Origin: Palleronia pelagia
Lineage (GTDB): Bacteria > Pseudomonadota > Alphaproteobacteria > Rhodobacterales > Rhodobacteraceae
Length of the DNA: 64,000 nt
Assembly: GCF_900110115.1 (NCBI RefSeq)
Contig: NZ_FOCM01000006.1
Coordinates: 186,001-250,000, forward strand
Direction of reading: 5' to 3'
Below are positions 1-64,000 of this stretch, one piece after another; position 1 is the first letter of the stretch; each line of letters opens with the position of its first letter. The notes under the pieces were generated by a model. The model was not told the origin of the DNA and ran no database searches. It worked only from the letters and a program-made list of their open reading frames with translations. Position numbers and translations under genes: made by a program.

Positions 1-108
1 CCTGTTTACCGAGATTGTCGACCGAATCTGTCCAAACGGGGGCCGAACGCCGCCGCGTCCGTGGCCTTTGCAAGGGCTTTGCGGGACAGGCGCATCCGGT
101 GGTTGCGT

Positions 109-138
109 AAAAGGAAAAGGCCGCCCTGGGGCGGCCTT
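109..138 (-). terminator. Intrinsic terminator after pilin 1
   Basis: Read on the minus strand there is a hairpin with GGCCGCCC / GGGCGGCC arms (positions 117-138) and then a T-rich run (TTCCTTTT). It lies 25 bases past the stop of the small pilin gene at 164-358. The GGCCGCCC-loop-GGGCGGCC-TTTT form reappears behind rpoH at 54408. Confidence 0.75.
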
Positions 139-163
139 CTGCATGGTGCCTTGCGTGCGGGAC

Positions 164-358
164 TTAGAAGGCCTTGGTCACGCTGGTGCTGGTCAGCTTG
201 TTCGAGACGTTGTGTGTCGCCGTCTTGGTTCCGCTGGTCACCGAGGCAAGCACGGCAACGCCGAGACCGACGATCGCGGCGGTCAGAACCACCCAGTCGA
301 CGGTGACGGCGCCATCTTCGTTCTCGTTGTAGCGCTTGATTGATTTGAACAGCGTCAT
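164..358 (-). CDS. Small Flp-type (type IVb) pilin-like protein, copy 1
   Basis: A 64-residue protein with a short basic N-terminus, the motif DEDGAVTVDWV and then one hydrophobic helix (VVLTAAIVGLGVAVLASV). This is the layout of Flp/type IVb prepilins: the Gly would be the residue before the prepilin-peptidase cut, with an acidic residue at +5 (Asp here, usually Glu). The mature protein would be about 46 residues, embedded in the membrane or polymerised. The start is the ATG at 358 with AGGATC eight bases upstream; a longer reading adds 22 residues that do not fit the family. It is the most diverged of three tandem copies (next at 463 and 902) and has its own terminator. No tad/cpa pilus assembly gene is in the window, so the pilin role is inferred from the helix and motif. 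Confidence 0.7.
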   Translation of the reverse strand: MTLFKSIKRYNENEDGAVTVDWVVLTAAIVGLGVAVLASVTSGTKTATHNVSNKLTSTSVTKAF

Positions 359-462
359 GGGATTGATCCTTTGCGCGGTGTCGGTCGCCGTTCGGCGGCG
401 TCGGAAGCTCGGCCATGGCGGCAAGGGCGCACCCCGCCGCCATGGATTGGCAGGCGTCGGCC

Positions 463-660
463 TTACGGGAAGGTCGTGGTGACGGTGGTGCCGTTCAGGT
501 GGGTCGACACCGCTTGCGTCACCGTCTTGGTGCCGCTGGTCACCGAGGACAGCACGGCGATGCCGAGGCCGACGATGGCGGCGGTCAGCACGACCCAGTC
601 GACGGTCACAGCGCCGTCTTCGTCGTTGCGGAAGGTCTTGACGAGCTTGAAGAATTTCAT
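463..660 (-). CDS. Small Flp-type (type IVb) pilin-like protein, copy 2
   Basis: A 65-residue protein nearly identical to the copy at 902-1099: FRNDEDGAVTVDWVVLT, then a hydrophobic helix (AAIVGLGIAVLSSV) and a polar Thr-rich tail (SGTKTVTQAVSTHLNGTT). The GAVTVDW motif corresponds to the class III prepilin cleavage region with Asp at +5. The start is the ATG at 660, preceded by AGGATC. Copies 2 and 3 differ by only a few residues, so they are a recent duplication or are kept alike by gene conversion. Because the three copies are separated by 104 and 241 bases, each may have its own promoter. Confidence 0.7.
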   Translation of the reverse strand: MKFFKLVKTFRNDEDGAVTVDWVVLTAAIVGLGIAVLSSVTSGTKTVTQAVSTHLNGTTVTTTFP

Positions 661-833
661 GGTTTGATCCTGTTTGATGCTCTGGTTCCGAAATCCCGAC
701 CAGAACATCACGCTCTGTTCGAGTGGGGGCACCATGACTGTCGCACAGGGCAGCAATATGACCGTGTCGGTGGCATTTTGCGGCAAATCTGCGAAGGGCA
801 CCCGCGTGACCTGGATCAGTTCACGACGTGACC

Positions 834-862
834 GGGCCGCCGATCGGGATGACCGGCGGCCC
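834..862. repeat. Inverted repeat downstream of pilin 3
   Basis: GGGCCGCC (834-841) and GGCGGCCC (855-862) form a perfect 8-bp inverted repeat with a 13-base loop, 40 bases past the stop of the third pilin. There is no T-run on either side, so it is a possible RNA end structure and not a clear intrinsic terminator. Confidence 0.3.
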
Positions 863-901
863 AGTTGCCTCGGCGTCGCAGTCGGATGACCGGTCCGCGC
901 C

Positions 902-1099
902 TTACGGGAAGGTGGTGGTGACGGTGGTGCCGTTCAGGTGGCTCGACACGGCTTGGGTGACCGTCTTGGTGCCGCTGGTCACCGAGGACAGCACGGCGAT
1001 GCCGAGGCCGACGATGGCGGCGGTCAGCACGACCCAGTCGACGGTCACGGCGCCGTCTTCGTCATTGCGGAAGGTCTTGGCGAGCTTGAAAAGTTTCAT
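902..1099 (-). CDS. Small Flp-type (type IVb) pilin-like protein, copy 3
   Basis: A 65-residue protein with the same layout as its neighbours: basic N-terminus (MKLFKLAKTFRN), DEDGAVTVDWV, one membrane-spanning helix and a Thr-rich tail. It differs from copy 2 mainly at residue 3, at the Val/Ala in KLAKTF, and at Ser/Thr in the tail. I take the ATG at 1099; an in-frame ATG eight codons upstream is possible but would break the alignment with the other copies. Function is inferred from the type IVb prepilin pattern only. Confidence 0.7.
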   Translation of the reverse strand: MKLFKLAKTFRNDEDGAVTVDWVVLTAAIVGLGIAVLSSVTSGTKTVTQAVSSHLNGTTVTTTFP

Positions 1100-1416
1100 G
1101 TTACACAGCCTTACTTGTTGCACGTTGCGAGAGTGCCGTCACGGCGCATGCCGGTCCGGTCCAAAGTGGTTAATGCTGGAAGAATTCGGCGTGAATCTGG
1201 CGGCAGCTGGCCCATTTCTGGAAATGTTTGCCACAATGATCGGGCGCGACGGGAACCCGTTTCGCGGGTTTCCGGCGACGTGACCCGCGGCCTTGGGGCA
1301 AAATGGTGACGCCTCGCGCAAAATGGCCCCGATTGCGCGCGCCGTGCTTCTCCTGGAAGGCGGTCGTCTTCAGACTGGCGGCCAAACAACGATAATTGAC
1401 CTTGGCAGGTTCGAGC
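1100..1416. other. Divergent intergenic region, no gene seen
   Basis: About 317 bases between the pilins (minus) and the lytic transglycosylase (plus). No reading frame resembles a known protein. It must hold both promoters. The only structure I see is an imperfect hairpin around 1251-1273 (GGAACCCG / CGGGTTTCC). No clear operator. Confidence 0.5.
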
Positions 1417-2265
1417 ATGAGAGTTCCCGTGATCGCGGCGCTGATGGCGGCGCTGTTTTCCGTGTCGCCCGCCCATGCGGGTGACCCTCCGCCCTTTCCC
1501 GATTTCACCTTCAAGCGGATGAAGCCGCCCGCGCCGGGCACGAAGAAGCGCATCACCGTGCAGATCGACCCGTCGGAGCAATGGCCGCCACCGGCGCCCG
1601 AGAAACCCGCCAAACCCGAGACCACCCCCGACGCCGCGCCATCGACGCCGGATGCGCCCAAGACCCGCGCCTATGCCTGGTTCTGGGACCACGTGCCGCC
1701 GGGCGGGGCAGGGGCCGCCGGTGTCGACAGCGCGCTTGCCGTGCTGGCGCGTCCGCCCTCCGGCGTGCGTGCGCCGCAATACCGGCTGGACCACCTGCGC
1801 AAGCTGGCGCAGCGCCACGGGCGCGACATCCTGGCGGCCAGCGTCGGGACCAAGGTCTCGCCCGCTCTGGCGCTTGCGGTCATGGCGGTCGAATCGTCGG
1901 GCAAGGTCGACGCCGTCAGTTCGGCCGGCGCGCAGGGGCTGATGCAGCTTATGCCCGACACCGCGCGCCGCTTCGGGGTCCATGACAGCACCGAGGCCCA
2001 GGACAACATCCGTGGCGGGATCGCCTATCTCGACTGGCTGATGGGCGAGTTCGAGGGCGATCCGCTGCTGGTCCTGGCGGGCTACAACGCGGGCGAGGGC
2101 GCGGTGACGCGCCACGCGGGTGTGCCGCCCTATTCCGAGACGCGCGGCTACGTGCCCAAGGTGCTGGCCGCGTTCCAGGTGGCCCGTGGGCTGTGCCTGA
2201 CGCCGCCCATGCTGGTCAGCGACGGCTGCGTCTTCGTCGACAACCGCGTTGCCAGCAACGGCTGA
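1417..2265 (+). CDS. Secreted lytic transglycosylase, SLT (goose-lysozyme-like) domain
   Basis: A 282-residue protein. Residues 1-21 are a signal peptide (MRVPVIAALMAALFSVSPAHA). A Pro-rich linker (about 45-85) follows, and then the SLT fold. The catalytic Glu is in AVMAVESSGK, followed by the family motifs SSAGAQGLMQLMP, NIRGGIAYL and AGYNAGEGAV and the YVPKVLAAF end. It would cleave the glycan strand of peptidoglycan between MurNAc and GlcNAc in the periplasm. I chose the ATG at 1417 because it starts the signal peptide; an earlier start at 1396 adds seven residues before it. The stop lies inside the start of the decayed UbiA gene that follows, so the two overlapped by 17 bases. Confidence 0.85.
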   Translation: MRVPVIAALMAALFSVSPAHAGDPPPFPDFTFKRMKPPAPGTKKRITVQIDPSEQWPPPAPEKPAKPETTPDAAPSTPDAPKTRAYAWFWDHVPPGGAGAAGVDSALAVLARPPSGVRAPQYRLDHLRKLAQRHGRDILAASVGTKVSPALALAVMAVESSGKVDAVSSAGAQGLMQLMPDTARRFGVHDSTEAQDNIRGGIAYLDWLMGEFEGDPLLVLAGYNAGEGAVTRHAGVPPYSETRGYVPKVLAAFQVARGLCLTPPMLVSDGCVFVDNRVASNG

Positions 2266-2608
2266 CGACTCGCCGCTGGTGCTGGACATCGACGGCACTT
2301 ACCTGCGCACGGACCTGTTGCTGGAGTCGTTCTGGGCGGGGATGGGCGCGGTCATGCGGTAGTGGTCTTCCCGCTCTACCCGGTCGGCGACCAGCCTGCC
2401 GCGCATTGCGAGACGCGCTGCATCTTGCGGCCGACCCTGCCGCCCATATCGCTTTCGCCATGCGGATGGTGGAAGTGGCGCGCAGGGTCAGACGGATTGC
2501 GCCCCGATTGTCTTCGCGCGGCGTCACCGGACGGGCATCGGTTTGCTGCTGATCACCCCCAGCCTGATGTTCTGGTCCGCCGGATTGTGTGCCGAGTGGC
2601 TGGGATAG
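2249..2608 (+). pseudogene. Collapsed HAD-UbiA prenyltransferase gene (N- and C-terminal remnants)
   Basis: From a TTG at 2249 the frame reads ...SPLVLDIDGTYLRTDLLLE..., the HAD motif I (DxDGT) start of the HAD-UbiA fusion proteins that usually accompany DprE1/DprE2-like genes. It stops at 2360-2362 after 37 codons. The tail of the region (about 2500-2608) reads PIVFARRH...LLLITPSLMFW and ends in TAG; it resembles the PIVFA...DR stretch and last helix of UbiA proteins. A piece in another frame just before it (MRMVEVARR) may belong too, which would imply a frameshift. An intact gene would be about 1.4 kb, so roughly 1 kb is missing. The N-terminal match is firm; the C-terminal match is moderate. 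This fills the gap between the transglycosylase and the DprE2-like gene. Confidence 0.65.
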
Positions 2609-2622
2609 GCCGCGAACTGCGC

Positions 2623-3357
2623 CTAGATCGACAGCTTCTTGAACACCCGTTCGGGGATCGCGCGGATGATCGCCATGATGAAACGCCAGAAGAACGGCGT
2701 GTAGATCACGTCGCGCTTGCGATCCACCGCGCGCAGGATGGACCGGGCCACGGCCTCGGGCGGGGCGACCAGGAACATGCCCTCGATCCCCCAGGTCATC
2801 GCGGTGTCGACGAAGCCCGGCTTGACCGTCACCACGTGCCCGCCCGCGCGGGTCAGGCGATTGCGCAGGCCCGACAGGTAGGTGGCGAAGCCGGCTTTCG
2901 CGGCCCCGTAGACATAGTTGCCGACCCGCCCCCTGTCGCCCGCGACGGACCCCACGCCGACGATGGTGCCCGCTCCGTTGGCCTCGATCCGCGGGGCGAG
3001 CATCTGGAGGAACCGCGCCGGGCCGGTAAAGCTGTCCATCACCACGCCGTCGATAAGCGATGGGTCGGCGTCGATCCTGTCCTGCGGCGGCATCGAGCCC
3101 ACGAAGACGGCGCAGTTTACAATGTTGTCGCCATCGGTCGCGTCGATGATGGGCTGAAAACTCTCGGGGTTGCGCGCGTCGAACCGCATCGCGCGGGCCG
3201 ATACGGCGCCGCGGGCGGTGCAGTCGGCGGCGGTGGCCCGCAGGTCGTCCATGTCGCGCCCGGCGAGGATCAGCGTCGCGCCCGAGCCGGCCAGTTCGCG
3301 TGCCATGGCGCGGGCCATGGATGACGTCGCGCCAAGAAGGATCCAGGTCTCGCTCAT
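2623..3357 (-). CDS. Short-chain dehydrogenase, DprE2-like
   Basis: A 244-residue classical SDR. It has a Rossmann start (WILLGATSSMARAMA), NCAVF in the position of the NAG motif, Ser in VGVGSVAGDRG, and the catalytic YVYGAAKAG (YxxxK). The C-terminus is hydrophobic and basic (FWRFIMAIIRAIPERVFKKLSI), as in DprE2 proteins, which hold the enzyme at the membrane near its polyprenyl-linked substrate. In the known pathway DprE2 reduces the 2'-keto intermediate made by DprE1, giving polyprenyl-phosphoryl-arabinose. The gene overlaps the DprE1-like gene by four bases (ATGA), so the pair is co-translated. The assignment comes from this pairing; the SDR family alone would not specify it. Confidence 0.75.
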   Translation of the reverse strand: MSETWILLGATSSMARAMARELAGSGATLILAGRDMDDLRATAADCTARGAVSARAMRFDARNPESFQPIIDATDGDNIVNCAVFVGSMPPQDRIDADPSLIDGVVMDSFTGPARFLQMLAPRIEANGAGTIVGVGSVAGDRGRVGNYVYGAAKAGFATYLSGLRNRLTRAGGHVVTVKPGFVDTAMTWGIEGMFLVAPPEAVARSILRAVDRKRDVIYTPFFWRFIMAIIRAIPERVFKKLSI

Positions 3358-4667
3358 GCCGCGTCCCTCAGTCCCAGCCGGCGCACGAGGTCCGTCGTCA
3401 TGGTGCCCTCGGGATCGACCCGCTCAACCTCGCGCAGCCAGTCGCCGTGGTCGGGATACATGGACCGCACGGCAGCGCCCGTCGCCAAGGCATCCTTGGC
3501 TAGGTAGACCCGTCCGCCGGCCTCCTGCGTCGCGTCCTCGAGCGTTTCGATCAAGGCCACGGCGTCGGGCGTGTTCCGGAAATCACAGGCCAGGGTGTAG
3601 CCCTCCATCGGGAAGGACAGGTGACCGGCGCGGCCCGGTCCCATGCGCTTGAGCACGGCCAGCGGCGAGGCGAGCCCCGAGTGCGCGATGCGTTCCAGCA
3701 TCTGGCGAAGGGCGGGCGCGGCCGCGACCGGGACCACGCATTGGAACTGGTGGAATCCGCGCTTGCCGTAAAGGCGGTTCCAGTCATGGATCCGGTCCAG
3801 CGGGAAGAAGTACTCGCCGATCCGGCGCACCACCGTGCGGCCGCCGCGCGGGACGCGGCCGTAGTAGGCGGCGTTGAAGGCGCGTACCACCGGGGGCGAC
3901 AGCGCGGCTGAAGGCGCGTCGAACGGGACGCGGCGGGCGCGCCCGGGTGGCGGGATCAGGCCCGCGCCGGTCTCGCCCTCTTCCAGGATGCCCCGGCCCA
4001 GCCGATCGCCCGTCGCGGTGGCGTCGATCCAGCCAACGCAATAGCTGGCGTCGGATCTGTCGAGCGCCGTCAGAAAATCATCCCAGCGGGGCACGCGGCG
4101 TTCGGTCACCACCATGACGTCGCCCTTGCACTTCAGAACGCGCAGCGTGGCCTCGGCGATGATGCCGGTCTGACCCAATCCGCCGACAGTCGCCGCGAAC
4201 AGGTCCGAGCCGGGCGTGACTTCGACCGGGCCGCCGGGTGTCAGCAGCCGCAGCGACAGCACGTGCTGTCCGAAGGATCCCGCGTGGTGGTGGTTCTTGC
4301 CATGCACGTCCATGGCGATGGCCCCGCCCACCGTGGCGAAGCCGGTGCCGGGCAGGACGGCGGGCAACAGCCCCCGGGGCGCAAGCAGCCGGGTGAGATC
4401 GCCCAGGGTGACGCCCGCCTCGACCGTGACCGTCGCGGCTTCGGGATCGATGGACAAAACGCGGTCCAGCCGGGTCGTCCGCACCGCCCGGCCACCGTCG
4501 TTGAGGCAGGCATCGCCGTAGGATCGGCAGCTTCCGATTGCGGGGGCGGGCGTGTCGCGCATCAGCGCGGCGAGGGTCGATTGACGCTCCGGCCGGGCCA
4601 ATTGCCCGCTGGCCGTCAGCGCGCGGCCCCAGCCCGACCAGTCAGCCTGTTTCCACGGCATGGGCAC
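3354..4667 (-). CDS. FAD-linked oxidase, DprE1-like
   Basis: A 437-residue protein with an N-terminal FAD-binding type 4 domain: GSCRSYGDACLNDGG, then VEAGVTLGDLTRLL, PGTGFATVGGAIAMDVHGKNHHHAGSFG and VGGLGQTGIIAEATL. The HGKNHH stretch is typical of DprE1, the oxidase that epimerises polyprenyl-phosphoryl-ribose together with DprE2. The C-terminal half holds the substrate cap (GKRGFHQFQCVVP, GRVYLAKDALA). It overlaps DprE2-like by 4 bases and UPF0104 by 26 bases, forming one operon on the minus strand. The phosphoribosyltransferase that would feed the pair is only a remnant at 2249-2608. Confidence 0.8.
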   Translation of the reverse strand: MPMPWKQADWSGWGRALTASGQLARPERQSTLAALMRDTPAPAIGSCRSYGDACLNDGGRAVRTTRLDRVLSIDPEAATVTVEAGVTLGDLTRLLAPRGLLPAVLPGTGFATVGGAIAMDVHGKNHHHAGSFGQHVLSLRLLTPGGPVEVTPGSDLFAATVGGLGQTGIIAEATLRVLKCKGDVMVVTERRVPRWDDFLTALDRSDASYCVGWIDATATGDRLGRGILEEGETGAGLIPPPGRARRVPFDAPSAALSPPVVRAFNAAYYGRVPRGGRTVVRRIGEYFFPLDRIHDWNRLYGKRGFHQFQCVVPVAAAPALRQMLERIAHSGLASPLAVLKRMGPGRAGHLSFPMEGYTLACDFRNTPDAVALIETLEDATQEAGGRVYLAKDALATGAAVRSMYPDHGDWLREVERVDPEGTMTTDLVRRLGLRDAA

Positions 4668-5649
4668 CCTTTCGTGACCGGGCCTCGGCGTGCGGGAACA
4701 CGGCGAGACCGATGAGTATCGCGAACCACAGCGTGGTCACGCGGATGACGGCGGTGGCGGGCAGCGCGACTTCAAGCGGAACACCCCGCGCGACCAGAAG
4801 CGCGATCATCGCGGCCTCGGCCCCGCCGATCCCGCCGGGCGCGCCGGTCAGCCCGCCGGCAAGGGTCGAGAAGATGAAGATCGCCATGGCTGTCCACATG
4901 TCGATGTCGGCGCCCATCCACCCCAGCAGCAGCCAGAAGGAAAAGCCCTCGGCCACCCAGCCGATGAGGCCAAGAATGGATGCGAAGATCAAGGTGGCGG
5001 GATGGCTGAACCGGGCGAGGGATTGTGCGGCCCGGCGAACCCGTACGAAAAGGCGCGGCAGAACCCCTGTGGCCCCGTAGGCCCAGATCGCCAGGCGGGC
5101 CAGCAATGCGGGGCGCGTCACGATGACAGCGCCGGCCACGGCCAGCGCCGCGACGGGCAGGGCACCAACGATCACTCCGGTGGAGAAGGTCAGCGCCAGC
5201 GCCAGAAGAAGCCCCATCGCGGACAAGTCGGACGCACGGTCGATCAGCACTAGCGGTGCCGTCCGTTCCACGGGCCAGCCGGTTTCCCGCCCGATCCAGC
5301 GCATGCGCACCAATTCGCCGACGCGGCCAGGCGTGACCGACATGGCGAAGCCGCCGAGGAAGTGGCGCAGGTTCTGTCCAAATCGGGTATCCAGTCCCAG
5401 CCTTCGGGCGAAGAGATGCCATCGGATCCCGCGAAAAAGGTAATTCACGAGGCTTAGCGCGAGCAGCCCGACGAACTGCATCGGACTGAGCCCTGCGATC
5501 TGAGCGCGAACCTCTTCCCAGCCGGTGGCGCGCACAAGGCCGACCAATCCGATGGCCACCACGACAACGCAGGCTACCAGGATGATGCGGTCTCGTTGTC
5601 GGCTAGACCAACGGACACGGGAAAAGGCTTTCTTGCGGGCCATGCTCAT
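4642..5649 (-). CDS. UPF0104 / lysylphosphatidylglycerol-synthase TM-region family membrane protein
   Basis: A 335-residue polytopic membrane protein with a basic start, a first helix (IILVACVVVVAIGLVGLV) and about seven to eight more. It carries family marks such as FRGIRWHLFARRLG, FLGGFAMSVTPGRVGELVR and GGLTGAPGGIGGAEAAM. The family resembles the flippase part of MprF without its catalytic domain and is often found next to polyprenyl-sugar genes. A role in moving the lipid-linked sugar across the membrane is an inference from operon position. Two starts are possible (5649 and 5643), two codons apart. It is the first gene of the DprE1/E2-like operon, with a short intergenic region upstream. 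Confidence 0.75.
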   Translation of the reverse strand: MSMARKKAFSRVRWSSRQRDRIILVACVVVVAIGLVGLVRATGWEEVRAQIAGLSPMQFVGLLALSLVNYLFRGIRWHLFARRLGLDTRFGQNLRHFLGGFAMSVTPGRVGELVRMRWIGRETGWPVERTAPLVLIDRASDLSAMGLLLALALTFSTGVIVGALPVAALAVAGAVIVTRPALLARLAIWAYGATGVLPRLFVRVRRAAQSLARFSHPATLIFASILGLIGWVAEGFSFWLLLGWMGADIDMWTAMAIFIFSTLAGGLTGAPGGIGGAEAAMIALLVARGVPLEVALPATAVIRVTTLWFAILIGLAVFPHAEARSRKGAHAVETG

Positions 5650-5731
5650 GGTTGCGGCTTACGCGTAAATTGAGACGACATTATGGAATCGTTTCGCGCC
5701 AGTAAACGGTACCCGCAAATCCCTGGCCGCC

Positions 5732-6022
5732 TTAGACGGCGAAGACGTCCGCCCAATCGGGATGACGCCGCCGTTGTGCATTCACGAAGGGGCAGAGCGG
5801 GGTGATCTTCACGCCGCCGGCGCGGGCATCCTCGACCAGCCGCGTGACAAGCGCGACGCCCGCCCCCGTGCCGCGCAGCGCGTCCGGCACGCCGGTATGG
5901 TCGGCGATGATGTGCGTGGACGACAGGATCGAATAGGTCAGCTCGGCCACGTGCCCTTGGTGGTGCAGGACGTACCGGCCCTTGGTGCCTTCGACCTCGC
6001 GGCGGATGTCGAAGCCGCTCAT
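5732..6022 (-). CDS. Small GNAT-family N-acetyltransferase (COG2388 type)
   Basis: A 96-residue protein. The acetyl-CoA loop is PDALRGTGAGVALV, followed by LVEDARAGGVKITPLCPFV, the signature of the short YjdJ/COG2388 acetyltransferases. The N-terminal half is the beta-sheet that holds the substrate (RYVLHHQGHVAELTYSILSS). Full length for this small family. The substrate is unknown. It stands alone between the DprE-like operon and scoAB, 79 bases from scoB on the same strand; an inverted repeat lies in that gap. Confidence 0.75.
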   Translation of the reverse strand: MSGFDIRREVEGTKGRYVLHHQGHVAELTYSILSSTHIIADHTGVPDALRGTGAGVALVTRLVEDARAGGVKITPLCPFVNAQRRRHPDWADVFAV

Positions 6023-6050
6023 GTCGCGACCCGGCCTATGGCCACGCGCC

Positions 6051-6093
6051 GCGCCGCCGCCAGCCCGCGAGGATCGGGGCCCGGCGGCGGCGC
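6051..6093. repeat. Perfect 11-bp inverted repeat between scoB and the GNAT gene
   Basis: GCGCCGCCGCC (6051-6061) and GGCGGCGGCGC (6083-6093), loop 21 bases, just after the scoB stop on the minus strand. No T-run follows, so it may act as an mRNA 3'-end structure for scoAB. Confidence 0.4.
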
Positions 6094-6101
6094 AAGACGC
6101 A

Positions 6102-6725
6102 TCAGACGATGGTCGCTTCGGTGGCGTCGCGGATCTGCTCTTCGGTCACGCCGTCGGCGCATTCCACGATCTTCAGGCCGCCCTCGACTACGTCGAGCAC
6201 GCCGAGATTGGTGATGATGCGGTCGACCACGCCCGTGCCGGTCAGCGGCAGGGTGCATTCCTTCAAGAGCTTCGACTCGCCCGCCTTGTTCTGGTGGTCC
6301 ATGACCACGACGACCTTGCCGACACCGGCCACTAGGTCCATCGCGCCGCCCATGCCCTTGACCAGCTTGCCGGGGATCATCCAGTTCGCCAGGTCGCCGT
6401 TTTCGGCCACTTCCATCGCGCCGAGGATGGCGGCCGCGATCTTGCCGCCGCGGATCATGCCGAAGCTGGTGGCGCTGTCGAAATAGCTGGTGCGCGGCAG
6501 CTCGGTGATGGTCTGCTTGCCGGCGTTGATCAGGTCGGGGTCCTCTTCACCGTCGATGGGGAAGGGGCCCATGCCCAGCATGCCGTTCTCGGATTGCAGC
6601 GTGATGTCCTTGTCGCCCACGTAGTTGGCGACCAGCGTCGGGATCCCGATGCCGAGGTTCACGTACATGCCGTCTTCAAGCTCGTCCGCCGCGCGGGCGG
6701 CCATCTGGTTGCGGTCCCAGGGCAT
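6102..6725 (-). CDS. scoB: 3-oxoacid CoA-transferase subunit B
   Basis: A 207-residue beta subunit of the two-gene succinyl-CoA:3-ketoacid CoA-transferase type. The active-site Glu is in QSENGMLGMGPFP, the family's SENG motif that forms the glutamyl-CoA thioester. Further family marks are NLGIGIPTLV, SFGMIRGGK, NWMIPGKLVKGMGGAMDLV and HQNKAGESKLL. It would let the cell use acetoacetate/3-hydroxybutyrate by moving CoA from succinyl-CoA. Its ATG overlaps the stop of scoA in the sequence ATGA-type junction (CCTGATGCC), typical of translational coupling. The inverted repeat just downstream may mark the transcript end. Confidence 0.88.
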   Translation of the reverse strand: MPWDRNQMAARAADELEDGMYVNLGIGIPTLVANYVGDKDITLQSENGMLGMGPFPIDGEEDPDLINAGKQTITELPRTSYFDSATSFGMIRGGKIAAAILGAMEVAENGDLANWMIPGKLVKGMGGAMDLVAGVGKVVVVMDHQNKAGESKLLKECTLPLTGTGVVDRIITNLGVLDVVEGGLKIVECADGVTEEQIRDATEATIV

Positions 6726-7441
6726 CAGGCTTTCTCCCTCACGGTGCGTTGTTCGATCCGCTTCTCGTGCTCGCCCTGGATGACGCGATGCACGTAGATG
6801 CCGGGCAGGTGGATGGTGTCGGGGTCGAGGCTGCCGCGTGGGACGATTTCCTCGACTTCCGCCACGCAGACCTTGCCGCACATGGCGGCGGGCGGATTGA
6901 AGTTGCGCGCGGTCTTGCGGAACACGAGGTTGCCGGTGTCGTCGGCCTTCCACGCCTTCACGATGGACAAATCGGCAACGATGCCGCGCTCCATGATGTA
7001 GGTCTCGTCCGCGCCGTCGGGGCCGGTGGGGAAGTCCTTGTGCTCTTTCCCCTCGGCGATCTGGGTGCCGACGCCGGTCTTGGTGTAGAAGCCCGGGATG
7101 CCGCTGCCGCCGGCGCGCATCCGCTCGGCCAGGGTGCCCTGCGGGTTGAACTCGAGCTCCAGCTCGCCCGACAGGTACTGGCGCATGAATTCCTTGTTCT
7201 CGCCCACGTACGAGCTGATCATCTTCTTGACCTGCTTGGTCTGCAGCAGGATGCCGATACCGAAATCGTCGACGCCCGCGTTGTTGGACGCGAAGGTCAG
7301 ATCCTTCGTGCCCGCGTCGCGGATGGCGGCCAGCAGAAGCTCGGGAATGCCGCAGAGACCGAAACCGCCCGCCGCGATGAACATGCCGTCGTGCAATAGA
7401 TCGTCGAGCGCCTCGCTGGCCGATCCGTAGACTTTCTTCAT
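6725..7441 (-). CDS. scoA: 3-oxoacid CoA-transferase subunit A
   Basis: A 238-residue alpha subunit. It starts MKKVYGSASEALDDLLHDGM and has the glycine-rich AAGGFGLCGIPELLL, the CoA/oxyanion region of this family, followed by SNNAGVDDFGIGILL and KMISSYVGENKEF. The ATG at 7441 is the start that matches the family; an in-frame codon 27 residues upstream would add an unlike leader. It forms an operon with scoB. Together they make the 3-oxoacid CoA-transferase of ketone-body and polyhydroxybutyrate use. A 157-base intergenic region separates it from the divergent Hint-domain gene, so the two promoters share that space, including a CtrA-type box nearer the Hint gene. Confidence 0.88.
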   Translation of the reverse strand: MKKVYGSASEALDDLLHDGMFIAAGGFGLCGIPELLLAAIRDAGTKDLTFASNNAGVDDFGIGILLQTKQVKKMISSYVGENKEFMRQYLSGELELEFNPQGTLAERMRAGGSGIPGFYTKTGVGTQIAEGKEHKDFPTGPDGADETYIMERGIVADLSIVKAWKADDTGNLVFRKTARNFNPPAAMCGKVCVAEVEEIVPRGSLDPDTIHLPGIYVHRVIQGEHEKRIEQRTVREKA

Positions 7442-7540
7442 TTCTGGAAACCCTCTTTCGCGCGGCCCGCGCCCAAGCGGCACGGTCCCTTCGGATATGA
7501 CTTGAGGGTCACGCAGTGTCAAATCCCGTGCCGAGAGATC

Positions 7541-7556
7541 TTAACTTGTTATTAAC
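7541..7556 (+). promoter_or_regulatory. CtrA-type binding box upstream of the Hint-domain gene
   Basis: TTAACTTGTTATTAAC fits the alphaproteobacterial CtrA consensus TTAA-N7-TTAAC exactly. It ends 43 bases before the TTG start at 7599. Similar boxes at a similar distance precede dprA (13532) and, with one mismatch, the ComM/YifB gene (51533). Confidence 0.65.
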
Positions 7557-7598
7557 CTTGTCGGATTAAAGCGCGCTGAGCAGTGCGGAGGGGCTTAA

Positions 7599-8687
7599 TT
7601 GCCCGACACGATAGTCGAAGCCTTTTATCTCGGGGTGCGGGCGGATCTTGATCCGACCGAAAGCAATTCCCGTACCGAGAACGCGGCCGACCTCGTGGGC
7701 ACGACCTTCGGATCGTCCGCCGCACCGCTGGTCGACAACAATCTCGTCTCGCTGACCATGGTCGACTCGAATTCCAACGGGCAGATCTCGGACAATGATC
7801 TGGGAAACAGCCCGGCAGGTGAGGGGCTGCGCTATGATGGCGTGCTCCAGACGCTGGACAGCACGACCGCCTACAACATCACCATCACCTACACGAATGG
7901 TTCGACTGCACAGACCTATATCGGTCTGGTTCAGGACGTCTCGGGGCGGATGTTCTTCGTTCCGGACGTTGCGGGATCGGCCGGGAATGACCCGTTGAAT
8001 GATGCGCCCATTCGGTCGATCCACATCGACTCGGTGCTGCAGGATACCTTTTCCGGGCTGAACACGGCGGCCGAACCCGATGCCTTCGTCGCCTGCTTCG
8101 CGGCAGGGAGCCGTTTGCTCACCCCGCAGGGCGCGGTTCCGGTCGAATATCTGCGTGCCGGCGATCTCGTCCTGACCCGAGACCACGGAGCGCGGCCCGT
8201 GCGTTGGGTGCGCCGATCGCACCACTCCGCGCAGGGCGCGCGTCGGCCGATCCGGATCCGGGCCGGAGCTTTGGGGGAAGATTGCCCCGAGCGGGATCTA
8301 TTGGTGTCGCGGCAGCATCGAATTCTGGTGCGATCGCAACTGGTCATGTCCGCCACCGGGCGCGCGGAAGTCCTGGTTCCCGCGATCCGGCTGGCGGGGC
8401 TGCCCGGCGTCGCTGTGGAAAAGGGCATGACGTCCGTGTGCTATTTCCACATTCTCTTCGATCGGCACGAGATCGTTGTCGCCGAGGGATGCGAGACGGA
8501 AAGCTTCCTGATCGGACCGGTTGCCGCAGCATCCATCGGAAGACGCCTGCCCGTTACCACACCGATGGAGCCGGCGCGGCCGATCCCCTCGGGACGGGTC
8601 TGCCGAAAACTGATCGGTCAACACCGGAGGAGCGGCGATCCGCTCTGGGTGCCGGATCCGGAGCAGGACCAGGCGCGAAGCGCCTAG
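7599..8687 (+). CDS. Hint-domain protein (Rhodobacterales type)
   Basis: A 362-residue protein. Residues 1-165 are an acidic, Asn/Asp/Thr-rich beta domain with a DSNSNGQISDND calcium-type stretch. At Cys166 the Hint fold begins (CFAAGSRLLTPQGAVPVEYLRAGDLVLTRDHGARPVRWV), the self-processing fold shared by inteins and hedgehog proteins; LVSRQHRILV and HILFDRHEIVVAEG follow. No splicing C-terminus (HN-C/S) is seen, so it is a Hint of the bacterial non-intein type. The start is TTG at 7599, supported by GGAGGGG at 7587-7593; no ATG fits. The last codons overlap topA's end by four bases. A perfect CtrA-type box lies upstream. Role unknown, possibly secreted and self-cleaving. Confidence 0.8.
   Translation: MPDTIVEAFYLGVRADLDPTESNSRTENAADLVGTTFGSSAAPLVDNNLVSLTMVDSNSNGQISDNDLGNSPAGEGLRYDGVLQTLDSTTAYNITITYTNGSTAQTYIGLVQDVSGRMFFVPDVAGSAGNDPLNDAPIRSIHIDSVLQDTFSGLNTAAEPDAFVACFAAGSRLLTPQGAVPVEYLRAGDLVLTRDHGARPVRWVRRSHHSAQGARRPIRIRAGALGEDCPERDLLVSRQHRILVRSQLVMSATGRAEVLVPAIRLAGLPGVAVEKGMTSVCYFHILFDRHEIVVAEGCETESFLIGPVAAASIGRRLPVTTPMEPARPIPSGRVCRKLIGQHRRSGDPLWVPDPEQDQARSA
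8671..8685. terminator. Short hairpin between convergent Hint gene and topA
   Basis: AGGCGC-GAA-GCGCCT sits exactly on the two overlapping stop codons. It could slow transcription from both sides. There is no good T-run, so this is a weak call. Confidence 0.3.
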
Positions 8688-11419
8688 TCCGTCTTCTTCG
8701 CTGTCTTCTTGGCGGCCGGTTTCTTCTTGGTCGCCGTCGACTTCTTCGCCGCGGACTTCTTCGGCGCCGCCTTCTTGGCGCGGGTCACCTTCTTGCCGGA
8801 CTTGGCCGCGCGTTCCTCGATCAGGACCACGGCCTGGTCGATGGTGATGTCCTCGGGATCCATCGTGTCGGGGATGGTCGCGTTGATCTTCTCCCATTTC
8901 ACGTAGGGGCCGTATTTGCCCTTCATCACGTTCACGGGGCCGCCGGCCTGCGGATGCTCGCCCAGCTCGCGCAGGGGCGCCGCCGCCTGGCCGCGCCCGC
9001 CGCGGCTGGCCTTCTTTTCGGCCAGAAGCTGCACGGCGCGATTCATGCCCACGGTCCAGACATCGTCGAGCGTTTCCAGGTTGGCGTTGGTCCCGCCCCG
9101 GTCCGACGTGCTTTCGGCGTGTTTGAGGTAGGGGCCGTAGCGGCCGATATTGGCCCAGACGGTCACGCCGTCCTCGGGGTGCGGCCCGATCTCGCGCGGC
9201 AGCGAAAGCAGCATCACGGCGCGCTCGAGCTCGAGCTCTTCCGGGGGCCAGTCCTTCGGCACCGACTGCCGCGGCGGCTTCTTGTTCTCTTCGGTTGCCT
9301 CTCCGCGCTGGACGTAGGGGCCGAACCGGCCCTTGAAGACGCGGATCTCGTCGCCCTGGTCCTCGCCCAGCAGCTTGCCCTCGGGCGGGATCGCCGATTT
9401 CTCGGCCTCCGGGTCGGGCGGGCCGAAGGGCCGGGTATAGCGGCATTCCGGATAGTTCGAGCAGCCGATGAACGCCCCGCCGGACCGCGCGGTGCGCATC
9501 GAAAGCCGCCCGGCGCCGCAATTGGGGCACAGGCGCGGGTCGCTGCCATCGGGGTTCGGCGGGAACAGGTGCGGCTCGAGCACCTCGTTGATCTTCTCCA
9601 GCACATCGGTGATGCGCAGTTCGGACGTCTCGGCGATGGCGGCCGAGAAATCGCGCCAGAACCGCGACAGCAGATCCTTCCAGTCCTGGTCGCCCGCGCT
9701 CACGTGGTCGAGCTGGTCTTCGAGGTCGGCGGTGAAGTCGTATTCTAGGTAGCGGCGGAAATAGTTCTCGAGGAAGGCGATCACCAGCCGGCCCTTGTCC
9801 TCGGGGATCAGCCGGTTGCCGTCCTTGCGGACATACTCGCGGTCCTGGATCGTGGTGACGATCGAGGCATAGGTCGACGGCCGCCCGATCCCGAGCTCCT
9901 CCATCCGCTTCACCAGCGTCGCCTCGGTGTAGCGCGGCGGCGGCTGGGTGAAGCTCTGGGTCGCGAGCACGGCGGCGTTCTCGGACAGGACCGCGCTGCC
10001 GTTCCTGCGCATGCCCGGGGCCTCGTCCGCGACCACGTCATCGCGCTTGTCGGCCTTGGCGAAATCGCCTTGCAGGCCGGCCTTCGAGAACGCGGCGGTC
10101 TCGCCCTCCATGATCTGGGGCAGGCGCTTGTCATCCTCGTCGGTGACGTCGTCGCGGCCTTCCTCGTAGACGCGCAGGAAGCCGTCGAACGTGACGACCT
10201 GGCCGGTGGCGCGCAGCACGACCTGGCGGTCGGAATCGGCGATGTCGACGGTCGTCCGCTCCATCTTGGCGGCTTCCATCTGGCTGGCCAGCGTCCGCTT
10301 CCAGATCAGGTCGTAAAGCTTGCGCTGGTCGCCGTCGCGGATGTCCAGATCGTCGACCGATTTGGTCATGTCGGTGGGCCGGATGCATTCGTGCGCTTCC
10401 TGCGCGTTCTTCGCCTTGTTCTTGTAGATGCGCGGGCTGCCGGGCACGTAGTCCTTGCCATAGCGCTGGGCGATGGCGTCGCGCGCGCCGGTCACGGCCT
10501 CGGGCGCCATGTCGATGCCGTCGGTCCGCATGTAGGTGATGTGCCCGGCCTCGTACAGCCGCTGCGCCGTCGACATGCAGGCCCGCGCGCCCATGCCGAA
10601 CTTGCGGCTGGCTTCCTGCTGCAGGGTCGACGTCATGAAGGGGGGCGCGGGGTTGCGGGTCGTGGGCTTCGCCTCGACCGAGTCGATCTTGAGCTTGCGC
10701 GACGTCACCGCCTGCACGGCCATTTCGGCCTGCGTCTCGTTCTGGAGGCTGAAGCGGTCCAGCTTGTTGCCGGCAAGGGTGGTCAGGCGCGCTTCGAAAT
10801 CCTGGCCACGGGGCGTCGTGAGCAGGGCCTTCACCTGCCAGTATTCGCGCGGCCGGAACGCCTCGATCTCCATCTCGCGCTCGACGATCAGGCGCAGGCA
10901 GACCGACTGCACCCGGCCCGCCGATTTCGCGCCGGGCAGCTTGCGCCAGAGCACGGGGCTGAGATTGAAGCCCACGAGATAGTCGAGCGCCCGGCGCGCG
11001 AGATACGCCTCGACCAGCGGCTCGTGCACCTGGCGCGGGTTCTTCATCGCCTCGGTCACGGCGGACTTGGTGATCGCGTTGAAGACAACCCGGCTGACGG
11101 GCGTGTCCTTCTTGATCGCCTTGCGGTTCTTCAGCGCCTCCTGGAGGTGCCAGCTGATCGCCTCGCCCTCGCGGTCGGGGTCGGTGGCGAGGATCAGCGC
11201 GTTGTCGTCCTTCAGCGCGTCGGCGATCGCCTTGACGTGCTTCTTGCTGTCGCTCGCGATCTCCCACTTCATGTCGAAATCGTGCTCGGGGTCGACGGAT
11301 CCATCCTTCGGCGGCAGGTCGCGAACGTGCCCGTACGAGGCCAGCACGGTGTAATCGGGACCGAGATACTTGTTGATGGTCTTGGCCTTGGCAGGCGATT
11401 CGACGACGACGACCGGCAT
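8684..11419 (-). CDS. topA: DNA topoisomerase I (type IA)
   Basis: A 911-residue enzyme that relaxes negative supercoils. The Toprim domain is at residues 1-130 (VVVESPAKAKTINKYLG, ATDPDREGEAISWH). The catalytic Tyr is residue 296 in ITYMRTDGIDMA. The strand-passage domains run to about 570. One four-Cys zinc finger is seen (LCPNCG...GCSNYPEC), followed by Topo_C repeats with FGPYVQRG, YGPYLKHA and YGPYVKWE, and a Lys/Ala-rich DNA-binding tail (KKAAPKKSAAKKSTATKKK). The start is the ATG at 11419 with AAGGAA upstream; a longer frame adds 23 residues with no family match. Only one Cys4 finger, fewer than in E. coli, is normal for alphaproteobacteria. Confidence 0.95.
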   Translation of the reverse strand: MPVVVVESPAKAKTINKYLGPDYTVLASYGHVRDLPPKDGSVDPEHDFDMKWEIASDSKKHVKAIADALKDDNALILATDPDREGEAISWHLQEALKNRKAIKKDTPVSRVVFNAITKSAVTEAMKNPRQVHEPLVEAYLARRALDYLVGFNLSPVLWRKLPGAKSAGRVQSVCLRLIVEREMEIEAFRPREYWQVKALLTTPRGQDFEARLTTLAGNKLDRFSLQNETQAEMAVQAVTSRKLKIDSVEAKPTTRNPAPPFMTSTLQQEASRKFGMGARACMSTAQRLYEAGHITYMRTDGIDMAPEAVTGARDAIAQRYGKDYVPGSPRIYKNKAKNAQEAHECIRPTDMTKSVDDLDIRDGDQRKLYDLIWKRTLASQMEAAKMERTTVDIADSDRQVVLRATGQVVTFDGFLRVYEEGRDDVTDEDDKRLPQIMEGETAAFSKAGLQGDFAKADKRDDVVADEAPGMRRNGSAVLSENAAVLATQSFTQPPPRYTEATLVKRMEELGIGRPSTYASIVTTIQDREYVRKDGNRLIPEDKGRLVIAFLENYFRRYLEYDFTADLEDQLDHVSAGDQDWKDLLSRFWRDFSAAIAETSELRITDVLEKINEVLEPHLFPPNPDGSDPRLCPNCGAGRLSMRTARSGGAFIGCSNYPECRYTRPFGPPDPEAEKSAIPPEGKLLGEDQGDEIRVFKGRFGPYVQRGEATEENKKPPRQSVPKDWPPEELELERAVMLLSLPREIGPHPEDGVTVWANIGRYGPYLKHAESTSDRGGTNANLETLDDVWTVGMNRAVQLLAEKKASRGGRGQAAAPLRELGEHPQAGGPVNVMKGKYGPYVKWEKINATIPDTMDPEDITIDQAVVLIEERAAKSGKKVTRAKKAAPKKSAAKKSTATKKKPAAKKTAKKTD

Positions 11420-12058
11420 GAAATTTCCTTGCTCACGCGACGCGGGATGTGGCGGCGCAAAATGTGGGGTCGGCCCACGGCTTGTCAATCGGCCTAGGCC
11501 CGGGGGCGGCGCGGCGCAAGTCGCAATCGGGTGTGCGGCGGCTGGGCGGTGGAGGCGTCGGATGGCCCGAAGCGGATAGCGTGGCGCCAGCGTCTCAACC
11601 TCGCTGATAGGCTGTTGACCCTACAGCGAAGCGCATCCTTTCGGCCCTGTTTGTCACTGCGGACGCGGGTCCTTGGCGCCTTTCAGTCCGTGCGTATGGG
11701 ATGGCGCAAATTGCTGGTGCGGCCGGACCCTGCAGCGAGGCGCGCCACGCGACCTCGTGGCCTGCCGCAGGTTCGCGCGCATGTGAACGGTGGAATAAAG
11801 GTGGTCCATGGTCGGCCTCGCTGGACCAGTGAGTCGGTCTTCTGGGCCCAGGTCCTCGACGCCGATGGTGTGCGCCTTACTTCGGTCGCTCGTTCAGTTC
11901 TGCTCCGTCACGACGGCCAGATCCCGCTGCACACCGATGATCGCCTGAACGACGTCGCGGCTCGCGCGCCCGTGCAGCCTGAGCCTCTGTTGCCCTGCGC
12001 GGTTTCGTTTCCTCCGCGATGGCATTCTTCGCTGATCGGACACTTTGGATCTGGTTGG
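11420..12058. other. 639-base region without a supported gene
   Basis: Between the topA start and the dprA stop. A plus-strand frame (11531-12190) is open, but its product is Arg/Pro/Ser-rich, matches nothing I know and runs into dprA antisense. By eye the stretch 11580-12050 looks less GC-rich than its flanks, and dprA's 3' part is similar. It must carry the topA promoter. It may be a decayed gene or imported DNA; I could not identify a relic on either strand. Confidence 0.4.
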
Positions 12059-13483
12059 TCAGACCCGGCTCAGCAGCCCGCCGGGTTGCCGCAGGATGCG
12101 ACCGTCGAGTTCCAGGGTCACGATCTCGGCGGTGACGCGCGACGTGGATTGGCCGAGATCGCGGATGAGCTGGTCCTCCGAGGTGGGTGACGGCCCCAGC
12201 CGGTCGAGGATCTGCTGGTGGAGGGCCGCGGTCTCGGACAGGCTTCTCGGCGCCGGCCGGTTTTGCGGTATCTCCGCGGCGGTGCGAGCGTGTTTCGCCT
12301 TCCGATCAGCTTGCTGAGCACCCAGCGAGGCGTCCGGTCGCGGTGCCGTGTCTTCCGATGTTGCCTTTCCCGTCGCTGCCGGGGAGATCGCCTGTTCAGA
12401 GCGATCAGGATCCGCAGTCGCGCGCTCGTCGGCACCGGAGCCATTCGATGCGGATCGTGGCGCCTCCTCCGTGTTGGATTGTTCTGTCTGAGCCCGGGCG
12501 TTCCGATCCACCGCTGTCGCCCCCGCCACAACGGGGTCCGTGGTCCTGCGCGCGTCTTCATCGGCCGGTACCGCCGCCGCGACGCTTTGCGCGGGCAAGG
12601 CAGCCAGCGCTTCGGCAATATCACGTGGACCGCGTACCAGCGTGGCACCGTCCCGGATCAGCATGTTGCAGCCGGCGGCGCGGGCGTCGAACGGGTGGCC
12701 GGGCACCGCCCAGACCTCGCGGCCCTGGTCCAGGGCGTCGCGCGCGGTGATGAGACTGCCCGATTTCGCCGCCGCCTCGACGACCAGAACGCCGCGCGAC
12801 AGGCCCGCGATCAACCGGTTGCGGCGCGGGAAGTGCCGCGCCTGCGGCTTCAGGCCGATGGGCTGTTCCGACAGGATCAGGCCATGCTCCTCGATCTCGC
12901 GTGCCAGCACCGCGTTCTCGGGCGGATAGACCACGTCCACCCCGCCGGCCATCACGGCGATCGTCCCGGTGGCCAGCGTGGCCTTGTGAACCTCGGTATC
13001 GATGCCGCGGGCAAGGCCGGAAACGGTCACGATGCCCTCGCGCCCCAGCCCGTCGGCCATCGACCGCGCCATGCGCAGCCCCAGCGACGACGCGTTGCGC
13101 GCGCCGACCATGGCCACGGTGGCCTGTGCCATCATCGCGGGTCGGCCCAGTGCCCAGAGCAGGGGTGGCGGGTCGGGGATGTCGGCCAGCGCAGGGGGAT
13201 ACGCGTCACTGCCCCAGGCGATCAGTCGCGCACCGGCGAGACGGCCGCGCCGCAGCTCGTCCGCGGCGCTGTCGCGGCCGACGGGCGCATAGTCCGACAC
13301 ACCGGCGGCCGTGGCGATGGCCGGCAGCGCGTCCAGTGCCGCGGCGGCGCTTCCGTGTTCGGTCATGAGGCGGAAAAAGGTGCTGACGCCCACCCGGCGT
13401 GAGCGCAAGAGACGGAGCCAGTCGAGCCATTCTTCCTCGGAGTGGGGTGGGGTGAGGGGGGTGATGGAAGGGAATAAATCCAA
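12059..13483 (-). CDS. dprA: DNA-processing protein DprA
   Basis: A 474-residue protein that loads RecA on incoming single-stranded DNA during transformation. An N-terminal SAM-like region (EEEWLDWLRLLRSRRVGVSTFFRL) comes first. Then comes the Rossmann-like core, about residues 80-295, with VAMVGARNASSLG, VSGLARGIDTEVHKATL, GGVDVVYPPENA, FPRRNRLIAGLSRGVLVVEA, SGSLITARDALDQGREVWAVPGHP and GCNMLIRDGA. An acidic, low-complexity linker of about 110 residues leads to a C-terminal winged helix (about 415-474). The start is TTG at 13483; no ATG fits the family N-terminus. A TTAA-N7-TTAA box lies 49-63 bases upstream. In Rhodobacter, DprA is needed to receive gene-transfer-agent DNA. Confidence 0.92.
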   Translation of the reverse strand: MDLFPSITPLTPPHSEEEWLDWLRLLRSRRVGVSTFFRLMTEHGSAAAALDALPAIATAAGVSDYAPVGRDSAADELRRGRLAGARLIAWGSDAYPPALADIPDPPPLLWALGRPAMMAQATVAMVGARNASSLGLRMARSMADGLGREGIVTVSGLARGIDTEVHKATLATGTIAVMAGGVDVVYPPENAVLAREIEEHGLILSEQPIGLKPQARHFPRRNRLIAGLSRGVLVVEAAAKSGSLITARDALDQGREVWAVPGHPFDARAAGCNMLIRDGATLVRGPRDIAEALAALPAQSVAAAVPADEDARRTTDPVVAGATAVDRNARAQTEQSNTEEAPRSASNGSGADERATADPDRSEQAISPAATGKATSEDTAPRPDASLGAQQADRKAKHARTAAEIPQNRPAPRSLSETAALHQQILDRLGPSPTSEDQLIRDLGQSTSRVTAEIVTLELDGRILRQPGGLLSRV

Positions 13484-13531
13484 GACCGTCCTGGCTCCGT
13501 CAATTGCACGAGGACTGTGCGTGCCGGATGG

Positions 13532-13546
13532 TTAAGCGTGTCTTAA
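13532..13546 (-). promoter_or_regulatory. dprA: CtrA-type binding box upstream of dprA
   Basis: TTAAGCGTGTCTTAA is a perfect TTAA-N7-TTAA, centred about 56 bases before the dprA start. The spacing matches the boxes at 7541 and 51533. It suggests that dprA is under CtrA control, as known for competence/GTA-recipient genes in Rhodobacter capsulatus. Confidence 0.6.
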
Positions 13547-13692
13547 TGGCGGGCGGGCGGAGCAGCGCTTTTTGCTATCCATCTGTTAAGCCCGGTGAAT
13601 TTTCTTCTATTGCAGCATTCGCGGGCGCGGTCGGTCTTGCGGCGCGTCGCTTGGGTACGGCGCCTGCATATCTGGACGCGGCCCCCATATCT

Positions 13693-13701
13693 TGTGGATA
13701 A
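13693..13701 (-). promoter_or_regulatory. Single consensus DnaA box
   Basis: TGTGGATAA, the complement of the strict DnaA 9-mer TTATCCACA, lies 95 bases upstream of smc. It is single, so this is not an origin. It could be a DnaA control site for smc, or chance. Confidence 0.35.
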
Positions 13702-13795
13702 GCTGCAAACGCTCGGCGGATTTTGGGGCTCTTGCTTGACAGCCCAGCCCCCTGGCCCGGACACTGGCCCCGATTCCCGCCGGACCGGATCTCCC

Positions 13796-16700
13796 ATGCG
13801 ATTTACCCGACTTCGACTCAATGGCTTCAAATCCTTCGTGGACCCGACCGACCTGGTCATCCACGACGGGCTGACCGGCGTGGTCGGGCCCAATGGTTGC
13901 GGCAAGTCGAACCTGCTTGAGGCGCTGCGCTGGGTGATGGGCGAGAACCGCCCGACGGCCATGCGCGGCGGCGGGATGGAAGACGTGATCTTCGCCGGCG
14001 CCTCCAGCCGGCCGGCGCGCAATTTCGCCGAAGTTTCGCTGCATATCGACAACGCGGACCGGCTGGCGCCCGCCGCCTTCAACGAGCACGACCAGATCGA
14101 GATCGTGCGCCGCATCACCCGCGACGCGGGCTCGGCCTACAAGGCGGCGGGCAAGGACGTGCGGGCGCGGGACGTGCAGATGCTGTTCGCCGATGCCTCG
14201 ACCGGCGCGCATTCGCCCGCCCTGGTCCGGCAGGGCCAGATTTCCGAGCTGATCAACGCCAAGCCCACGGCGCGCCGCCGGATTCTGGAAGAGGCGGCGG
14301 GCATTTCGGGCCTTTACCAGCGGCGGCACGAGGCCGAGCTGAAGCTGAAGGGTGCCGAATCCAACCTGACCCGCGTCGATGACGTGATCGAAAACCTGGC
14401 GGCGCAGCTGGCACAGCTGGCCCGTCAGGCGAAGCAGGCTGCGCGGTACCGCGAGATCGGCGCGCGGCTGCGGCAGGCCGAGGGATTGCTTCTCTATATC
14501 CGCTGGCGCGATGCCGACGCCGCGCGGGCCGATGCCGAGGCCGCGCTGTCGGGCCACGTGACCGAGGCCGCGCGCGCCGAACGCGCCGCGGTCGCGGCCG
14601 CCCGCGCCCGCGAGGCCGCCGAGACCGCCCTGCCGCCGCTGCGCGAGGAGGACGCCATCGCCGCCGCGCTGGTTCAGCGTCTGGGCGTCGAGCGTGGCAC
14701 GCTGGACGAGCAGATCCGCCGTGCCGACAGCACGATCGGAACCCTGTCGAAGCGGCTCGACCAACTGTCCCGCGATGCCGAGCGGGAGCGGGCCCTGAAC
14801 GCCGACGCGGGCGACAGCATCGCGCAGCTGGAGCAGGAACGCGCCGAGCTTGTCCGCGCGGCGGACGGCTTCGAGGGGGACCTCGCCGGGGCCGCCGAGG
14901 AGGCGCGTTCTGCGGGTGCCGTCCTGTCCGAGCGCGAGGCCGCCCTGGCGCAATTGACCGAGGACGTGGCCCGGCTGGCGGCCCGACACCAGTCGGCCGA
15001 GCGCATGGTGGCCGACGGGCGCAAAACGCTGGAGCGGGCCGAACGCGGGGCCGAGGCCGCGCGCGGTTCGGTCTCCGAGGCCGAGGCGGCGCTGGAGAAT
15101 GCCCACGGGGCCCAGGAGGAGGCGGCCGCCGAGCAAGATGCGGCGCAGGCCCTTGCCGCACGGGCCGAAGCCGCGCTGGCCGGAGCCGAGGACGCCCGCG
15201 CCAAGGTGCAGTCGCAGGAATCCGATGCCCGCGCCGCCCGGTCCGAGATCGAGGGCGAGCTGGGCGCGCTGGGCGCGGAGGCGGCCGCGCTGGAAAAGCT
15301 CGTGGCCCGCGACACGGCCGAGGGCGGGCAGGTGATGGACAGCCTGTCGGTCGATCCCGGTTTCGAGGCGGCGCTGGGCGCGGCGCTGGCCGACGACCTG
15401 CGCGCGCCGGTGGTGTCGCAGGGCTCGGGCTGGCACGCGCTGCCGGACTATCCCGCGCCGCAGGCCCTGCCCGAGGGCGCTTCGCCCCTGTCCGGCCACG
15501 TCCGCATGCCCAACGTGCTGCGGCGCCGGCTGGCGCAGGTCGGCGTCGTCGCACCCGAGGATGCGGCGCGGCTGCAGCCGCGGCTGGCGCCGGGACAGCG
15601 GCTGGTCAGCACGGCCGGTGATCTCTGGCGGTGGGACGGATACGTCACGGCGGCGGCGGATGCGCCGTCGGCGGCGGCGCTGCGGCTTCAGCAGGTGAAC
15701 CGGCTGGAAGGGCTGCGCAAGGACCTGGCGGCGCTGCAGTCGCGCGCGGCCGAGGCCAAGGCGACCCACGACGCCCTGCGCGAACGGCTGGACCAGTTGA
15801 CCGCCGCCGACCGCGACGCCCGGCAGGCCCGGCGCGAGGCCGACGCGCGGGTGGCCGACCTGGGCCGTCGCCTGAGCCGGGCCGAGGCCGACCGGACCTT
15901 CGCCGAGGGCAAGCTCGAGACCGCGCGCCTTGCCGTGACCCGTCACGATGACGAGGCGATGGCGGCGCGGCGCGCGGTGACCGAGGCCGAGCGCGCCCTC
16001 GAGGGCCTTGCCGACCTGTCCCAGCAGCGCGCCCGCGTCGAGGACGTGAAGATGACGGTCGAGGCCGCGCGCATGACCATGATGGCGCGCCGGTCCGCCC
16101 ATGACGAGCTGAAGCGCGAAGGCGAGGATCGTGCCCGGCGGCTGGCCGCCATCGACAAGGACCTGGGCGGCTGGCGCAACCGGCTGGACAACGCGGGCGC
16201 CCGCCTGTCCGAGGTCGAGCGTCGCCACGCCGAGACCGAGGCCGAGCTGGCCGAGGCCCGTGCCGTTCCCGAGACGCTTGCCGCCAAGCGTGCCGAGCTG
16301 GCCAGCGGGATCGAGGCGGCCGAGGCGCGGCGCACGGCGTCGTCCGACGCGCTGGCCGAGGGCGAGACGGTTCTGCGCGACGCCGCCCAGGCCGAGCGGG
16401 ACGCCGAGCGCGCCGCTGGCACCGCGCGCGAGGCCCGCGCCAGCGCCGAGGCGCGGAGCGACGCGGCGCGCGAAACCGTTCAGGCCGCCGAAGCCCGCAT
16501 CGAGGAAGTGCTTGAGCGTACGCCGGAGCAGCTGCGCGACACGCTCGACACCGGGCCGAACGAGCTACCCCCGGCGGACGCGGTCGAGGAAGAGCTCGCC
16601 AAGCTGCGGCGCCAGCGCGACGGGTTGGGCGCGGTGAACCTGCGGGCCGAAGAGGACGCGCGCGAGGTCGAGACCGAGCACGCGGCGCTGGTCAACGAGA

Positions 16701-17245
16701 AGGCCGACCTCGAGGCCGCCATCGCCGAGCTGCGCAAGGGCATCGCCGGTTTGAACCGAGAGGGGCGCGAGCGTCTGCTGACGGCGTTCGAACAGGTGAA
16801 CAGCAACTTCGCCATGCTGTTCACGCACCTTTTCGGTGGCGGCGAGGCGCGGCTGGAATTGGTGGAATCCGACGACCCGCTGGATGCCGGGCTCGAGATC
16901 CTGTGCTGCCCGCCGGGCAAGCGGCTGTCGACCCTGTCGCTTCTGTCGGGGGGCGAGCAGACCTTGACGGCCATGGCGCTGATCTTTGCCGTGTTCCTTG
17001 CTAACCCCGCGCCGATCTGCGTGCTGGACGAGGTCGACGCGCCGCTGGACGACGCCAACGTGACGCGGTTCTGCGACATGCTGGACGAGATGACGCGCCA
17101 GACCGAGACGCGGTTCCTGATCATCACCCACCACGCGGTGACCATGGCGCGGATGGACCGCCTCTTCGGCGTGACCATGGGCGAGCAGGGCGTGTCGCAG
17201 CTGGTCTCGGTCGACCTGAAGAAGGCGGAACAGATGGTCGCCTGA
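13796..17245 (+). CDS. smc: Chromosome segregation ATPase SMC
   Basis: A 1149-residue condensin core subunit. Walker A is GPNGCGKSN (31-39). Two long Ala/Glu/Arg-rich coiled coils flank the hinge, about residues 510-635 (DSLSVDPGFEAALGAALADDL ... DGYVTAAADAPSAAALRLQQ). The C-terminal head has the ABC signature LSGGEQTLTAMAL (about 1050) and Walker B ICVLDEVDAPLDD (about 1074), followed by TRFLIITHHAVTMARMDRLFGVTM. It would form a ring with ScpA/ScpB, which are not in this window. The ATG at 13796 gives the family start MRFTRLRLNGFKSF. A hairpin and dispersed-type motif directly follow. Confidence 0.95.
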   Translation: MRFTRLRLNGFKSFVDPTDLVIHDGLTGVVGPNGCGKSNLLEALRWVMGENRPTAMRGGGMEDVIFAGASSRPARNFAEVSLHIDNADRLAPAAFNEHDQIEIVRRITRDAGSAYKAAGKDVRARDVQMLFADASTGAHSPALVRQGQISELINAKPTARRRILEEAAGISGLYQRRHEAELKLKGAESNLTRVDDVIENLAAQLAQLARQAKQAARYREIGARLRQAEGLLLYIRWRDADAARADAEAALSGHVTEAARAERAAVAAARAREAAETALPPLREEDAIAAALVQRLGVERGTLDEQIRRADSTIGTLSKRLDQLSRDAERERALNADAGDSIAQLEQERAELVRAADGFEGDLAGAAEEARSAGAVLSEREAALAQLTEDVARLAARHQSAERMVADGRKTLERAERGAEAARGSVSEAEAALENAHGAQEEAAAEQDAAQALAARAEAALAGAEDARAKVQSQESDARAARSEIEGELGALGAEAAALEKLVARDTAEGGQVMDSLSVDPGFEAALGAALADDLRAPVVSQGSGWHALPDYPAPQALPEGASPLSGHVRMPNVLRRRLAQVGVVAPEDAARLQPRLAPGQRLVSTAGDLWRWDGYVTAAADAPSAAALRLQQVNRLEGLRKDLAALQSRAAEAKATHDALRERLDQLTAADRDARQARREADARVADLGRRLSRAEADRTFAEGKLETARLAVTRHDDEAMAARRAVTEAERALEGLADLSQQRARVEDVKMTVEAARMTMMARRSAHDELKREGEDRARRLAAIDKDLGGWRNRLDNAGARLSEVERRHAETEAELAEARAVPETLAAKRAELASGIEAAEARRTASSDALAEGETVLRDAAQAERDAERAAGTAREARASAEARSDAARETVQAAEARIEEVLERTPEQLRDTLDTGPNELPPADAVEEELAKLRRQRDGLGAVNLRAEEDAREVETEHAALVNEKADLEAAIAELRKGIAGLNREGRERLLTAFEQVNSNFAMLFTHLFGGGEARLELVESDDPLDAGLEILCCPPGKRLSTLSLLSGGEQTLTAMALIFAVFLANPAPICVLDEVDAPLDDANVTRFCDMLDEMTRQTETRFLIITHHAVTMARMDRLFGVTMGEQGVSQLVSVDLKKAEQMVA

Positions 17246-17255
17246 CCCGGCCGCG

Positions 17256-17308
17256 GTGGGGGCCAGCCCCCACACCCCGGAGGTATTTTCGGAAAGATGA
17301 AGGGGTGC
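17256..17308. terminator. Hairpin plus CCCCGGAGGTATTTTCGG-type motif after smc
   Basis: A perfect hairpin, GTGGGGGC-CA-GCCCCCAC (17256-17273), is followed by ACCCCGGAGGTATTTTCGG AAAGATGAAG. From what I know of Rhodobacterales genomes, a G-rich hairpin followed by a GGAGTATTT...AAGATGAAG tail is a widespread dispersed intergenic element at gene ends. It likely ends the smc transcript. Confidence 0.5.
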
Positions 17309-17374
17309 GGGACCGCGTTGACAAGCGGCGTCCGGGCTGCAGGTGTGGGGCACGCCGCAAATTGGAGGGTCCCC

Positions 17375-18697
17375 ATGCCACTGTCGATGTCCCGGAAAGA
17401 CTTCCCCGAAGGTTTCGAGTTCGGCGTCGCCACCGCCGCCTACCAGATCGAGGGCACGCGGAACGGCACCGTGGGCCGGTCCCACTGGGACAGCTACGCC
17501 GCGACGCTGGGCAACGTGGTGAATGGCGAGAACGGCGATGTGGCCTGCGACCACTACAACCGCTATGCCACCGACCTCGACCTGGTGAGGGACGGGAATT
17601 TCGACACCTACCGGTTCTCGTCCGCCTGGACCCGCGTGATGCCCGACGGGCGCACGGTCAGCGAAGAGGGGCTGGCCTTCTACGACAAGCTGGTGGACGA
17701 GACGCTGGCACGCGGGCTGAAGCCGTCGCTGACGCTTTATCACTGGGAACTGCCCGAGGTCTTTGCCGACCGGGGCGGCTGGTCGAACCGCGACACCGCG
17801 CTGGCCTTCGGCGATTACGCCCGCGCGGTCATGGATCGGCTGGGCGACCGGGTGCAGGCCGTGGCCACCATCAACGAGCCGTGGTGCGTCGCGTGGCTAT
17901 CGCATTTCCTGGGGCTTCACGCGCCGGGGGTGCGCAACATCCGCACCGCGACGCGCGCGATGCATCACATCAACCTTGCCCACGCCGAAGGCATGAAGGC
18001 GATCCGCGATTGCGGCTCGACGGCCGACGCGGGCATCGTTCTGAACTTCGCCTGGCCCAAGCCGGACACCGACGCCGACACGGACGCCGCGCGCCGGTTC
18101 GATGGGATCCACAATCGCTGGTTCCTCGAGGCGATCACCAAGGGGCAGTACCCCGACGATATTCTCGAGGGGCTGGGCGCGCACATGCCCGAGGGCTGGC
18201 AGGACGACATGGCGGCGATCTCGGCGCCGATCGATTGGCTGGGCGTGAACTACTACACCCGCACCACCCTGCGCGATCTGCCGGGCGCTGTCTGGCCCGC
18301 CTTCGAGGACGTGCCCGGCCCGCTGCCCAAGACCGACATGGGATGGGAGATCTATCCCGAGGGCCTGGGCGACCTGCTGAGCCGCATCGCGCGCGAGTAC
18401 ACGCAGGACACGCCGCTGATCGTTACCGAGAACGGCATGGCCGGGGACGACCATCTCGACAACGGCGCAGTCAAGGACCCGGTGCGCGTGCGGTATTTCG
18501 ACGATCACCTGAAATCGGTCCTGCGCTCCATCGGCGAGGGCACCCCGGTGCGCGGCTACTACGCCTGGTCGCTGCTGGACAACTACGAGTGGTCCTTCGG
18601 CTACGACAAGCGGTTCGGGATCGTCTACGTGGATTACGACACGCAGGAGCGGATCCCGAAGGCGTCGTATCACGCGCTGAAGGACGCGATCGGCTGA
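17375..18697 (+). CDS. GH1 family beta-glucosidase
   Basis: A 440-residue, full-length glycoside hydrolase family 1 enzyme with a TIM barrel. The N-terminal signature is FPEGFEFGVATAAYQIEG. The acid/base Glu is in VATINEPWC (about 168) and the nucleophile Glu in LIVTENGMAG (about 352). The aglycone/sugar-binding YAWSLLDNYEWSFGYDKRFGIVYVDY closes the fold. No signal peptide, so it acts in the cytosol on an imported glycoside or disaccharide. The start is the ATG at 17375 with GGAGGG upstream. It is convergent with the next gene. With the CUT1 ABC importer 10 kb downstream it may be part of the same carbohydrate-use region, though the strands and promoters differ. Confidence 0.9.
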   Translation: MPLSMSRKDFPEGFEFGVATAAYQIEGTRNGTVGRSHWDSYAATLGNVVNGENGDVACDHYNRYATDLDLVRDGNFDTYRFSSAWTRVMPDGRTVSEEGLAFYDKLVDETLARGLKPSLTLYHWELPEVFADRGGWSNRDTALAFGDYARAVMDRLGDRVQAVATINEPWCVAWLSHFLGLHAPGVRNIRTATRAMHHINLAHAEGMKAIRDCGSTADAGIVLNFAWPKPDTDADTDAARRFDGIHNRWFLEAITKGQYPDDILEGLGAHMPEGWQDDMAAISAPIDWLGVNYYTRTTLRDLPGAVWPAFEDVPGPLPKTDMGWEIYPEGLGDLLSRIAREYTQDTPLIVTENGMAGDDHLDNGAVKDPVRVRYFDDHLKSVLRSIGEGTPVRGYYAWSLLDNYEWSFGYDKRFGIVYVDYDTQERIPKASYHALKDAIG

Positions 18698-18703
18698 ATG
18701 GCG

Positions 18704-18730
18704 CGGCGCCGGGCTGCGAACCCGGCGCCG
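18704..18730. terminator. Bidirectional hairpin between convergent genes
   Basis: Perfect 10-bp arms CGGCGCCGGG (18704-18713) and CCCGGCGCCG (18721-18730) with a 7-base loop lie between the stops of the GH1 gene and the MetE-like gene. No long T-run, but the position between convergent stops supports a termination role. Confidence 0.6.
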
Positions 18731-18734
18731 GCGA

Positions 18735-19850
18735 TCAGGCCGCGTGGGCGCCCTCGGCCAGCGAGGCGAGCTTGGCCCAGGCGATTTCCGGATCCACCGC
18801 GCCGAAGCCGGCGAAGGTGCCGAACCCGCAATCGCTGCCGGCGATGACCCGTTCGGCCCCAACGATATCGACGAAGCGGCGGGTGCGCTCGGCCACCAGC
18901 TCGGGATGCTCGACGAAGTTGGTGGTGGTGTCGACCACGCCGGGGATCAGCACCTTGTCGTCGGGGATGTCGGCCTTGCGGTCGCGGAAGACCGACCATT
19001 CGTGGCCGTGGCGGGGGTTCGACGTCTCGAACAGCACATAGCGCGCGGGCACCGACATCAGCGTGTCGAACATCTTGGCCATGGGGATGTCGCAGACATG
19101 GGGGCCCTCGTAGTTGCCCCAGCAGATGTGAACGCGCACCTTGGCCGGGTCGACATCCGACAGCGCGTGGGCCAGCGCTTCGACATGGGACTGCGCTACC
19201 TTCACGAAGTCCGCGTCGCTCAGGTCGTTGAACAGCATGTGACGCGACAGCGCCAGGTCGGGGCAATCGAGTTGCAGGTCCAGCCCTGCGCCGACGATGG
19301 TCTCGTATTCCGCCTTCATCGCGTCGGCCAGCGCGGCCAGGTAGGCATCCCGCGTCTTGTAATGCGCGTTCTGCAGGAACAGCGAGATCACGCCGGGGCT
19401 GGCCGCGTTCATGAAGCCGCGGGTGGCGCCGTGCGCGTCCATCGCGGCCTTGAGATTGGCGATGTCCTTCTCGAGCTCGCCCTGGCCCTTGGACTTCACC
19501 TCGCCCACGCACATGGGACGGGCGTATTTCGGGGTGCCGCCACCTTCGGCTAGGCGCTTGAGGAAGGTCGGGAACTGCTTCAGGTCCGCGGGCGCGTTGC
19601 GGGGGCTGTCGCCGTCGAAGCCGGTATAGCGGTCCTTCACGTAGGTGGCGTAGCTGATCTTGCTGGTCTCGCCGTCGCTGACGATGTCGATGCCGGCCTC
19701 GACCTGCCGGCGCACCACGTAATCCACGCCCTCGGCCATGGCGGCGTCGAAATCGGCGGGGTCATATGGTTCGCCGCGTTCGCGGGCGAAGATGAAGTCG
19801 ACGATCTTCTGGCTGCGCGGCAGCGATCCAACGTGGGTGGCAAGGGTCAT
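18735..19850 (-). CDS. MetE-like zinc methyltransferase (cobalamin-independent methionine synthase II family)
   Basis: A 371-residue single-barrel relative of the MetE C-terminal domain (full MetE is about 750). It starts with THVGSLPRSQKIVDF. Zinc ligands are visible as His and Cys in VRVHICWGNYEGPH and Cys in GSDCGFGTFAGFGAVDPEIAWAKL. The fold activates a thiol for alkyl transfer; family members include methyl-homocysteine and epoxyalkane:coenzyme M transferases, so the thiol and donor cannot be named here. It is next to HAD-like, SAM-methyltransferase and cupin genes on the same strand. The ATG at 19850 gives the conserved MTLATHVGSLPR start. Confidence 0.8.
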   Translation of the reverse strand: MTLATHVGSLPRSQKIVDFIFARERGEPYDPADFDAAMAEGVDYVVRRQVEAGIDIVSDGETSKISYATYVKDRYTGFDGDSPRNAPADLKQFPTFLKRLAEGGGTPKYARPMCVGEVKSKGQGELEKDIANLKAAMDAHGATRGFMNAASPGVISLFLQNAHYKTRDAYLAALADAMKAEYETIVGAGLDLQLDCPDLALSRHMLFNDLSDADFVKVAQSHVEALAHALSDVDPAKVRVHICWGNYEGPHVCDIPMAKMFDTLMSVPARYVLFETSNPRHGHEWSVFRDRKADIPDDKVLIPGVVDTTTNFVEHPELVAERTRRFVDIVGAERVIAGSDCGFGTFAGFGAVDPEIAWAKLASLAEGAHAA

Positions 19851-19887
19851 GGTCGGGGTCCTTTTCCTGCGCCCCGCCACGCGGGGC

Positions 19888-20538
19888 CTAGCTTGATCGT
19901 GTGGCAACCGCCGGTGCCAACCGGTCCAGCACCATGTCGGCATGGGCGAAGTTCGACTGCGCGTGCATCCGGCCCGGAAGGGCGAAGCAGGTCAGCCCGG
20001 CGTCTTTCGCCGCCGTCACGCCGTCCGGATTGTCCTCGATCGCGATGGATCCGTCCGCGGTGCAGTCGAGCGCGGCCAGCGCGCGGTAATAGGCATCGGG
20101 CGCCGGCTTGGACTGGACCACGTCGCCGCGGGTCACGACGGTGTCGAAGGTGCCGCGCGACAGGCCCGTCGCGTCCAGAACGCAGTCCACATTCGCCGCC
20201 GATGTCGTGGTCACGAAGCCCAGCCGCCAGCCGGCGGCGCGCGTCTCGTCCAGCGTGTCGGCCACGCCCTCGCGCAGGGGCACGCCCTCGGCCAGCTTGT
20301 CGCAGAAGATCTCGGTCTTGCGGCGATGGATCTGGCCCACGTCCAGGCGCTGGTCGCGGTTGTCGGCATAGTCGCGGATGCGCTGCGCCCCACCGGATCT
20401 GGTCAGCATCGCGGCATAGGCGTCCTCGCTCCAGTGCCAGTCCAGCCCCGCCTCGCGGAAGGCGAGGTTGAAGGCGTCGCGTTGCAGGTGCGAGGTTTCG
20501 GCGAGTACGCCGATCGATCCGATAAGGAAGGCGGGCAT
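19888..20538 (-). CDS. HAD-superfamily protein lacking the motif I nucleophile
   Basis: A 216-residue protein of HAD subfamily IA shape: cap domain about residues 15-80, then motif II Thr in GFVTTTSAAN, motif III Lys in VVQSKPAPDAYYRAL and motif IV IAIEDNPDGVTAAKDAG. Where active HADs have DxDG, it reads LIGSIGVLAETS, so both motif I aspartates are absent (Gly and Ile instead). Known HADs need the first Asp as the phosphoryl-accepting nucleophile, so classical phosphatase activity is unlikely unless another residue takes over. I recall other Rhodobacterales proteins with the same GSIG start, which would make this a conserved variant and not a mutation; unchecked. Confidence 0.75.
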   Translation of the reverse strand: MPAFLIGSIGVLAETSHLQRDAFNLAFREAGLDWHWSEDAYAAMLTRSGGAQRIRDYADNRDQRLDVGQIHRRKTEIFCDKLAEGVPLREGVADTLDETRAAGWRLGFVTTTSAANVDCVLDATGLSRGTFDTVVTRGDVVQSKPAPDAYYRALAALDCTADGSIAIEDNPDGVTAAKDAGLTCFALPGRMHAQSNFAHADMVLDRLAPAVATRSS

Positions 20539-20634
20539 ATGGGGGCTCCGGTCGGGGATGCGTTGAGTCTCCGACCAGCGCGCAGGCGCGCGGGATTGTT
20601 CCGCCGGATCGCGTGTCTGCCGCCATGCGCCGGG

Positions 20635-21267
20635 TCATGCCGGCCCCCGGCGTCGGCGGGCCAGGAGCACGCTGTGCCCGCCGCAGGTCGCGTCCGACAG
20701 GGTCAAACTCTCGACCACCAGGCCCGCCTGCCGGGACAGTCGCCGGTAGGTGCGGGGGGAGAGGCTGGCGTGGTAGACCTCCTCTCCCGCCACGCGGCCC
20801 GTGGTTTCGCCGGCCACCGGGCCGACGGTCAGCATCAGCCGGCCACCCGGGCGCAGCAGCCGCGCGAGGCGACGGAAACACCGTGCCTGCTGCAGCGGGC
20901 GCAGGTGGAAGAAGCCGTTCCACGAAAGGATGCCGTGGACCTTTTGTCTTGGAACGAACGTGCGCATGTCGCCCGACCGCAGGGGCGCGACCGGGCCGCG
21001 CCGCCGGGCGATGGCCAGCATGGGGCGCGCGATGTCGACCCCGGTGACCCGCATCCCGCGACGGCGCAGCCAGCCGGTGACGGGCGCGCCGGTGCCGCAG
21101 CCCAGGTCGAGCACGCGGGCACGGGGCGGCAGGGGCGCGGCGAAGCGTTGCAGCCAGCCGGCCTCGGCCAGGTGCCGCGACCGGTCCCGGTCGAAGGCGT
21201 GCGCGTGGGCCGCGTAGACCGCGCCCGTCCGCCGCGCGAGGCTGTCCAGGTCCGCCGCCGCCGTCAT
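20635..21267 (-). CDS. Class I SAM-dependent methyltransferase
   Basis: A 210-residue protein with a clear Rossmann-type methyltransferase fold: motif I VLDLGCGTGAPV (about 50-61), the acidic motif II VTGVDIARPMLAIA, then LRSGDMRTF, ILSWNGFFHL and RLLRPGGRLMLTVGPVAGE. The C-terminus (SLSPRTYRRLSRQAGLVVESL) matches small-molecule methyltransferases. The substrate is not readable from sequence. Its ATG overlaps the bicupin stop (TGATG), so the two are co-translated. It is part of a minus-strand run from the histidinol-dehydrogenase paralog to the MetE-like gene. Confidence 0.8.
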   Translation of the reverse strand: MTAAADLDSLARRTGAVYAAHAHAFDRDRSRHLAEAGWLQRFAAPLPPRARVLDLGCGTGAPVTGWLRRRGMRVTGVDIARPMLAIARRRGPVAPLRSGDMRTFVPRQKVHGILSWNGFFHLRPLQQARCFRRLARLLRPGGRLMLTVGPVAGETTGRVAGEEVYHASLSPRTYRRLSRQAGLVVESLTLSDATCGGHSVLLARRRRGPA

Positions 21268-22217
21268 CAGCGCATCGACGGTCCCGCCGGGTCGTCGGTG
21301 GCGACCACGTGGTACAGCGCGGCCTCGCCCGTCATGGACGGCAGCGCGTTGTGGGGCAGGTCGGCGGGCACCGACATGGTGTCGCCGGGGGCGATCACCT
21401 CGGAGCCGCCGGGCCAGTTTACTCGCCAGTGTCCGCGCACCGGCATCAGGACAGACGGCCGGTCGTGCTGGTGCATCTCCTCGCGCGCCGAGGACCGGGT
21501 CAGCAGGTCGACGTCGAAGCCCGGCTTGTCGCGGATGATCCCGCTCTCGCCGATCACCTTGCAGGCGCGGTCCTTGGCCAGCGCGGCCATGTCGTTGTAG
21601 CGGCGCACGCCCCAGCCCACGACTTGCATCGGGGTCAGCTCTTCGAACGCTCCGAGCTCGTCGTCGGTCAGGACCGGCATGGGCTTCACGCCCTCGGGAA
21701 GGGTCTGGCCCTTCTTGGTGTCGTAGAGCTTGCCGTTTTCGCCCAGGACCAGCCCATGGTCGCGCGCGTCCTCGATCACCTGCGGGGCCCAGATGACGCC
21801 GCCGCCCGCGTCGTCCCCGCCGAGGATCGCCATGATCATCCCGTAATCGGTGCCCACGTTCTCGAACCCGCGGAAGATGCCGGTGGGAATGTTGATGATG
21901 TCGCCTTGTTCCAGCAGCACCTCGCCCGCGTCGCCCCAGCGGCCCCAGAAGAACCGCCAACGGCCCGACAGGACGAAGAACACCTCGGCCGTGCGGTGGG
22001 AATGGAGCGAGTTTCGGCAGCGCGGCGGCTGACCGGCTGCGCCGATATTGAACCCGTGGGGTTCGTTTATGTGGACGTGCTGGTCGGCGGCCTCGCTCAC
22101 GCCGCCGCCGATGATCGTGAAGTTCTCCTTCTGGTCCGACCCGGGTGTGTGGGCGTCGATGAAGGCGGTCTTGCAGGGGATCAGTTCGCCGTAGCGGACG
22201 GTCGTCGGGGTGGTCAT
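21267..22217 (-). CDS. Bicupin protein
   Basis: A 316-residue protein with two cupin barrels. The first (about 60-130) has RNSLHSHRTAEVFFVLSGRWRFFWG ... GDIINIPTGIFRGFENVG, with the usual H-x-H, E and H/G-type metal site. The second (about 235-305) has EEMHQHDRPSVLMPVRGHWRVNW ... APGDTMSVPADLPHNAL with H-x-H. Cupin pairs of this size act as dioxygenases, isomerases or sugar-binding proteins; the reaction here is unknown. The stop overlaps the methyltransferase start (TGATG) and the start overlaps the SRPBCC gene end by four bases, so it is tightly coupled to both. Confidence 0.75.
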   Translation of the reverse strand: MTTPTTVRYGELIPCKTAFIDAHTPGSDQKENFTIIGGGVSEAADQHVHINEPHGFNIGAAGQPPRCRNSLHSHRTAEVFFVLSGRWRFFWGRWGDAGEVLLEQGDIINIPTGIFRGFENVGTDYGMIMAILGGDDAGGGVIWAPQVIEDARDHGLVLGENGKLYDTKKGQTLPEGVKPMPVLTDDELGAFEELTPMQVVGWGVRRYNDMAALAKDRACKVIGESGIIRDKPGFDVDLLTRSSAREEMHQHDRPSVLMPVRGHWRVNWPGGSEVIAPGDTMSVPADLPHNALPSMTGEAALYHVVATDDPAGPSMR

Positions 22218-22663
22218 GTTGCGTCCTCGTTCAGAAGGGTCTCGAAACGGTCGAGCATCGTGGTCCAGCCCTCGGTCACCTGCGCCTCGGTGGGCTGGTC
22301 GTCGAGCGCGGCGATCTGGCTGGTGCAGTGCATCCGCGTGCCGTCACCGTGCGGTTCGAACTCCACGAGCGTCTGCATGGTCATCCGGCAGGCGCCGCCG
22401 AAGACGCCGCGGCCCTGGACCAGCAGGCGATGGGGTGGGTCGCAGACGCGGATCTCGTCGATCATCTCTCCGATGCGTGTGCCCTCGTGCTCGATGGCGA
22501 CGATCTCGGTGCCGCCGGCGCGGGTGTCATACCCTTCGTGCCGCATGCCCGATCCCTCGGGCGTCTCGAACCGGGCGTGCCAGTCGGGGTTCGTCCAGCC
22601 CGCGAAGATCGTCTCGGGCGGCGCGAGAAAATCCCGGGTCAGGTGGACGGTGAAATGCCCCAT
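22214..22663 (-). CDS. SRPBCC (AHSA1-type) domain protein
   Basis: A 149-residue START-like fold protein: FTVHLTRDFLAPPETIFAGWTNPDWHARFETPEGSG at the start, a central sheet (IRVCDPPHRLLVQGRGVFGGACRMTMQTLVEFEPHGDGTRMHC) and the long closing helix (GWTTMLDRFETLL). The family binds hydrophobic or aromatic small molecules or helps chaperones. The ATG at 22663 is the family start; the frame is open further but unlike. It lies four bases after the two-domain SnoaL gene and overlaps the bicupin gene, so it belongs to the same transcript. Confidence 0.78.
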   Translation of the reverse strand: MGHFTVHLTRDFLAPPETIFAGWTNPDWHARFETPEGSGMRHEGYDTRAGGTEIVAIEHEGTRIGEMIDEIRVCDPPHRLLVQGRGVFGGACRMTMQTLVEFEPHGDGTRMHCTSQIAALDDQPTEAQVTEGWTTMLDRFETLLNEDAT

Positions 22664-22667
22664 GGCG

Positions 22668-23633
22668 TCATCCCTGTGCCAGGAGGATCTGCTTCCAGAT
22701 CGCGATTTCGTCGTAGTAGCCGTATTCGCGCCGAAGGCCCCAGGGTCCGAACTCGGCATGGCTCATCCCCATGACGTGGACGCGCGCGCCGGTGGGCCGG
22801 CCGAAGGCACCCCAGCCGTCGTGGGTCCCGTCCAGCGACCAGCGGATCGCGGCGCGCGGGGGCAGCATGTCGCCCTCCATCCCGATCCGATGGTGGATGG
22901 TGAAGGTGGCCGAGGGAAAGGACGATCGCAGACCGACCCAGAACCCGGTCGCGTCCTCGCGGCCCAGCGTCGCCAGCCCACCCGCGTAGTCGCCGATCAC
23001 CGCGCGGTCATAGCCCTTGAGGATGTGGGCGAAGTCGGCCTCCATGATCCGGGTCAGGGTCGCGGCATACCGCTCGCCCCAGGCGTTGTCGTTGCCGCGC
23101 CCGTGGTAGCCGCCGTCGATGTCGTCCTCGGGCCGGAACGGCATGGTCGCGCTGCCCGGGCCGCCCTCGGCCTCGATCAGGCCTTGCGCATAGGCGCGCG
23201 GGTCCATCCCCAGGGCGCGGACGATGCCGCCATAGTCGCGCACCAGCCATTCGTCGTAGATCGTCTCGTCCCGCGCGGCGCAGTCGGCGATGACGCGCAC
23301 GGTCCAGCCGCGGCCGGTGGCCGGGCCGAACTGCCCGTCGCGTGTATGGGTCGCCGTGGTGATCAGCCGGTGCGACGACAGGTGCCCGTGGGCGGGATCG
23401 TTGGACCAGATCACGTCCTCGCCGAAAAGCTGGCGGTCCGGAAATTCGTGCACGGTGGCCATGGTCGAGGCGATCACCGCCTTGTTGCCGCGCTGGATCC
23501 CCATGGGCGAGCGCACGACGATGTCGTCGCTGTAATAGCGGTTCAGCGTCTCGATCCCGCGGTCTTCCCAGATCTGCTTGGTGATGCCGATGATGTAGCT
23601 GGGAAAATCGGCGAACTGTGCGGAATAGCTCAT
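22668..23633 (-). CDS. Two-domain SnoaL/NTF2-like protein
   Basis: A 321-residue protein with two cone-shaped SnoaL-like domains (about 10-150 and 175-320). Features are FADFPSYIIGITKQIWEDRGIETLNRYYSDDIVVRSPMGIQRG, DEWLVRDYGGIVRALG in the linker, and in the second half GYDRAVIGDYAGG, HHRIGMEGDMLPPRAAIRWSLDGTHDGWGAFG and MGMSHAEFGPWGLRREY. SnoaL-like folds are cyclases, dehydratases, isomerases or binding proteins. The ATG overlaps the LacI stop (ATGA). A second two-domain relative is at 32494 and a single-domain one at 27363, so this locus uses the fold three times. Confidence 0.75.
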   Translation of the reverse strand: MSYSAQFADFPSYIIGITKQIWEDRGIETLNRYYSDDIVVRSPMGIQRGNKAVIASTMATVHEFPDRQLFGEDVIWSNDPAHGHLSSHRLITTATHTRDGQFGPATGRGWTVRVIADCAARDETIYDEWLVRDYGGIVRALGMDPRAYAQGLIEAEGGPGSATMPFRPEDDIDGGYHGRGNDNAWGERYAATLTRIMEADFAHILKGYDRAVIGDYAGGLATLGREDATGFWVGLRSSFPSATFTIHHRIGMEGDMLPPRAAIRWSLDGTHDGWGAFGRPTGARVHVMGMSHAEFGPWGLRREYGYYDEIAIWKQILLAQG

Positions 23634-24646
23634 TCGGTCCATCCTTCGGGGCAGCGGGCCGAGCCGCGCAGGACAAGCGCGGCGTCGATCCGGATCGATT
23701 GCGGGGCGCGGTCGGGCTCGGCGATCTGGGCCACCAGCGTCTCGACCGTGGAATCGACCATGCGGCGCACCGGCTGGCGCACGGTTGTGAGGTCGTAGGC
23801 GGGCCAGGCGGCCATGGGCACGTCGTCGAAGCCGACGACCGACACGTCGCCCGGCACCGACAGCCCCATCTCGTGGCGCAGCGTGTCCATTACGGCGAAG
23901 GCCATGTGGTCGTTGCCGACGAAGATGGCGTCGGGTGGCGTCGCTGTGTCCATCATCGCCAGCGTGGCCGCGCGGGCCGCGTCGCGGTCGTAAAGACCGT
24001 CGATCACGGCGACCGGCGCCGTCCCCGCCTCGGCCAGCCCGGCCTCGAAGCCCAGCAGGCGGTCGCGCCCGGTCGAGGATTGCTGCCACCCCGCCACGTG
24101 GGCGATCCGCTGGTGCCCGCCCGCGACGAGAAACCGCGCGACCTGCCGCGCGCCCGCGTCATTGGCCGAGGTGACCGAGGACAGGCCGACCCCGTCCTGC
24201 CCGCGGTTGAACAGGACGATGGGAATGCCCGCCTGCGCGCAGCGGTCGGTCAGGTCGTTGGTCATCGCAACCGACGCGGTGATGATCCCGTCCACGCGAT
24301 AGGCCGTCAGTTCGTCCATGACGCTTTCGATCTCGGACGGACTGTTGCCGACGGTGAAGACGAGGATGCGGTAACCCTCGGCCTTCAGCGCGCGCGACAG
24401 CAGTTCCAGCGCGACCGGGTAGAACGGATTGTCGAAATAGGCGACCACCAGCCCGATGATGCCCGACCGCCCGGTGATCATCGCCCGGGCCCAGGGATTG
24501 GGGCGATAGCCCAGCTCCGCGGCCGCGCGGCGGACCTTCTGGGCGGTGGCCGCGCTGGCCGAGGCGCCCGAGAACACGCGGCTGACCGCCGACTGGCTGA
24601 CACCGGCCAGCCGGGCCACGTCCAGCGATGTGACCTGGCTGTTCAT
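23630..24646 (-). CDS. LacI-family transcriptional regulator
   Basis: A 338-residue repressor. The N-terminal helix-turn-helix is SLDVARLAGVSQSAVSRVFSG (about 7-27), followed by the hinge helix ELGYRPNPWARAMITGRSG. The periplasmic-binding-like effector domain has IGLVVAYFDNPFYPVALELLSRAL, VDGIITASV, GIPIVLFNRG, GHQRIAHVAG, PDAIFVGNDHMAFAVMD and VSVVGFDDVPMAAWPAYDLTTVRQP. It overlaps its neighbours on both sides by four bases (SDR upstream, SnoaL downstream). The likely targets are the two 16-bp palindromes at 28914 and 29035, in the divergent ABC-transporter promoter of the same locus. The effector is presumably the imported compound or its product. Confidence 0.9.
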   Translation of the reverse strand: MNSQVTSLDVARLAGVSQSAVSRVFSGASASAATAQKVRRAAAELGYRPNPWARAMITGRSGIIGLVVAYFDNPFYPVALELLSRALKAEGYRILVFTVGNSPSEIESVMDELTAYRVDGIITASVAMTNDLTDRCAQAGIPIVLFNRGQDGVGLSSVTSANDAGARQVARFLVAGGHQRIAHVAGWQQSSTGRDRLLGFEAGLAEAGTAPVAVIDGLYDRDAARAATLAMMDTATPPDAIFVGNDHMAFAVMDTLRHEMGLSVPGDVSVVGFDDVPMAAWPAYDLTTVRQPVRRMVDSTVETLVAQIAEPDRAPQSIRIDAALVLRGSARCPEGWTE

Positions 24647-25407
24647 TCCGCCGTCCACCCCCCGTCGACCAGCAGCGACGTCCCGGTGACCAGCGCGCCC
24701 GCGTCCGACGCCAGGTAGACCACGGCGCCCATGATGTCCTCGACCTTGCCGACGCGCCCCAGCTTGATCTTGGATTGCACCCAGGCCACCCGCTCGGGGT
24801 CGCTGAAGGTGGGCTCGGTCAGGGGCGTGCGAATGAAGGTGGGGCAGATCGTGTTCACGCGGATGCCCTTGGGGCCCCATTCGATCGCCATGGACTTGGT
24901 GAAGCCCTCGACCGCGTGCTTGGTGGCGCAATAGACCGCGCGGTCGATCCCGCCCACATGGGCCATCTGGCTCGAGATATTGATGAGGCTGCCCGGTTTG
25001 TCCGCCGCCAGAAGGCCGTTCGCCACGGCCTGCGTCAGGAAATAGGCGGCGCGGATGTTCAGCTGGCTGACAGCGTCGAAATCCTGCGCCGTGGTGTCGG
25101 TGGCCGCGCTGTGGCGGGCCAACCCGGCCGAGTTCACCAGGATGTCGAAGGGGCCGCGTTCGACCACTGCCCGTGCCGTCGCGTCGATGTCTGTGATGTC
25201 GAGCGGCAGAGTCTCGGCCCGCCAGCCCTCGGCCCGCATCTCGGTTGCCAGGGCGTCGAGATTGTCGGCCGAGCGGGCGACCAGCGTCACCTCGGCGCCC
25301 GCCTCGGCCAGCGCCACGGCGCAGCCTTCGCCGATGCCCGAGGAGGCGCCGGCCACCAGAGCGCGGCGCCCATCGATCCGGAAGGACGGTGTGCGGGGCA
25401 GGGTCAT
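24643..25407 (-). CDS. Short-chain dehydrogenase/reductase
   Basis: A 254-residue classical SDR with full catalytic set: GASSGIGEGCAVALAEAGAEVTLVARS, NSAGLARHSA, Ser in LINISSQMAHVGG, YCATKHAVEGFTKSMAIEWGPKGIRVN (YxxxK) and TICPTFIRTPL. VARSADNLDA after beta-2 fits NAD(P) use. It lies between the M15-like gene and the LacI gene with four-base overlaps on both sides. In the locus it is a second dehydrogenase beside the histidinol-dehydrogenase paralog, so a two-step polyol or hydroxyacid oxidation is plausible. Substrate unknown. Confidence 0.85.
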   Translation of the reverse strand: MTLPRTPSFRIDGRRALVAGASSGIGEGCAVALAEAGAEVTLVARSADNLDALATEMRAEGWRAETLPLDITDIDATARAVVERGPFDILVNSAGLARHSAATDTTAQDFDAVSQLNIRAAYFLTQAVANGLLAADKPGSLINISSQMAHVGGIDRAVYCATKHAVEGFTKSMAIEWGPKGIRVNTICPTFIRTPLTEPTFSDPERVAWVQSKIKLGRVGKVEDIMGAVVYLASDAGALVTGTSLLVDGGWTAE

Positions 25408-26057
25408 GCGGCCTCCGGGTAATGGATGCCCCGGAAGGGCGGGAAATCGGCATAGCGGGCCGCGCGCGCGGCCGTGGGTTCGGACGGTGCGTCACCCGCC
25501 GCCAGAAGCGTGCCGCGCGGCGCGATGTAGCTGGCGATCTTGCGCTTCGGCCGCTCGGACCAGGTGAGGTTCAGGGCCGCGAGCCTGGGGAAGAACTGCT
25601 GCTCGGAATAGGGCAGGTGGTCGTGGATCCACCAGGCGAGGTCGCGCCAGTCACGCCCCCGCGCGTAGCCATCCGCGAACCACGGCACAACGATGCAGAC
25701 GGTCGCCCCCATGGCGCCGTCCGCGTCGCGCCGGTCCCAGATGTGGCCGCCGTAATTCAGTTCGTTGCGCGAGCATTTCTGCGGCCGTACCTCGGTCGCG
25801 CCGAAATGGTTCAGGTCGGGCGAGCGATAGCCCGACCGCACGTGGATCGGGCCGAAGGTCTCGACCAGCGGGTCGAGCAACTCCACGCACAGCCGGGTGC
25901 CGGCCGTGACCAGCAGGTCGGGATCGTCGGGGATGTTGGCCTGCCCGTAGAAGCACCCGATCTCGGAGAACAGGAAGTCGCGCAGGAAGAAATGGCGCGA
26001 CAGCCGCACGCGGCCCAGATCCTCCAGCGCGGTGTAACTTCGCGGGCGGCGTCTCAT
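25404..26057 (-). CDS. Peptidase M15-like domain protein
   Basis: A 217-residue protein resembling the M15A/DD-peptidase-like fold: [104 protein letters not shown] and [14 protein letters not shown]. The His/Asp/His pattern ([16 protein letters not shown]) may bind a metal as in M15 enzymes, but there is no signal peptide, so it is cytosolic. Proteins of this type occur in alphaproteobacteria as unknowns. Its position between an SDR and the HpsN-type dehydrogenase with four-base overlaps suggests a metabolic job in this locus and not cell-wall work. Confidence 0.6.
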
Positions 26058-27358
26058 TCCGCGGCCTCGCCGTAAGGCACGTTGCGACCGCCATAGCGGC
26101 GGACGCGCAGGTTGCACTGCTCGGCATGGCCGACGAACCCTTCCAGCATGCACAGCCGCGACCCGTAGGCGCCGATCATCGCGGCCGCCTCGTCGGTCAG
26201 GATCTTCTGGTAGCTGTGGGTCTTCAGGAACTTGCCGACCCAGAGACCGCCGGTATAGCGCCCGGCCTTCTTCGTGGGCAGCGTGTGATTGGTGCCGATC
26301 ACCTTGTCACCATTGGCCACGTTGGTGCGCGGCCCCAAAAACAGCGCGCCGTAGCAGGTCATGTTCTCGAGATACCAATCGTCCCGGTCGGTCATGACCT
26401 GCACATGCTCGGACGCAATGTCGTCGGCGACCTTCAGCATCTCGTCGTGGTCGTCGCAGACGATCACCTCGCCGTAGTCGCGCCACGAGGCGCTGGCGGT
26501 GTCGGCGGTGGGCAGGATCGCCAGCAGGCGGTCGATCTCGGCCAGCGTCGCCTCGGCCAGCTTGCGCGAGGTGGTCAGCAGGACGGCGGGCGAGTTGTAG
26601 CCATGCTCGGCCTGGCCCAGCAGGTCGGTGGCGCAGATCTCGGCATCGACGGTATCGTCGGCGATGACCAGCGTCTCGGTCGGGCCGGCGAACAGGTCGA
26701 TGCCGACACGGCCGAACAGCTGGCGCTTGGCCTCGGCGACGAACGCGTTGCCGGGACCCACCAGCATGTGGACGTGGTCGATGGTCTCGGTCCCCAGCGC
26801 CATGGCGCCCACCGCCTGGATGCCGCCGAGCACGTAGATCTCGTGCGCGCCGCCCAAGTGCATGGCGGCGATCACGGCCGGGTTGGGCTTGCCCTTGAAG
26901 GGCGGGGTGCAGGCCACGATGCGCGGCACGCCCGCGACGCTGGCCGTGGCCACGGACATGTGGGCGCTGGCCACCATGGGGAACTTGCCGCCGGGCACGT
27001 AGCAGCCCACCGATTGCACGGGGATGGTCTTGTGACCCAGGATGACGCCCGGCAGCGGCTCGACCTCGAGATCCAGCATGGTGTCGCGCTGGGCCTGGGC
27101 GAAGTTGCGCACTTGCTCCTGCGCGAACTTGATGTCGTGCAACTCCTGCTCGGACAGCTCGGCCATCAGGGCGTCGATGTCCGACTGGCTCAGCCGGAAC
27201 GATTCGGGCGTGTAGTTGTCGAACTTCGCGGCCAACTCGCGCACGGCGGCGTCGCCGCGCGTCTCGATCTCGCGCAGGGTCGCCTCGACCGTGGCGCGCA
27301 CCTGTGCGTCGTCATCGGCGCGCTCGGACTGGGACTTGGCGGTCTTCAGATATTCCAT
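26054..27358 (-). CDS. Histidinol-dehydrogenase family enzyme (HpsN-type paralog)
   Basis: A 434-residue zinc NAD-dependent dehydrogenase. Family marks are [77 protein letters not shown] (201 on), zinc-site residues Gln249 and His252 in [13 protein letters not shown], catalytic Glu317-His318 in ASEHVQVM, and [28 protein letters not shown]. No other his gene is nearby and the neighbours are catabolic, so histidine synthesis is unlikely. HpsN, the marine sulfopropanediol 3-dehydrogenase, belongs to this paralog group; sulfonated or plain diols are possible substrates. It sits four bases after the single-domain SnoaL gene. Confidence 0.82.
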
Positions 27359-27362
27359 CGGT

Positions 27363-27851
27363 TTACTCCGGCTCGGACGGTGTGGCGCGGCCTTCGTCGA
27401 AGGCTTCCCAGCCGTGGCCGTCGAACACGTCCCGGCCCAGCTGCGCGCAAACGGCGGCGAAATCGACCGAGACGGGGTTGTCGGCGATGCGCCCGTCCTC
27501 GACGCGCCAGAAATCCATGTACGGGATCCTCACGCGTTTGCCGGTGGCGGGGATGCCCATGAAGGTGCCGGAATGCGTGGCCTCGATATGACCCCAGCAG
27601 GCGGCCCAGTCGCCGTCGGCCATGAAATGCTCGGTCCTGTAGTCGCGGTCGGTGAAGGCCGCGCGCAGCGGCAGTTGCCAGTTGCGGCGGAATTCCTCGA
27701 CCCCGCGCTTGGTGCCGCAGCCCTGGTTGCCGCGCCACAGGAAGTCCCCGTGGAAATAGCGGGTCATGTCGTTCTCGCCGGCGGCGAGCCCGTCTTCCAT
27801 CCGCTTCACCGCGTCGAGCGTGGCCTGCGATCTCGCGTCCCGCCCGCTCAT
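27363..27851 (-). CDS. Single-domain SnoaL/NTF2-like protein
   Basis: A 162-residue protein of the SnoaL-like fold: a helical start ([37 protein letters not shown]), [19 protein letters not shown], the central sheet [35 protein letters not shown], and [23 protein letters not shown]. The layout matches the ester-cyclase/SnoaL group. Its start overlaps the ABC ATPase stop (ATGA) and the HpsN-type gene follows four bases after its stop. It is the smallest of three SnoaL-like proteins in the locus. Whether it is an enzyme or binds the substrate is unknown. Confidence 0.75.
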
Positions 27852-28900
27852 CGGTTCGTCCCCAGCCGTTCGCCGCTGTCGCGGTCGAACAGGTGGCAGA
27901 TGCCCGGCGGGATAGACACCGACACCTCGGTCCCGATCTCGGCGCGGTAGTCCTTGTCGGCCTTGACCGAAACCAGCGTGCCGCCCGCGCGCATGGTGAC
28001 CATCGTCGCCTCGCCCAGCAGTTCGAGCGAGTAGATCGACGCGCGTAATTGCCCGTCCTCGGCCAGCGTCGCGTCCTCGGCCCGGAAGCCCAGCGTCACC
28101 GGTCCGTCGGGGCCGGTCAGGCCCGGGATGCGGACCTTGTCGGCCTCGAACGTGCCGTCCTTCAGGGTGCCGTCCATCAGGTTCATGGCCGGGCTGCCGA
28201 TGAAGCCCGCGACGAAGGTGTTGGACGGGTTGTCGTAGATCTCGGTCGGGGTGCCCACCTGCTGGATCACGCCCCGCTGCATCACGACGACACGGTCGGC
28301 CAGCGTCATCGCCTCGATCTGGTCGTGGGTGACGTAGATCGTGGTGACCTTCAGCTCGTGGGACAGGTTCTTGATCTGCGCGCGGGTGCTGACCCGCAGC
28401 TTGGCGTCGAGGTTCGACAGCGGCTCGTCCATCAGGAACGCGTTGGGGGTGCGGACGATGGCACGGGCCAGGGCCACGCGCTGGCGCTGGCCGCCCGAAA
28501 GCTCCTTGGGGCGGCGGTGCAGGAAATCGGTCAGCTCGACCATCTCGGCGGCGCGGCGCACGGCGGCGTCGTGGTCGGCCTCGTTGGTCTTTCGCACCTT
28601 CAGCGGGAAGCGGATGTTCTCGTAGACATCCATGTTCGGGTAGAGCGCGTAGGACTGGAACACCATGGCCACGTCGCGGTCCTTGGGGTCGAGATCGTTG
28701 ATCCGCCGCCCGTCGACCAGGATGTCGCCGCTGGTCACGTCCTCGAGCCCCGCGATCATGCGCATGGTCGTGGTCTTGCCGCAGCCCGACGGTCCCAGCA
28801 ACACCAGGAATTCGCGGTCCGCGATGGTCAGGTTGAAATCCGCCACGCCGACGAAATCGCCCCAGCGCTTGTGCACGTTCTTCAGCTGTATCTCGGCCAC
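27848..28900 (-). CDS. CUT1-type ABC transporter ATPase (MalK/UgpC-like)
   Basis: A 350-residue ATPase for the importer encoded divergently. Walker A is GPSGCGKTTTMRM, the Q-loop VFQSYALYPNMDVYENIRFPL, the signature LSGGQRQRVALARAI, Walker B FLMDEPLSNLDAKLR, and the H-loop IYVTHDQIEAMTLADRV. The C-terminal regulatory OB domain (about 235-350) marks the MalK/UgpC class. I chose GTG at 28900 (VAEIQLKNVHKRW is the family start); the ATG at 28933 lies inside the upstream operator palindrome and adds 11 unlike residues. It opens the minus-strand run that continues to the LacI gene and beyond. Confidence 0.9.
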   Translation of the reverse strand: MAEIQLKNVHKRWGDFVGVADFNLTIADREFLVLLGPSGCGKTTTMRMIAGLEDVTSGDILVDGRRINDLDPKDRDVAMVFQSYALYPNMDVYENIRFPLKVRKTNEADHDAAVRRAAEMVELTDFLHRRPKELSGGQRQRVALARAIVRTPNAFLMDEPLSNLDAKLRVSTRAQIKNLSHELKVTTIYVTHDQIEAMTLADRVVVMQRGVIQQVGTPTEIYDNPSNTFVAGFIGSPAMNLMDGTLKDGTFEADKVRIPGLTGPDGPVTLGFRAEDATLAEDGQLRASIYSLELLGEATMVTMRAGGTLVSVKADKDYRAEIGTEVSVSIPPGICHLFDRDSGERLGTNR

Positions 28901-28913
28901 GGCGCACCCGGTG

Positions 28914-28929
28914 TTGCATACGTTTGCAA
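28914..28929. promoter_or_regulatory. LacI-type operator 1
   Basis: TTGCATACGTTTGCAA is a near-perfect palindrome with a central CG, the form of LacI-family operators. It lies 14 bases upstream of the GTG start of the ATPase gene. It shares the TTGCA...TGCAA half-sites with operator 2. Confidence 0.7.
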
Positions 28930-29032
28930 GCACCTTAGCCGCGGCAATTTGACTGCGGCAACCCTATTCCAAGGGGAATTTCGCACTCACGTGAGAAATT
29001 TGGTCTTGCCAAGTGGCCGCCCGGTCGCCCTT

Positions 29033-29052
29033 ACTTGCAAGCGTATGCAAGT
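29033..29052. promoter_or_regulatory. LacI-type operator 2
   Basis: ACTTGCAAGCGTATGCAAGT is a palindrome with the 16-bp core TTGCAAGCGTATGCAA (29035-29050). Its centre is 121 bases from operator 1 and it lies 87 bases before the binding-protein start. Two sites at this spacing allow repression of both divergent promoters, possibly by looping. Confidence 0.7.
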
Positions 29053-29138
29053 TTGCCGCGCCTCGCGCGCGCGTCCGAGCTGAAACACCGAAGACCCGGG
29101 GTCACCGGGCGCGAAACCATCTAGGGAGACCCGATACC

Positions 29139-30377
29139 ATGAGCTTCATGAAAACCACCGCCCTGGCATCGGTGCTGGCCGTGACCGGCACCGCCGTGCT
29201 GGCCGATTGCCCCGTGACCGAGGGCCGCCTGTCCCTCGTGGGCAACGAATTTCCCGCCATCCAGTCCGTCGCCGCCCTGGCGCAGGAGTGCATGGGCGAG
29301 GGCACCGAGGCCAGCGCCAACCTGACCGCCGACCACCAGAAGATCAACGTCGCCGGCATGAGCGGAAACCCGGCGGAATACACCAGCGCCATCATCGCCA
29401 ACTCGTCCATCGTCGCGCTGATCAACGAGGACGTGATCCGCCCGCTGGACGACCTGATCGCCGAGTACGGGCAGGACATTCCCGACCTCCAGAAGATCAC
29501 CATCGACGGGCAGGTCATGGCCATCGCCTTCATGGCGAACGCGCAGACGCTGGTCTATCGCGCCGACGTGCTCGAGCAGATCGGCGTGGACGTGCCCGAG
29601 ACCTACGAAGAAGTGCTGGAAGCGGCCGAGATGATCCGCGAGCAGGGGATCATGGAGAACCCGCTGGGCGGCGCCTATGCCGCCGGCTGGAACCTCGCCG
29701 AGGAATTCGTGAACATGTATCTCGGCCATGGCGGCCAGTTCTACGAGGCGGGCACGCCCCAGGTCGCCATCAACAACGAGGCGGGGGTCAAGACGCTCGA
29801 GATGCTGAAGGCGCTGAGCGAGTACATGAACCCCGACTACCTGACCCACGATTCGAACGCGACCAGCGCCGAGTGGGAAGCGGGCAACGTCGCGCTGATG
29901 AACATGTGGGGCTCGCGCTCGGGCGTGCTGATGGACGAGGAAGGCTCGGAGCCGCAGGTCTACGAGAACACCAAGGTGGCGCCGCCGCTGACCGTCGATG
30001 GCGGCGATATCCCGGCCTCGACCCTGTGGTGGGACGGCTGGACCGTCGCCAAGAACATCAGCGACGAGGACGCGGCCGCGACCTTCCAGGCGCTGGCCCA
30101 TGCCACGTCGCCCGCGCTTCTGAACGACAAGACCATGGGCGAGGCCGTGTGGCTGATCGACGGCTACGAGCCCGCGCCGGTGAACGAGGGCGTGCTGGCC
30201 GCGACCCGCATGGGCACCCAGCCCTACCCGATGCTGCCCTACCAGGGACTGCTGCACACCGCGCTGGGCGACAACATCGCCGACTACCTGCAGGGCAACG
30301 AGACGGCCGAGCAGGCGCTGTCCGACATCGAGGCCGCCTACACGGCCGCCGCGCAGGAAAAAGGCTTCCTGAACTAA
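29139..30377 (+). CDS. CUT1-type ABC transporter substrate-binding protein
   Basis: A 412-residue secreted binding protein. The signal peptide is MSFMKTTALASVLAVTGTAVLA (cut before DCPV). The mature part is a type I sugar-binding fold: IIANSSIVALINEDVIRPLDDLIAEYGQDI, VMAIAFMANAQTLVYRADVLEQIGVDVPETYEEVLEAAEMI, EWEAGNVALMNMWGSRSG and NEGVLAATRMG. The start at 29139 follows AGGGAG. Two Cys (Cys24, Cys51 or so) may pair. It faces the ATPase gene across the operator pair and is followed by both permeases. Ligand not predictable; a sugar, polyol or glycoside is typical of the class. Confidence 0.88.
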   Translation: MSFMKTTALASVLAVTGTAVLADCPVTEGRLSLVGNEFPAIQSVAALAQECMGEGTEASANLTADHQKINVAGMSGNPAEYTSAIIANSSIVALINEDVIRPLDDLIAEYGQDIPDLQKITIDGQVMAIAFMANAQTLVYRADVLEQIGVDVPETYEEVLEAAEMIREQGIMENPLGGAYAAGWNLAEEFVNMYLGHGGQFYEAGTPQVAINNEAGVKTLEMLKALSEYMNPDYLTHDSNATSAEWEAGNVALMNMWGSRSGVLMDEEGSEPQVYENTKVAPPLTVDGGDIPASTLWWDGWTVAKNISDEDAAATFQALAHATSPALLNDKTMGEAVWLIDGYEPAPVNEGVLAATRMGTQPYPMLPYQGLLHTALGDNIADYLQGNETAEQALSDIEAAYTAAAQEKGFLN

Positions 30378-30446
30378 ACGCGCCCCGGACGATCCGGCGG
30401 GGCGGCCACGCGCACGCCCCGCCACCCCCGGCAAGGACGACCCGCC

Positions 30447-31469
30447 ATGAAACACAAGAGCTTCTTCTGGTTCGTCCTGCCGTCGAGCATCGCGATGCTC
30501 CTGTTCATCTTCTTCCCGATCCTGTCGGTGCTGCTGCAATCGGTCTTCACCGAGCACGAGCAGGTCATCAAGGAGGTCCGCAACTGCGGGCCGTTCGGCT
30601 GCCAGACCACAACCTCCATCGACCAGGAGGCGACCGCCGCCCTGCGCGAGGCCGAGCCGCTGGGCCGGTTCGTGGGCCTTGGCGTCTATTTCGACCGCGG
30701 GCACCTGGCCTTGTCCGAGGTCGCGCAACTCTGGCGCGAAAGCGCGGGACTGGGCGCGTTCTTCGACCGCCTGCTGAACCTACCGTTCTACAAGGCCATC
30801 GCCTTCACCCTGACCTATACCTTCGTGGTCACGCCGCTGACCATCGTGCTGGGGTTCGTCATCGCCGTGGCGGTGAACTCGGCCGCGCGGGCGATCCGCG
30901 GGCCGCTGATCTTCGTGTCGCTGCTGCCCTTCATCATCACGCCGCTGGTGGGCAGCCTCGTGCTGTTCTGGATGCTGGACGCGCGGGGGATCATCGGCTC
31001 GGCAATGCAAGTGCTGGCGGATGATCCCGACCTGTCCGTGAAGGCGTCGACGCCGCTCATGTGGACGATGCTGATGGTTTACGGCGTCTGGCACAGCGCG
31101 CCGTTCGCCTTCATTGTCTACTATGCGGGGCTTCAGACAGTGAACCAGGACACTCTGGAAGCCGCGATGGTCGACGGTGCCTCGCGGTGGGAGCGGATCC
31201 GCTACGTCGTCATCCCGCACCTGCTGCCGATCACGACCTTCATCGCGCTGATCCAGCTGATGGACAATTTCCGCGTGTTCGAACCCATCGTCAGCTTCTC
31301 GGCGCAGGCCCATGCCACGTCGCTCAGCTGGGCGATCTACAACGACCTGTCGGGCGAGACGCGGCAGCTGAGCTCGGCCGCCGCGACGTCGTTTCTGACG
31401 ATCATCGGCGTGGCGATCCTGCTGTCGCCGGTCATCGTGCGCACCTACCGCGATTTCACCAGGAAATAA
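30447..31469 (+). CDS. ABC transporter permease, MalF-like
   Basis: A 340-residue inner-membrane permease. A first helix (FFWFVLPSSIAMLLFIFFPILSVLL) is followed by a periplasmic insert of about 70 residues with two Cys (NCGPFGCQ), then five helices. The cytoplasmic EAA loop that meets the ATPase is EAAMVDGASRWERIRYVVIPHLLPI. The large insert after helix 1 recalls, in smaller form, the MalF P2 loop that contacts the binding protein. It lies 69 bases after the binding-protein gene and 3 bases before the second permease, all one transcript. Confidence 0.9.
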   Translation: MKHKSFFWFVLPSSIAMLLFIFFPILSVLLQSVFTEHEQVIKEVRNCGPFGCQTTTSIDQEATAALREAEPLGRFVGLGVYFDRGHLALSEVAQLWRESAGLGAFFDRLLNLPFYKAIAFTLTYTFVVTPLTIVLGFVIAVAVNSAARAIRGPLIFVSLLPFIITPLVGSLVLFWMLDARGIIGSAMQVLADDPDLSVKASTPLMWTMLMVYGVWHSAPFAFIVYYAGLQTVNQDTLEAAMVDGASRWERIRYVVIPHLLPITTFIALIQLMDNFRVFEPIVSFSAQAHATSLSWAIYNDLSGETRQLSSAAATSFLTIIGVAILLSPVIVRTYRDFTRK

Positions 31470-31472
31470 GCC

Positions 31473-32354
31473 ATGGCGTCCAAGGCCTTTCGCAAACCCC
31501 TTCCGCTGCAGGCGCTGCTGATCTTCTTCCTCGTGGTCTGGGTCGTGATGGCGGCCTTCCCGTTCCTCTGGACGGTCTGGGGGTCGTTCAAGGTCGAGGG
31601 TGATTTCTTCTCCAAGGCCGACTGGGCCAACGCGATCTTCGGCACGCGGACCCGGGCCGAGACCGGGGACCTGTTCACCGGGCAGGGCTACTACGGCGCG
31701 TGGGTTCAGGAAGAATTCTGGCGCGCCGCGCTGAACACGCTGATCGTCTGCGCGGCGACGGTGATGATCTCGCTCACCTTCGGCACGCTGGGCGCCTATG
31801 CGCTGTCGCGGTCGACCTACCGCTACGCGTTCTGGTTCCTGATCATCGCGCTGATCTTCCGGGCCATGCCGCCGATCACGCTGGTGTCGGGGTACCTTCC
31901 GGTGTTCTTCGACTGGAACCTTTGGGGGCATCTGCCCACGGCGATTATCGTGCTGGTGGCGATCAACCAGCCGTTCACGCTGTGGATGCTGCACAGTTTC
32001 TTCAACAACATCCCCAAGGACCTGGACGAAAGCGCCATGGTCGACGGCTGCACCCGGTTCCAGGCGTTCCGGCACGTGATCGTCCCGGTGATGTGGCCGG
32101 GGGTCATCACCACGGCCCTGTTCTCGTTCCTGCTGGCCTATAACGACTTCGCCATCACCGCGCTGGTCCTGTCGAAGGAGAACCAGACCATGGTGCCGAA
32201 AATCGCCAGCTTCCTCGGCACCACGCAGACCAAGGGCAACGTCATGTTCGCCGTGGCGGCGGTGGTGTCGGTGACCGCGCCGCTGTTCGTGATGATCATG
32301 TTCTTCCAGCGCCAGATCGTCAGCGGCCTGACCGCGGGGGCGGTGAAGGGCTGA
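31473..32354 (+). CDS. ABC transporter permease, MalG-like
   Basis: A 293-residue second permease: first helix LLIFFLVVWVVMAAFPFLWTVWGSFK, the TLIVCAATVMISLTFGTLGAYALSRSTYRYAF stretch, and the EAA loop DESAMVDGCTRFQAFRHVIVPVMWPGVIT. It ends with FFQRQIVSGLTAGAVKG, the usual MalG-type C-terminus that touches the ATPase. Together with 27848, 29139 and 30447 it completes an importer, with all four parts inside the operator-controlled region. Confidence 0.9.
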   Translation: MASKAFRKPLPLQALLIFFLVVWVVMAAFPFLWTVWGSFKVEGDFFSKADWANAIFGTRTRAETGDLFTGQGYYGAWVQEEFWRAALNTLIVCAATVMISLTFGTLGAYALSRSTYRYAFWFLIIALIFRAMPPITLVSGYLPVFFDWNLWGHLPTAIIVLVAINQPFTLWMLHSFFNNIPKDLDESAMVDGCTRFQAFRHVIVPVMWPGVITTALFSFLLAYNDFAITALVLSKENQTMVPKIASFLGTTQTKGNVMFAVAAVVSVTAPLFVMIMFFQRQIVSGLTAGAVKG

Positions 32355-32382
32355 GGCCGCGCACCTGCGCCGCGACGCGGCC
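32355..32382 (+). repeat. Inverted repeat after the second permease
   Basis: GGCCGCG (32355-32361) and CGCGGCC (32376-32382) form a 7-bp inverted repeat starting one base after the permease stop. It may mark the transporter transcript end, but has no T-run. Confidence 0.35.
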
Positions 32383-32493
32383 ATTACACATCCCCATGGC
32401 CGCCATGCGAAATCGGTGCTTCATCGTGTCGCCGCCGCGCGCTAGTGTCGCACCGCCCACGGTCGCGCGTGGGCGCATGCGAAGGGTTCCGTG

Positions 32494-33495
32494 ATGTCCT
32501 TCCAGGCGGAAAAGGCCCTGGTCCTCGATCACTACGACGCCCTGTCCCGGGCGACGCCCGAGACGGTCGCCGAAATCCTGTCCGAGCGAACGGCGCCCGA
32601 CTGGCTCTGGCGCGGCGTGCGCCCGTTCGAATCGCGCTGCGGCGCGCGCGACGTGGCCGAGACGCTCTGGCAGCCGCTTCTGACCGCGATGCCGCGGCTG
32701 CAACGGCGGCCCGACATCTTCTTCGCGGGCCACTCTGACCGGGCCACGGGCGGTGTCTGGGTCGTCCAGATGGGCCATCTCATGGGGCTGCTGGACCAGC
32801 CCTTCCTGACGATCCCCGCCAGCCGCAAGATCGCGATGCTGCGCTATGCCGAGTTCAACCGCGTCGAGAACGGCCGAATCACCGAGACCGCGTTCTTCTG
32901 CGACCTGCTGCACCTGGCGCGGCAGGCTGGCCTGAACCCGTTGCCCCAGCAGACGGCGCAGCACCTGGTCCAGCCCGGCCCGCTGACCCATGACGGGCTG
33001 CTCTACCGCGACGCCGACCCGGCCGAAGGGCGAGAGACCCTCGACCTGATCGAGCGGATGATCGGCGACATCAACACCCGCGCGCGGTTCGAGACGCCCG
33101 AACAGGAACTGGCGCAGACCTGGCACGACGACATGATCTGGTGGGGCCCCGAGGGGATCGGCGCGACCTACACCATCCCGCGCTACATCGAGCAGCACCA
33201 GCGTCCGTTCCGCACGCACCTGTCGGACCGCGTCTTCAATGGTCACGTGGCGCGTCTGGCCGAAGGAAGCTATGGCGGTTTCTTCGGCTGGCCCAACCTG
33301 TCGCTGACAAATTCGGGCGCCTTCATGGGCGTGCCGGGCGACGGGGTGACGCGCGCCGACATGCGGGTCGTCGATATCTATCGCCGCGCGGGCGACAGGC
33401 TGGCCGAGAACTGGATCTTCATCGACATGCCCCATTTCCTGGCGATGCAGGGCGTGGACGTGCTGGGGCTGGACGCGCTGGTGCCGACGGTCTGA
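32494..33495 (+). CDS. Two-domain SnoaL/NTF2-like protein
   Basis: A 333-residue protein with two SnoaL-like domains (about 5-140 and 180-325): LVLDHYDALSRATPETVAEILSERTAPDWLWRGVRPF, GGVWVVQMGHLMG, RYAEFNRVENGRITETAFFCDLLHLARQAGL, then WHDDMIWWGPEGIGATYTIPRYIEQHQRPFRTHL, GSYGGFFGWPNLSLTNSGAFMGVPGDG and DMRVVDIYRRAGDRLAENWIFIDMPHFLAMQG. It follows the permease by 139 bases on the same strand. It uses ATG at 32494; GTG at 32491 is equally possible. It resembles the protein at 22668 in layout, so the two may act on related compounds or form a pair. Confidence 0.75.
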   Translation: MSFQAEKALVLDHYDALSRATPETVAEILSERTAPDWLWRGVRPFESRCGARDVAETLWQPLLTAMPRLQRRPDIFFAGHSDRATGGVWVVQMGHLMGLLDQPFLTIPASRKIAMLRYAEFNRVENGRITETAFFCDLLHLARQAGLNPLPQQTAQHLVQPGPLTHDGLLYRDADPAEGRETLDLIERMIGDINTRARFETPEQELAQTWHDDMIWWGPEGIGATYTIPRYIEQHQRPFRTHLSDRVFNGHVARLAEGSYGGFFGWPNLSLTNSGAFMGVPGDGVTRADMRVVDIYRRAGDRLAENWIFIDMPHFLAMQGVDVLGLDALVPTV

Positions 33496-33501
33496 GGAAA
33501 A

Positions 33502-34041
33502 TCAGGGCGCCTGGCGCAGCGCCTCGGCCCGGTCGTAGACGATGAGACCCAATCGCTTGCCCGCGGCCACGCTCAGTGTGTCGCTGTCGATGCCCTGCCT
33601 GGCCTGGAAGCGCCGGATCGCGGCGCGGGTGGGCGCGTCGATCTCGCCCGAGGGTGGCCCCTCCAGCAGGTCGCGGACGATCAGCGCGCGCTGCACCGAC
33701 AGGATGAACTCGGGCGTCCATTCCTCGCGGCACGGGGTCTCGAACCAGATTTCCTTGCGGTCGCTGACGATCCGCTGCGAGGTCTGGGTGCGGTAGCGCG
33801 GGCCGTCCTCGAGCGTGCCGTCGGGCCGGCGGCGCGGGGGCAGGGCGGTCTGCTGGGTAATGGTCTCGATCACCGCGGGCGTGTCGTCGCGGCTGTGGCA
33901 GGCGCGCGGGCGGTCGGTGGCGATACGCTGGCTGCCGGTCGCCTCGAGCGCGGGTTCGATGAAGCGCGACACGCCGACCCCGCCCGCGCCGCAGGCGGAC
34001 AGGCCAAGGCACAGGGCCAGGGGGGTCAACAAGGATCTCAT
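33502..34041 (-). CDS. Peptidoglycan-binding (PG_binding_1-like) lipoprotein
   Basis: A 179-residue protein. It begins with a lipoprotein signal (MRSLLTPLALCLGLSAC, lipobox LSAC), so it is anchored by lipid-modified Cys17. After a variable middle with two Cys (ACHSRD, PCREEW), the C-terminal 65 residues form a peptidoglycan-binding-like three-helix repeat: FILSVQRALIVRDLLEGPPSGEIDAPTRAAIRRFQARQGID. It is convergent with the SnoaL gene upstream in coordinate. Probably an outer-membrane lipoprotein that touches the cell wall; no partner is seen nearby. Confidence 0.7.
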   Translation of the reverse strand: MRSLLTPLALCLGLSACGAGGVGVSRFIEPALEATGSQRIATDRPRACHSRDDTPAVIETITQQTALPPRRRPDGTLEDGPRYRTQTSQRIVSDRKEIWFETPCREEWTPEFILSVQRALIVRDLLEGPPSGEIDAPTRAAIRRFQARQGIDSDTLSVAAGKRLGLIVYDRAEALRQAP

Positions 34042-34104
34042 CTGCTCGGCGGGCCTCTTGCGGGTCCGTATCGGCAGCACGCTAGCGTGGATCGCCGGCC
34101 GATC

Positions 34105-34503
34105 CTAGCGTCCAGCGGCCACCGGCGCGGGATCGGCGGCGGATGTGTCTTCCGTGCGCAGCAGGTCGTCCAGCATCCAGCTGATATCCTCGATCACCTC
34201 GGCGATGACATGGGTCACGCCGCCCTCGCGTTGCAGCCGCCCGGTCACCCGCAGGCAGCGCCCCGCGATGACGGCGCGGCGGAACGTCTCGTAGAGCGCT
34301 TTCCAGACAATGACGTTGCAGGTCCCCGTCTCGTCCTCGAGCGTGATGAAGATGACCCCGTGGGCCGTGCCGGGCCGCTGGCGCACCAGGACCAGCCCCG
34401 CCACCGCGACCCGCGCGCCGTTGGGGGCGCGGTCGAGCATGCCGTGCGGGATGCAGGCCGGCGGGCGCGGCCAGTCGTCGGGGCGGGGGGCGAAATCGGG
34501 CAT
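34105..34503 (-). CDS. Orphan C-terminal OB domain of error-prone polymerase DnaE2 (truncated gene)
   Basis: A 132-residue protein matching only the last part of DnaE2 (normally about 1100 residues): NGARVAVAGLVLVRQRPGTAHGVIFITLEDETGTCNVIVWKALYETFRRAVIAGRCLRVTGRLQREGGVTHVIAEVIEDISWMLDDLL. This is the OB-fold before the DnaE2 C-terminus; the polymerase, PHP and HhH parts are absent and nothing upstream encodes them. The ATG at 34503 sits 7 bases after a TATAAT, so the mRNA would be leaderless or nearly so. The promoter carries a LexA box. In alphaproteobacteria dnaE2 is the third gene of the SOS-induced imuA-imuB-dnaE2 cassette; this looks like its deletion remnant with the SOS promoter kept. 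Confidence 0.75.
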   Translation of the reverse strand: MPDFAPRPDDWPRPPACIPHGMLDRAPNGARVAVAGLVLVRQRPGTAHGVIFITLEDETGTCNVIVWKALYETFRRAVIAGRCLRVTGRLQREGGVTHVIAEVIEDISWMLDDLLRTEDTSAADPAPVAAGR

Positions 34504-34505
34504 GG

Positions 34506-34539
34506 GAACAATTATAGAACATCGAGCGCGCCGCGCCAA
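34506..34539 (-). promoter_or_regulatory. SOS promoter: LexA box overlapping a consensus -10
   Basis: On the minus strand TTGGCG (34534-34539), a 17-base spacer and TATAAT (34511-34516) make a near-consensus promoter. GTTCTATAATTGTTC (34506-34520) is a perfect alphaproteobacterial LexA box (GTTC-N7-GTTC) covering the -10. It ends three bases from the ATG of the orphan DnaE2 domain. Confidence 0.75.
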
Positions 34540-34599
34540 GATCGTCAAATCGCTTCTGGCCCTCGGCAGGGCGAAAGCCTACCTATGGCGCAACCGTAG

Positions 34600-34946
<347 letters not shown>

Positions 34947-34947
<1 letters not shown>

Positions 34948-35651
34948 TGCGGCGCGCGGCGGCGGTGCTGGCCCTTGCGCTGGCCGCTGCCGCGCCTGCC
35001 GGGGCCGAGGGGATTGCCGCGGCCCGGTTCACCGACCCCACGACACGCTATGACCACGCGGTGCTGGGCGACGCAGTGGAATACGGCGCGCTGGAGATGC
35101 GGACCGAAACCGGTCGCCGGATCACCGTGACCCTGCCCGAAACCCGCGTGTTCGAGGACCTGGCGCCGCGGCTGGTCGATCTCGACGGCGACGGCGCGTC
35201 CGAGGTCCTGGTGATCGAGACCGACATCGCCCGCGGCGCGCGCCTGTCGGTCTACGGCGCGGACGGGCTGATCGCGGCGAACGACTTCATCGGCCGCAGG
35301 AACCGCTGGCTGGCCCCGCTGGGCGCCGCCGATCTCGACGGGGATGGGCAGGTCGAAATCGCCTATATCGACCGGCCCCACCTTGCGAAGACCCTGGTGA
35401 TCCTGCGCCGCGCGGGCGACCGCCTGGTCGAGGTCGCGCGCCATGCGGGCCTCACCAACCACCGTATCGGCGACGACTGGATCTCGGGCGGCATTGCCCG
35501 GTGCGACGATGGGCGCATGGTGATGCTGCTGGCCGATGCCGATTGGCGGCGGGCCCGCGCGGTGACATGGGACGGCGCCCGCTTCGCCATCAGGGATCGT
35601 GGCCTGATCCGGGGACGCGACGACCTGTCCCCGCGCCGCGCCTGCGGCTAG
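34947..35651 (+). CDS. Secreted FG-GAP/VCBS-like repeat protein
   Basis: A 234-residue protein with a signal peptide (MRRAAAVLALALAAAAPAGA). Two calcium-type DxDGDG loops are seen: RLVDLDGDGASEVLVIE and GAADLDGDGQVEIAYID, about 60 residues apart, each in an FG-GAP/VCBS beta-blade context. The rest is blade-like (RLSVYGADGLIAAND, KTLVILRRAGDRLVEVARH). It is likely a periplasmic or outer beta-propeller-like protein. Coupled to the ferredoxin gene by a TGATG overlap, which is odd for a cytosolic/periplasmic pair. Function unknown. Confidence 0.7.
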
Positions 35652-35658
35652 ACGGCGC

Positions 35659-36858
35659 TCACGCCGCCCCGTCGTCGTCGTCCGCGGACCCGAAGGCGCC
35701 CTGTTCCCGCAGTCGTGACACGTCGTCTTCCGACAGCCCCCAGCCGGACAGCGCATGCGTATCCGGCCGGGCGGCCTCGGCCGGCGACCGTCCGATGGCA
35801 CCGGGGGTGCGCGACAGGCGCGGGGCGGGTGCGGGCTGTGTCACCCCGTCGATGCGCGTGAACACGTCTCGCGCGCGGTTGGCCGGATGCGCCGCCGCCT
35901 CGGACTGCGACAGGACCGGCGTCACGCAGCCATCGCTGCCGTCGAACAGGGCCACCCAGTGATCGCGCGGCTTCTGCCGGAAGATCCGCGCCAGAACGTC
36001 GGCGCAATGGGCATCGTCCTCGGGCCGGGCCGCCACCATGCGCGGCTCGGATTCGAGGCCGAGGCGGGACAGCAGGACCTTGCGGAAGGCGGGTTCGATC
36101 GCGCCCACGACCAGCCATTCCCCGTCGGCACATTGATAGGTGCGGTAGAAATGCCGCGCGCCATCCAGCGGACCCGCGCCCGGCATCGCAGCGCCCGCCG
36201 TGCCGACCGCGCCGAGTGCGGTCACAAGCGAAGCAAGGTTCGCCGAGCCGTCGACGATGTTGGCATCCACCATCTGGCCCGTCCCGGTGGCCCGCGCCTG
36301 CATGACCGCCGACAGCAGCCCGATCACGGCAAACAGCGCCCCACCCGCCATGTCGCCCACCAGCGGCGGCATCCCCCGCGGGGGCGCCCCGTCGCGCCCG
36401 AACAGCGACAGCACGCCCGACAGCCCGAGGTAGTTCAGATCATGTCCGGCCATTCCCGCCATGGGGCCGTCCTGGCCCCAGCCGGTCACGCGCACATAGG
36501 CCAGCGCCGGGTTCCGCGCGTGACACGCGTCCGGTCCCAGGCCCAGCCGTTCCATCGTGCCGGGGCGGTACCCCTCGATCAGCGCCGAGGCGTCGCCGGC
36601 CAGCCGTAGGATCAGGTCGCGTCCGGCCTGCGATTTCAGGTCCACCTGCACCATGGGGCGCGAACGGTAGAAGATCGCGGCCTGCGTCATCGCGGAGAAA
36701 TCGAGACCGTCGCCCAGCGATGGATACCCGCCGGGCCGGTCGATGCGGATCACCTGCGCGCCCAGGTCGGCCAGCACCATGGCGGCGTAGGGCACCGGTC
36801 CGATGCCCGTCATCTCGATGATTTTCACGCCCGCCAGCGGACCGGTCGACTGCTCCAT
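35659..36858 (-). CDS. CaiB/BaiF family CoA-transferase (AMACR-like)
   Basis: A 399-residue class III CoA-transferase/racemase. It starts GPLAGVKIIEMTGIGPVPYAAMVLADLGAQVIRIDRPGG, the alpha-methylacyl-CoA racemase form, and has VDLKSQAGRDLILRLAGDASALIEGYRPGTMERLGLG, YVRVTGWGQDGP and the catalytic Asp in LVGDMAGGALFAVIG. The C-terminus is acidic (GSADDDDGAA). AMACR-like members invert 2-methylacyl-CoA; transferase members move CoA to dicarboxylates such as itaconate or mesaconate. It is divergent from the MaoC-led run (gap 117 bases), and a shared C5-dicarboxylate route is possible. Confidence 0.85.
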   Translation of the reverse strand: MEQSTGPLAGVKIIEMTGIGPVPYAAMVLADLGAQVIRIDRPGGYPSLGDGLDFSAMTQAAIFYRSRPMVQVDLKSQAGRDLILRLAGDASALIEGYRPGTMERLGLGPDACHARNPALAYVRVTGWGQDGPMAGMAGHDLNYLGLSGVLSLFGRDGAPPRGMPPLVGDMAGGALFAVIGLLSAVMQARATGTGQMVDANIVDGSANLASLVTALGAVGTAGAAMPGAGPLDGARHFYRTYQCADGEWLVVGAIEPAFRKVLLSRLGLESEPRMVAARPEDDAHCADVLARIFRQKPRDHWVALFDGSDGCVTPVLSQSEAAAHPANRARDVFTRIDGVTQPAPAPRLSRTPGAIGRSPAEAARPDTHALSGWGLSEDDVSRLREQGAFGSADDDDGAA

Positions 36859-36975
36859 GCCGCCGAGCCTAGCCGCGCCCGCGCCGCCTGCGCGACCCCG
36901 AAAATCGCGCGCGGGCCCTTCCATCGCCGCCCGGCCCGGTTAGGCTGCAACCCGGGCACAGTCGGGGAGGGGCGC

Positions 36976-37434
36976 ATGCCGGGACAGTATTTCGACGAGT
37001 TCGAGGAAGGCCAGGTCTTCGATCACGAATGGCGGCGCACGATCAGCCAGGCCGACAACCAGTGGTTCTCGCTGCTGACCATGAACCCGCAACCGCTGCA
37101 TATCGATCACCACGCGGCACAGGCGACCGAGTTCGGGCGTCCGCTGGTGAATTCGCTGTTCACGCTGGGCTGCATGGTGGGGATGAGCGTCAACGACACC
37201 ACGCTGAACACCACGGTCGCCAACCTGGGGATGGAGAAGGTGAAGTTCCCCCATCCCCTGTTCGAGGGCGACACGATCCGCATCCGCACCACGGTCCTGG
37301 GCAAACGCGAAAGCGCGTCGCGCCCGAACGACGGCATCGTCACGCTGCGCCACGAGTGCTTCAACCAGGACGACGTGTTGTGTGGCACCTGCGAGCGGGC
37401 GGCCCTGATGAAGAAACGGCCCGCCGATGGCTGA
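36976..37434 (+). CDS. MaoC-type hydratase
   Basis: A 152-residue hot-dog-fold enoyl-CoA hydratase. The hydratase-2 motif region is QADNQWFSLLTMNPQPLHIDHHAAQATEFGRPLVNSLFT, with the Asp and His that activate water. FPHPLFEGDTIRIRTTVLGKR and GIVTLRHECFNQDDVLCGTCERAALMKK complete the fold. This length and start (YFDEFEEGQVFDHEWRRTI) is like the mesaconyl-/itaconyl-CoA hydratase group. It overlaps the SDR by eight bases. Substrate inferred only from neighbours. Confidence 0.82.
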   Translation: MPGQYFDEFEEGQVFDHEWRRTISQADNQWFSLLTMNPQPLHIDHHAAQATEFGRPLVNSLFTLGCMVGMSVNDTTLNTTVANLGMEKVKFPHPLFEGDTIRIRTTVLGKRESASRPNDGIVTLRHECFNQDDVLCGTCERAALMKKRPADG

Positions 37435-38176
37435 TCTGGCGGGACGGCGCGCGCTGCTGGTGGGCGGAAGCTCGGGGCTGGGGCTGGCCGCGGCGCGGGC
37501 GATGCGGGCGGCTGGCGCCACGGTGACCATCGCCGGGCGCAACCCCGACCGCGCGACCGAGGCGGCGCGCGCGCTGGACTGCCACGTGGTCACGGGCGAC
37601 GCGGCGGATCCGGAGCAGTCGGCGCGCATGGTGGCCGAGGCGGCATCGGCCATGGGCGGGCTCGACACGCTCTGGTCCTCGGCGGGCGGCGACCCGATGC
37701 CCCGGCTCCAGCGCGACACGCCGCTGGCCGAGGTCATGGGCGACCTGACGGGGACGCTGGCCCCGGTCATCCTGCCGGCGCGCGCGGCCTTCGACCACAT
37801 GGCGGCGACCGGGGGCGGGAGCCTGATCCTCGTCGCGTCCGACGCGGGCAAGATCCCGACACCGGGCGAGACCGCCATCGGCGCGGCCATGGCGGCGATT
37901 ATCCAGTTCGCCCGCGGGCTGGCCGTCGAGGGCAAGCGCGCGGGCATCCGCGCCAACACCCTGACGCCGTCGATCGTGCGGGGCACGCCGCTTTACGACC
38001 GGTTGATGGGCGATGCCTTCGCGGGCAAGCTGTTCGCCAAGGCCGAGTCCATGGCCAGCCTGGGCGTGGCCGAGCCGCAGGACCTGGCCGACCTGGCGGT
38101 GTTCCTGGCCGGTCCCGGCGCGCGGCGCATCACCGGGCAGGCCATATCGGTGACCGGCGGCATCTCCGCCCTGTAG
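37427..38176 (+). CDS. SDR-fold protein lacking the YxxxK active site
   Basis: A 249-residue Rossmann protein of the SDR family: LLVGGSSGLGLAAARAMRAAGATVTIAGRNPDRA, GGLDTLWSSAGGDP in place of NNAG, the Ser in LILVASDAGK, and GIRANTLTPSIVRGTPLYDRL. Where classical SDRs have YxxxK it reads TAIGAAMAA, so Tyr is Ile and Lys is Met. The cofactor-binding start and the C-terminal ITGQAISVTGGISAL are intact, so the protein is probably folded and kept, but not a normal dehydrogenase. It overlaps MaoC and lies 16 bases before the acyl-CoA dehydrogenase. Confidence 0.8.
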   Translation: MADLAGRRALLVGGSSGLGLAAARAMRAAGATVTIAGRNPDRATEAARALDCHVVTGDAADPEQSARMVAEAASAMGGLDTLWSSAGGDPMPRLQRDTPLAEVMGDLTGTLAPVILPARAAFDHMAATGGGSLILVASDAGKIPTPGETAIGAAMAAIIQFARGLAVEGKRAGIRANTLTPSIVRGTPLYDRLMGDAFAGKLFAKAESMASLGVAEPQDLADLAVFLAGPGARRITGQAISVTGGISAL

Positions 38177-38192
38177 CAAAGGAGGGCCGCGC

Positions 38193-39371
38193 ATGGCCAA
38201 GGACCACGGCACGTTCGAGACGGCGAATAACAGCCCCGTCTTCTTCGACGACACCCACCGCATGTTGCGCGACCAGGTGCGCCGCTTCGTCGAGACCGAG
38301 ATCAAGCCGCACGGCGACGCGTGGGAAGAGGCCGGGATGGTCCCACGCGACGTGCTTCGCCGGATGGGACAGCTCGGCTTCTTCGGCATCCGCTATCCCG
38401 ATAGCCTGGGCGGCGCGGGGTTGGACGAACGCGCCACCGTTGTCTGGGCCGAGGAGCTTGGCCGCTCGACCTTCTCGGGCGCGGCGATCACGGCGCTGGT
38501 CCATACCGACATGGCGTCGGTCCACATCTTCAACGCGGGAAGCGAGGCGCAGCGGCAGGACTGGATCCCCCGCTGCATCTCGGGCGACGCGATCAGCGCC
38601 GTCGCAGTGACCGAACCCGGTGCCGGGTCCGACGTGAAGGGCATCCGCACCACCGCGCGCCGCGACGGCGACCACTGGGTCCTGGACGGCACCAAGCTGT
38701 TCATCACCAACGGGGTCCATGCGGACGTGTACTGCGTCGCGGCGCGCACCGATCCCGACGCGCGGCCCAGCCAGTCGGTCAGCATGTTCCTGGTGGAAAA
38801 GGGAACGCCCGGCTTCACCGTTTCCCGCGCGTTGGACAAGCACGGCTGGCTGAGCTCGGACACCGCCGAGCTGAGCTTCGCGGGCGCGCGGGTGCCGGCG
38901 GATGCGATGCTCGGCGCGCGGGGGCGTGGCTTCTACGAGATCATGAAGAACTTCCAGAACGAACGGTTGGTCCTCGGCGCCATGGCCATGGGCGAGGCGC
39001 AGGCGGCGCTGGAGCTGACGGTGGCGCAGGTCAAGCAGCGCACGGCCTTCGGCGCGCCGCTGTGGGACAAGCAGGCGATCCGGCAGCGGCTGTCGATGCT
39101 GGCCGCGCGGGTCGAGGCGTGCCGCCAGATGGTCTATGCGACCGCCGCGCGGATGGCGGGCGGCGAAGAGCAGACCCGCGAGGTCTCGATGATCAAGGCG
39201 CTGGCGGGCGAGCTCGTGAACGAGGTCATGTATGACTGCGTGCAGTTCCACGGCGGCATGGGATTCATGCGCGGCACGGCGATCGAGCGGATGGCCCGCG
39301 ACGCCCGCGTGCAATCCATCGGCGGCGGCGCGACCGAGGTGATGCTGGAAGAGGTCGCCAAACGGATGTGA
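38193..39371 (+). CDS. Acyl-CoA dehydrogenase
   Basis: A 392-residue FAD enzyme with all three ACAD domains: N-terminal helices (FFDDTHRMLRDQVRRFVETEIKPHGDAWEE), the FAD-binding AVAVTEPGAGSDVKGIRTTA and HWVLDGTKLFITNG in the middle, and a C-terminal helical part with GEAQAALELTVAQVKQRTAFGAPL, SMIKALAGELVNEVMYDCVQFHGGMGFM and RMARDARVQSIGGGATEVMLEEVAKRM. It oxidises an acyl-CoA to the 2-enoyl-CoA, feeding electrons to ETF. In this run it would sit before the MaoC hydratase. Start ATG at 38193 with AAAGGAGG upstream. Confidence 0.92.
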   Translation: MAKDHGTFETANNSPVFFDDTHRMLRDQVRRFVETEIKPHGDAWEEAGMVPRDVLRRMGQLGFFGIRYPDSLGGAGLDERATVVWAEELGRSTFSGAAITALVHTDMASVHIFNAGSEAQRQDWIPRCISGDAISAVAVTEPGAGSDVKGIRTTARRDGDHWVLDGTKLFITNGVHADVYCVAARTDPDARPSQSVSMFLVEKGTPGFTVSRALDKHGWLSSDTAELSFAGARVPADAMLGARGRGFYEIMKNFQNERLVLGAMAMGEAQAALELTVAQVKQRTAFGAPLWDKQAIRQRLSMLAARVEACRQMVYATAARMAGGEEQTREVSMIKALAGELVNEVMYDCVQFHGGMGFMRGTAIERMARDARVQSIGGGATEVMLEEVAKRM

Positions 39372-39390
39372 CGCGCCGGATCCTGCCCGA

Positions 39391-39443
39391 CGATCTGCCG
39401 AGGATCATCGCGGATGATCTTCCCGAGACGATCCGCGATCATC
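39391..39443. repeat. GATC-rich inverted-repeat cluster
   Basis: Five GATC sites in about 50 bases, including the perfect inverted repeat GATCATC-GCG-GATGATC (39403-39419) and a partial copy (GATCCGCGATCATC, 39430-39443). It fills the 94-base gap between the acyl-CoA dehydrogenase and the next gene. It may be an operator or an RNA structure. Confidence 0.4.
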
Positions 39444-39465
39444 CCGCCACCTGAAAGGAATAGCC

Positions 39466-40395
39466 ATGGCCCCGCCCTTCATTCCCTACGACGCCGCCGC
39501 GCGCCTGACCTGGCCGGACGCGGTCGAGGCGATCCGCGCGGGCCACGAACGGCCGCGCGCCGACCTGGGGGACATCTTCCTGGGTCCCTCGGACGGCACG
39601 CTTCTGACCCGCGCGGCCTTCATCCCCGGGCTTGGCTACGGCGTGAAGGCGGTCAGCGTCATGCCGGGCAACCCGGGCCGTGGTTTGCCGTCGGTCCAGG
39701 GGGCGATGACGGTCTTCGATCCCGACAGCGGGGCGGTCACCGCGCTGATCGACAGCAAGCTGGTGACCGAGTTCAAGACCGCCGCCGACTCGGTCCTCGG
39801 CGCCCGCCTCTTGGCGCGCCCGGACAGCCGGCACCTGCTGATCGTCGGGGCCGGTACCGTCGCGCGAAGCCTCATCCACGCGTATGCCGCCGTCTTCCCG
39901 GGGCTCGAGCGCATCACGCTCTGGGCCCGCCGGCCCGAGCAGGCGCGAGACCTCGCAGACGACATGAAGGACGCACCCATCCCGCCCGGGGTGGCCGAAG
40001 ATCTGTCCGCCGCGCTGGCCGAGGCCGACATCGTCTCGACCGCGACCATGGCGACCCAACCCGTCCTGAAGGGCGAGTTCGTGCGGCCCGGCACCCACGT
40101 GGATCTGATCGGCGCCTTCCGCGCCGACATGCGCGAGGCCGACGACGCGCTGATGCGCAAGGGACGCCTGTTCGTCGACAGCCGCGACACCACGATCGGC
40201 CATATCGGCGAGTTGACGATCCCCATCGCCGCGGGCGTTATCGATGCCACGGACGTGCTGGGCGACTTCTACGACCTCGTGCAGCCCGGGGCGGCGCGGC
40301 GTGGGGCCGACGATGAGATCACCGTGTTCAAGAACGGCGGCGGGGCGCATATGGACCTGATGATCGCCGACTACATCGCCCGCGCCATCGGCTGA
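39466..40395 (+). CDS. Ornithine cyclodeaminase / mu-crystallin family protein
   Basis: A 309-residue NAD-binding protein: FIPGLGYGVKAVSVMPGNPGRGLPSVQGAMTVFDPDSGAVTALIDSKLVTEFKTAADSVLGARLLAR, then the Rossmann motif LLIVGAGTVARSLIHAYAAVFP, VSTATMATQPVL, HVDLIGAFRADMREADDALM and GGGAHMDLMIADYIARA. The family includes ornithine cyclodeaminase, alanine/arginine dehydrogenases and ketimine reductases; the TxxRTAA region is TEFKTAA here. It lies between acyl-CoA dehydrogenase and lyase genes, so it likely acts on an amino acid linked to the same pathway. Substrate open. Confidence 0.85.
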   Translation: MAPPFIPYDAAARLTWPDAVEAIRAGHERPRADLGDIFLGPSDGTLLTRAAFIPGLGYGVKAVSVMPGNPGRGLPSVQGAMTVFDPDSGAVTALIDSKLVTEFKTAADSVLGARLLARPDSRHLLIVGAGTVARSLIHAYAAVFPGLERITLWARRPEQARDLADDMKDAPIPPGVAEDLSAALAEADIVSTATMATQPVLKGEFVRPGTHVDLIGAFRADMREADDALMRKGRLFVDSRDTTIGHIGELTIPIAAGVIDATDVLGDFYDLVQPGAARRGADDEITVFKNGGGAHMDLMIADYIARAIG

Positions 40396-40419
40396 GCCGC
40401 GCGGGAAGGAGCCAGAGCC

Positions 40420-41283
40420 ATGACCGACACCTGCCCCCGATCCTGGCTTTTCGCGCCCGGCGACAGCGCGCGCAAGATGGAGAAGGCCCTGGGCTCGGGC
40501 GCCGACGCGGTGATCTTCGATCTCGAGGACTCGGTCGCGCCGGACGCCAAGGATGCCGCCCGCGCGAGGACGGCAGAGGCGCTGGCCGCACCCGTGACCG
40601 GGGCCGGCCGCTGGGTGCGGGTGAACGCGCTCGACACCGGGCGGACGGACGCCGACGTGGCCGCCACCGTTGGGGGCGGGCCGGACGGCTACGTCCTGCC
40701 GAAATGCGAGGGGGCCGAGGATATCGCGTCGCTGGCCGCGATGATCGACGGCCATGGCGGCGGGACGGATCTGCCGATCGTCGTCATCGCCACCGAGACG
40801 GCCCGCGCCGTGCGCAACCTCGCCCATGCCGACTGGTCGCATCCAAGCCTCTACGCCATGGCGTGGGGGGCCGAGGACCTGGCGGCCGACCTGGGCGCGC
40901 TGGCCAACCGGGACGAGGGCGGGGCCTTCCTGCGCCCGTTCCTGCTCGCGCGCGATACGATGCTGTTCGCGGCCCGCGCCGCCGGGGTCGCGGCCATCGA
41001 CACCGTCTTCACCGATTTCCGCGACGACGCCGGGTTGCGGGCCGAGGCTGCGGCGGCGATGACGCTGGGCTTCGCGGGCAAGCTGGCCATCCACCCGGCG
41101 CAGGTCGCGGCGATCCACGAGGCCTACACCCCGACCGCGGCGCAGGTCGACTGGGCCGAGCGGGTGGTCGCCGCGCTGGACGGAAAGGCGGGAGTGGCGC
41201 AGCTGGACGGACGCATGATCGACCAGCCGCACCTGCGCGCGGCGCGGCGGATCCTGGCGCTGCGCGACGCGGCGCGGGCTTGA
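40420..41283 (+). CDS. CitE-type CoA-ester lyase
   Basis: A 287-residue TIM-barrel lyase of the CitE/malyl-CoA family: RSWLFAPGDSARKMEKALGSGADAVIFDLEDSVAPDAKDAARA, RWVRVNALDTG, GYVLPKCEGAEDIASL, VVIATETARAVRNLA, MAWGAEDLAADLGA and GFAGKLAIHPAQVAAIHEAYTPT. The metal-binding Glu and Asp lie in IATETA and WGAEDLAADLGA. It is the lone-gene type, not the citrate lyase complex. With CaiB, MaoC and acyl-CoA dehydrogenase neighbours, cleavage of a citramalyl-CoA-like (or malyl-CoA-like) ester to acetyl-CoA and pyruvate/glyoxylate is plausible. Start ATG at 40420 after AAGGAGC. Confidence 0.85.
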   Translation: MTDTCPRSWLFAPGDSARKMEKALGSGADAVIFDLEDSVAPDAKDAARARTAEALAAPVTGAGRWVRVNALDTGRTDADVAATVGGGPDGYVLPKCEGAEDIASLAAMIDGHGGGTDLPIVVIATETARAVRNLAHADWSHPSLYAMAWGAEDLAADLGALANRDEGGAFLRPFLLARDTMLFAARAAGVAAIDTVFTDFRDDAGLRAEAAAAMTLGFAGKLAIHPAQVAAIHEAYTPTAAQVDWAERVVAALDGKAGVAQLDGRMIDQPHLRAARRILALRDAARA

Positions 41284-41337
41284 CGCCACCGCGCCCCGGC
41301 GCGACCTATGCGCCATACCCACATGAAGGAGCCCCCA

Positions 41338-42576
41338 ATGTCCAATCCGGCAATCGACGATGTCCAGCTTGACCGGCTGGCCGACGTGGCGGTCCGCGTC
41401 GGGCTGAACTTGCAGGAAGGCCAGGACCTGATCCTGACCGCGCCCGCCGAGGCGCTGCCGCTGGTGCGGCGGGTGACGGCCGCGGCCTACCGCGCCGGCG
41501 CCGGGCTGGTCACGCCGCTGCTGTCGGACCCCGAGGTGACGCTGGCGCGCTACCGCGAGGCGGGCGATCACAGCTTCGACCGCGCGCCGGACTGGCTTTA
41601 CGGCGGGATGGCCGAGGCGTTCGGCAACGGCGCGGCGCGCATGGCCATCGTCGGCGACGACCCGATGCTGACCGCCGACGAGGACCCCGAGCGCGTGTCG
41701 CGCGCCGGCAAGGCGAACTCGATCGCCTACAAGCCCGCGCTGAGCCACATTTCGAACTTCAAGATCAACTGGTCGATCCTCGCGTGGCCGGGCCGCGCCT
41801 GGGCCATGCGGATGTTCCCCGATCTCGACCCCGACGCGGCGCAGACGAAGCTGGCCGAGGCCATCTTCGCAGCCTCGCGCGTGTCGGACGAGAACGCCGT
41901 CGCCAACTGGCAGGCGCACAACGCCCGGCTGGCCGAGCGGACGGCGTGGCTGAACGACCAGCGCTTCGACGCCTTGCAGTACAGCGGCCCGGGTCTGGAC
42001 CTGACCGTGGGGCTGGCCGACGGGCACGAATGGATGGGCGGCGCGTCGCGCGCGCAGAACGGCGTCGTCTGCAACCCCAACATCCCCACCGAAGAGGTCT
42101 TCACCACGCCCCACGCCGCCAGGACCGAGGGCCGGGTGCGCGCCACCAAGCCGCTGTCGCACCAGGGCACGCTGATCGACGGGATCGAGGCCACCTTCCG
42201 CGAGGGCCGCATCGTCGAGGTCAGCGCGACCAAGGGGCAGGCGGTGCTGGAGAAGCTGCTGGATACCGACGATGGCGCCCGGCGGCTGGGCGAAGTGGCG
42301 CTGGTGCCCCACGGCTCGCCCATCTCGCAATCGGGTCTGCTGTTCTACAACACGCTGTTCGACGAGAACGCGGCCTGCCACATCGCGCAGGGGCAGTGCT
42401 ATTCCAAGTGCTTCCTCGACGGCGACTCCATGAGCGAGGAAGACGTCGCCAAGGCGGGCGGCAACAGCTCGATGATCCACGTGGACTGGATGATCGGCGG
42501 ACCCGAGACGGATATCGACGGCGTGCGTGCCGACGGCAGCAAGGTGCCGGTCTTCCGCAAGGGCGAATGGGCGTGA
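41338..42576 (+). CDS. M29-family aminopeptidase
   Basis: A 412-residue thermophilic-type metallo-aminopeptidase. Family blocks are RVGLNLQEGQDLILTAPAEALPLVRRV, SFKINWSILAWPGRAWAMRMFP-type region (SNFKINWSILAWPGRAWA), NGVVCNPNIPTEEVFTTPHAARTEGRVRATKPLSHQGTLIDGI, and KLLDTDDGARRLGEVALVPHGSPIS...FYNTLFDENAACHIAQGQCYS. The PTEEVFTTPH and LFDENAACHIAQG stretches hold the metal-binding Glu, His and Asp residues. Cytosolic peptide trimming is expected. The start at 41338 follows AAGGAG; an earlier ATG adds ten residues. It opens a second run: M29, Gfo/Idh/MocA, adenine deaminase, ThDP enzyme. Confidence 0.9.
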   Translation: MSNPAIDDVQLDRLADVAVRVGLNLQEGQDLILTAPAEALPLVRRVTAAAYRAGAGLVTPLLSDPEVTLARYREAGDHSFDRAPDWLYGGMAEAFGNGAARMAIVGDDPMLTADEDPERVSRAGKANSIAYKPALSHISNFKINWSILAWPGRAWAMRMFPDLDPDAAQTKLAEAIFAASRVSDENAVANWQAHNARLAERTAWLNDQRFDALQYSGPGLDLTVGLADGHEWMGGASRAQNGVVCNPNIPTEEVFTTPHAARTEGRVRATKPLSHQGTLIDGIEATFREGRIVEVSATKGQAVLEKLLDTDDGARRLGEVALVPHGSPISQSGLLFYNTLFDENAACHIAQGQCYSKCFLDGDSMSEEDVAKAGGNSSMIHVDWMIGGPETDIDGVRADGSKVPVFRKGEWA

Positions 42577-42598
42577 CACACTTCGGCAGGGCGGACCG

Positions 42599-43624
42599 GT
42601 GACGCGGATCGCCGTGGCCGGCGCCGGGCTGATCGGCACGCGCCATTTGGACGCCCTGCGTCTGGCGGGCATCCCCGTTCACTCGGTGATCGATCCGGAC
42701 CCGTCCGCCGCCGATATCGCCGCGCGCCATGGCGTGCCGCATCACGCCGATCTTGCCGCGGCCCTCGCGACCCGGCCGGATGGCGTGATCCTGTCCACCC
42801 CGAACACCCACCACCGCGACGGCGCGCTGGCCTGCATCGCCGCCGGCGTGCCGGTGCTGGTGGAAAAGCCGCTGGCCGCGACCGTCGCGGACGCGCGCGC
42901 CATCGTCGCCGCCGGGCAGGCGGCGGGCGTCCCGGTCCTGACCGGCCACTACCGGCGGCACCAGGGCGTCGTTGCCGCGGCCAGGGAACGGATCGCGGCC
43001 GGCGCGCTGGGCACGCCCGTCGCCGCCCACGCGATGTTCTGGATCGCCAAGCCCGACGGCTATTTCGACACGGCCTGGCGGCGGGCGCCGGGGGCGGGGC
43101 CGCTGCTGGTGAACCTGATCCACGATCTCGATTTGTTGCGCTTCCTGCTGGGCGAGGTCGGAAGCGTGCGGGCAATCGCGTCGAACTGGGTGCGCGGGTT
43201 CGAGAACGAGGATCACGCTGCCGCGCTTATCACGTTCGAGAGCGGCGTGATCTGCACGGCCCAGATCTCCGACGCCATCGTCGGGCCGTGGAGCTGGGAG
43301 ATGACCAGCCACGACAACCCCGCCTATCCGCCGACCGACCAGAACGCGCTCTGGATCGGGGGCACCCACGGATCGCTCGCCCTGCCGCGCGGCGAACTGT
43401 GGGACGACGGTGGCCGCCGCGACTGGATGACCCCGATCCGGCGCGAGACGTTGACGCGCGCCACGCCCGATCCGCTGGTGGCGCAGGCGCGGAATTTCGC
43501 GGACGTGATCGCGGGCCGCGCGTCACCGGTCTGCTCGGGCGCCGAGGGGCTGGCGACACTGGCCGCGCTCGACGCGCTGATCCGCGCGACCCGGTCCGGC
43601 GGGGTCGAGCGTCCGGCGCCCTGA
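42599..43624 (+). CDS. Gfo/Idh/MocA family oxidoreductase
   Basis: A 341-residue NAD(P) enzyme with Rossmann start RIAVAGAGLIGTRHLDALRLAGI, VILSTPNTHHRDGALACIAAGVPVLVEKPLAATVADARAIV (the EKP motif) and the catalytic-domain stretch GPLLVNLIHDLDLLRFLLGEVGSVRAIASN with the DxxH-type HDLD. It starts with GTG at 42599 (VTRIAVAG); a longer frame reads a Cys/Arg-rich leader that does not fit. Members oxidise or reduce sugars, inositols and amino-sugar-like compounds. Linked by a 22-base gap to M29 and 42 bases to adenine deaminase. Confidence 0.85.
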   Translation: MTRIAVAGAGLIGTRHLDALRLAGIPVHSVIDPDPSAADIAARHGVPHHADLAAALATRPDGVILSTPNTHHRDGALACIAAGVPVLVEKPLAATVADARAIVAAGQAAGVPVLTGHYRRHQGVVAAARERIAAGALGTPVAAHAMFWIAKPDGYFDTAWRRAPGAGPLLVNLIHDLDLLRFLLGEVGSVRAIASNWVRGFENEDHAAALITFESGVICTAQISDAIVGPWSWEMTSHDNPAYPPTDQNALWIGGTHGSLALPRGELWDDGGRRDWMTPIRRETLTRATPDPLVAQARNFADVIAGRASPVCSGAEGLATLAALDALIRATRSGGVERPAP

Positions 43625-43666
43625 GATGGGCTGGACAAGCCCGCGCCAAGGGGGCCATCTGGGGCC

Positions 43667-45373
43667 ATGACCGATCCCCTTCCGCACCTCGAAACGCGCA
43701 TCGCCCAGGCCCGCGGCGACGCGCCCGCCGACACCGTCCTGCGCGGGGGGCGGGTGCTGGACCTGGTGACCGGTGACCTGCTGGACGGCGACGTGGCCAT
43801 CGCGGGTGACCGGATCGTGGGCACCTGCGATAGCTACGACGCCGCGCAGGTGATCGACGTGACGGGCCTGACGCTGGTGCCGGGCTTCATCGACACCCAC
43901 CTGCACGTGGAAAGCAGCCTGGTCACGCCGCTGGAATTCGACCGCTGCGTGACCCCGCGCGGCGTCACCACCGCCATCTGTGACCCGCACGAGATCGCCA
44001 ATGTGTTGGGGGCCGGGGGCATCCGCTGGTTCCAGCAGGCGGCGCGGCTGACGCTGATGGATTTGCGGGTGCAACTGTCGTCCTGCGTGCCCTCGACCGA
44101 CATGGAAACGGCGGGCGCCGAGCTGTCGGCTGAGGATATCGCCGAATTGATGGGCGACCCCAGCGGTATCGGCCTGGCCGAGGTGATGAACTATCCCGGC
44201 GTCGTCCACCGCGATCCCGGGATGATGGCCAAGCTGCGGCTGTTCGCCGACGGTCACATGGACGGGCACTGCCCGCTTCTGTCGGGGCGCGACCTGAACG
44301 CCTATGCCGCCGCCGGCATCCGGACCGAGCACGAAGCGACCAGCGCCGCCGAGGCGCGCGAGAAGTTGCAGAAAGGCCTGCGCGTGCTGATCCGCGAAGG
44401 TTCGGTCAGCAAGGATCTGGAGGCCTTGCAGCCGCTGCTGACCGACATCACCGCACCCTACATGTGCCTGTGCACCGACGACCGCAACCCGCTGGATATC
44501 GGCGAGGAAGGACACCTGGACCACATGATCCGGCGGCTGATCGCGCTGGGCACTTCGCCGCTGGCCGCGTACCGCGCCGCGTCGCTGTCGGGGGCCGAGG
44601 CGTTCGGGCTGAAGGACCGGGGCCAGATCGCCCCCGGCAAGCGCGCCGATATCGTGGCGGTCGGCTCGCTCGAGTCGTGTGACGCGCGGCTGGTGATCGC
44701 CGGTGGCCGGGTGGTGGACGACCGTGCCTTCGACGGGCGGGAAGGCCTGCCCGGGATCGGCCGCGGTTCGGTCAAGGCGCCGAGGCTGGTGGCGGAAAGC
44801 TTCCGCTCGACGGCCAACCGCGAGGAAACGCCCGTCATCGGCATCCGCGAGGGGCAGATCCTGACCGATCACCTGACCGAGGCGGTGGCCGTCCGCGATG
44901 GCGACAAGCGGCCCGACCCGGCGCGCGACCTCGCGCGTATCGCGGTGATCGAGCGGCACGGGCGGAACGGTAACATCGCGACCGGCTTCGTGCGCGGCTT
45001 CGGGATGACGCGCGGGGCCATCGCGTCGACCGTGTGCCACGACCACCACAACATCGCCTGCGTGGGGGTCGATTACGACGCCATGGCGCTGGCCGCGAAT
45101 CGGCTGGCCGAGATCGAGGGCGGTTTCGTCGTGGCCGATGGCGACAAGATCCTTGCCGAACTGGCGCTGCCCATTGCCGGGCTCATGTCGGACCAACCGT
45201 TCGAGCATGTGCGGGACCGGCTGATCGATCTGCGGGCCGCCGCGACATCGCTGGGCGTCACCCTGAACGAACCCTTCCTGCAACTGGCCTTCCTCGCCCT
45301 GCCGGTGATCCCGTCGCTGAAGATCACCGACCGCGGGTTGGTGGACGTGCTGAAATTCGAGATCATTCCATGA
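43667..45373 (+). CDS. ade: Adenine deaminase
   Basis: A 568-residue metal-dependent amidohydrolase of the Ade family that turns adenine to hypoxanthine. Metal-site and family blocks are [116 protein letters not shown], and [24 protein letters not shown]. The C-terminal half has [27 protein letters not shown]. The start gives [32 protein letters not shown]. Its stop overlaps the ThDP-enzyme start (ATGA). Confidence 0.93.
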
Positions 45374-47001
45374 AACACGGCGGACAGCTGCTGGTCGATT
45401 GCCTTCATGCGCAGGGCGTGAGCCGCGTCTTCTGCGTGCCGGGCGAGTCGTTTCTCGCCGCGCTCGACGGGCTCTACGATGCCGAGATCGACACGGTGAC
45501 GGCCCGGCAGGAAGGCGGCGCCGCGATGATGGCCGAGGCGCATGGCAAGCTGACGGGCACGCCGGGGGTGGCCTTCGTCACGCGCGGCCCCGGCGCGACC
45601 AATGCCTCGGCGGGCGTGCACGTGGCGATGCAAGACAGCACGCCCATGATCCTGTTCGTGGGGCAGGTCGCCCGCGACCAGCGCGACCGCGAGGCGTTCC
45701 AGGAGGTCGACTACCGCGCCATGTTCGGCCCGCTGGCCAAGTGGGTGGCCGAGATCGACCAGACCGACCGCATCCCGGAATACGTTTCGCGCGCCTTTCA
45801 CGTGGCGCAGGCGGGGCGCCCCGGACCGGTGGTCCTGGCCCTGCCCGAGGACATGCTGTCGGCCGAGACCGATGCCGAGGCCACCCCGGCCGCGATCCTG
45901 CCGCAGGGCGGCGCGCCAGAGGACCAGGTCGCGCGGGTGATCGACGCCGTGGCGGCGGCCGAAAACCCGTTCCTGATCGTGGGCGGGGGCGGCTGGACCG
46001 GCGACGCCGCACGCGCGCTGGGCGATTTCGCGGCGCACGCGCAGATCCCTGTGGGCGCGTCCTTCCGCTGCCAGGATTACCTGGACAACCGCCACCCGAA
46101 CTACGCGGGCGACGTGGGGCTGGGCATCAATCCCAAGCTCGAGGCGAGCGTGAAGGAGGCCGACCTGCTGGTCGCGCTGGGCACACGGTTGGGCGAGATC
46201 ACGTCGGGCGGCTACTCCCGCGTCGTGCCGCCCGTGCCCGCGCAGCGGCTGGTCCATATCTACAACGACCCATCCGAGATCGGGCGCGTCTTCCGCCCCG
46301 AGATCGCGGTGACCGGCAACGTCGCCGCCATCATCCGGCAACTGGCCGAGGCCGCCCGTGCGCCCGACAAGGATCGCGGCGACCAGGTGAAGGCCGCCCG
46401 CGCCGCCTACGAGGCATGGCAGGAGCCGGTCGAGACACCCGGCGATCTGAAGATGGAGCGGCTGATCGCCCATCTCAACGACACGCTGCCCGACGACGCG
46501 ATCCTGACCAACGGGGCGGGCAATTACGCCGGATGGCTGCACCGGTACTACCGGTTCCGTGGCTGGCGCACGCAGCTGGCGCCGACCTCGGGCTCAATGG
46601 GATATGGCCTGCCCGCCGCGATCGCGGCCAAGCTGCACGCGCCCGATCGCGACGTGATCTGTCTTGCGGGCGACGGGTGCTTCCAGATGGTCAGCCAGGA
46701 ATTCGGGACGGCATGCCAGTATGGCGCGAACGTGGTGGTGCTGGTGGTCAACAACGGCCATTACGGCACGATCCGGATGCACCAGCACCGCCACTACCCC
46801 GGCCGCCCCTCGGGTACCGCCATGGTCAACCCGGATTTCGCTGCGCTGGCCCGCGCCTACGGTGCCTTCGGCGCTACCGTGCAAACCGATGCCGCGTTCG
46901 CCGAGGCCTTCGCCGCCGCCCGCGCGGCCGGGACGCCGGCGCTGCTGGATCTCAAGGTTTCGCCCAAGGCGCTTTCGACAACCTTGGAACTCCCCGAGTG
47001 A
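45370..47001 (+). CDS. ThDP-dependent enzyme, acetolactate-synthase-like
   Basis: A 543-residue three-domain ThDP enzyme. The Pyr domain has the catalytic Glu in [20 protein letters not shown]; the central domain carries [25 protein letters not shown]; the PP domain has the ThDP/Mg motif [35 protein letters not shown] (GDG-x-NN). It lacks the ilvN subunit next door, and the length fits lone decarboxylases or glyoxylate carboligase/oxalyl-CoA-like relatives more than ilvB. Substrate not readable. Start ATG at 45370 overlaps the adenine deaminase stop. An odd partner for purine deamination. Confidence 0.85.
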
Positions 47002-47034
47002 GGCCGCGCAGCCAGACCTTTCTTCGGTATGAGA

Positions 47035-47316
47035 TCAGCGGCGCGGCACGGTATAGAGCACGAAGCCACCGACCCGGTTGACCTCGATCGCGCCGGTCTC
47101 GGTCACGAAGACGCCCAGGTTCTCGGCGCCCGCGGGGCAGGCGACCAGGTCGGCGGCGTCATCCAGGAATTGGTTGGTGTAGTCGCTTTCGCCCACGCGG
47201 CGGCACTGGTCCGCGGCATCGCGGTAGCCGCCCATCAGCGGCAGCTCGACCGGCGTGGCAGGCTGCATCACGCAGGCGGCGAGCAGGGGCAGGGCGAGGG
47301 GGGCAAGGCGGGACAT
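47035..47316 (-). CDS. Small lipoprotein of unknown function
   Basis: A 93-residue protein with a lipoprotein signal (MSRLAPLALPLLAAC, lipobox LAAC) and then PATPVELPLMGGYRDAADQCRRVGESDYTNQFLDDAADLVACPAGAENLGVFVTETGAIEVNRVGGFVLYTVPRR. Two further Cys may pair. The second half is a short beta-rich domain. It is convergent with the ThDP enzyme and 94 bases from the M48 lipoprotein gene on the same strand, so the two may be expressed together. I know conserved small lipoproteins of this form in Rhodobacterales but no function. Confidence 0.65.
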   Translation of the reverse strand: MSRLAPLALPLLAACVMQPATPVELPLMGGYRDAADQCRRVGESDYTNQFLDDAADLVACPAGAENLGVFVTETGAIEVNRVGGFVLYTVPRR

Positions 47317-47410
47317 GGTCGGCTCCATCATGCTGGCGGGGATCTCTCCCCTGCTAGCATCTCGTCGCGCCCGAGGTCAGCCGGAAACCACGCGGGGGAT
47401 GACCGGTGCA

Positions 47411-48148
47411 TCACTGACCGGCCGCAACCCGCCGGACCAGCGCGATGCGATCCGCGTTCGGGGGGTGGGTGCCCAGGAACCGGTTGCCGGGATCGGGCAC
47501 CCGGTTGAAATAGGCCACGCCGCGCACCGGGTCGTAGCCCGCCCGTTGCGTGATGATGGTTCCCAGCGCGTCGGCCTCGAGCTCGAAATCCTTCGAGAAC
47601 CGGCGCGACCCGTAGAAGGCCCCCAGGTTCTGTGCTCGCTGAATCGTCACCGCGTCGCCGCCGCCAAGCGTGGCGAGCGCACCGGCCAGCACCGCGCCCG
47701 TCGCAGCCGAGGCCTGGCCGCGGGCGATGTGGCCCTCGATATGGTGTGCGGCCTCGTGTCCCAGAACGAAGGCCATCTCGTCCGCGTTTGCGGCGGTCTG
47801 GATCAGCGGCAGGGTGAAACCGACAACGGGTTGCCCCCCGGGACCCAAGGTCTGGAACGCGTTGGGAGGCAGGCCCGGCCGGTCATCCACGACCACGGCG
47901 TAGTCGCAGCGCACGCCCCGCGTCCGCGTGCGGCATTCCTGCTGGGCGATGGGCATGACGCGGTTCACCACCGCCTGGAAGGTCCGTGCGCGGCTGGCGT
48001 CGACCCCCGAAGGCGGAGCCTGCGGCGCCGGCGCCTGGACGGGGCCGCCCGGCTCGGGGCCGGGCTGCATGATGACGAGTTCGCCGCACCCGGCGAGGGC
48101 GAGCAGGGCGGCGACAAGAACTTGGCGGGCGTGGCGAACGATAGGCAT
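47411..48148 (-). CDS. M48-family metalloprotease lipoprotein
   Basis: A 245-residue protein with a lipoprotein signal (lipobox LAGC at residues 18-21). The zinc motif is HEAAHH in MAFVLGHEAAHHIEGHIARGQ (HExxH), with the third ligand Glu in KDFELEADALGTIITQRAGYDPVRGVAYFNR. THPPNADRIALVRR closes the domain. It resembles LoiP/BepA-type periplasmic proteases that check outer-membrane proteins, without the TPR part. Runs with the small lipoprotein at 47035. Confidence 0.85.
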   Translation of the reverse strand: MPIVRHARQVLVAALLALAGCGELVIMQPGPEPGGPVQAPAPQAPPSGVDASRARTFQAVVNRVMPIAQQECRTRTRGVRCDYAVVVDDRPGLPPNAFQTLGPGGQPVVGFTLPLIQTAANADEMAFVLGHEAAHHIEGHIARGQASAATGAVLAGALATLGGGDAVTIQRAQNLGAFYGSRRFSKDFELEADALGTIITQRAGYDPVRGVAYFNRVPDPGNRFLGTHPPNADRIALVRRVAAGQ

Positions 48149-48223
48149 GAAGCGGAGAATAACTCTGCCGGCTGCGGCGACCAGTCACGTTTTCGCAGAG
48201 CGACGGCCACTATCTGTAAGAGT

Positions 48224-48589
48224 ATGAACCAAACACCCCTTGTCATCTACAATGGCGCCTGCCCGATCTGCGCACCCGAGGTCCGGTCCTACCAGCGGCA
48301 GGCGCGTGCGGCGGGGGCCGATCTGCGGTTCGAGGACCTCAACCACATGGACCTGCGCCGGTTCGACCTGACCGAAGACCAGGCGGCCAAGCGTCTGCAC
48401 GTGGTACGGGACGGCGAGCTGATCTCGGGCGTGGACGCCTTTCTGGTGATCTGGCGCGAGCTGCCGAAGACCCGTTGGCTCGCCCGGCTGATCGACCGGC
48501 CGGTGATCCGGCCCGTCGCGGGATGGGTCTATAATCGGGTCCTCGCGCCGATCCTCTTCGCCATGCACAAACGTCGACAAACCCGCTAG
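48224..48589 (+). CDS. DCC-family (DUF393) thiol protein
   Basis: A 121-residue protein with the DCC signature at the start: LVIYNGACPICAPEVRSY, a CxxC in a thioredoxin-like fold, then RFEDLNHMDLRRFDLTEDQAAKRLHVVRDGELISGVDAFLVIWRELPKTRWLARLIDRPVIRPVAGWVYNRVLAPILF. Members are predicted thiol-disulfide oxidoreductases; no assay-based role is known to me. The upstream frame is open for a long way but shows no family match, so the ATG at 48224 is used. Confidence 0.82.
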   Translation: MNQTPLVIYNGACPICAPEVRSYQRQARAAGADLRFEDLNHMDLRRFDLTEDQAAKRLHVVRDGELISGVDAFLVIWRELPKTRWLARLIDRPVIRPVAGWVYNRVLAPILFAMHKRRQTR

Positions 48590-48621
48590 CGCCCGGCGGC
48601 ACGCTGTCCTAGCGTGGGGTC

Positions 48622-48870
48622 ATGTTTACCATCGAGCACGATTTCGACGCCACCGTCATCACCCTGGTCGACGAGGCCGCGGCCCACCGGCAGGAGGATG
48701 TGGTCGTGAATGCCTTCGACGATTGCGTGACCCTGGAACAGGTCGATCCGCGCACCGACATGGTCCGCACGGTGACCCTGTCGCTGGCGCAGGTCCGCGA
48801 CCTCGCCGCCGCGCTGGACCTGCCGGAGGGCGCCTATCGGCTGAACCTCAAGGCGACGTCCGGAGCATGA
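48622..48870 (+). CDS. Small conserved hypothetical protein before the HDAC-like gene
   Basis: An 82-residue protein (DFDATVITLVDEAAAHRQEDVVVNAFDDCVTLEQVDPRTDMVRTVTLSLAQVRDLAAALDLPEGAYRLNL). It looks like a small alpha/beta domain with strong coding bias, and its stop overlaps the start of the HDAC-like gene (ATGA), so it is coupled to it. No motif or metal site is visible. Real-gene status rests on codon use, the overlap and a start at 48622; I know no function. Confidence 0.6.
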   Translation: MFTIEHDFDATVITLVDEAAAHRQEDVVVNAFDDCVTLEQVDPRTDMVRTVTLSLAQVRDLAAALDLPEGAYRLNLKATSGA

Positions 48871-49973
48871 CCACGGGGTTCTACTGGGACGAGCGGTGCT
48901 TCTGGCACGGCGGCGGCAACTACGCCTTCCTGTCCCCCGTGGGTGGGCTGGTGCAGCCGCTTGCGGCGGGCGGGCTGCCCGAGGGGCCCGAGTCCAAGCG
49001 TCGGCTGAAGGCGCTGCTGGATGTAACCGGCCTGGCGGCCGAGCTGCGCTGCCAATCGGCCCCGCCGGCCACCTGGGAAGACCTGGCGCGGGTGCATCCC
49101 GAAGCGTTCCTGCAGAAGTTCAAGGGGCTGTCGGATGCCAGCGGGGGCGAGCTGGGCCTGCGCACACCTTTCGGCCCCGGCGGGTTCGAGATCGCGTCGC
49201 TGTCGGCCGGGCTGGCCAAGGCGGCGCTGACCGACGTGCTGAAGGGCGACATCCGCAACGCCTATTCCCTGTCGCGTCCGCCGGGGCACCACTGCCTGCC
49301 CGACTGGCCCAACGGTTTCTGCCTGCTGGCCAATATCGCCATCGCCATCGAATCCGTGCAGGCCGCAGGGCTGGCCAAGCGCATCGCCGTCATCGACTGG
49401 GACGTGCATCACGGCAACGGGACCGAGGCGATTTTCTACGACCGCGACGACGTGCTGACGGTGTCGCTGCACCAGGATCGCAACTACCCGCTGGACACCG
49501 GCGACGCGGCGGATCGCGGGCGTGGCGCGGGCGAGGGCTTCAACCGCAACATCCCGCTGCCGCCGGGCGGTGGCCGCCACGCCTACCTGTCGGCCTGGGA
49601 TCGGCTGGTGGACCAGCAGGTCGCCGACTTCGCGCCGGATGCCATCGTGATCGCCTGCGGGTTCGACGCGTCCGGTGTCGATCCGCTGGGCCGGATGATG
49701 CTGTCGGCGGCCGATTTCGGGGACCTGACCCGTCGGGCCATGGCGCTGGCCGACCGGGTCTGCGACGGACGGCTCGTGCTGGTGCACGAGGGCGGCTATT
49801 CCGAGGTGCATGTGCCGTTCTGCGGCCATGCGGCCATCGGCGCGCTGGCGGGCAGCGGGATCGAGGCCGCGGACCCCATGCATCCGCGCATCACCGGCCA
49901 GCAGCCCGGGGCAGCGTTCGACGCCTTCACCGACAGCTGGATCGACGGGTTGGCCCACACGCTGGACGGCTAG
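48867..49973 (+). CDS. Histone-deacetylase-like amidohydrolase (acetylpolyamine type)
   Basis: A 368-residue zinc amidohydrolase with the HDAC fold. Catalytic stretches are LSRPPGHHCLPDWPNGFCLLANIAIA (the HH dyad), IAVIDWDVHHGNGTEAIFYDRDDVLTVSLHQD (zinc Asp and His), DAIVIACGFDASGVDPLGRMML (zinc Asp) and VLVHEGGYSE (transition-state Gly-Gly-Tyr). This is the class II/APAH set. A typical member deacetylates polyamines or other N-acetyl amines, not histones. Full length. Preceded by the coupled small protein at 48622. Confidence 0.88.
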   Translation: MTTGFYWDERCFWHGGGNYAFLSPVGGLVQPLAAGGLPEGPESKRRLKALLDVTGLAAELRCQSAPPATWEDLARVHPEAFLQKFKGLSDASGGELGLRTPFGPGGFEIASLSAGLAKAALTDVLKGDIRNAYSLSRPPGHHCLPDWPNGFCLLANIAIAIESVQAAGLAKRIAVIDWDVHHGNGTEAIFYDRDDVLTVSLHQDRNYPLDTGDAADRGRGAGEGFNRNIPLPPGGGRHAYLSAWDRLVDQQVADFAPDAIVIACGFDASGVDPLGRMMLSAADFGDLTRRAMALADRVCDGRLVLVHEGGYSEVHVPFCGHAAIGALAGSGIEAADPMHPRITGQQPGAAFDAFTDSWIDGLAHTLDG

Positions 49974-49978
49974 CGCGC

Positions 49979-51487
49979 TCAGCCCACGCCGGTCAGGCGG
50001 AAGGACAGCGCCTCGGCCAGGTGCGGCCCCGCGATGGCGTCGGCGCCGTCCAGGTCGGCGATGGTGCGCGCCACCCGCAGCACACGGTGATAGCCCCGTG
50101 CGCTGAGGCCCAGGCGGTCCGCCGCCGCCGTCATCATCTTGCGCCCCTCAGCGTCCAGCGCGCAGCACGCATCCAGCACGGCACCCGTGGCGTCGGCGTT
50201 CTGGCGCACGCCATCATGCCCGGCGAACCGGTCGTCCTGCACCTTGCGCGCCGCCGCGACGCGCGTCGCCACCGTGGCGCTGCTTTCGCCGCCGGGCGCG
50301 GCGTCGAGATCGGCGAAGGCCACCGGCGGCACCTCGACCCGCAGGTCGAACCGGTCCATCAGCGGCCCCGAGATCCGGCCCAGGTAATCCGCACCGCACT
50401 CGGGCACGCGGGCGCAGGCGCGGGCCGGATCGGGCAGGTAGCCGCATTTGCAGGGGTTCGCGGCGGCCACCAGCAGGAACTTGCATGGATAGCGGATATG
50501 GGCGTTGGCCCGCGCGATCACCACGTCGCCGGTCTCGATCGGCTGGCGCAGCGTCTCCAGCACGGGCCGCGCGAATTCGGGGAACTCGTCCATGAACAGG
50601 ACCCCGTTATGGGCGAGGCTGATCTGGCCGGGCTTCGCACCCTTCCCGCCGCCCACGATGGCGGGCATGGACGCGGTGTGGTGCGGCTCCATGAAGGGGC
50701 GGGTGCGGCTGATGCCGCCATCGCTGATAAGGCCCGCCAGCGAATGGATCATCGACGTCTCCAGCGCCTCGGCCGGCGTCAGCGGCGGCAGGATCCCCGA
50801 GAGACGCTGGGCCAGCATCGACTTGCCCGATCCGGGCGTGCCGACCATCATCAGGTGGTGTCGCCCGGCGGCCGCGATTTCCAGCGCGCGCTTGGCCCGT
50901 TCCTGCCCCTTCACGTCGGACAGGTCGCGCAGGGCGGGGCCGTCGGTGACTTCGCCCGGCTCGGCCGGATTCAGCGGGGATTGCCCGGTCAGGTGCTGGA
51001 TCGCGGCAGCCAGCGTCGGCGGCGCGATGACCGTCGTGGCGCCGACCCACGCCGCCTCGGCGCCGCAGGGGGCGGGGCAAAGCAGCGTGCGGTCGCATTC
51101 GGCCGCGGCCATGGCGGCGGGCAGCGCACCAACCACGGCGGTCAGGCGACCGTCCAGCGACAGCTCGCCCAGGGCCACGGTCTCGGCCACGGTATCGCGC
51201 GGCACAACGTCCAGTGCCGCGAGGATGGCGAGCGCGATGGGCAGGTCGAAATGGCTGCCTTCCTTGGGCAGGTCGGCGGGGGCCAGGTTGATGACGATCC
51301 GCTTGGGCGGCAGCGCGATGGACATGGTCTCCAACGCGGCGCGCACCCGGTCGCGCGCCTCGGAGACGGCCTTGTCGGGCAGGCCCACGACCGAAAAGGC
51401 GGGCAGACCGGGCGCTACGGCGCATTGCACCTCGACCAGGCGGGCCTCGATCCCTTCGAACGCCACCGTGAAGGCGCTGGCGACCAT
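49979..51487 (-). CDS. comM: YifB/ComM-type Mg-chelatase-like AAA+ ATPase
   Basis: A 502-residue AAA+ protein. The N-terminal Lon-like domain is ARLVEVQCAVAPGLPAFSVVGLPDKAVSEARDRVRAALETM. The Mg-chelatase-like ATPase follows, with Walker A GTPGSGKSMLAQRL, PFMEPHHTASMPAIVGGG, HNGVLFMDEFPEFARPVLETLRQP (Walker B) and a C-terminal helical domain (RGYHRVLRVARTIADLDGADAI). ComM is a hexameric helicase that branch-migrates D-loops during natural transformation. A one-mismatch CtrA-type box lies 46-60 bases upstream, as with dprA. Conserved Cys (CKCGYLPDPARACARVPEC) form a small zinc-like knot. Confidence 0.9.
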   Translation of the reverse strand: MVASAFTVAFEGIEARLVEVQCAVAPGLPAFSVVGLPDKAVSEARDRVRAALETMSIALPPKRIVINLAPADLPKEGSHFDLPIALAILAALDVVPRDTVAETVALGELSLDGRLTAVVGALPAAMAAAECDRTLLCPAPCGAEAAWVGATTVIAPPTLAAAIQHLTGQSPLNPAEPGEVTDGPALRDLSDVKGQERAKRALEIAAAGRHHLMMVGTPGSGKSMLAQRLSGILPPLTPAEALETSMIHSLAGLISDGGISRTRPFMEPHHTASMPAIVGGGKGAKPGQISLAHNGVLFMDEFPEFARPVLETLRQPIETGDVVIARANAHIRYPCKFLLVAAANPCKCGYLPDPARACARVPECGADYLGRISGPLMDRFDLRVEVPPVAFADLDAAPGGESSATVATRVAAARKVQDDRFAGHDGVRQNADATGAVLDACCALDAEGRKMMTAAADRLGLSARGYHRVLRVARTIADLDGADAIAGPHLAEALSFRLTGVG

Positions 51488-51501
51488 CTCAACCCTTTCC
51501 C

Positions 51502-51548
51502 GTTAACCGAGGTTAACCATGGCGCGAGGCGGTTGATGAAAGGTTAAC
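51502..51548. promoter_or_regulatory. comM: CtrA-type box and GTTAAC repeats upstream of comM
   Basis: Three GTTAAC palindromes (51502, 51512, 51543) lie in 47 bases. At 51533-51547 the minus strand reads TTAACCTTTCATCAA, a one-mismatch TTAA-N7-TTAA. The first two palindromes are spaced TTAA-N6-TTAA, one base short of a CtrA site. Confidence 0.45.
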
Positions 51549-51560
51549 GCCCGAGGGCGC

Positions 51561-52244
51561 TCAGGCCGCGGGCCAGTCGATTCGCGGCCAGGTTTGGCGA
51601 TAGACGCTGTCTTCGAGCGCGGCGCCCCGCTCGAGCCCCAGTTGCCGCCAGCGCCGGAAGGCCGTCTCGGCCAGGTGGGCGTCGACATAGGCGCGTGCCG
51701 TTTCTCCGACGGGCAGGCTATAGCCGGCGATCCGCGCCGCGACGGGCGCGAAGAACGCGTCCGCGATGGAATAGTCGCCCGCCAGCCAAGGGCCGCCAGA
51801 GCGCGCGAGCGCGTCCGACCAGATCACGTCGAGCCGCGCGAGGTCGGCGGCCACTTTCTCGGGCAACTCGACCTCGGCATAGGCCGTGCGCAGGCACATC
51901 GGGCAGTGCGACCGCAACGCGGCGAAGCCCGCGTGCATCTCGGCCGCGAGGCTGCGCGCCAGCGCGCGCCGTCTCGGATCCGCTGGCCACAGGGGCTGGT
52001 CGGGGAACCTTGCCGCCAGTTCCTCGGCGATGGCCAGCGACTCGGCCACTTCGGCCCCGTCATCGCAGAGCAGGAACGGCACCGTGCGGGCCGGGGGGTG
52101 GCCGATCTGCTGCGCAAGCGGCGGGGTGCCGTAGATCTCGAGCCAGCGGATGTCGACCGGGAGGGCGAAGCGGAACGCCAGAAGGCCCACGCGCATGGAC
52201 CATGAGGAAAAGCCGGGATCGGCCAGGAAAAGCGTGTGTGTCAT
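51561..52244 (-). CDS. Glutathione S-transferase family protein
   Basis: A 227-residue two-domain GST. The thioredoxin-like domain starts TLFLADPGFSSWSMRVGLLAFRFALP, with the Ser-x-x-Ser-type active site (SSWSMR), and has the glutathione-binding RTVPFLLCDDGAEVAESLAIAEEL (cis-Pro, then E-S). The helical C-terminal domain has GGPWLAGDYSIADAFFAPVAARI, the N-capping D of the GST fold. This SSWSMR form is common in alphaproteobacterial GSTs of unknown substrate. The start ATG is at 52244. Single gene. Confidence 0.85.
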   Translation of the reverse strand: MTHTLFLADPGFSSWSMRVGLLAFRFALPVDIRWLEIYGTPPLAQQIGHPPARTVPFLLCDDGAEVAESLAIAEELAARFPDQPLWPADPRRRALARSLAAEMHAGFAALRSHCPMCLRTAYAEVELPEKVAADLARLDVIWSDALARSGGPWLAGDYSIADAFFAPVAARIAGYSLPVGETARAYVDAHLAETAFRRWRQLGLERGAALEDSVYRQTWPRIDWPAA

Positions 52245-52303
52245 GGGACGAGCTTAGGGCCGGGCGAGCGCGCCGCGCAAATTCCCAATGGTGCGCGGGG
52301 GCG

Positions 52304-52870
52304 TCACGGGTGGTGATTGATCGCCTGAATCTCGGCCGGATCAGCATAGCGGAACCGCGACAGGGACAGGTTCTCGATCCGCTGGGCGAACGCGTCCGTG
52401 GTCCGCAGCCGGGCGACACGCTGGTACTGCGTCAGGATCGCGCCGAAATGGGCCACCACGATCACGTCGCCGCCCCGCGCCAGCAGCCGGTCGGCGGCGG
52501 CATCCACCCGCGCCTGAAGGTCGTGCCAGCTTTCGCCGCCGGGCGGGCGGTTGTCGCCGGGCTGGTCCCAGAAGGCGCGGATGCGGTCGGGATCTTCGGC
52601 CGACACGTCGTCATGCGTCCGCATCTCCCAGTCGCCGAAATGGATCTCGCGCAGGTCCGGGTCGTCGGGCAGGCGCGGGCGGTTGCCCTGGATCGCGTCG
52701 GCGGTGGCGCGCGCGCGGTCCAGCGTGGACGAGATCACGGGCGCGTCCGGCAGCGTCTCGGCCAGCCGTTTCAGCCTGTTGGCGTCCGAAAGGTCAGCGG
52801 GCAGGTCCGTCCAGCCCACCATTCCCTTGGCGTGGGTCGGCCCGTGCCGGATCCACCAGAGGACGCTCAC
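52304..52870 (-). CDS. Histidine-phosphatase family protein (CobC-like)
   Basis: A 188-residue phosphoglycerate-mutase-like protein: VLWWIRHGPTHAKGMVGWTDLP (catalytic RHG at 8-10), SSTLDRARATADAI, LREIHFGDWEMRTHDDV and IVVAHFGAILTQY with the second catalytic His. The start is GTG at 52870, which overlaps the CobU stop (GTGA). The pairing with cobU and the size suggest the CobC type (alpha-ribazole phosphatase, the last steps of cobamide loop assembly); other phosphate esters are possible. A longer frame exists but it is cobU read in another frame. Confidence 0.8.
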   Translation of the reverse strand: MSVLWWIRHGPTHAKGMVGWTDLPADLSDANRLKRLAETLPDAPVISSTLDRARATADAIQGNRPRLPDDPDLREIHFGDWEMRTHDDVSAEDPDRIRAFWDQPGDNRPPGGESWHDLQARVDAAADRLLARGGDVIVVAHFGAILTQYQRVARLRTTDAFAQRIENLSLSRFRYADPAEIQAINHHP

Positions 52871-53391
52871 GGTAGCGCGCCCTTCAGCACCATCGGCAGC
52901 CCGGCGGCCACGAGGACGGCCAGGTCGGCCTCGGCCGCGACACGCTGGTTCAGACGGCCTTGGGCGTTGCGGAACCGGCGGCCCAGCGGGGTGTCGGGCA
53001 CGATGCCCTGTCCGGTCTCGTTCGACACGACGATCAGCGGTCCCGGATGTGCGGACAGCGCGGCCATCAGCGTGTCGCAATTCGCCGCCTCGTCCCGCTT
53101 GGCCAGGATGACGTTCGACAGCCAGAGGGTCAGGCAGTCCACAAGGACCAGCGCGCCCGGCGGGGTTTCGGACAGCGCGGCGGGCAGGTCCAGCGGAGCT
53201 TCGATCGTCTGCCATCCGTCGCCGGCGCGCGCGGCACGGTGACGGGCGATCTTCTGGGTCATCTCGTCGTCGAAGGCCTGCGCGGTGGCCATGTAGATGC
53301 GCAGAATGTCGCACCCTTTTGCCAATGTTTCCGCATAGTTGGACTTACCCGAGGCCGCGCCGCCTAGAATGAAAGTGAGTCTTGGCAACAA
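52867..53391 (-). CDS. cobU: Adenosylcobinamide kinase/guanylyltransferase
   Basis: A 174-residue bifunctional enzyme of cobalamin assembly (also named CobP). The P-loop is TFILGGAASGKSNYAE (residues 6-21). Family blocks are YMATAQAFDDEMTQKIARHRAARAGDGWQTIEAPLDL, VLVDCLTLWLSN, VSNETGQGIVPDTPLGRRFRNAQGRLNQRVAAEADLAVLVAAGLPMVLKG. The guanylylated His is in KIARHRAAR. It phosphorylates adenosylcobinamide and adds GMP. Other cob genes are elsewhere. Overlaps the phosphatase gene by four bases. 118 bases separate it from divergent rpoH. Confidence 0.93.
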   Translation of the reverse strand: MLPRLTFILGGAASGKSNYAETLAKGCDILRIYMATAQAFDDEMTQKIARHRAARAGDGWQTIEAPLDLPAALSETPPGALVLVDCLTLWLSNVILAKRDEAANCDTLMAALSAHPGPLIVVSNETGQGIVPDTPLGRRFRNAQGRLNQRVAAEADLAVLVAAGLPMVLKGALP

Positions 53392-53509
53392 AAAAACGGA
53401 ACTTTCTTCGTGACGCGGCGTCTGGAGATCATAGGGCTATGTGAAAAGATAACAAATGCACCGTTCGCACATGCCCAGCCAAGGACGAAGACCACTGGGA
53501 GATTGATGA

Positions 53510-54388
53510 ATGGCATTCGATGGCTTTTCCGACCAGACACTTTCGCGCCGCGCGATGCAAGCCGAGCTGCTGGACGCCGAGACCGAGCTGAAGCTCGCCT
53601 ACGCGTGGCGGGACGAGCGGGATGAAGCCGCCCTGCATCGCCTGATCACCGCCTATATGCGCCTCGCCATTTCGATGGCCGCGAAGTTCCGCCGCTACGG
53701 CGCGCCGATGAACGACCTGATCCAGGAGGCCGGCCTCGGCCTCATGAAAGCCGCTGACAAGTTCGACCCCGACCGGGGCGTGCGCTTCTCGACCTACGCC
53801 GTCTGGTGGATCAAGGCGTCGATCCAGGACTACGTGATGCGCAACTGGTCCATGGTGCGGACGGGGTCGACCAGCAGCCAAAAGTCGCTCTTCTTCAACC
53901 TGCGTCGCGTGCAGGCCCGTCTCGAGCGCGAAGCCGCGGCCCGGGGCGAACCGCTCGATCGCCACCAGATGCGCCACATGATCTCAGTCGAGGTCGGTGT
54001 GCCGCTGCACGACGTCGAGATGATGGAAGGCCGCCTGGCCGGGTCCGACTTCTCGCTGAATGCGACCCAGTCGACCGAGGACGAGGGCCGCCAGTGGATC
54101 GACGCGCTGGAAGACGATAGTGCACAGGCTGACGAGACTGTCAGCCACCGCAAGGACATCGACACCCTGCGCGAATGGCTCGTGGATGCCATGGGCCAGC
54201 TGAATGAGCGCGAGCAGTTCATCGTCCGCGAACGCAAGCTGCGCGATCAGGCCCGCACGCTGGAAAGCCTCGGCACCGAGCTGGGCCTGTCGAAGGAGCG
54301 GGTTCGCCAACTCGAAGCGGCGGCATTCCAGAAGATGCGCAAGTCGCTCGAGACCCAGTCCGCCGAAGTGCATCACTTCCTCGCGTGA
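53510..54388 (+). CDS. rpoH: RNA polymerase sigma-32 factor (RpoHII-like)
   Basis: A 292-residue heat/stress sigma factor. Region 2 is LITAYMRLAISMAAKFRRYGAPMNDLIQEAGLGLMKAADKFDPDRGVRFSTYAVWWIKASIQDYVMRNWSMVRTG, followed by the RpoH box QKSLFFNLRR, region 3, and region 4 with the helix-turn-helix LESLGTELGLSKERVRQLEAAAFQKMRKSL. From memory it is closer to the second RpoH (RpoHII) of Rhodobacter, linked to oxidative stress, than to RpoHI. The start is ATG at 53510. A classic intrinsic terminator follows 20 bases after the stop, inside the next gene. Confidence 0.93.
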   Translation: MAFDGFSDQTLSRRAMQAELLDAETELKLAYAWRDERDEAALHRLITAYMRLAISMAAKFRRYGAPMNDLIQEAGLGLMKAADKFDPDRGVRFSTYAVWWIKASIQDYVMRNWSMVRTGSTSSQKSLFFNLRRVQARLEREAAARGEPLDRHQMRHMISVEVGVPLHDVEMMEGRLAGSDFSLNATQSTEDEGRQWIDALEDDSAQADETVSHRKDIDTLREWLVDAMGQLNEREQFIVRERKLRDQARTLESLGTELGLSKERVRQLEAAAFQKMRKSLETQSAEVHHFLA

Positions 54389-55197
54389 ACGCGACACGTT
54401 CGATTTGGGCCGCCCTGTTCCTCGGGGCGGCCTTTTCCGTTGCGGCGGCGCAGGCGCAGAACGCGCCGGATGTGCCGCTGGACGCGGATATCGTGGTGAT
54501 GGGCGAGTTGCACGATATCGCGCTGCACCATGAAAACCAGTCCGCGTGGGTGACCCGCATGGCACCGGCGGCGGTCGTTTTCGAGATGCTGCCGCCCGAG
54601 CTTGCCGAAATCGCCGAGGACATGCGCGGGGCGGAGACCGAGGCGCTGGGCGCCGCGCTGGCTTGGGAAGAACGGGGTTGGCCCGATTTCCCGAGCTATC
54701 ATCCGATCTTCACGGCGCTTGGCGAGGCGCGCATCTACGGTGCCGAAGTCCCGCGCGATGACCTTTCGCGCGCCGTGTCCCAAGGGGCGGCGGCGGTCTT
54801 CGGCGACGGGGCGGAGCGTTTCCTGCTGGATCTGGACCTTCCGCTGGAAGAGCAGACGCTGCGCGAGGATCTGCAGGACCGCGCCCATTGCGGGCTGATG
54901 CCGCCCGAGATGCTTCCCGGCATGGTGGAGGTGCAGCGCCTGCGCGACGCCGTGCTGGCGCGCACGGCGCTGACCGCGCTGAACGAGACCGGCGGTCCGG
55001 TCGCGGTCATCACCGGCAACGGCCACGCGCGGACCGACTGGGGGGTGCCCGCGTACCTGCGGGCGGCCGATCCGGACGTCACGGTGCACGCCATCGGGCA
55101 GGTCCTGCCGGATGACGAGGCCATGCCCTTCGACACGCGCCTGTCCTTCGCGGTGGACCTGTCCCATCGCGGCGATCCCTGCGATGCGCTGCGCTGA
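54385..55197 (+). CDS. ChaN-type heme-binding-family secreted protein
   Basis: A 270-residue protein with a signal peptide (NATRSIWAALFLGAAFSVAAAQA) and the ChaN/Cofac_haem_bdg fold: VPLDADIVVMGELHDIALHHENQSAWVTRMAPAAVVFEMLPPEL, ALAWEERGWPDFPSYHPIFTAL, and VAVITGNGHARTDWGVPAYLR. The GELHD and GNGHAR stretches are the family's conserved ligand residues; Campylobacter ChaN binds heme. The start is GTG at 54385, overlapping the rpoH stop (GTGA). The signal-peptide codons contain an intrinsic terminator, so most rpoH transcripts may stop before this gene. Confidence 0.75.
   Translation: MNATRSIWAALFLGAAFSVAAAQAQNAPDVPLDADIVVMGELHDIALHHENQSAWVTRMAPAAVVFEMLPPELAEIAEDMRGAETEALGAALAWEERGWPDFPSYHPIFTALGEARIYGAEVPRDDLSRAVSQGAAAVFGDGAERFLLDLDLPLEEQTLREDLQDRAHCGLMPPEMLPGMVEVQRLRDAVLARTALTALNETGGPVAVITGNGHARTDWGVPAYLRAADPDVTVHAIGQVLPDDEAMPFDTRLSFAVDLSHRGDPCDALR
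54408..54438 (+). terminator. Intrinsic terminator of rpoH inside the ChaN-type gene
   Basis: GGCCGCCC (54408-54415), a 9-base loop, GGGCGGCC (54425-54432), and TTTTCC make a textbook hairpin plus T-run, 20 bases after the rpoH stop and within codons 8-18 of the next gene. The same stem is used after pilin 1. Confidence 0.75.
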
Positions 55198-55240
55198 GCG
55201 GCTGGACGCCATCGCCCCCCCGGCCTAGGGTCACGCCGAC

Positions 55241-56464
55241 ATGCTGGACGGCAAGCACATTCTCCTGATCGTGGGTGGCGGAATCGCCGCCTACAAGACG
55301 CTCGACCTGATCCGCCGCCTGCGCGACCGGGGCGCCGAGGTCACGCCGGTGCTGACCCGGGCGGGCGCGGAATTCGTCACGCCCCTGTCGATCAGCGCGC
55401 TGGCCGGGCGCAAGGTCTATTCCGACCTGTGGGACCTCACCGACGAGGCCGAGATGGGGCATATCCAGCTGAGCCGCGTGGCCGACCTGGTGGTCGTCGC
55501 GCCCGCCACCGCCGACCTGATGGCGAAGATGGCGCAGGGGCACGCGGACGACCTGGCATCGACCCTGCTGCTGGCCACCGACACGCCGGTCCTGGTCGCG
55601 CCGGCCATGAATGTCCGGATGTGGGAGCATCCGGCCACCCAGCGCAACCTGGCCACGCTGGCCTCGGACGGCATCGCCCGCGTCGGCCCGAACGCCGGCG
55701 GCATGGCCTGCGGCGAATACGGCCCCGGTCGCATGGCCGAGGTCCCCGAGATCATCGCGGCGATCGAGACGCGCCTGGGCGGCGGGCCGCTGTCTGGGCG
55801 GCACGTGATCGTCACCTCGGGCCCGACGCACGAGCCCATCGACCCCGTCCGCTACATCGCCAACCGGTCCTCGGGCGCGCAGGGCAGCGCCATCGCCGCC
55901 GCGCTGCGGGACCTGGGCGCACGGGTCAGCTTCGTCACGGGGCCCGCGACAGCCGCGCCGCCGCAGGGTGTCGACGTGATCGCCGTGGAAACGGCGCAGC
56001 AGATGCTCGACGCGGTCGAGGCCGCGCTGCCCGCCGACGCGGCCGTCTTCGCCGCGGCCGTGGCCGACTGGCGCGTCACCGGTGCCGCCGCGCAGAAGAT
56101 GAAGAAGGGCCCCGCCGGTATGCCCCAACTGGCGCTGGCCGAGAATCCCGACATCCTGGCCACCGTGTCCGCCAAGGGCGCGGATCGACCTGCGCTCGTG
56201 GTGGGCTTCGCGGCCGAGACGGAGAACGTGATCGAACACGCCACCGCCAAGCGCCTGCGCAAGGGCTGCGACTGGATCGTCGCCAACGACGTGTCCGAGG
56301 GCACGGGGATCATGGGCGGGACCGAGAACGCGGTGACCCTGATCTCGGCGGACGGCGCCGAGGCCTGGCCGCGCGACAGCAAGGCCGCCGTGGCGCGGAA
56401 GCTGGCGCAGCGCATCGCGGACCACCTTTCTGTCGGCCAGGCGCAAGGGTCGGCGGCGGAATGA
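55241..56464 (+). CDS. coaBC: Bifunctional phosphopantothenoylcysteine decarboxylase/synthase
   Basis: A 407-residue CoA synthesis enzyme. The CoaC flavoprotein half (about 1-185) has [62 protein letters not shown] and [19 protein letters not shown] with the catalytic His/Asn. The CoaB half has [42 protein letters not shown] and KMKKGPAGM, the mobile lysine loop. Its stop overlaps the start of dut (ATGA), the usual coaBC-dut pair of alphaproteobacteria. Confidence 0.94.
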
Positions 56465-56934
56465 CCGACAGGATCGACGTCAGAATATGGCGGCTCGGCA
56501 CCGCCGACCCCGCCATCGCGCTGCCAGACTATGCCAGCGCCGGGGCAGCGGGTGCCGACCTGCGCGCCAACTTTCCGGCCGCGGCGCGCGACGAGGGGCT
56601 GAGCCTTGGCCCCATGGAGCGCGCGCTCGTGCCCACCGGGCTGGCCGTCGCGCTGCCCGACGGGTTCGAGATGCAGATCCGTCCCCGCTCGGGCCTCGCT
56701 TTGCGGCATGGCCTGACGCTGCTGAACACGCCTGGCACCGTCGATGCCGACTACCGGGGCGAGGTCGGGGTGCTGATGGTCAACCTCGGGGCCACGCCGG
56801 TCACGATCACCCACGGCATGCGGATCGCGCAGGCGGTGGTGGCGCCGGTGGTGCAGGCCGGGTTCACCGAGACCAACAGCCTCGACGACACCGATCGCGG
56901 CACGGGCGGCTTCGGATCCACAGGGGTCGACTGA
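56461..56934 (+). CDS. dut: dUTP diphosphatase
   Basis: A 157-residue trimeric dUTPase. All five motifs are visible: [10 protein letters not shown] (1), [12 protein letters not shown] (2, Ser/Arg), [20 protein letters not shown] (3, catalytic Asp), [10 protein letters not shown] (4), and the flexible tail [10 protein letters not shown] (5). It keeps uracil out of DNA and supplies dUMP. Linked to coaBC by ATGA and to the following ThiF-type gene by TGATG, so this is one operon. Confidence 0.95.
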
Positions 56935-57965
56935 TGCTCATCGTCCTGATCATCGCGGGCGCGCTGTGGTGGTGGACCGGGCGCAAGGGATGGCCGACGC
57001 AGCCGCGCCTTCTGCTGCTGGGCCTGCTTTACGTCACCGTGCTGGCGCTGACGCTGATTCCCGGGCCGCTTCGTCAACTGCTGGGCGGCTCCACCGGCGA
57101 ATGGCTGGTGGTGGGCGGCATCGGCGCGCTGGTCGCAGCTTACGGGTTGGGTCTCAGCCGTCTGCGCAAGCGTGTCCGGCCCGAGAACCGCCCGAAAGAG
57201 CAGCCCACCGGCACCTTCGCCCCGGGCGAGCTGGATCGCTACGCCCGCCACGTGGTGCTGCGCGAGATCGGCGGCACGGGACAGAAGCGGCTGAAACAGG
57301 CGCGGGTGCTGGTGGTCGGCGCGGGTGGTCTTGGCAGCCCGGCGATGCTGTACCTCGCGGCCGCTGGCGTGGGCACCATCGGGGTCATCGACGACGACCG
57401 CGTCGAGGCCACCAACCTGCAACGCCAGGTGATCCACGCCGACGCGCGGATCGGGATGCCCAAGGTGGTCTCGGCCGAGGCCGCGATGAAGGCGGTGAAC
57501 CCCTTTGTCGAGGTGAAGCCGTATCACCGGCGCCTGGACGCGGACATCGCCGGTGACCTTGTCGCCGACTACGATCTCGTCTTGGACGGCTGCGATGATT
57601 TCGGGACGCGGCGGGCGGTCAACGCGGCCTGCGTCGCGGCGGGCGTGCCTTTGGTCTCGGGTGCGCTGTCCCCGTGGGAGGGGCAGGTGTCGGTGTTCGA
57701 AGGGCGCGGCGACGTGCCCTGTTATGCGTGCGTTTTCCCCAAGGCACCGGCGCCGGGCCAGTCGGCCACCTGCGCCGAGGCGGGCGTGCTGGGTCCGCTG
57801 CCGGGGATCGTCGGGTCGATGATGGCGTCCGAGGCGGTGAAGGTGCTGACCGGCGCGGGCGAGCCCCTGCGCGGGCGCATGGCGATCCACGACGCGCTTT
57901 ACGTCGAGAACCGGACGATCACCCTGTCGCGCCGGGCCGACTGCGCCGTCTGCGGCAAGACGTGA
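56934..57965 (+). CDS. moeB: Membrane-anchored E1-like adenylyltransferase (MoeB/ThiF family)
   Basis: A 343-residue protein. The first 80 residues hold two to three hydrophobic helices ([53 protein letters not shown]), unusual for a cytosolic E1. The E1 domain has RYARHVVLREIGGTGQKRLKQARVLVVGAGGLGSPAMLYLAAAGVGTIGVIDDDRVEATNLQRQVIH, DLVLDGCDDFGTRRAVNAAC, and two CxxC zinc pairs (CYAC, CAVC). The catalytic-Cys region is GQSATCAEAGVLGPLPG. It adenylates a ubiquitin-like sulfur carrier (MoaD or ThiS). The rhodanese tail of MoeBR proteins is absent. Confidence 0.85.
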   Translation: MLIVLIIAGALWWWTGRKGWPTQPRLLLLGLLYVTVLALTLIPGPLRQLLGGSTGEWLVVGGIGALVAAYGLGLSRLRKRVRPENRPKEQPTGTFAPGELDRYARHVVLREIGGTGQKRLKQARVLVVGAGGLGSPAMLYLAAAGVGTIGVIDDDRVEATNLQRQVIHADARIGMPKVVSAEAAMKAVNPFVEVKPYHRRLDADIAGDLVADYDLVLDGCDDFGTRRAVNAACVAAGVPLVSGALSPWEGQVSVFEGRGDVPCYACVFPKAPAPGQSATCAEAGVLGPLPGIVGSMMASEAVKVLTGAGEPLRGRMAIHDALYVENRTITLSRRADCAVCGKT

Positions 57966-58037
57966 TCGGCGCGCGGCGGGGTTGCAGCCCACCGCCATGC
58001 GCGGTCTGATCGCCCAATGCCATTCAGGAGAACGCCC

Positions 58038-58826
58038 ATGAAACCCGTGATTCTTGCCGCCGCCCTTGGCGTGCTCGCCGTCCCCGCCCTTGCCGGGTCG
58101 CACCTGCCTGACCTCGACGGTCGCGAAGTCGTCGTCGTGACCGAAAACGCCTATCCGCCGCTGCAATACATCAAGCCCAGCACGGGCGAGGCCGTGGGCT
58201 GGGAATACGACGCCATGGCCGAGATCGCCGAGCGCATCAACATCGATGTCAGCTACGAGAACACCAGCTGGGACGCGATGATCCCGGCCATCTCGAACGC
58301 GCAGTACGACATGGGAATGACCGGGATCACCATCCGCGACGACCGGGCCGAGGTGGTGGATTTCTCGGATCCCTACATGCGCTCGGAAATGGTGATGCTG
58401 GTGGCCGCGGGCGAGGATCGGTTTTCCACGGCCGAGGAATTCGCCGCGAACGAGGACCTGCTGATCGGCACCCAGCCGGGCACCACGCCCTTCTACGTGG
58501 GCATCTACGAGGTGCTGGACGGGGACGAGCAGAACCCCCGCATGCGCCTGTTCGAGACCTTCGGTGCGGCGGTGCAGGCCCTGCGGATCGGCGATATCGA
58601 CCTGGTTCTGACCGACGGCACGGCCGGGCAGGGCTACGTCGCGGCCTCCAACGGTGCGCTCGAGATCATCGGCGAAAAGCTCGGGACCGAGGATTTCGGC
58701 TTCATCTTCCCCAAGGGCAGTGACCTTGTCGCGCCGATCAACGCCGCCATCGCCGACATGCGCGAGGACGGGACGATCGAGGCGCTGAACCAGAAGTGGT
58801 TCGTCGACACGCCCCTGGGCCAATAG
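58038..58826 (+). CDS. Polar amino-acid-type ABC transporter substrate-binding protein
   Basis: A 262-residue secreted binding protein with signal peptide [19 protein letters not shown]. The type III solute-binding fold has [97 protein letters not shown] and the closing [36 protein letters not shown]. The start at 58038 follows AGGAG; an earlier ATG adds seven residues. The permease gene starts on the next base after its stop. Ligand open: amino acid or related. Confidence 0.9.
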
Positions 58827-59594
58827 GTGCAAACGCGCGGCGACTTCCCGTGGTGGCTGGTCGCCGCCTCTGCCCTCGGGCTTTATTTCCTGTGGCGGAT
58901 CGTCTCGGACGATCTGTATTCGCAGGTCCTGACGACCCTGTCGCGGGGCGTGGCGATCACGCTGTTCGTCACGGTCGTGGGCTTTGCGCTGGCGTCGCTG
59001 CTGGGCCTGCTGCTGGCGCTGGGATCGACGGCGCGCTGGATGGTGGTGCGGCAGGCCGTGCGCTTCTACGTGGAGATCGTGCGCGGCATCCCGATACTCG
59101 TGCTGCTGCTGTATGTGGCCTTCGTGCTGGCGCCGTTCCTGGTCGAACTTTGGAACCTCATCGGCCTGCCCGAGGCGCGCACCCGTGACTTCCCGCTGAT
59201 CTGGCGGGCCATCCTCGCGCTGGTGATCGGCTATTCCGCGTTCATTGCCGAGGTGTTCCGCGCCGGATTGCTGAGCGTCGATCCCGGCCAGATCGAAGCG
59301 GCCAAGGCGCTGGGGCTGAGCTCGTGGCAGCGGTTCCGGCTGATCGTGCTGCCCCAGGCGATCAAGACGATCCTGCCGCCGCTGGGCAACGACTTCATCG
59401 CGATGATCAAGGATTCCAGCCTCGTCTCGGTGCTGGGCGTGCTGGACATCACGCAACTGGGCAAGGTCACCGCCGCCGGGAACTTCCGCTATTTCGAGAC
59501 CTACAACGTCGTGGCGTTCCTGTACCTCGCCATGACCATCGGGCTGTCGTTGTTGCTCAGACGGCTCGAGCGGCAACTGAACCGCAAGCCCTGA
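58827..59594 (+). CDS. Polar amino-acid-type ABC transporter permease
   Basis: A 255-residue permease of the HisMQ type: VLTTLSRGVAITLFVTVVGFALASLLGLLLALG, RQAVRFYVEIVRGIPILVLLLYVAFV, and the EAA loop VDPGQIEAAKALGLSSWQRFRLIVLPQAIKTILPPLGNDFIAMIKDSSL. It starts with GTG at 58827, directly after the binding protein stop TAG. No second permease or ATPase gene follows (an M3 peptidase does), so the transporter is incomplete in the window. Confidence 0.9.
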   Translation: MQTRGDFPWWLVAASALGLYFLWRIVSDDLYSQVLTTLSRGVAITLFVTVVGFALASLLGLLLALGSTARWMVVRQAVRFYVEIVRGIPILVLLLYVAFVLAPFLVELWNLIGLPEARTRDFPLIWRAILALVIGYSAFIAEVFRAGLLSVDPGQIEAAKALGLSSWQRFRLIVLPQAIKTILPPLGNDFIAMIKDSSLVSVLGVLDITQLGKVTAAGNFRYFETYNVVAFLYLAMTIGLSLLLRRLERQLNRKP

Positions 59595-59658
59595 CGGGGT
59601 AGCCAAGCGGCGCGTTGCACCATAGCTCTTGTCACAGACCCCGATCAGGAGCCGATAC

Positions 59659-61686
59659 GTGACGAACCCCCTTTTGCAAGATTGGACCACGCCGTACGAG
59701 ATGACGCCCTTCGGCGACATCACCGACGATCACTTCGAAGAGGCGGTGGATGCCGCGCTGGACGAGGCGCGCGCCAACGTGGCCGCCATCGCCGACAGCG
59801 ACGCGGCCCCGACCTTCGCCAACACGATCGAGGCGCTGGAGCGTGCGGACGAGACGTTGGGCCGCGTGCTGGGCGTTTTCTACACGCTGGCGGGAACCGA
59901 CGCGAACGACCGGCGCGAGGCGCTGAGCCGCGCATTTTCGCCCAAGCTGTCGGCCTACGGCTCGGAAATCGCGTCGAACGTGGCGCTGTTCGCCCGGATC
60001 GAGACGCTGTGGCAGGACCGCGATACGCTGGACCTGACCGACGAGCAGGCGCGCCTGCTGTATCTGACCCGCCGGTCCTTCGTGCGCCGCGGCGCCGAGC
60101 TGGACGGCATCGCCAAGGACCGACTGGCGCAGGTCATGGAACGGCTGGGCGCGCTGGGCGTCCAGTTCAGCCAGAACCTGCTGGCCGATGAACGCGAATG
60201 GGTGATGGAACTGGGCGACGACGACCTGGACGGGCTGCCCGAGTGGCTCGTCGAGGCCGCGCGCGCCGCGGGCGAGGAGAAGGGCCGCAAGGGTCCGGTC
60301 ATCACCCTCTCGCGGTCGCTGATCGTGCCGTTTCTGCAATTCTCGTCCCGCCGCGACCTGCGCGAGGCCGCCCATAGCGCCTGGACAGCGCGCGGCGCCA
60401 ATGGCGGTTCCACCGACAACCGCGACATCGCCGCCGAGATCCTTGCCCTGCGCGAGGAACGGGCGGGATTGCTCGGCTATGACAGCTTCGCCGAGTTCAA
60501 GCTCGAGACCGAGATGGCGGGCACGCCCGCAGCGGTGCGCGACCTGCTGATGAAGGTCTGGGAGCCCGCGCGCGCCAAGGCGGTCGAGGACCAGCAGCGC
60601 CTGTCCGCGATGATGCACAACGACGGCGTCAACGGCGAGCTCGAGCCCTGGGACTGGCGCTATTACTCGGAAAAGCGCCGCGCGGAGGAACACGATCTCG
60701 ATGACAGCGCGCTGAAGCCCTACCTGCAACTCGACCGGATGATCGAGGCGGCGATGGATTGCGCCAACCGCCTGTTCGGGCTGGAATTCGCGCCGGTGGA
60801 CGTGCCGCTTTACCACCCGGATGTCCGCGCGTGGGAGGTCACGCGCGACGGGCGGCACATGGCCATCTTCCTCGGTGACTATTTCGCGCGCGGGTCGAAG
60901 CGGTCGGGTGCGTGGTGTTCGGCCATGCGGTCGCAGCAGAAGCTGGCGGGCGACATCCGGCCCATCGTGATGAATGTCTGCAACTTCGCCAAGCCGCCCA
61001 AGGGCAAACCCGCGCTGCTGAGCTACGACGATGCGCGTACGTTGTTTCACGAGTTCGGCCATGCCTTGCACCAGATGCTGTCCGACGTGACCTACGAGTC
61101 GATCAGCGGCACCAGCGTGGCGCGGGATTTCGTCGAACTGCCCAGCCAGCTTTACGAGCATTGGCTGGAGGTGCCCGAGGTGCTCGAGAAATATGCCACC
61201 CACGCCGAGACGGGCGAGGCGATGCCGCGCGAGATGCTCGACCGGCTGTTGGCCGCGAACACCTATGACATGGGCTTCAGCACCGTCGAATACGTGGGTT
61301 CGGCGCTGGTCGATCTCGAGTTCCACGCCGGCGAGGCGCCCGAGGATCCCATGGCGTTCCAGGCCGAGGTGCTGGACGGGATCGAGATGCCGCGCGCCAT
61401 CGGCATGCGCCACGCCACGCCGCATTTCGCCCATGTCTTCTCGGGCGACGGGTATTCGTCCGGCTACTACAGCTACATGTGGTCCGAGGTGATGGATGCC
61501 GATGCCTTCGCCGCCTTCAAGGAAGCGGGCGGCCCCTTCGACGCCGAGACCGCGCAGAAGCTGGAACGTCACATCCTCAGCGCCGGCGGCAGCCAGGACG
61601 CGCAGGAGGCCTATGTCGCGTTTCGCGGGCGGATGCCCGGGGTCGACGCGCTGCTGAAGGGCAGGGGGCTGGACGACGCGGCCTGA
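59659..61686 (+). CDS. M3-family oligopeptidase (Dcp/OpdA-like)
   Basis: A 675-residue zinc peptidase. The zinc motif is in DARTLFHEFGHALHQMLSDVTYESISGTSVARDFVELPSQLYEHW (HExxH and the third ligand Glu). GDYFARGSKRSGAWCSAMR precedes it, and SGDGYSSGYYSYMWSEVMDADAFAAF closes the substrate channel. The N-terminal half is the helical cap that limits access to short peptides. The start is GTG at 59659 with CAGGAG upstream; an upstream TTG at 59629 fits less well. Cytosolic, peptide recycling. Follows the ABC permease by 64 bases. Confidence 0.92.
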   Translation: MTNPLLQDWTTPYEMTPFGDITDDHFEEAVDAALDEARANVAAIADSDAAPTFANTIEALERADETLGRVLGVFYTLAGTDANDRREALSRAFSPKLSAYGSEIASNVALFARIETLWQDRDTLDLTDEQARLLYLTRRSFVRRGAELDGIAKDRLAQVMERLGALGVQFSQNLLADEREWVMELGDDDLDGLPEWLVEAARAAGEEKGRKGPVITLSRSLIVPFLQFSSRRDLREAAHSAWTARGANGGSTDNRDIAAEILALREERAGLLGYDSFAEFKLETEMAGTPAAVRDLLMKVWEPARAKAVEDQQRLSAMMHNDGVNGELEPWDWRYYSEKRRAEEHDLDDSALKPYLQLDRMIEAAMDCANRLFGLEFAPVDVPLYHPDVRAWEVTRDGRHMAIFLGDYFARGSKRSGAWCSAMRSQQKLAGDIRPIVMNVCNFAKPPKGKPALLSYDDARTLFHEFGHALHQMLSDVTYESISGTSVARDFVELPSQLYEHWLEVPEVLEKYATHAETGEAMPREMLDRLLAANTYDMGFSTVEYVGSALVDLEFHAGEAPEDPMAFQAEVLDGIEMPRAIGMRHATPHFAHVFSGDGYSSGYYSYMWSEVMDADAFAAFKEAGGPFDAETAQKLERHILSAGGSQDAQEAYVAFRGRMPGVDALLKGRGLDDAA

Positions 61687-61760
61687 CGGCGGGGCGGTAA
61701 CGGCTCTGGTGCGCGGGCCGCCGCGCGCCTAGGCTTGGCCAACGCGCGAGGGAGGCCACC

Positions 61761-62852
61761 ATGCCGAAGATCACCGGGGTCGACGCCCGCCTGTACAACA
61801 TCCCGCTGGACGAGGTGCTGGAGGACGCCAAGCACGGCGCCCACAGCCATTTCCACCTGGTCACCGCGGCCGTGCGGCTGGACGACGGCTCGGAAGGGAC
61901 GGGCTACACCTATACCGGCGGGCGCGGCGGCCATTCCATCCTGGCGATGATCGAGCACGATCTCGCGCCGTGGCTCGTCGGGCAGGACGGCGCCGACCCC
62001 GAGGCGCTGCATGATGCCATGCAGTGGCACATGCATTACGTCGCGCGTGGCGGGGTGGCGAGCTTCGCGATCTCGGCGGTGGATATCGCGCTGTGGGATG
62101 CGAAGGGGCGGGGCAGCGGGCAATCGCTGTTGCAGATGGCCGGCGGGCACGCCGACCGCTGCCATGCCTACGCGGGCGGGATCGATCTGAATTTCACGCT
62201 TGAGAAATTGCAGCGCCAGACCGAGGGCTACCTGTCGCACGGCTTCACCGCCATCAAGATCAAGGTCGGGCGCCCGAAACTGGAAGACGACTTGGCGCGG
62301 CTGACCGCCATCCGCGCGATGCTGGGGCCGGACCGTCCTCTGATGGCCGACGCCAACTATGCCCTGAGCGTGGAGGAGGCCATTGCCGCGGCGCGCGCGT
62401 TCCAGCCGCTGGATCTCATGTGGTTCGAGGAGCCGACTATCCCCGACGACTACAAGGGATACGGGCGCATCGCGGCCGAGACGGGCATGCCGCTGGCCAT
62501 GGGTGAAAACCTGCACACGATCCACGAGTTCGAATTCGCCTTCGCCGAGGCGGGGCTGAGCTATGTGCAGCCGGATGCAAGTAATTGCGGCGGGATCACC
62601 GGGTGGCTGCGGGTCGCCGCGCTGGCAAAGCAACACGGCATCCCGGCCTGTTCCCACGGGATGCAGGAACTGCATGTCAGCCTCGTTTCGGCCCAGCCCA
62701 ATGCGGGCTGGCTCGAGGCGCACAGCTTTCCCATCGACCGCTACACGCATCGCCCCCTGGCACTGGAGGACGGGCTGGCGGTGGCGCCGGACGTGCCGGG
62801 CATCGGGGTCACGTTCGACCGCGAAAAGCTTGCGGCGGCCCACGAAGCGTAG
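61761..62852 (+). CDS. Enolase-superfamily enzyme (mandelate racemase/muconate lactonizing type)
   Basis: A 363-residue protein with the capping domain (about 1-130) and an alpha/beta barrel. The catalytic KxK is in [13 protein letters not shown]; the metal ligands are Asp in [10 protein letters not shown], Glu in [12 protein letters not shown] and Glu in [24 protein letters not shown] and [14 protein letters not shown] supply the general acid/base His. This set is the mandelate-racemase subgroup, often sugar-acid dehydratases. The substrate is not readable. A perfect 10-bp hairpin overlaps the gene end. Confidence 0.88.
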
Positions 62853-62861
62853 GCCGCCGCA
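62831..62861 (+). terminator. Hairpin at the end of the enolase-family gene
   Basis: TGCGGCGGCC (62831-62840) and GGCCGCCGCA (62852-62861) are perfect 10-bp arms around the stop codon, followed by GCGTTTATC. A second short inverted repeat (GGCCGG/CCGGCC, 62872-62891) follows before the convergent APS kinase end, so both directions may stop here. Confidence 0.55.
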
Positions 62862-62900
62862 GCGTTTATCGGGCCGGCGGGATCACCGGCCAGGGCCAGT

Positions 62901-64000
62901 TCAGGCGGCGATCAGGCCCATGGCTTCCAGCTTCAGCAGGACCTGGTGGGCGCAGTTGTCGACATCCACGCTTTCGGTATCCAGCCGCAGCTCGGGGTTC
63001 TTCGGCTCGTCATACGGGTCCGAGATGCCGGTAAACTCCTTGATCTTGCCCTCGCGCGCCAGCTTGTAGAGCCCCTTGCGGTCGCGGCGCTCACACTCCT
63101 CCAGCGACGTGGCGACGTGGACTTCTACGAAGGCGCCGAAGGATTCGATATCTTCGCGCACCGCGCGGCGGGTGGCCGAATAGGGCGCGATGGGCGCGCA
63201 GATGGCGATACCGCCGTTCTTGGTGATCTCGGACGCGACATAGCCGATGCGGCGGATGTTTAGGTCGCGGTGCTCCTTCGAGAAGCCCAGCTCCGAGCTA
63301 AGGTTCTTGCGGACAATGTCCCCGTCCAGCAGCGTCACCGGGCGGCCGCCCATCTCCATCAACTTGACCATCAGCGCGTTGGCGATGGTGGATTTGCCGC
63401 TGCCCGAGAAACCGGTGAAGAAGACGGTAAAGCCCTGCTGCGAACGGGGCGGCGACGTGCGGCGCAGTTCTTTCACCACCTCGGGGAAGCTGAACCATTC
63501 GGGGATTTCCAGGCCTTCGCGCAGGCGGCGGCGCAGCTCGGTGCCCGAGATGTTCAGGATGGTGACGTTGTCCTTGTCCGCGATCTCGTCCGCGGGCTCG
63601 TACTGGGCGCGCTCCTGCACGTAGACCATGTGTTTGAAGTCGACCATCTCGATGCCCATCTCGTCCTGGTGCTCGCGGAACAGGTCCTGAGCATCATAGG
63701 GGCCGTAGAAGTCGTCACCGGCCGAGTTCTTGCCGGGTCCCGCGTGGTCGCGGCCGACGATGAAGTGGGTGCAGCCATAGTTCTTGCGGATCAGCCCGTG
63801 CCACACGGCTTCGCGCGGGCCGGCCATACGCATGGCCAGTGGCAGCAGCGACATGGTCGTTGTGGCAGCCGGGTACTTGTCCTGAACCGCCTCGTAGCAA
63901 CGCACCCGGGTGAAGTGATCGACGTCGCCGGGCTTGGTCATGCCCACGACGGGGTGGATCAGCAGGTTGGCCTGCGCCTCACGCGCGGCGCGAAAGGTCA
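62901..64000 (-). CDS. Bifunctional ATP sulfurylase / APS kinase, 3' part (5' end beyond window)
   Basis: The frame runs off the right edge; 366 codons are visible. The first part is the C-terminal half of ATP sulfurylase: LIHPVVGMTKPGDVDHFTRVRCYEAVQDKYP, LLPLAMRMAGPREAVWHGLIRKNYGCTHFIVGRDHAGPGKNS, then ISGTELRRRLREGLEIPEWFSFPEVVKEL. APS kinase follows: FTGFSGSGKSTIANAL (P-loop), VTLLDGDIVRKNLSSELGFSKEHRDLNIRRIGYVASEI, and YDEPKNPELRLDTESVDV. Together they turn sulfate to PAPS for sulfation or reduction. The fused form of about 570 residues is common in Rhodobacterales. Confidence 0.93.
   Translation of the reverse strand, partial: TFRAAREAQANLLIHPVVGMTKPGDVDHFTRVRCYEAVQDKYPAATTTMSLLPLAMRMAGPREAVWHGLIRKNYGCTHFIVGRDHAGPGKNSAGDDFYGPYDAQDLFREHQDEMGIEMVDFKHMVYVQERAQYEPADEIADKDNVTILNISGTELRRRLREGLEIPEWFSFPEVVKELRRTSPPRSQQGFTVFFTGFSGSGKSTIANALMVKLMEMGGRPVTLLDGDIVRKNLSSELGFSKEHRDLNIRRIGYVASEITKNGGIAICAPIAPYSATRRAVREDIESFGAFVEVHVATSLEECERRDRKGLYKLAREGKIKEFTGISDPYDEPKNPELRLDTESVDVDNCAHQVLLKLEAMGLIAA

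Follow-up and report, generated by a model that had tools for sequence, protein, structure and literature searches.

A LacI-associated, putative import and catabolism locus with SnoaL-fold proteins and a third-subfamily HisD-like dehydrogenase in Palleronia pelagia

What kind of compound would be handled by a locus that joins a CUT1 importer and a LacI regulator to a histidinol-dehydrogenase paralogue and a set of SnoaL-fold proteins? The question is raised by a window of 64,000 nucleotides from Palleronia pelagia (contig NZ_FOCM01000006.1, positions 186,001 to 250,000). Here the importer, LacI, an SDR, the HisD-family enzyme, three SnoaL-fold proteins, a bicupin and a MetE-like protein are encoded in one tightly coupled locus (Table 1). 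The original prediction had seen in this run an undescribed, LacI-controlled catabolic system, possibly for a polyol or a sulfonated or methylated polyol. Its core stands, namely a conserved LacI-controlled catabolic system in which a CUT1 importer and a HisD paralogue go together with three SnoaL proteins, but its HpsN/sulfonate part and several accessory genes do not. The answer favoured here, at a probability of roughly 0.6, is a LacI-repressed regulon for the import and catabolism of a small, non-phosphorylated polyhydroxylated compound, which would be carbohydrate-, polyol- or cyclitol-like.

Layout, conservation and predicted control of the locus

Every gene of the predicted run was found at its place with an open frame, and Pfam and NCBIfam agree on the domains of the GH1, Meth_synt_2, HAD, methyltransferase, cupin, SRPBCC (AHSA1), LacI, SDR and Histidinol_dh proteins. 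The same databases recovered the three SnoaL proteins, one single-domain and two two-domain, and a complete CUT1 importer made up of a solute-binding protein (SBP), two BPD_transp_1 permeases and a MalK/UgpC-type ATPase with an OB/TOBE domain. The minus-strand genes are coupled by ATGA overlaps at 27848-27851, 26054-26057, 25404-25407, 24643-24646, 23630-23633 and 22214-22217, with a further 1-base overlap at 21267. A 96-bp gap said to precede the methyltransferase gene does exist, but it lies at 20539-20634, after that gene and before the HAD gene. For the 217-aa protein, the label "M15-like" found no backing, as no Pfam family matched even at E 5 and nothing in the PDB scored below E 0.03.

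Table 1. Features of the locus in window coordinates.
Feature	Position	Strand	Basis
GH1 beta-glucosidase, convergent neighbour, outside the system	17375..18697	+	domain match; 0/66 related loci
MetE-like (core Meth_synt_2) putative zinc alkyl/methyl transferase, regulon member	18735..19850	-	PF01717; 49/66 related loci
HAD-fold protein without motif-I aspartates, accessory, not conserved	19888..20538	-	2/66 related loci
SAM methyltransferase, accessory	20635..21267	-	domain match; 7/66 related loci
Bicupin, core	21267..22217	-	domain match, model; 63/66 related loci
SRPBCC (AHSA1), accessory	22214..22663	-	Pfam; 0/66 related loci
Two-domain SnoaL-fold protein (SnoaL2d), core	22668..23633	-	Pfam, structure model; 58/66 related loci
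LacI-family regulator of the cluster	23630..24646	-	domains; 62/66 related loci; conserved operator
SDR dehydrogenase, core	24643..25407	-	domains; 65/66 related loci
217-aa protein ("M15-like"), family unassigned by Pfam, accessory	25404..26057	-	4/66 HisD-anchored loci
HisD-family dehydrogenase, third subfamily (GGKFPM), neither HisD nor HpsN	26054..27358	-	residues, tree, identities
Single-domain SnoaL-fold protein (SnoaL1)	27363..27851	-	domain match; 42/66 related loci
UgpC/MalK-type ATPase of CUT1 importer	27848..28900	-	domain match
Predicted LacI operator 1, TTGCATACGTTTGCAA	28914..28929	not applicable	pattern scan
Predicted LacI operator 2, TTGCAAGCGTATGCAA	29035..29050	not applicable	pattern scan
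CUT1 solute-binding protein	29139..30377	+	domain match; nearest solved structure SmoF
CUT1 permease A	30447..31469	+	domain match
CUT1 permease B	31473..32354	+	domain match
Second two-domain SnoaL-fold protein (SnoaL3 type)	32494..33495	+	domain match; 58/66 related loci have a protein of the type (orthologue or paralogue)

Conservation of the neighbourhood was followed in 110 loci anchored on the HisD-family gene (gene calls trained on known genes), 66 with a SnoaL gene and 44 without, and a conserved set clearly emerged. The SDR gene occurs in 65 of the 66 SnoaL loci as against 29 of the 44 others, the bicupin gene in 63 as against 6, LacI in 62 as against 18, the CUT1 SBP in 50 as against 2 and the MetE-like gene, rightly counted as part of the system, in 49 as against 3. 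Relatives swap the importer for GPH, MFS or SSS transporters, and there are one to six SnoaL-fold proteins in their loci, as compared with three here. CUT1 and GPH systems are typical carbohydrate carriers.

The GH1, HAD, SRPBCC and methyltransferase genes had also been counted as parts of the system, a view that their occurrence in 0, 2, 0 and 7 of the 66 loci does not bear out; these four and the 217-aa gene are not core. The SRPBCC gene is present, though, in two loci, L276 and one retrieved twice (as L073 and L271). HAD motif I carries two aspartates, and both are absent from the corresponding region (MPAFLIGSIGVLAET) of the HAD-fold protein, which is nucleophile-free as supposed. The 217-aa gene was tried as a cluster marker and dropped, given that, of its 80 named loci, 43 showed phaZ/phaC and 19 showed HisD with SnoaL. 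Elsewhere it is often a gene of PHA loci.

Divergent operator control had been predicted as well, and a pattern scan upholds it. The pattern TTGCAnnCGnnTGCAA has two copies in the 3.85-Mb genome, both of them 16-bp sites inside the divergent promoter. The LacI protein combines an HTH with a sugar-binding domain, and the predicted operator is a CG-centred palindrome at the promoter that it would regulate, as in a local LacI regulon. Among relatives, the operator is present in 49 of the 66 HisD+SnoaL loci as against 4 of the 44 HisD loci without SnoaL, and in 67 of 93 SnoaL-bearing loci overall (66 of 92 minus one duplicate), with no match to the reversed pattern.

A scan of 246 family genomes found the strict site in 45, and 13 operator-site regions were examined, 12 of them away from listed HisD matches and one (L276) beside such a match. 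HisD was in view in three (L273, L274 and L276). In three others (L264, L269 and L272), a long cluster holds importer, SnoaL and LacI genes with no HisD in view, an arrangement also seen in Vibrio pelagius (L177), and no third-subfamily HisD was among the matches listed for the genome of L272 in the family survey. HisD is therefore not obligatory. L265 consists of the importer and a single SnoaL gene only, while L266, L267 (the start of UgpC only) and L275 are contig-end cuts or fragments. The site also lies ahead of an HpcH-type gene (L270), directly before a MetE gene standing alone (L271) and upstream of a GH13 operon with CUT1 genes (L268), perhaps an AglR regulon. As far as sequence patterns can tell, this is a real regulon, in which one predicted DNA-binding switch governs both the importer and the enzyme set.

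The LacI-controlled sugar operons of PMC4052901 (AglR, ThuR and others) are similar in having a local LacI gene, a divergent promoter, a CUT1 importer and an SDR, but the enzyme set of the present locus was not found in the part of that source at hand. The same text gives 54 LacI groups merely as general sugar metabolism, and the cluster's LacI may be among them.

A proposed route and competing uses of the same genes

In the preferred reading, the compound would be taken up by the CUT1 importer (in relatives by an MFS, SSS or GPH symporter), and an inducer would release the LacI protein from the two operators. The HisD-family enzyme would turn a primary alcohol into a carboxylate in two NAD-dependent steps, and the SDR would oxidize a secondary hydroxyl or epimerize it via a ketone, the model being the action of HpsN and HpsO on DHPS. 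Ketone and carboxylate would acidify the adjacent C-H, enabling proton-transfer steps by the SnoaL-fold proteins, whether isomerization, elimination/dehydration or retro-aldol cleavage. The bicupin would then work on an enolic product, and the MetE-like protein would transfer an alkyl group, methyl or another, with a thiol as acceptor or donor. Many relatives also have an alpha/beta hydrolase together with RraA or HpcH/HpaI as pyruvate aldolase, and these would end the route. The best solved match of the SDR is 2-deoxy-D-gluconate 3-dehydrogenase, with HpsO (8wwf) also among the matches, and no kinase occurs among the window's cluster genes. RraA is found in 40 and HpcH in 11 of the 66 HisD+SnoaL loci, with both together in only 2 and neither of them in 17. 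In the Palleronia genome itself, RraA has no match better than E 2.9e-5, and the best alpha/beta-hydrolase match is on a different contig from the cluster.

The SnoaL-fold proteins score above the Pfam cut-off, and for one of the three, SnoaL2d, a structure model (pLDDT 91.7) has two SnoaL/NTF2-like domains with IdmH as its nearest relative. They share fold and domain family with the SnoaL/NTF2-like polyketide cyclases and related enzymes, but here include tandem two-domain forms inside a catabolic regulon, and no polyketide synthase is present among the window cluster's genes. One of the cluster's enterobacterial-type SnoaL genes gave no match in E. coli when used as a query. It is conceivable, as a tentative proposal, that these proteins are a new class of sugar or polyol lyase, in which the SDR would supply the ketone, the new-subfamily HisD the carboxylate and the SnoaL protein a KSI-like (ketosteroid-isomerase-like) proton abstraction leading to elimination across a chain or ring. 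If true, a major unrecognised algal or plant metabolite, such as a methylated or cyclic polyol, would be degraded by oxidation and without phosphorylation, and the genera of Rhodobacteraceae with this route may make up between a third and a half of the total.

Another possible use of these genes is ring cleavage, where the SDR and SnoaL proteins would dehydrogenate and dehydrate a cyclic polyol or enol, the bicupin would open the ring as a dioxygenase, and a PcaD-like hydrolase and LigK-like RraA aldolase would follow. The bicupin model (pLDDT 77.5, a moderate value) matches quercetinase and salicylate/gentisate dioxygenases in fold, yet oxalate decarboxylases fit it equally well, and its N-terminal cupin keeps H72, H74 and E78 but has R116 at the place expected for the third His. 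Likewise, PcaD models give the top scores for the relatives' alpha/beta hydrolase, and RraA weakly matches LigK, but all of these scores are far below the curated NCBIfam cut-offs. The Amidohydro_2 gene found in 14 of the 66 loci would also suit a ring-opening route; its protein, however, scores only against fucono-lactonase, below cut-off, and 17 of the 66 loci have neither RraA nor HpcH as an aldolase. Such a route appears unlikely.

A third use would be demethylation of an O-, N- or S-methylated polyol, with the MetE-like protein passing the methyl group to a thiol. Its zinc motifs (H241-x-C243 and GSDC341GF) are conserved in at least 93% of 77 aligned rows, and its frequency in the SnoaL loci, together with the one copy standing alone behind an operator, keeps methyl chemistry in play. 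Like the core MetE methionine synthases (MesA-D), it has the zinc catalytic domain and no folate domain. Those known enzymes make methionine, according to the part of PMC7857596 at hand, whereas the present protein is a member of a catabolic regulon and scores far below the NCBIfam methionine-synthase cut-offs. The gene is moreover missing from 17 of the 66 loci, Enterobacterales-type clusters included, and no corrinoid protein or partner was seen by eye, which leaves demethylation quite improbable.

The HisD-family enzyme and the sulfonate question

The HisD-family enzyme had been labelled HpsN-type, and with it came the idea of a sulfonated polyol. On a sulfonate reading, the gene would be hpsN in a pathway for DHPS or another sulfonate. 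The enzyme does align best to HpsN structures, shows 48% identity (389 bits) with the HpsN-like enzyme of its own genome and has the same catalytic Glu, His, Asp and Lys as HpsN. It is also paired with an SDR in one operon, as in the HpsN/HpsO module of DHPS degradation in Cupriavidus and Ruegeria, and the nearest solved structure of the SBP is the sulfoquinovosyl-glycerol-binding SmoF (E 1.1e-8), albeit the SBP is distant from every solved one. E317, H318 and the zinc ligand D351, equivalent to Glu318, His319 and Asp352 of HpsN, are present in 136 of 136 sequences of the enzyme's subfamily. So is Lys352, whose HpsN equivalent, Lys353, also touches the sulfonate, and an anionic substrate could thus still be accommodated.

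What sets HpsN apart from HisD, however, is the sulfonate-binding residue His126, and the HpsN motif is G-R-Y-A/S-H (both from the part of PMC11382572 at hand). The His126 place is Met128 in the window enzyme, whose motif is GKFPM, and is Met, Leu or Ile in all 136 subfamily sequences (window included; 134 distinct), with His in none. A GRYSH enzyme with TRAP (DctM), SDR and alcohol-dehydrogenase (ADH_N) genes sits elsewhere in the genome (C10). By comparison with the TRAP transporter of the HpsN/HpsO module, the present locus has a CUT1 importer, a LacI operator and added SnoaL, bicupin and MetE-like genes; an alcohol-dehydrogenase (MDR) gene is absent among its genes, so that it lacks the HpsN-type set of transporter, HpsO and HpsP. 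The sulfolyases SuyAB, CuyA and Xsc were seen neither among the annotated neighbours nor by eye among the called genes. A sulfonate pathway is accordingly very unlikely, and a chance run of unrelated genes, which the non-conserved GH1, HAD, SRPBCC, 217-aa and methyltransferase genes might suggest, is contradicted by the conserved gene set, operator and divergent promoter to the point of being barely credible.

The enzyme instead belongs to a third subfamily, an 80-row clade in the HisD tree (99/98); the tree, with its very long branches to the genome's own HpsN-like and HisD enzymes and unsettled bootstrap, was used for this clade only. The histidine-synthesis HisD of the genome (C6), 37% identical, falls outside. 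Since the subfamily also occurs in the 44 SnoaL-free loci, for example beside a TRAP transporter (L263) or Rieske-like genes labelled by eye (L164), the presence of this HisD is not enough to define the class of substrate. A member on pRL8 of Rhizobium 3841, 81.5% identical, was considered as an expression clue to the substrate and dropped, as its neighbours are pntAB and acs with no SnoaL gene and the literature was uninformative: the part of PMC3333776 at hand does not mention it, and its sole mention in that of PMC7105596 is among proteins whose level falls in a gmcA mutant.

Distribution and bearing on environmental surveys

In the family, sampled at nearly one genome per genus, 192 of 394 genomes have third-subfamily HisD; the corresponding counts are 56 of 385 for the class and 31 of 398 for the phylum. 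Among 64 HisD loci picked by hand within the family, 50 carry SnoaL genes. By these counts, the proposed catabolic route appears to be common in marine bacteria. No description of the cluster and no gene-for-gene match to a described pathway emerged from searches of open-licence PMC full text, and with the neighbourhood conserved, the claim of an undescribed system survives. The predicted operator would enable an inducer assay, making the substrate question directly testable.

An ocean survey counted hpsN at a 167-bit cut-off (in the part of PMC11131964 at hand). Considering that the window HisD scores 389 bits against an HpsN-like enzyme, surveys of this kind may count the present pathway as DHPS degradation. 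Most of the present HisD enzymes should be distinguishable from HpsN by their motif, GK[FY]P[ML] in place of GRY[AS]H. The regulon itself was found in many marine bacteria and in some from soil and plants.

Gene content and conservation of the cluster

The window cluster is a genuine regulon, well defined in its genes and widely distributed, of the kind formed by LacI-controlled import and oxidation operons. It lies on contig C21 of a 3.85-Mb genome and is arranged as two runs on opposite strands, where seven gene junctions overlap by 1–4 bases each, in agreement with the gene couplings originally noted. In the nearest named match, Palleronia salina DSM 26892, the region's 17 proteins occur in the same order at 94–100% identity, with the 217-aa protein 99% identical.

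Features of the locus (window positions; SBP, PermA, PermB and UgpC are parts of the CUT1 importer)
Feature	Positions	Strand	Content
Minus-strand run	28900-18735	-	UgpC, SnoaL1, HisD, 217-aa protein, SDR, LacI, two-domain SnoaL, SRPBCC, bicupin, methyltransferase, HAD, MetE-like
Plus-strand run	29139-33495	+	SBP, PermA, PermB, two-domain SnoaL
SnoaL1	27363-27851	-	single-domain SnoaL
HisD	26054-27358	-	third-subfamily HisD-family dehydrogenase
217-aa protein	25404-26057	-	
SnoaL2d	22668-23633	-	two-domain SnoaL
SnoaL3 type	32494-33495	+	two-domain SnoaL
OB-fold protein	34105-34548		free-standing, 147 aa

Protein searches with the window HisD found matches in 192 of 394 genomes of the family and 56 of 385 of the class (both at E <= 1e-150), and in 31 of 398 of the phylum (E <= 1e-130), cut-offs that exclude HpsN enzymes like the one encoded in this genome (8.2e-123). 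For comparison of neighborhoods, 110 regions of at most 19.5 kb each were used, comprising all 30 non-self phylum matches and 80 family and class matches picked by hand, mostly high-scoring and on long contigs. A SnoaL gene was present in 66 of these loci and absent from 44, with one to six copies per locus, and was carried by 50 of 64 same-family loci versus 16 of 46 more distant ones. The neighborhood is conserved in relatives, with SDR in 65 of the 66 SnoaL-bearing loci, bicupin in 63, LacI in 62, SBP in 50 and MetE in 49. Because some of the counted loci also went into building the profiles, these co-occurrence counts are a description of the sampled loci rather than an independent test. 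SnoaL2d and the SnoaL3 type each occurred in 58 and SnoaL1 in 42; also encoded were an alpha/beta hydrolase (48), Amidohydro_2 (14), GMC (9) or amidase (5), and RraA (40) or HpcH/HpaI (11), with both of the latter in 2 loci and neither in 17. In the 44 loci lacking SnoaL, the counts were SDR 29, LacI 18, HpcH 9, amidase 7, bicupin 6, alpha/beta hydrolase 5, RraA 4, MetE 3 and SBP 2.

The original prediction had treated the entire run as one system. This stands for SnoaL, HisD, LacI, SDR, bicupin, MetE and the importer, which recur, but not for GH1 and SRPBCC (0/66 each), HAD (2/66), the 217-aa gene (4/66) or the methyltransferase (7/66). Named examples of the cluster include Marinovum algicola DG 898 (plasmid pMaD9), Paracoccus alcaliphilus, Pantoea dispersa and Sinorhizobium medicae. 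HisD matches occurred in 125 plasmid records, not all with SnoaL; none was in view in the opened plasmid loci of pRL8 and Sulfitobacter pontiacus.

Clusters without HisD speak against HisD being obligatory. Three long clusters (L264, L269 and L272) had no HisD in view, nor did the SnoaL and importer genes of Vibrio pelagius. Two genomes with such clusters (G208 and G235) carry a HisD locus at another place, while the genome of L272 was not among the listed matches of the family HisD search (394 genomes).

The 217-aa protein had been called M15-like, a label that falls away, as no Pfam or other family match was found. It occurs in 97 of 295 family genomes, and among 80 named loci (L004-L083) its gene had phaZ/phaC in view in 43, HisD plus SnoaL in 19, both in 5 and neither in 23, counts suggesting the PHA neighborhood as a possible site of cluster insertion. 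In Palleronia pontilimi, the gene adjoins bicupin, and within 20.6 kb of retrieved sequence none of the other 15 region proteins had a match, a pattern resembling partial loss.

A shared operator

Two CG-centered 16-bp palindromes, TTGCATACGTTTGCAA and TTGCAAGCGTATGCAA, lie between UgpC and SBP, and the divergent operator control proposed for the importer is thereby upheld. They account for all four window matches (counting strands) at up to two mismatches, versus 0.12 expected; four matches were reached in 1 of 100 shuffles. The pattern TTGCAnnCGnnTGCAA had no site elsewhere in the whole genome, and its reverse had no match.

At least one site was present in 67 of 93 fetched SnoaL-bearing loci, a mixed set reached via the 217-aa gene, via HisD and from plasmids (66 of 92 without one locus counted twice), and the reversed pattern again had no match. 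Nearly all sites in this set were closely 5' of a cluster gene (UgpC, SBP, SnoaL, HisD, SDR or LacI); only the second of the L179 sites and the site in L236 deviated. The cleaner figure comes from the HisD-anchored loci, where the operator occurred in 49 of 66 with SnoaL versus 4 of 44 without. It also lies 5' of the Enterobacterales-type version of the cluster (L160-L162, L165 and L178 of Pantoea dispersa). In locus L271 the only gene behind the site is MetE, so that MetE is linked to the regulon even away from HisD. The same pattern was seen at position 7972 of L268, where the genes that follow encode a GH13 alpha-amylase-family protein and CUT1 components; this site perhaps belongs to an AglR-type regulon, and related LacI proteins may share the operator sequence.

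The dehydrogenase and its partner proteins

Work on HpsN reports that His126, in the motif G-R-Y-A/S-H, sets HpsN apart from HisD and binds the sulfonate (PMC11382572). The window HisD has Met128 at this place (GGKFPM), and 136 third-subfamily sequences, window included (134 distinct), have Met (113), Leu (22) or Ile (1) and never His, so that the earlier HpsN-type label was wrong. Glu317, His318 and Asp351 are invariant in the 136. Lys352 is invariant too, and because the equivalent lysine of HpsN is another sulfonate contact, its retention disfavors too simple a reading and makes an anionic substrate possible. The enzyme is 60–99% identical within its own subfamily, 37% to the genome's HisD and 48% (389 bits) to a second HisD-like protein encoded at 138489-139751 of contig C10. 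That gene has the GRYSH motif and lies beside genes for DctM permease, SDR and zinc-type alcohol dehydrogenase, as in the hpsNOP arrangement; the organism seems to encode the usual DHPS route too.

A smaller HisD-like group, marked by R[FY]P[IL]LSAPVM (L160, L161, L162, L165, L178, L213, L242 and L260), is about 46–52% identical to the window HisD, and in several loci its gene stands next to two-domain SnoaL and amidase genes. In L164, a HisD-SDR pair without SnoaL shares its locus with genes labeled by eye as Rieske-like, GST-like (two in tandem), cyclase-family and methyltransferase, a context suggesting that in other settings the pair may act on aromatic diols.

The high-confidence model of SnoaL2d has two SnoaL/NTF2-like domains, matching polyketide cyclases best and limonene-epoxide hydrolases lower (about 10–22% identity); this establishes what fold the protein has but leaves its reaction undefined. 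For the bicupin, the model (moderate confidence) is equally similar to quercetinase, to salicylate/gentisate dioxygenases and to oxalate decarboxylase. Its N-terminal cupin retains H72, H74 and E78, with Arg116 where the cupin motif would have its last His. The MetE-like protein has H241, C243, E275 and C341, kept in at least 93% of 77 rows.

Transport and a proposed route

Most clusters encode a CUT1 importer (SBP 50/66), with MFS in 4/66 and SSS in 3/66, and a GPH-family symporter takes the importer's place in 4 of the 19 named loci reached via the 217-aa gene. Sugars and related compounds are the classical substrates of CUT1 and GPH carriers. The nearest solved relative of SBP is SmoF, a distant one (E 1.1e-8). 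In L156, L158 and L159, the HisD genes directly follow a CUT1 importer operon that also encodes an enzyme resembling mannosylglycerate hydrolase (by Pfam, the L158 copy is MGH1-like), and a similar operon, judged by eye, occurs some kb before the operator site of L267.

Most likely, following import of the substrate, HisD would oxidize a CH2OH group to COO- in two steps and the SDR would form a ketone. The SnoaL proteins could then perform proton transfer, elimination or retro-aldol chemistry, and the bicupin would work on the enolic product; in clusters that also encode the hydrolase together with RraA or HpcH, hydrolysis and aldol cleavage would yield pyruvate. The window cluster itself has no hydrolase or aldolase (RraA/HpcH) gene; the genome encodes a 45%-identical hydrolase on contig C6, outside the cluster, and its best RraA match reaches only E 2.9e-5. 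No described pathway with the SnoaL-bicupin-HisD-MetE set was found in the open-licence full-text literature, and the cluster keeps its proposed place as a candidate undescribed system.

Beyond the plus-strand run, the OB-fold protein aligns with an error-prone DNA polymerase model over no more than the model's final ~95 residues and is possibly a remnant.
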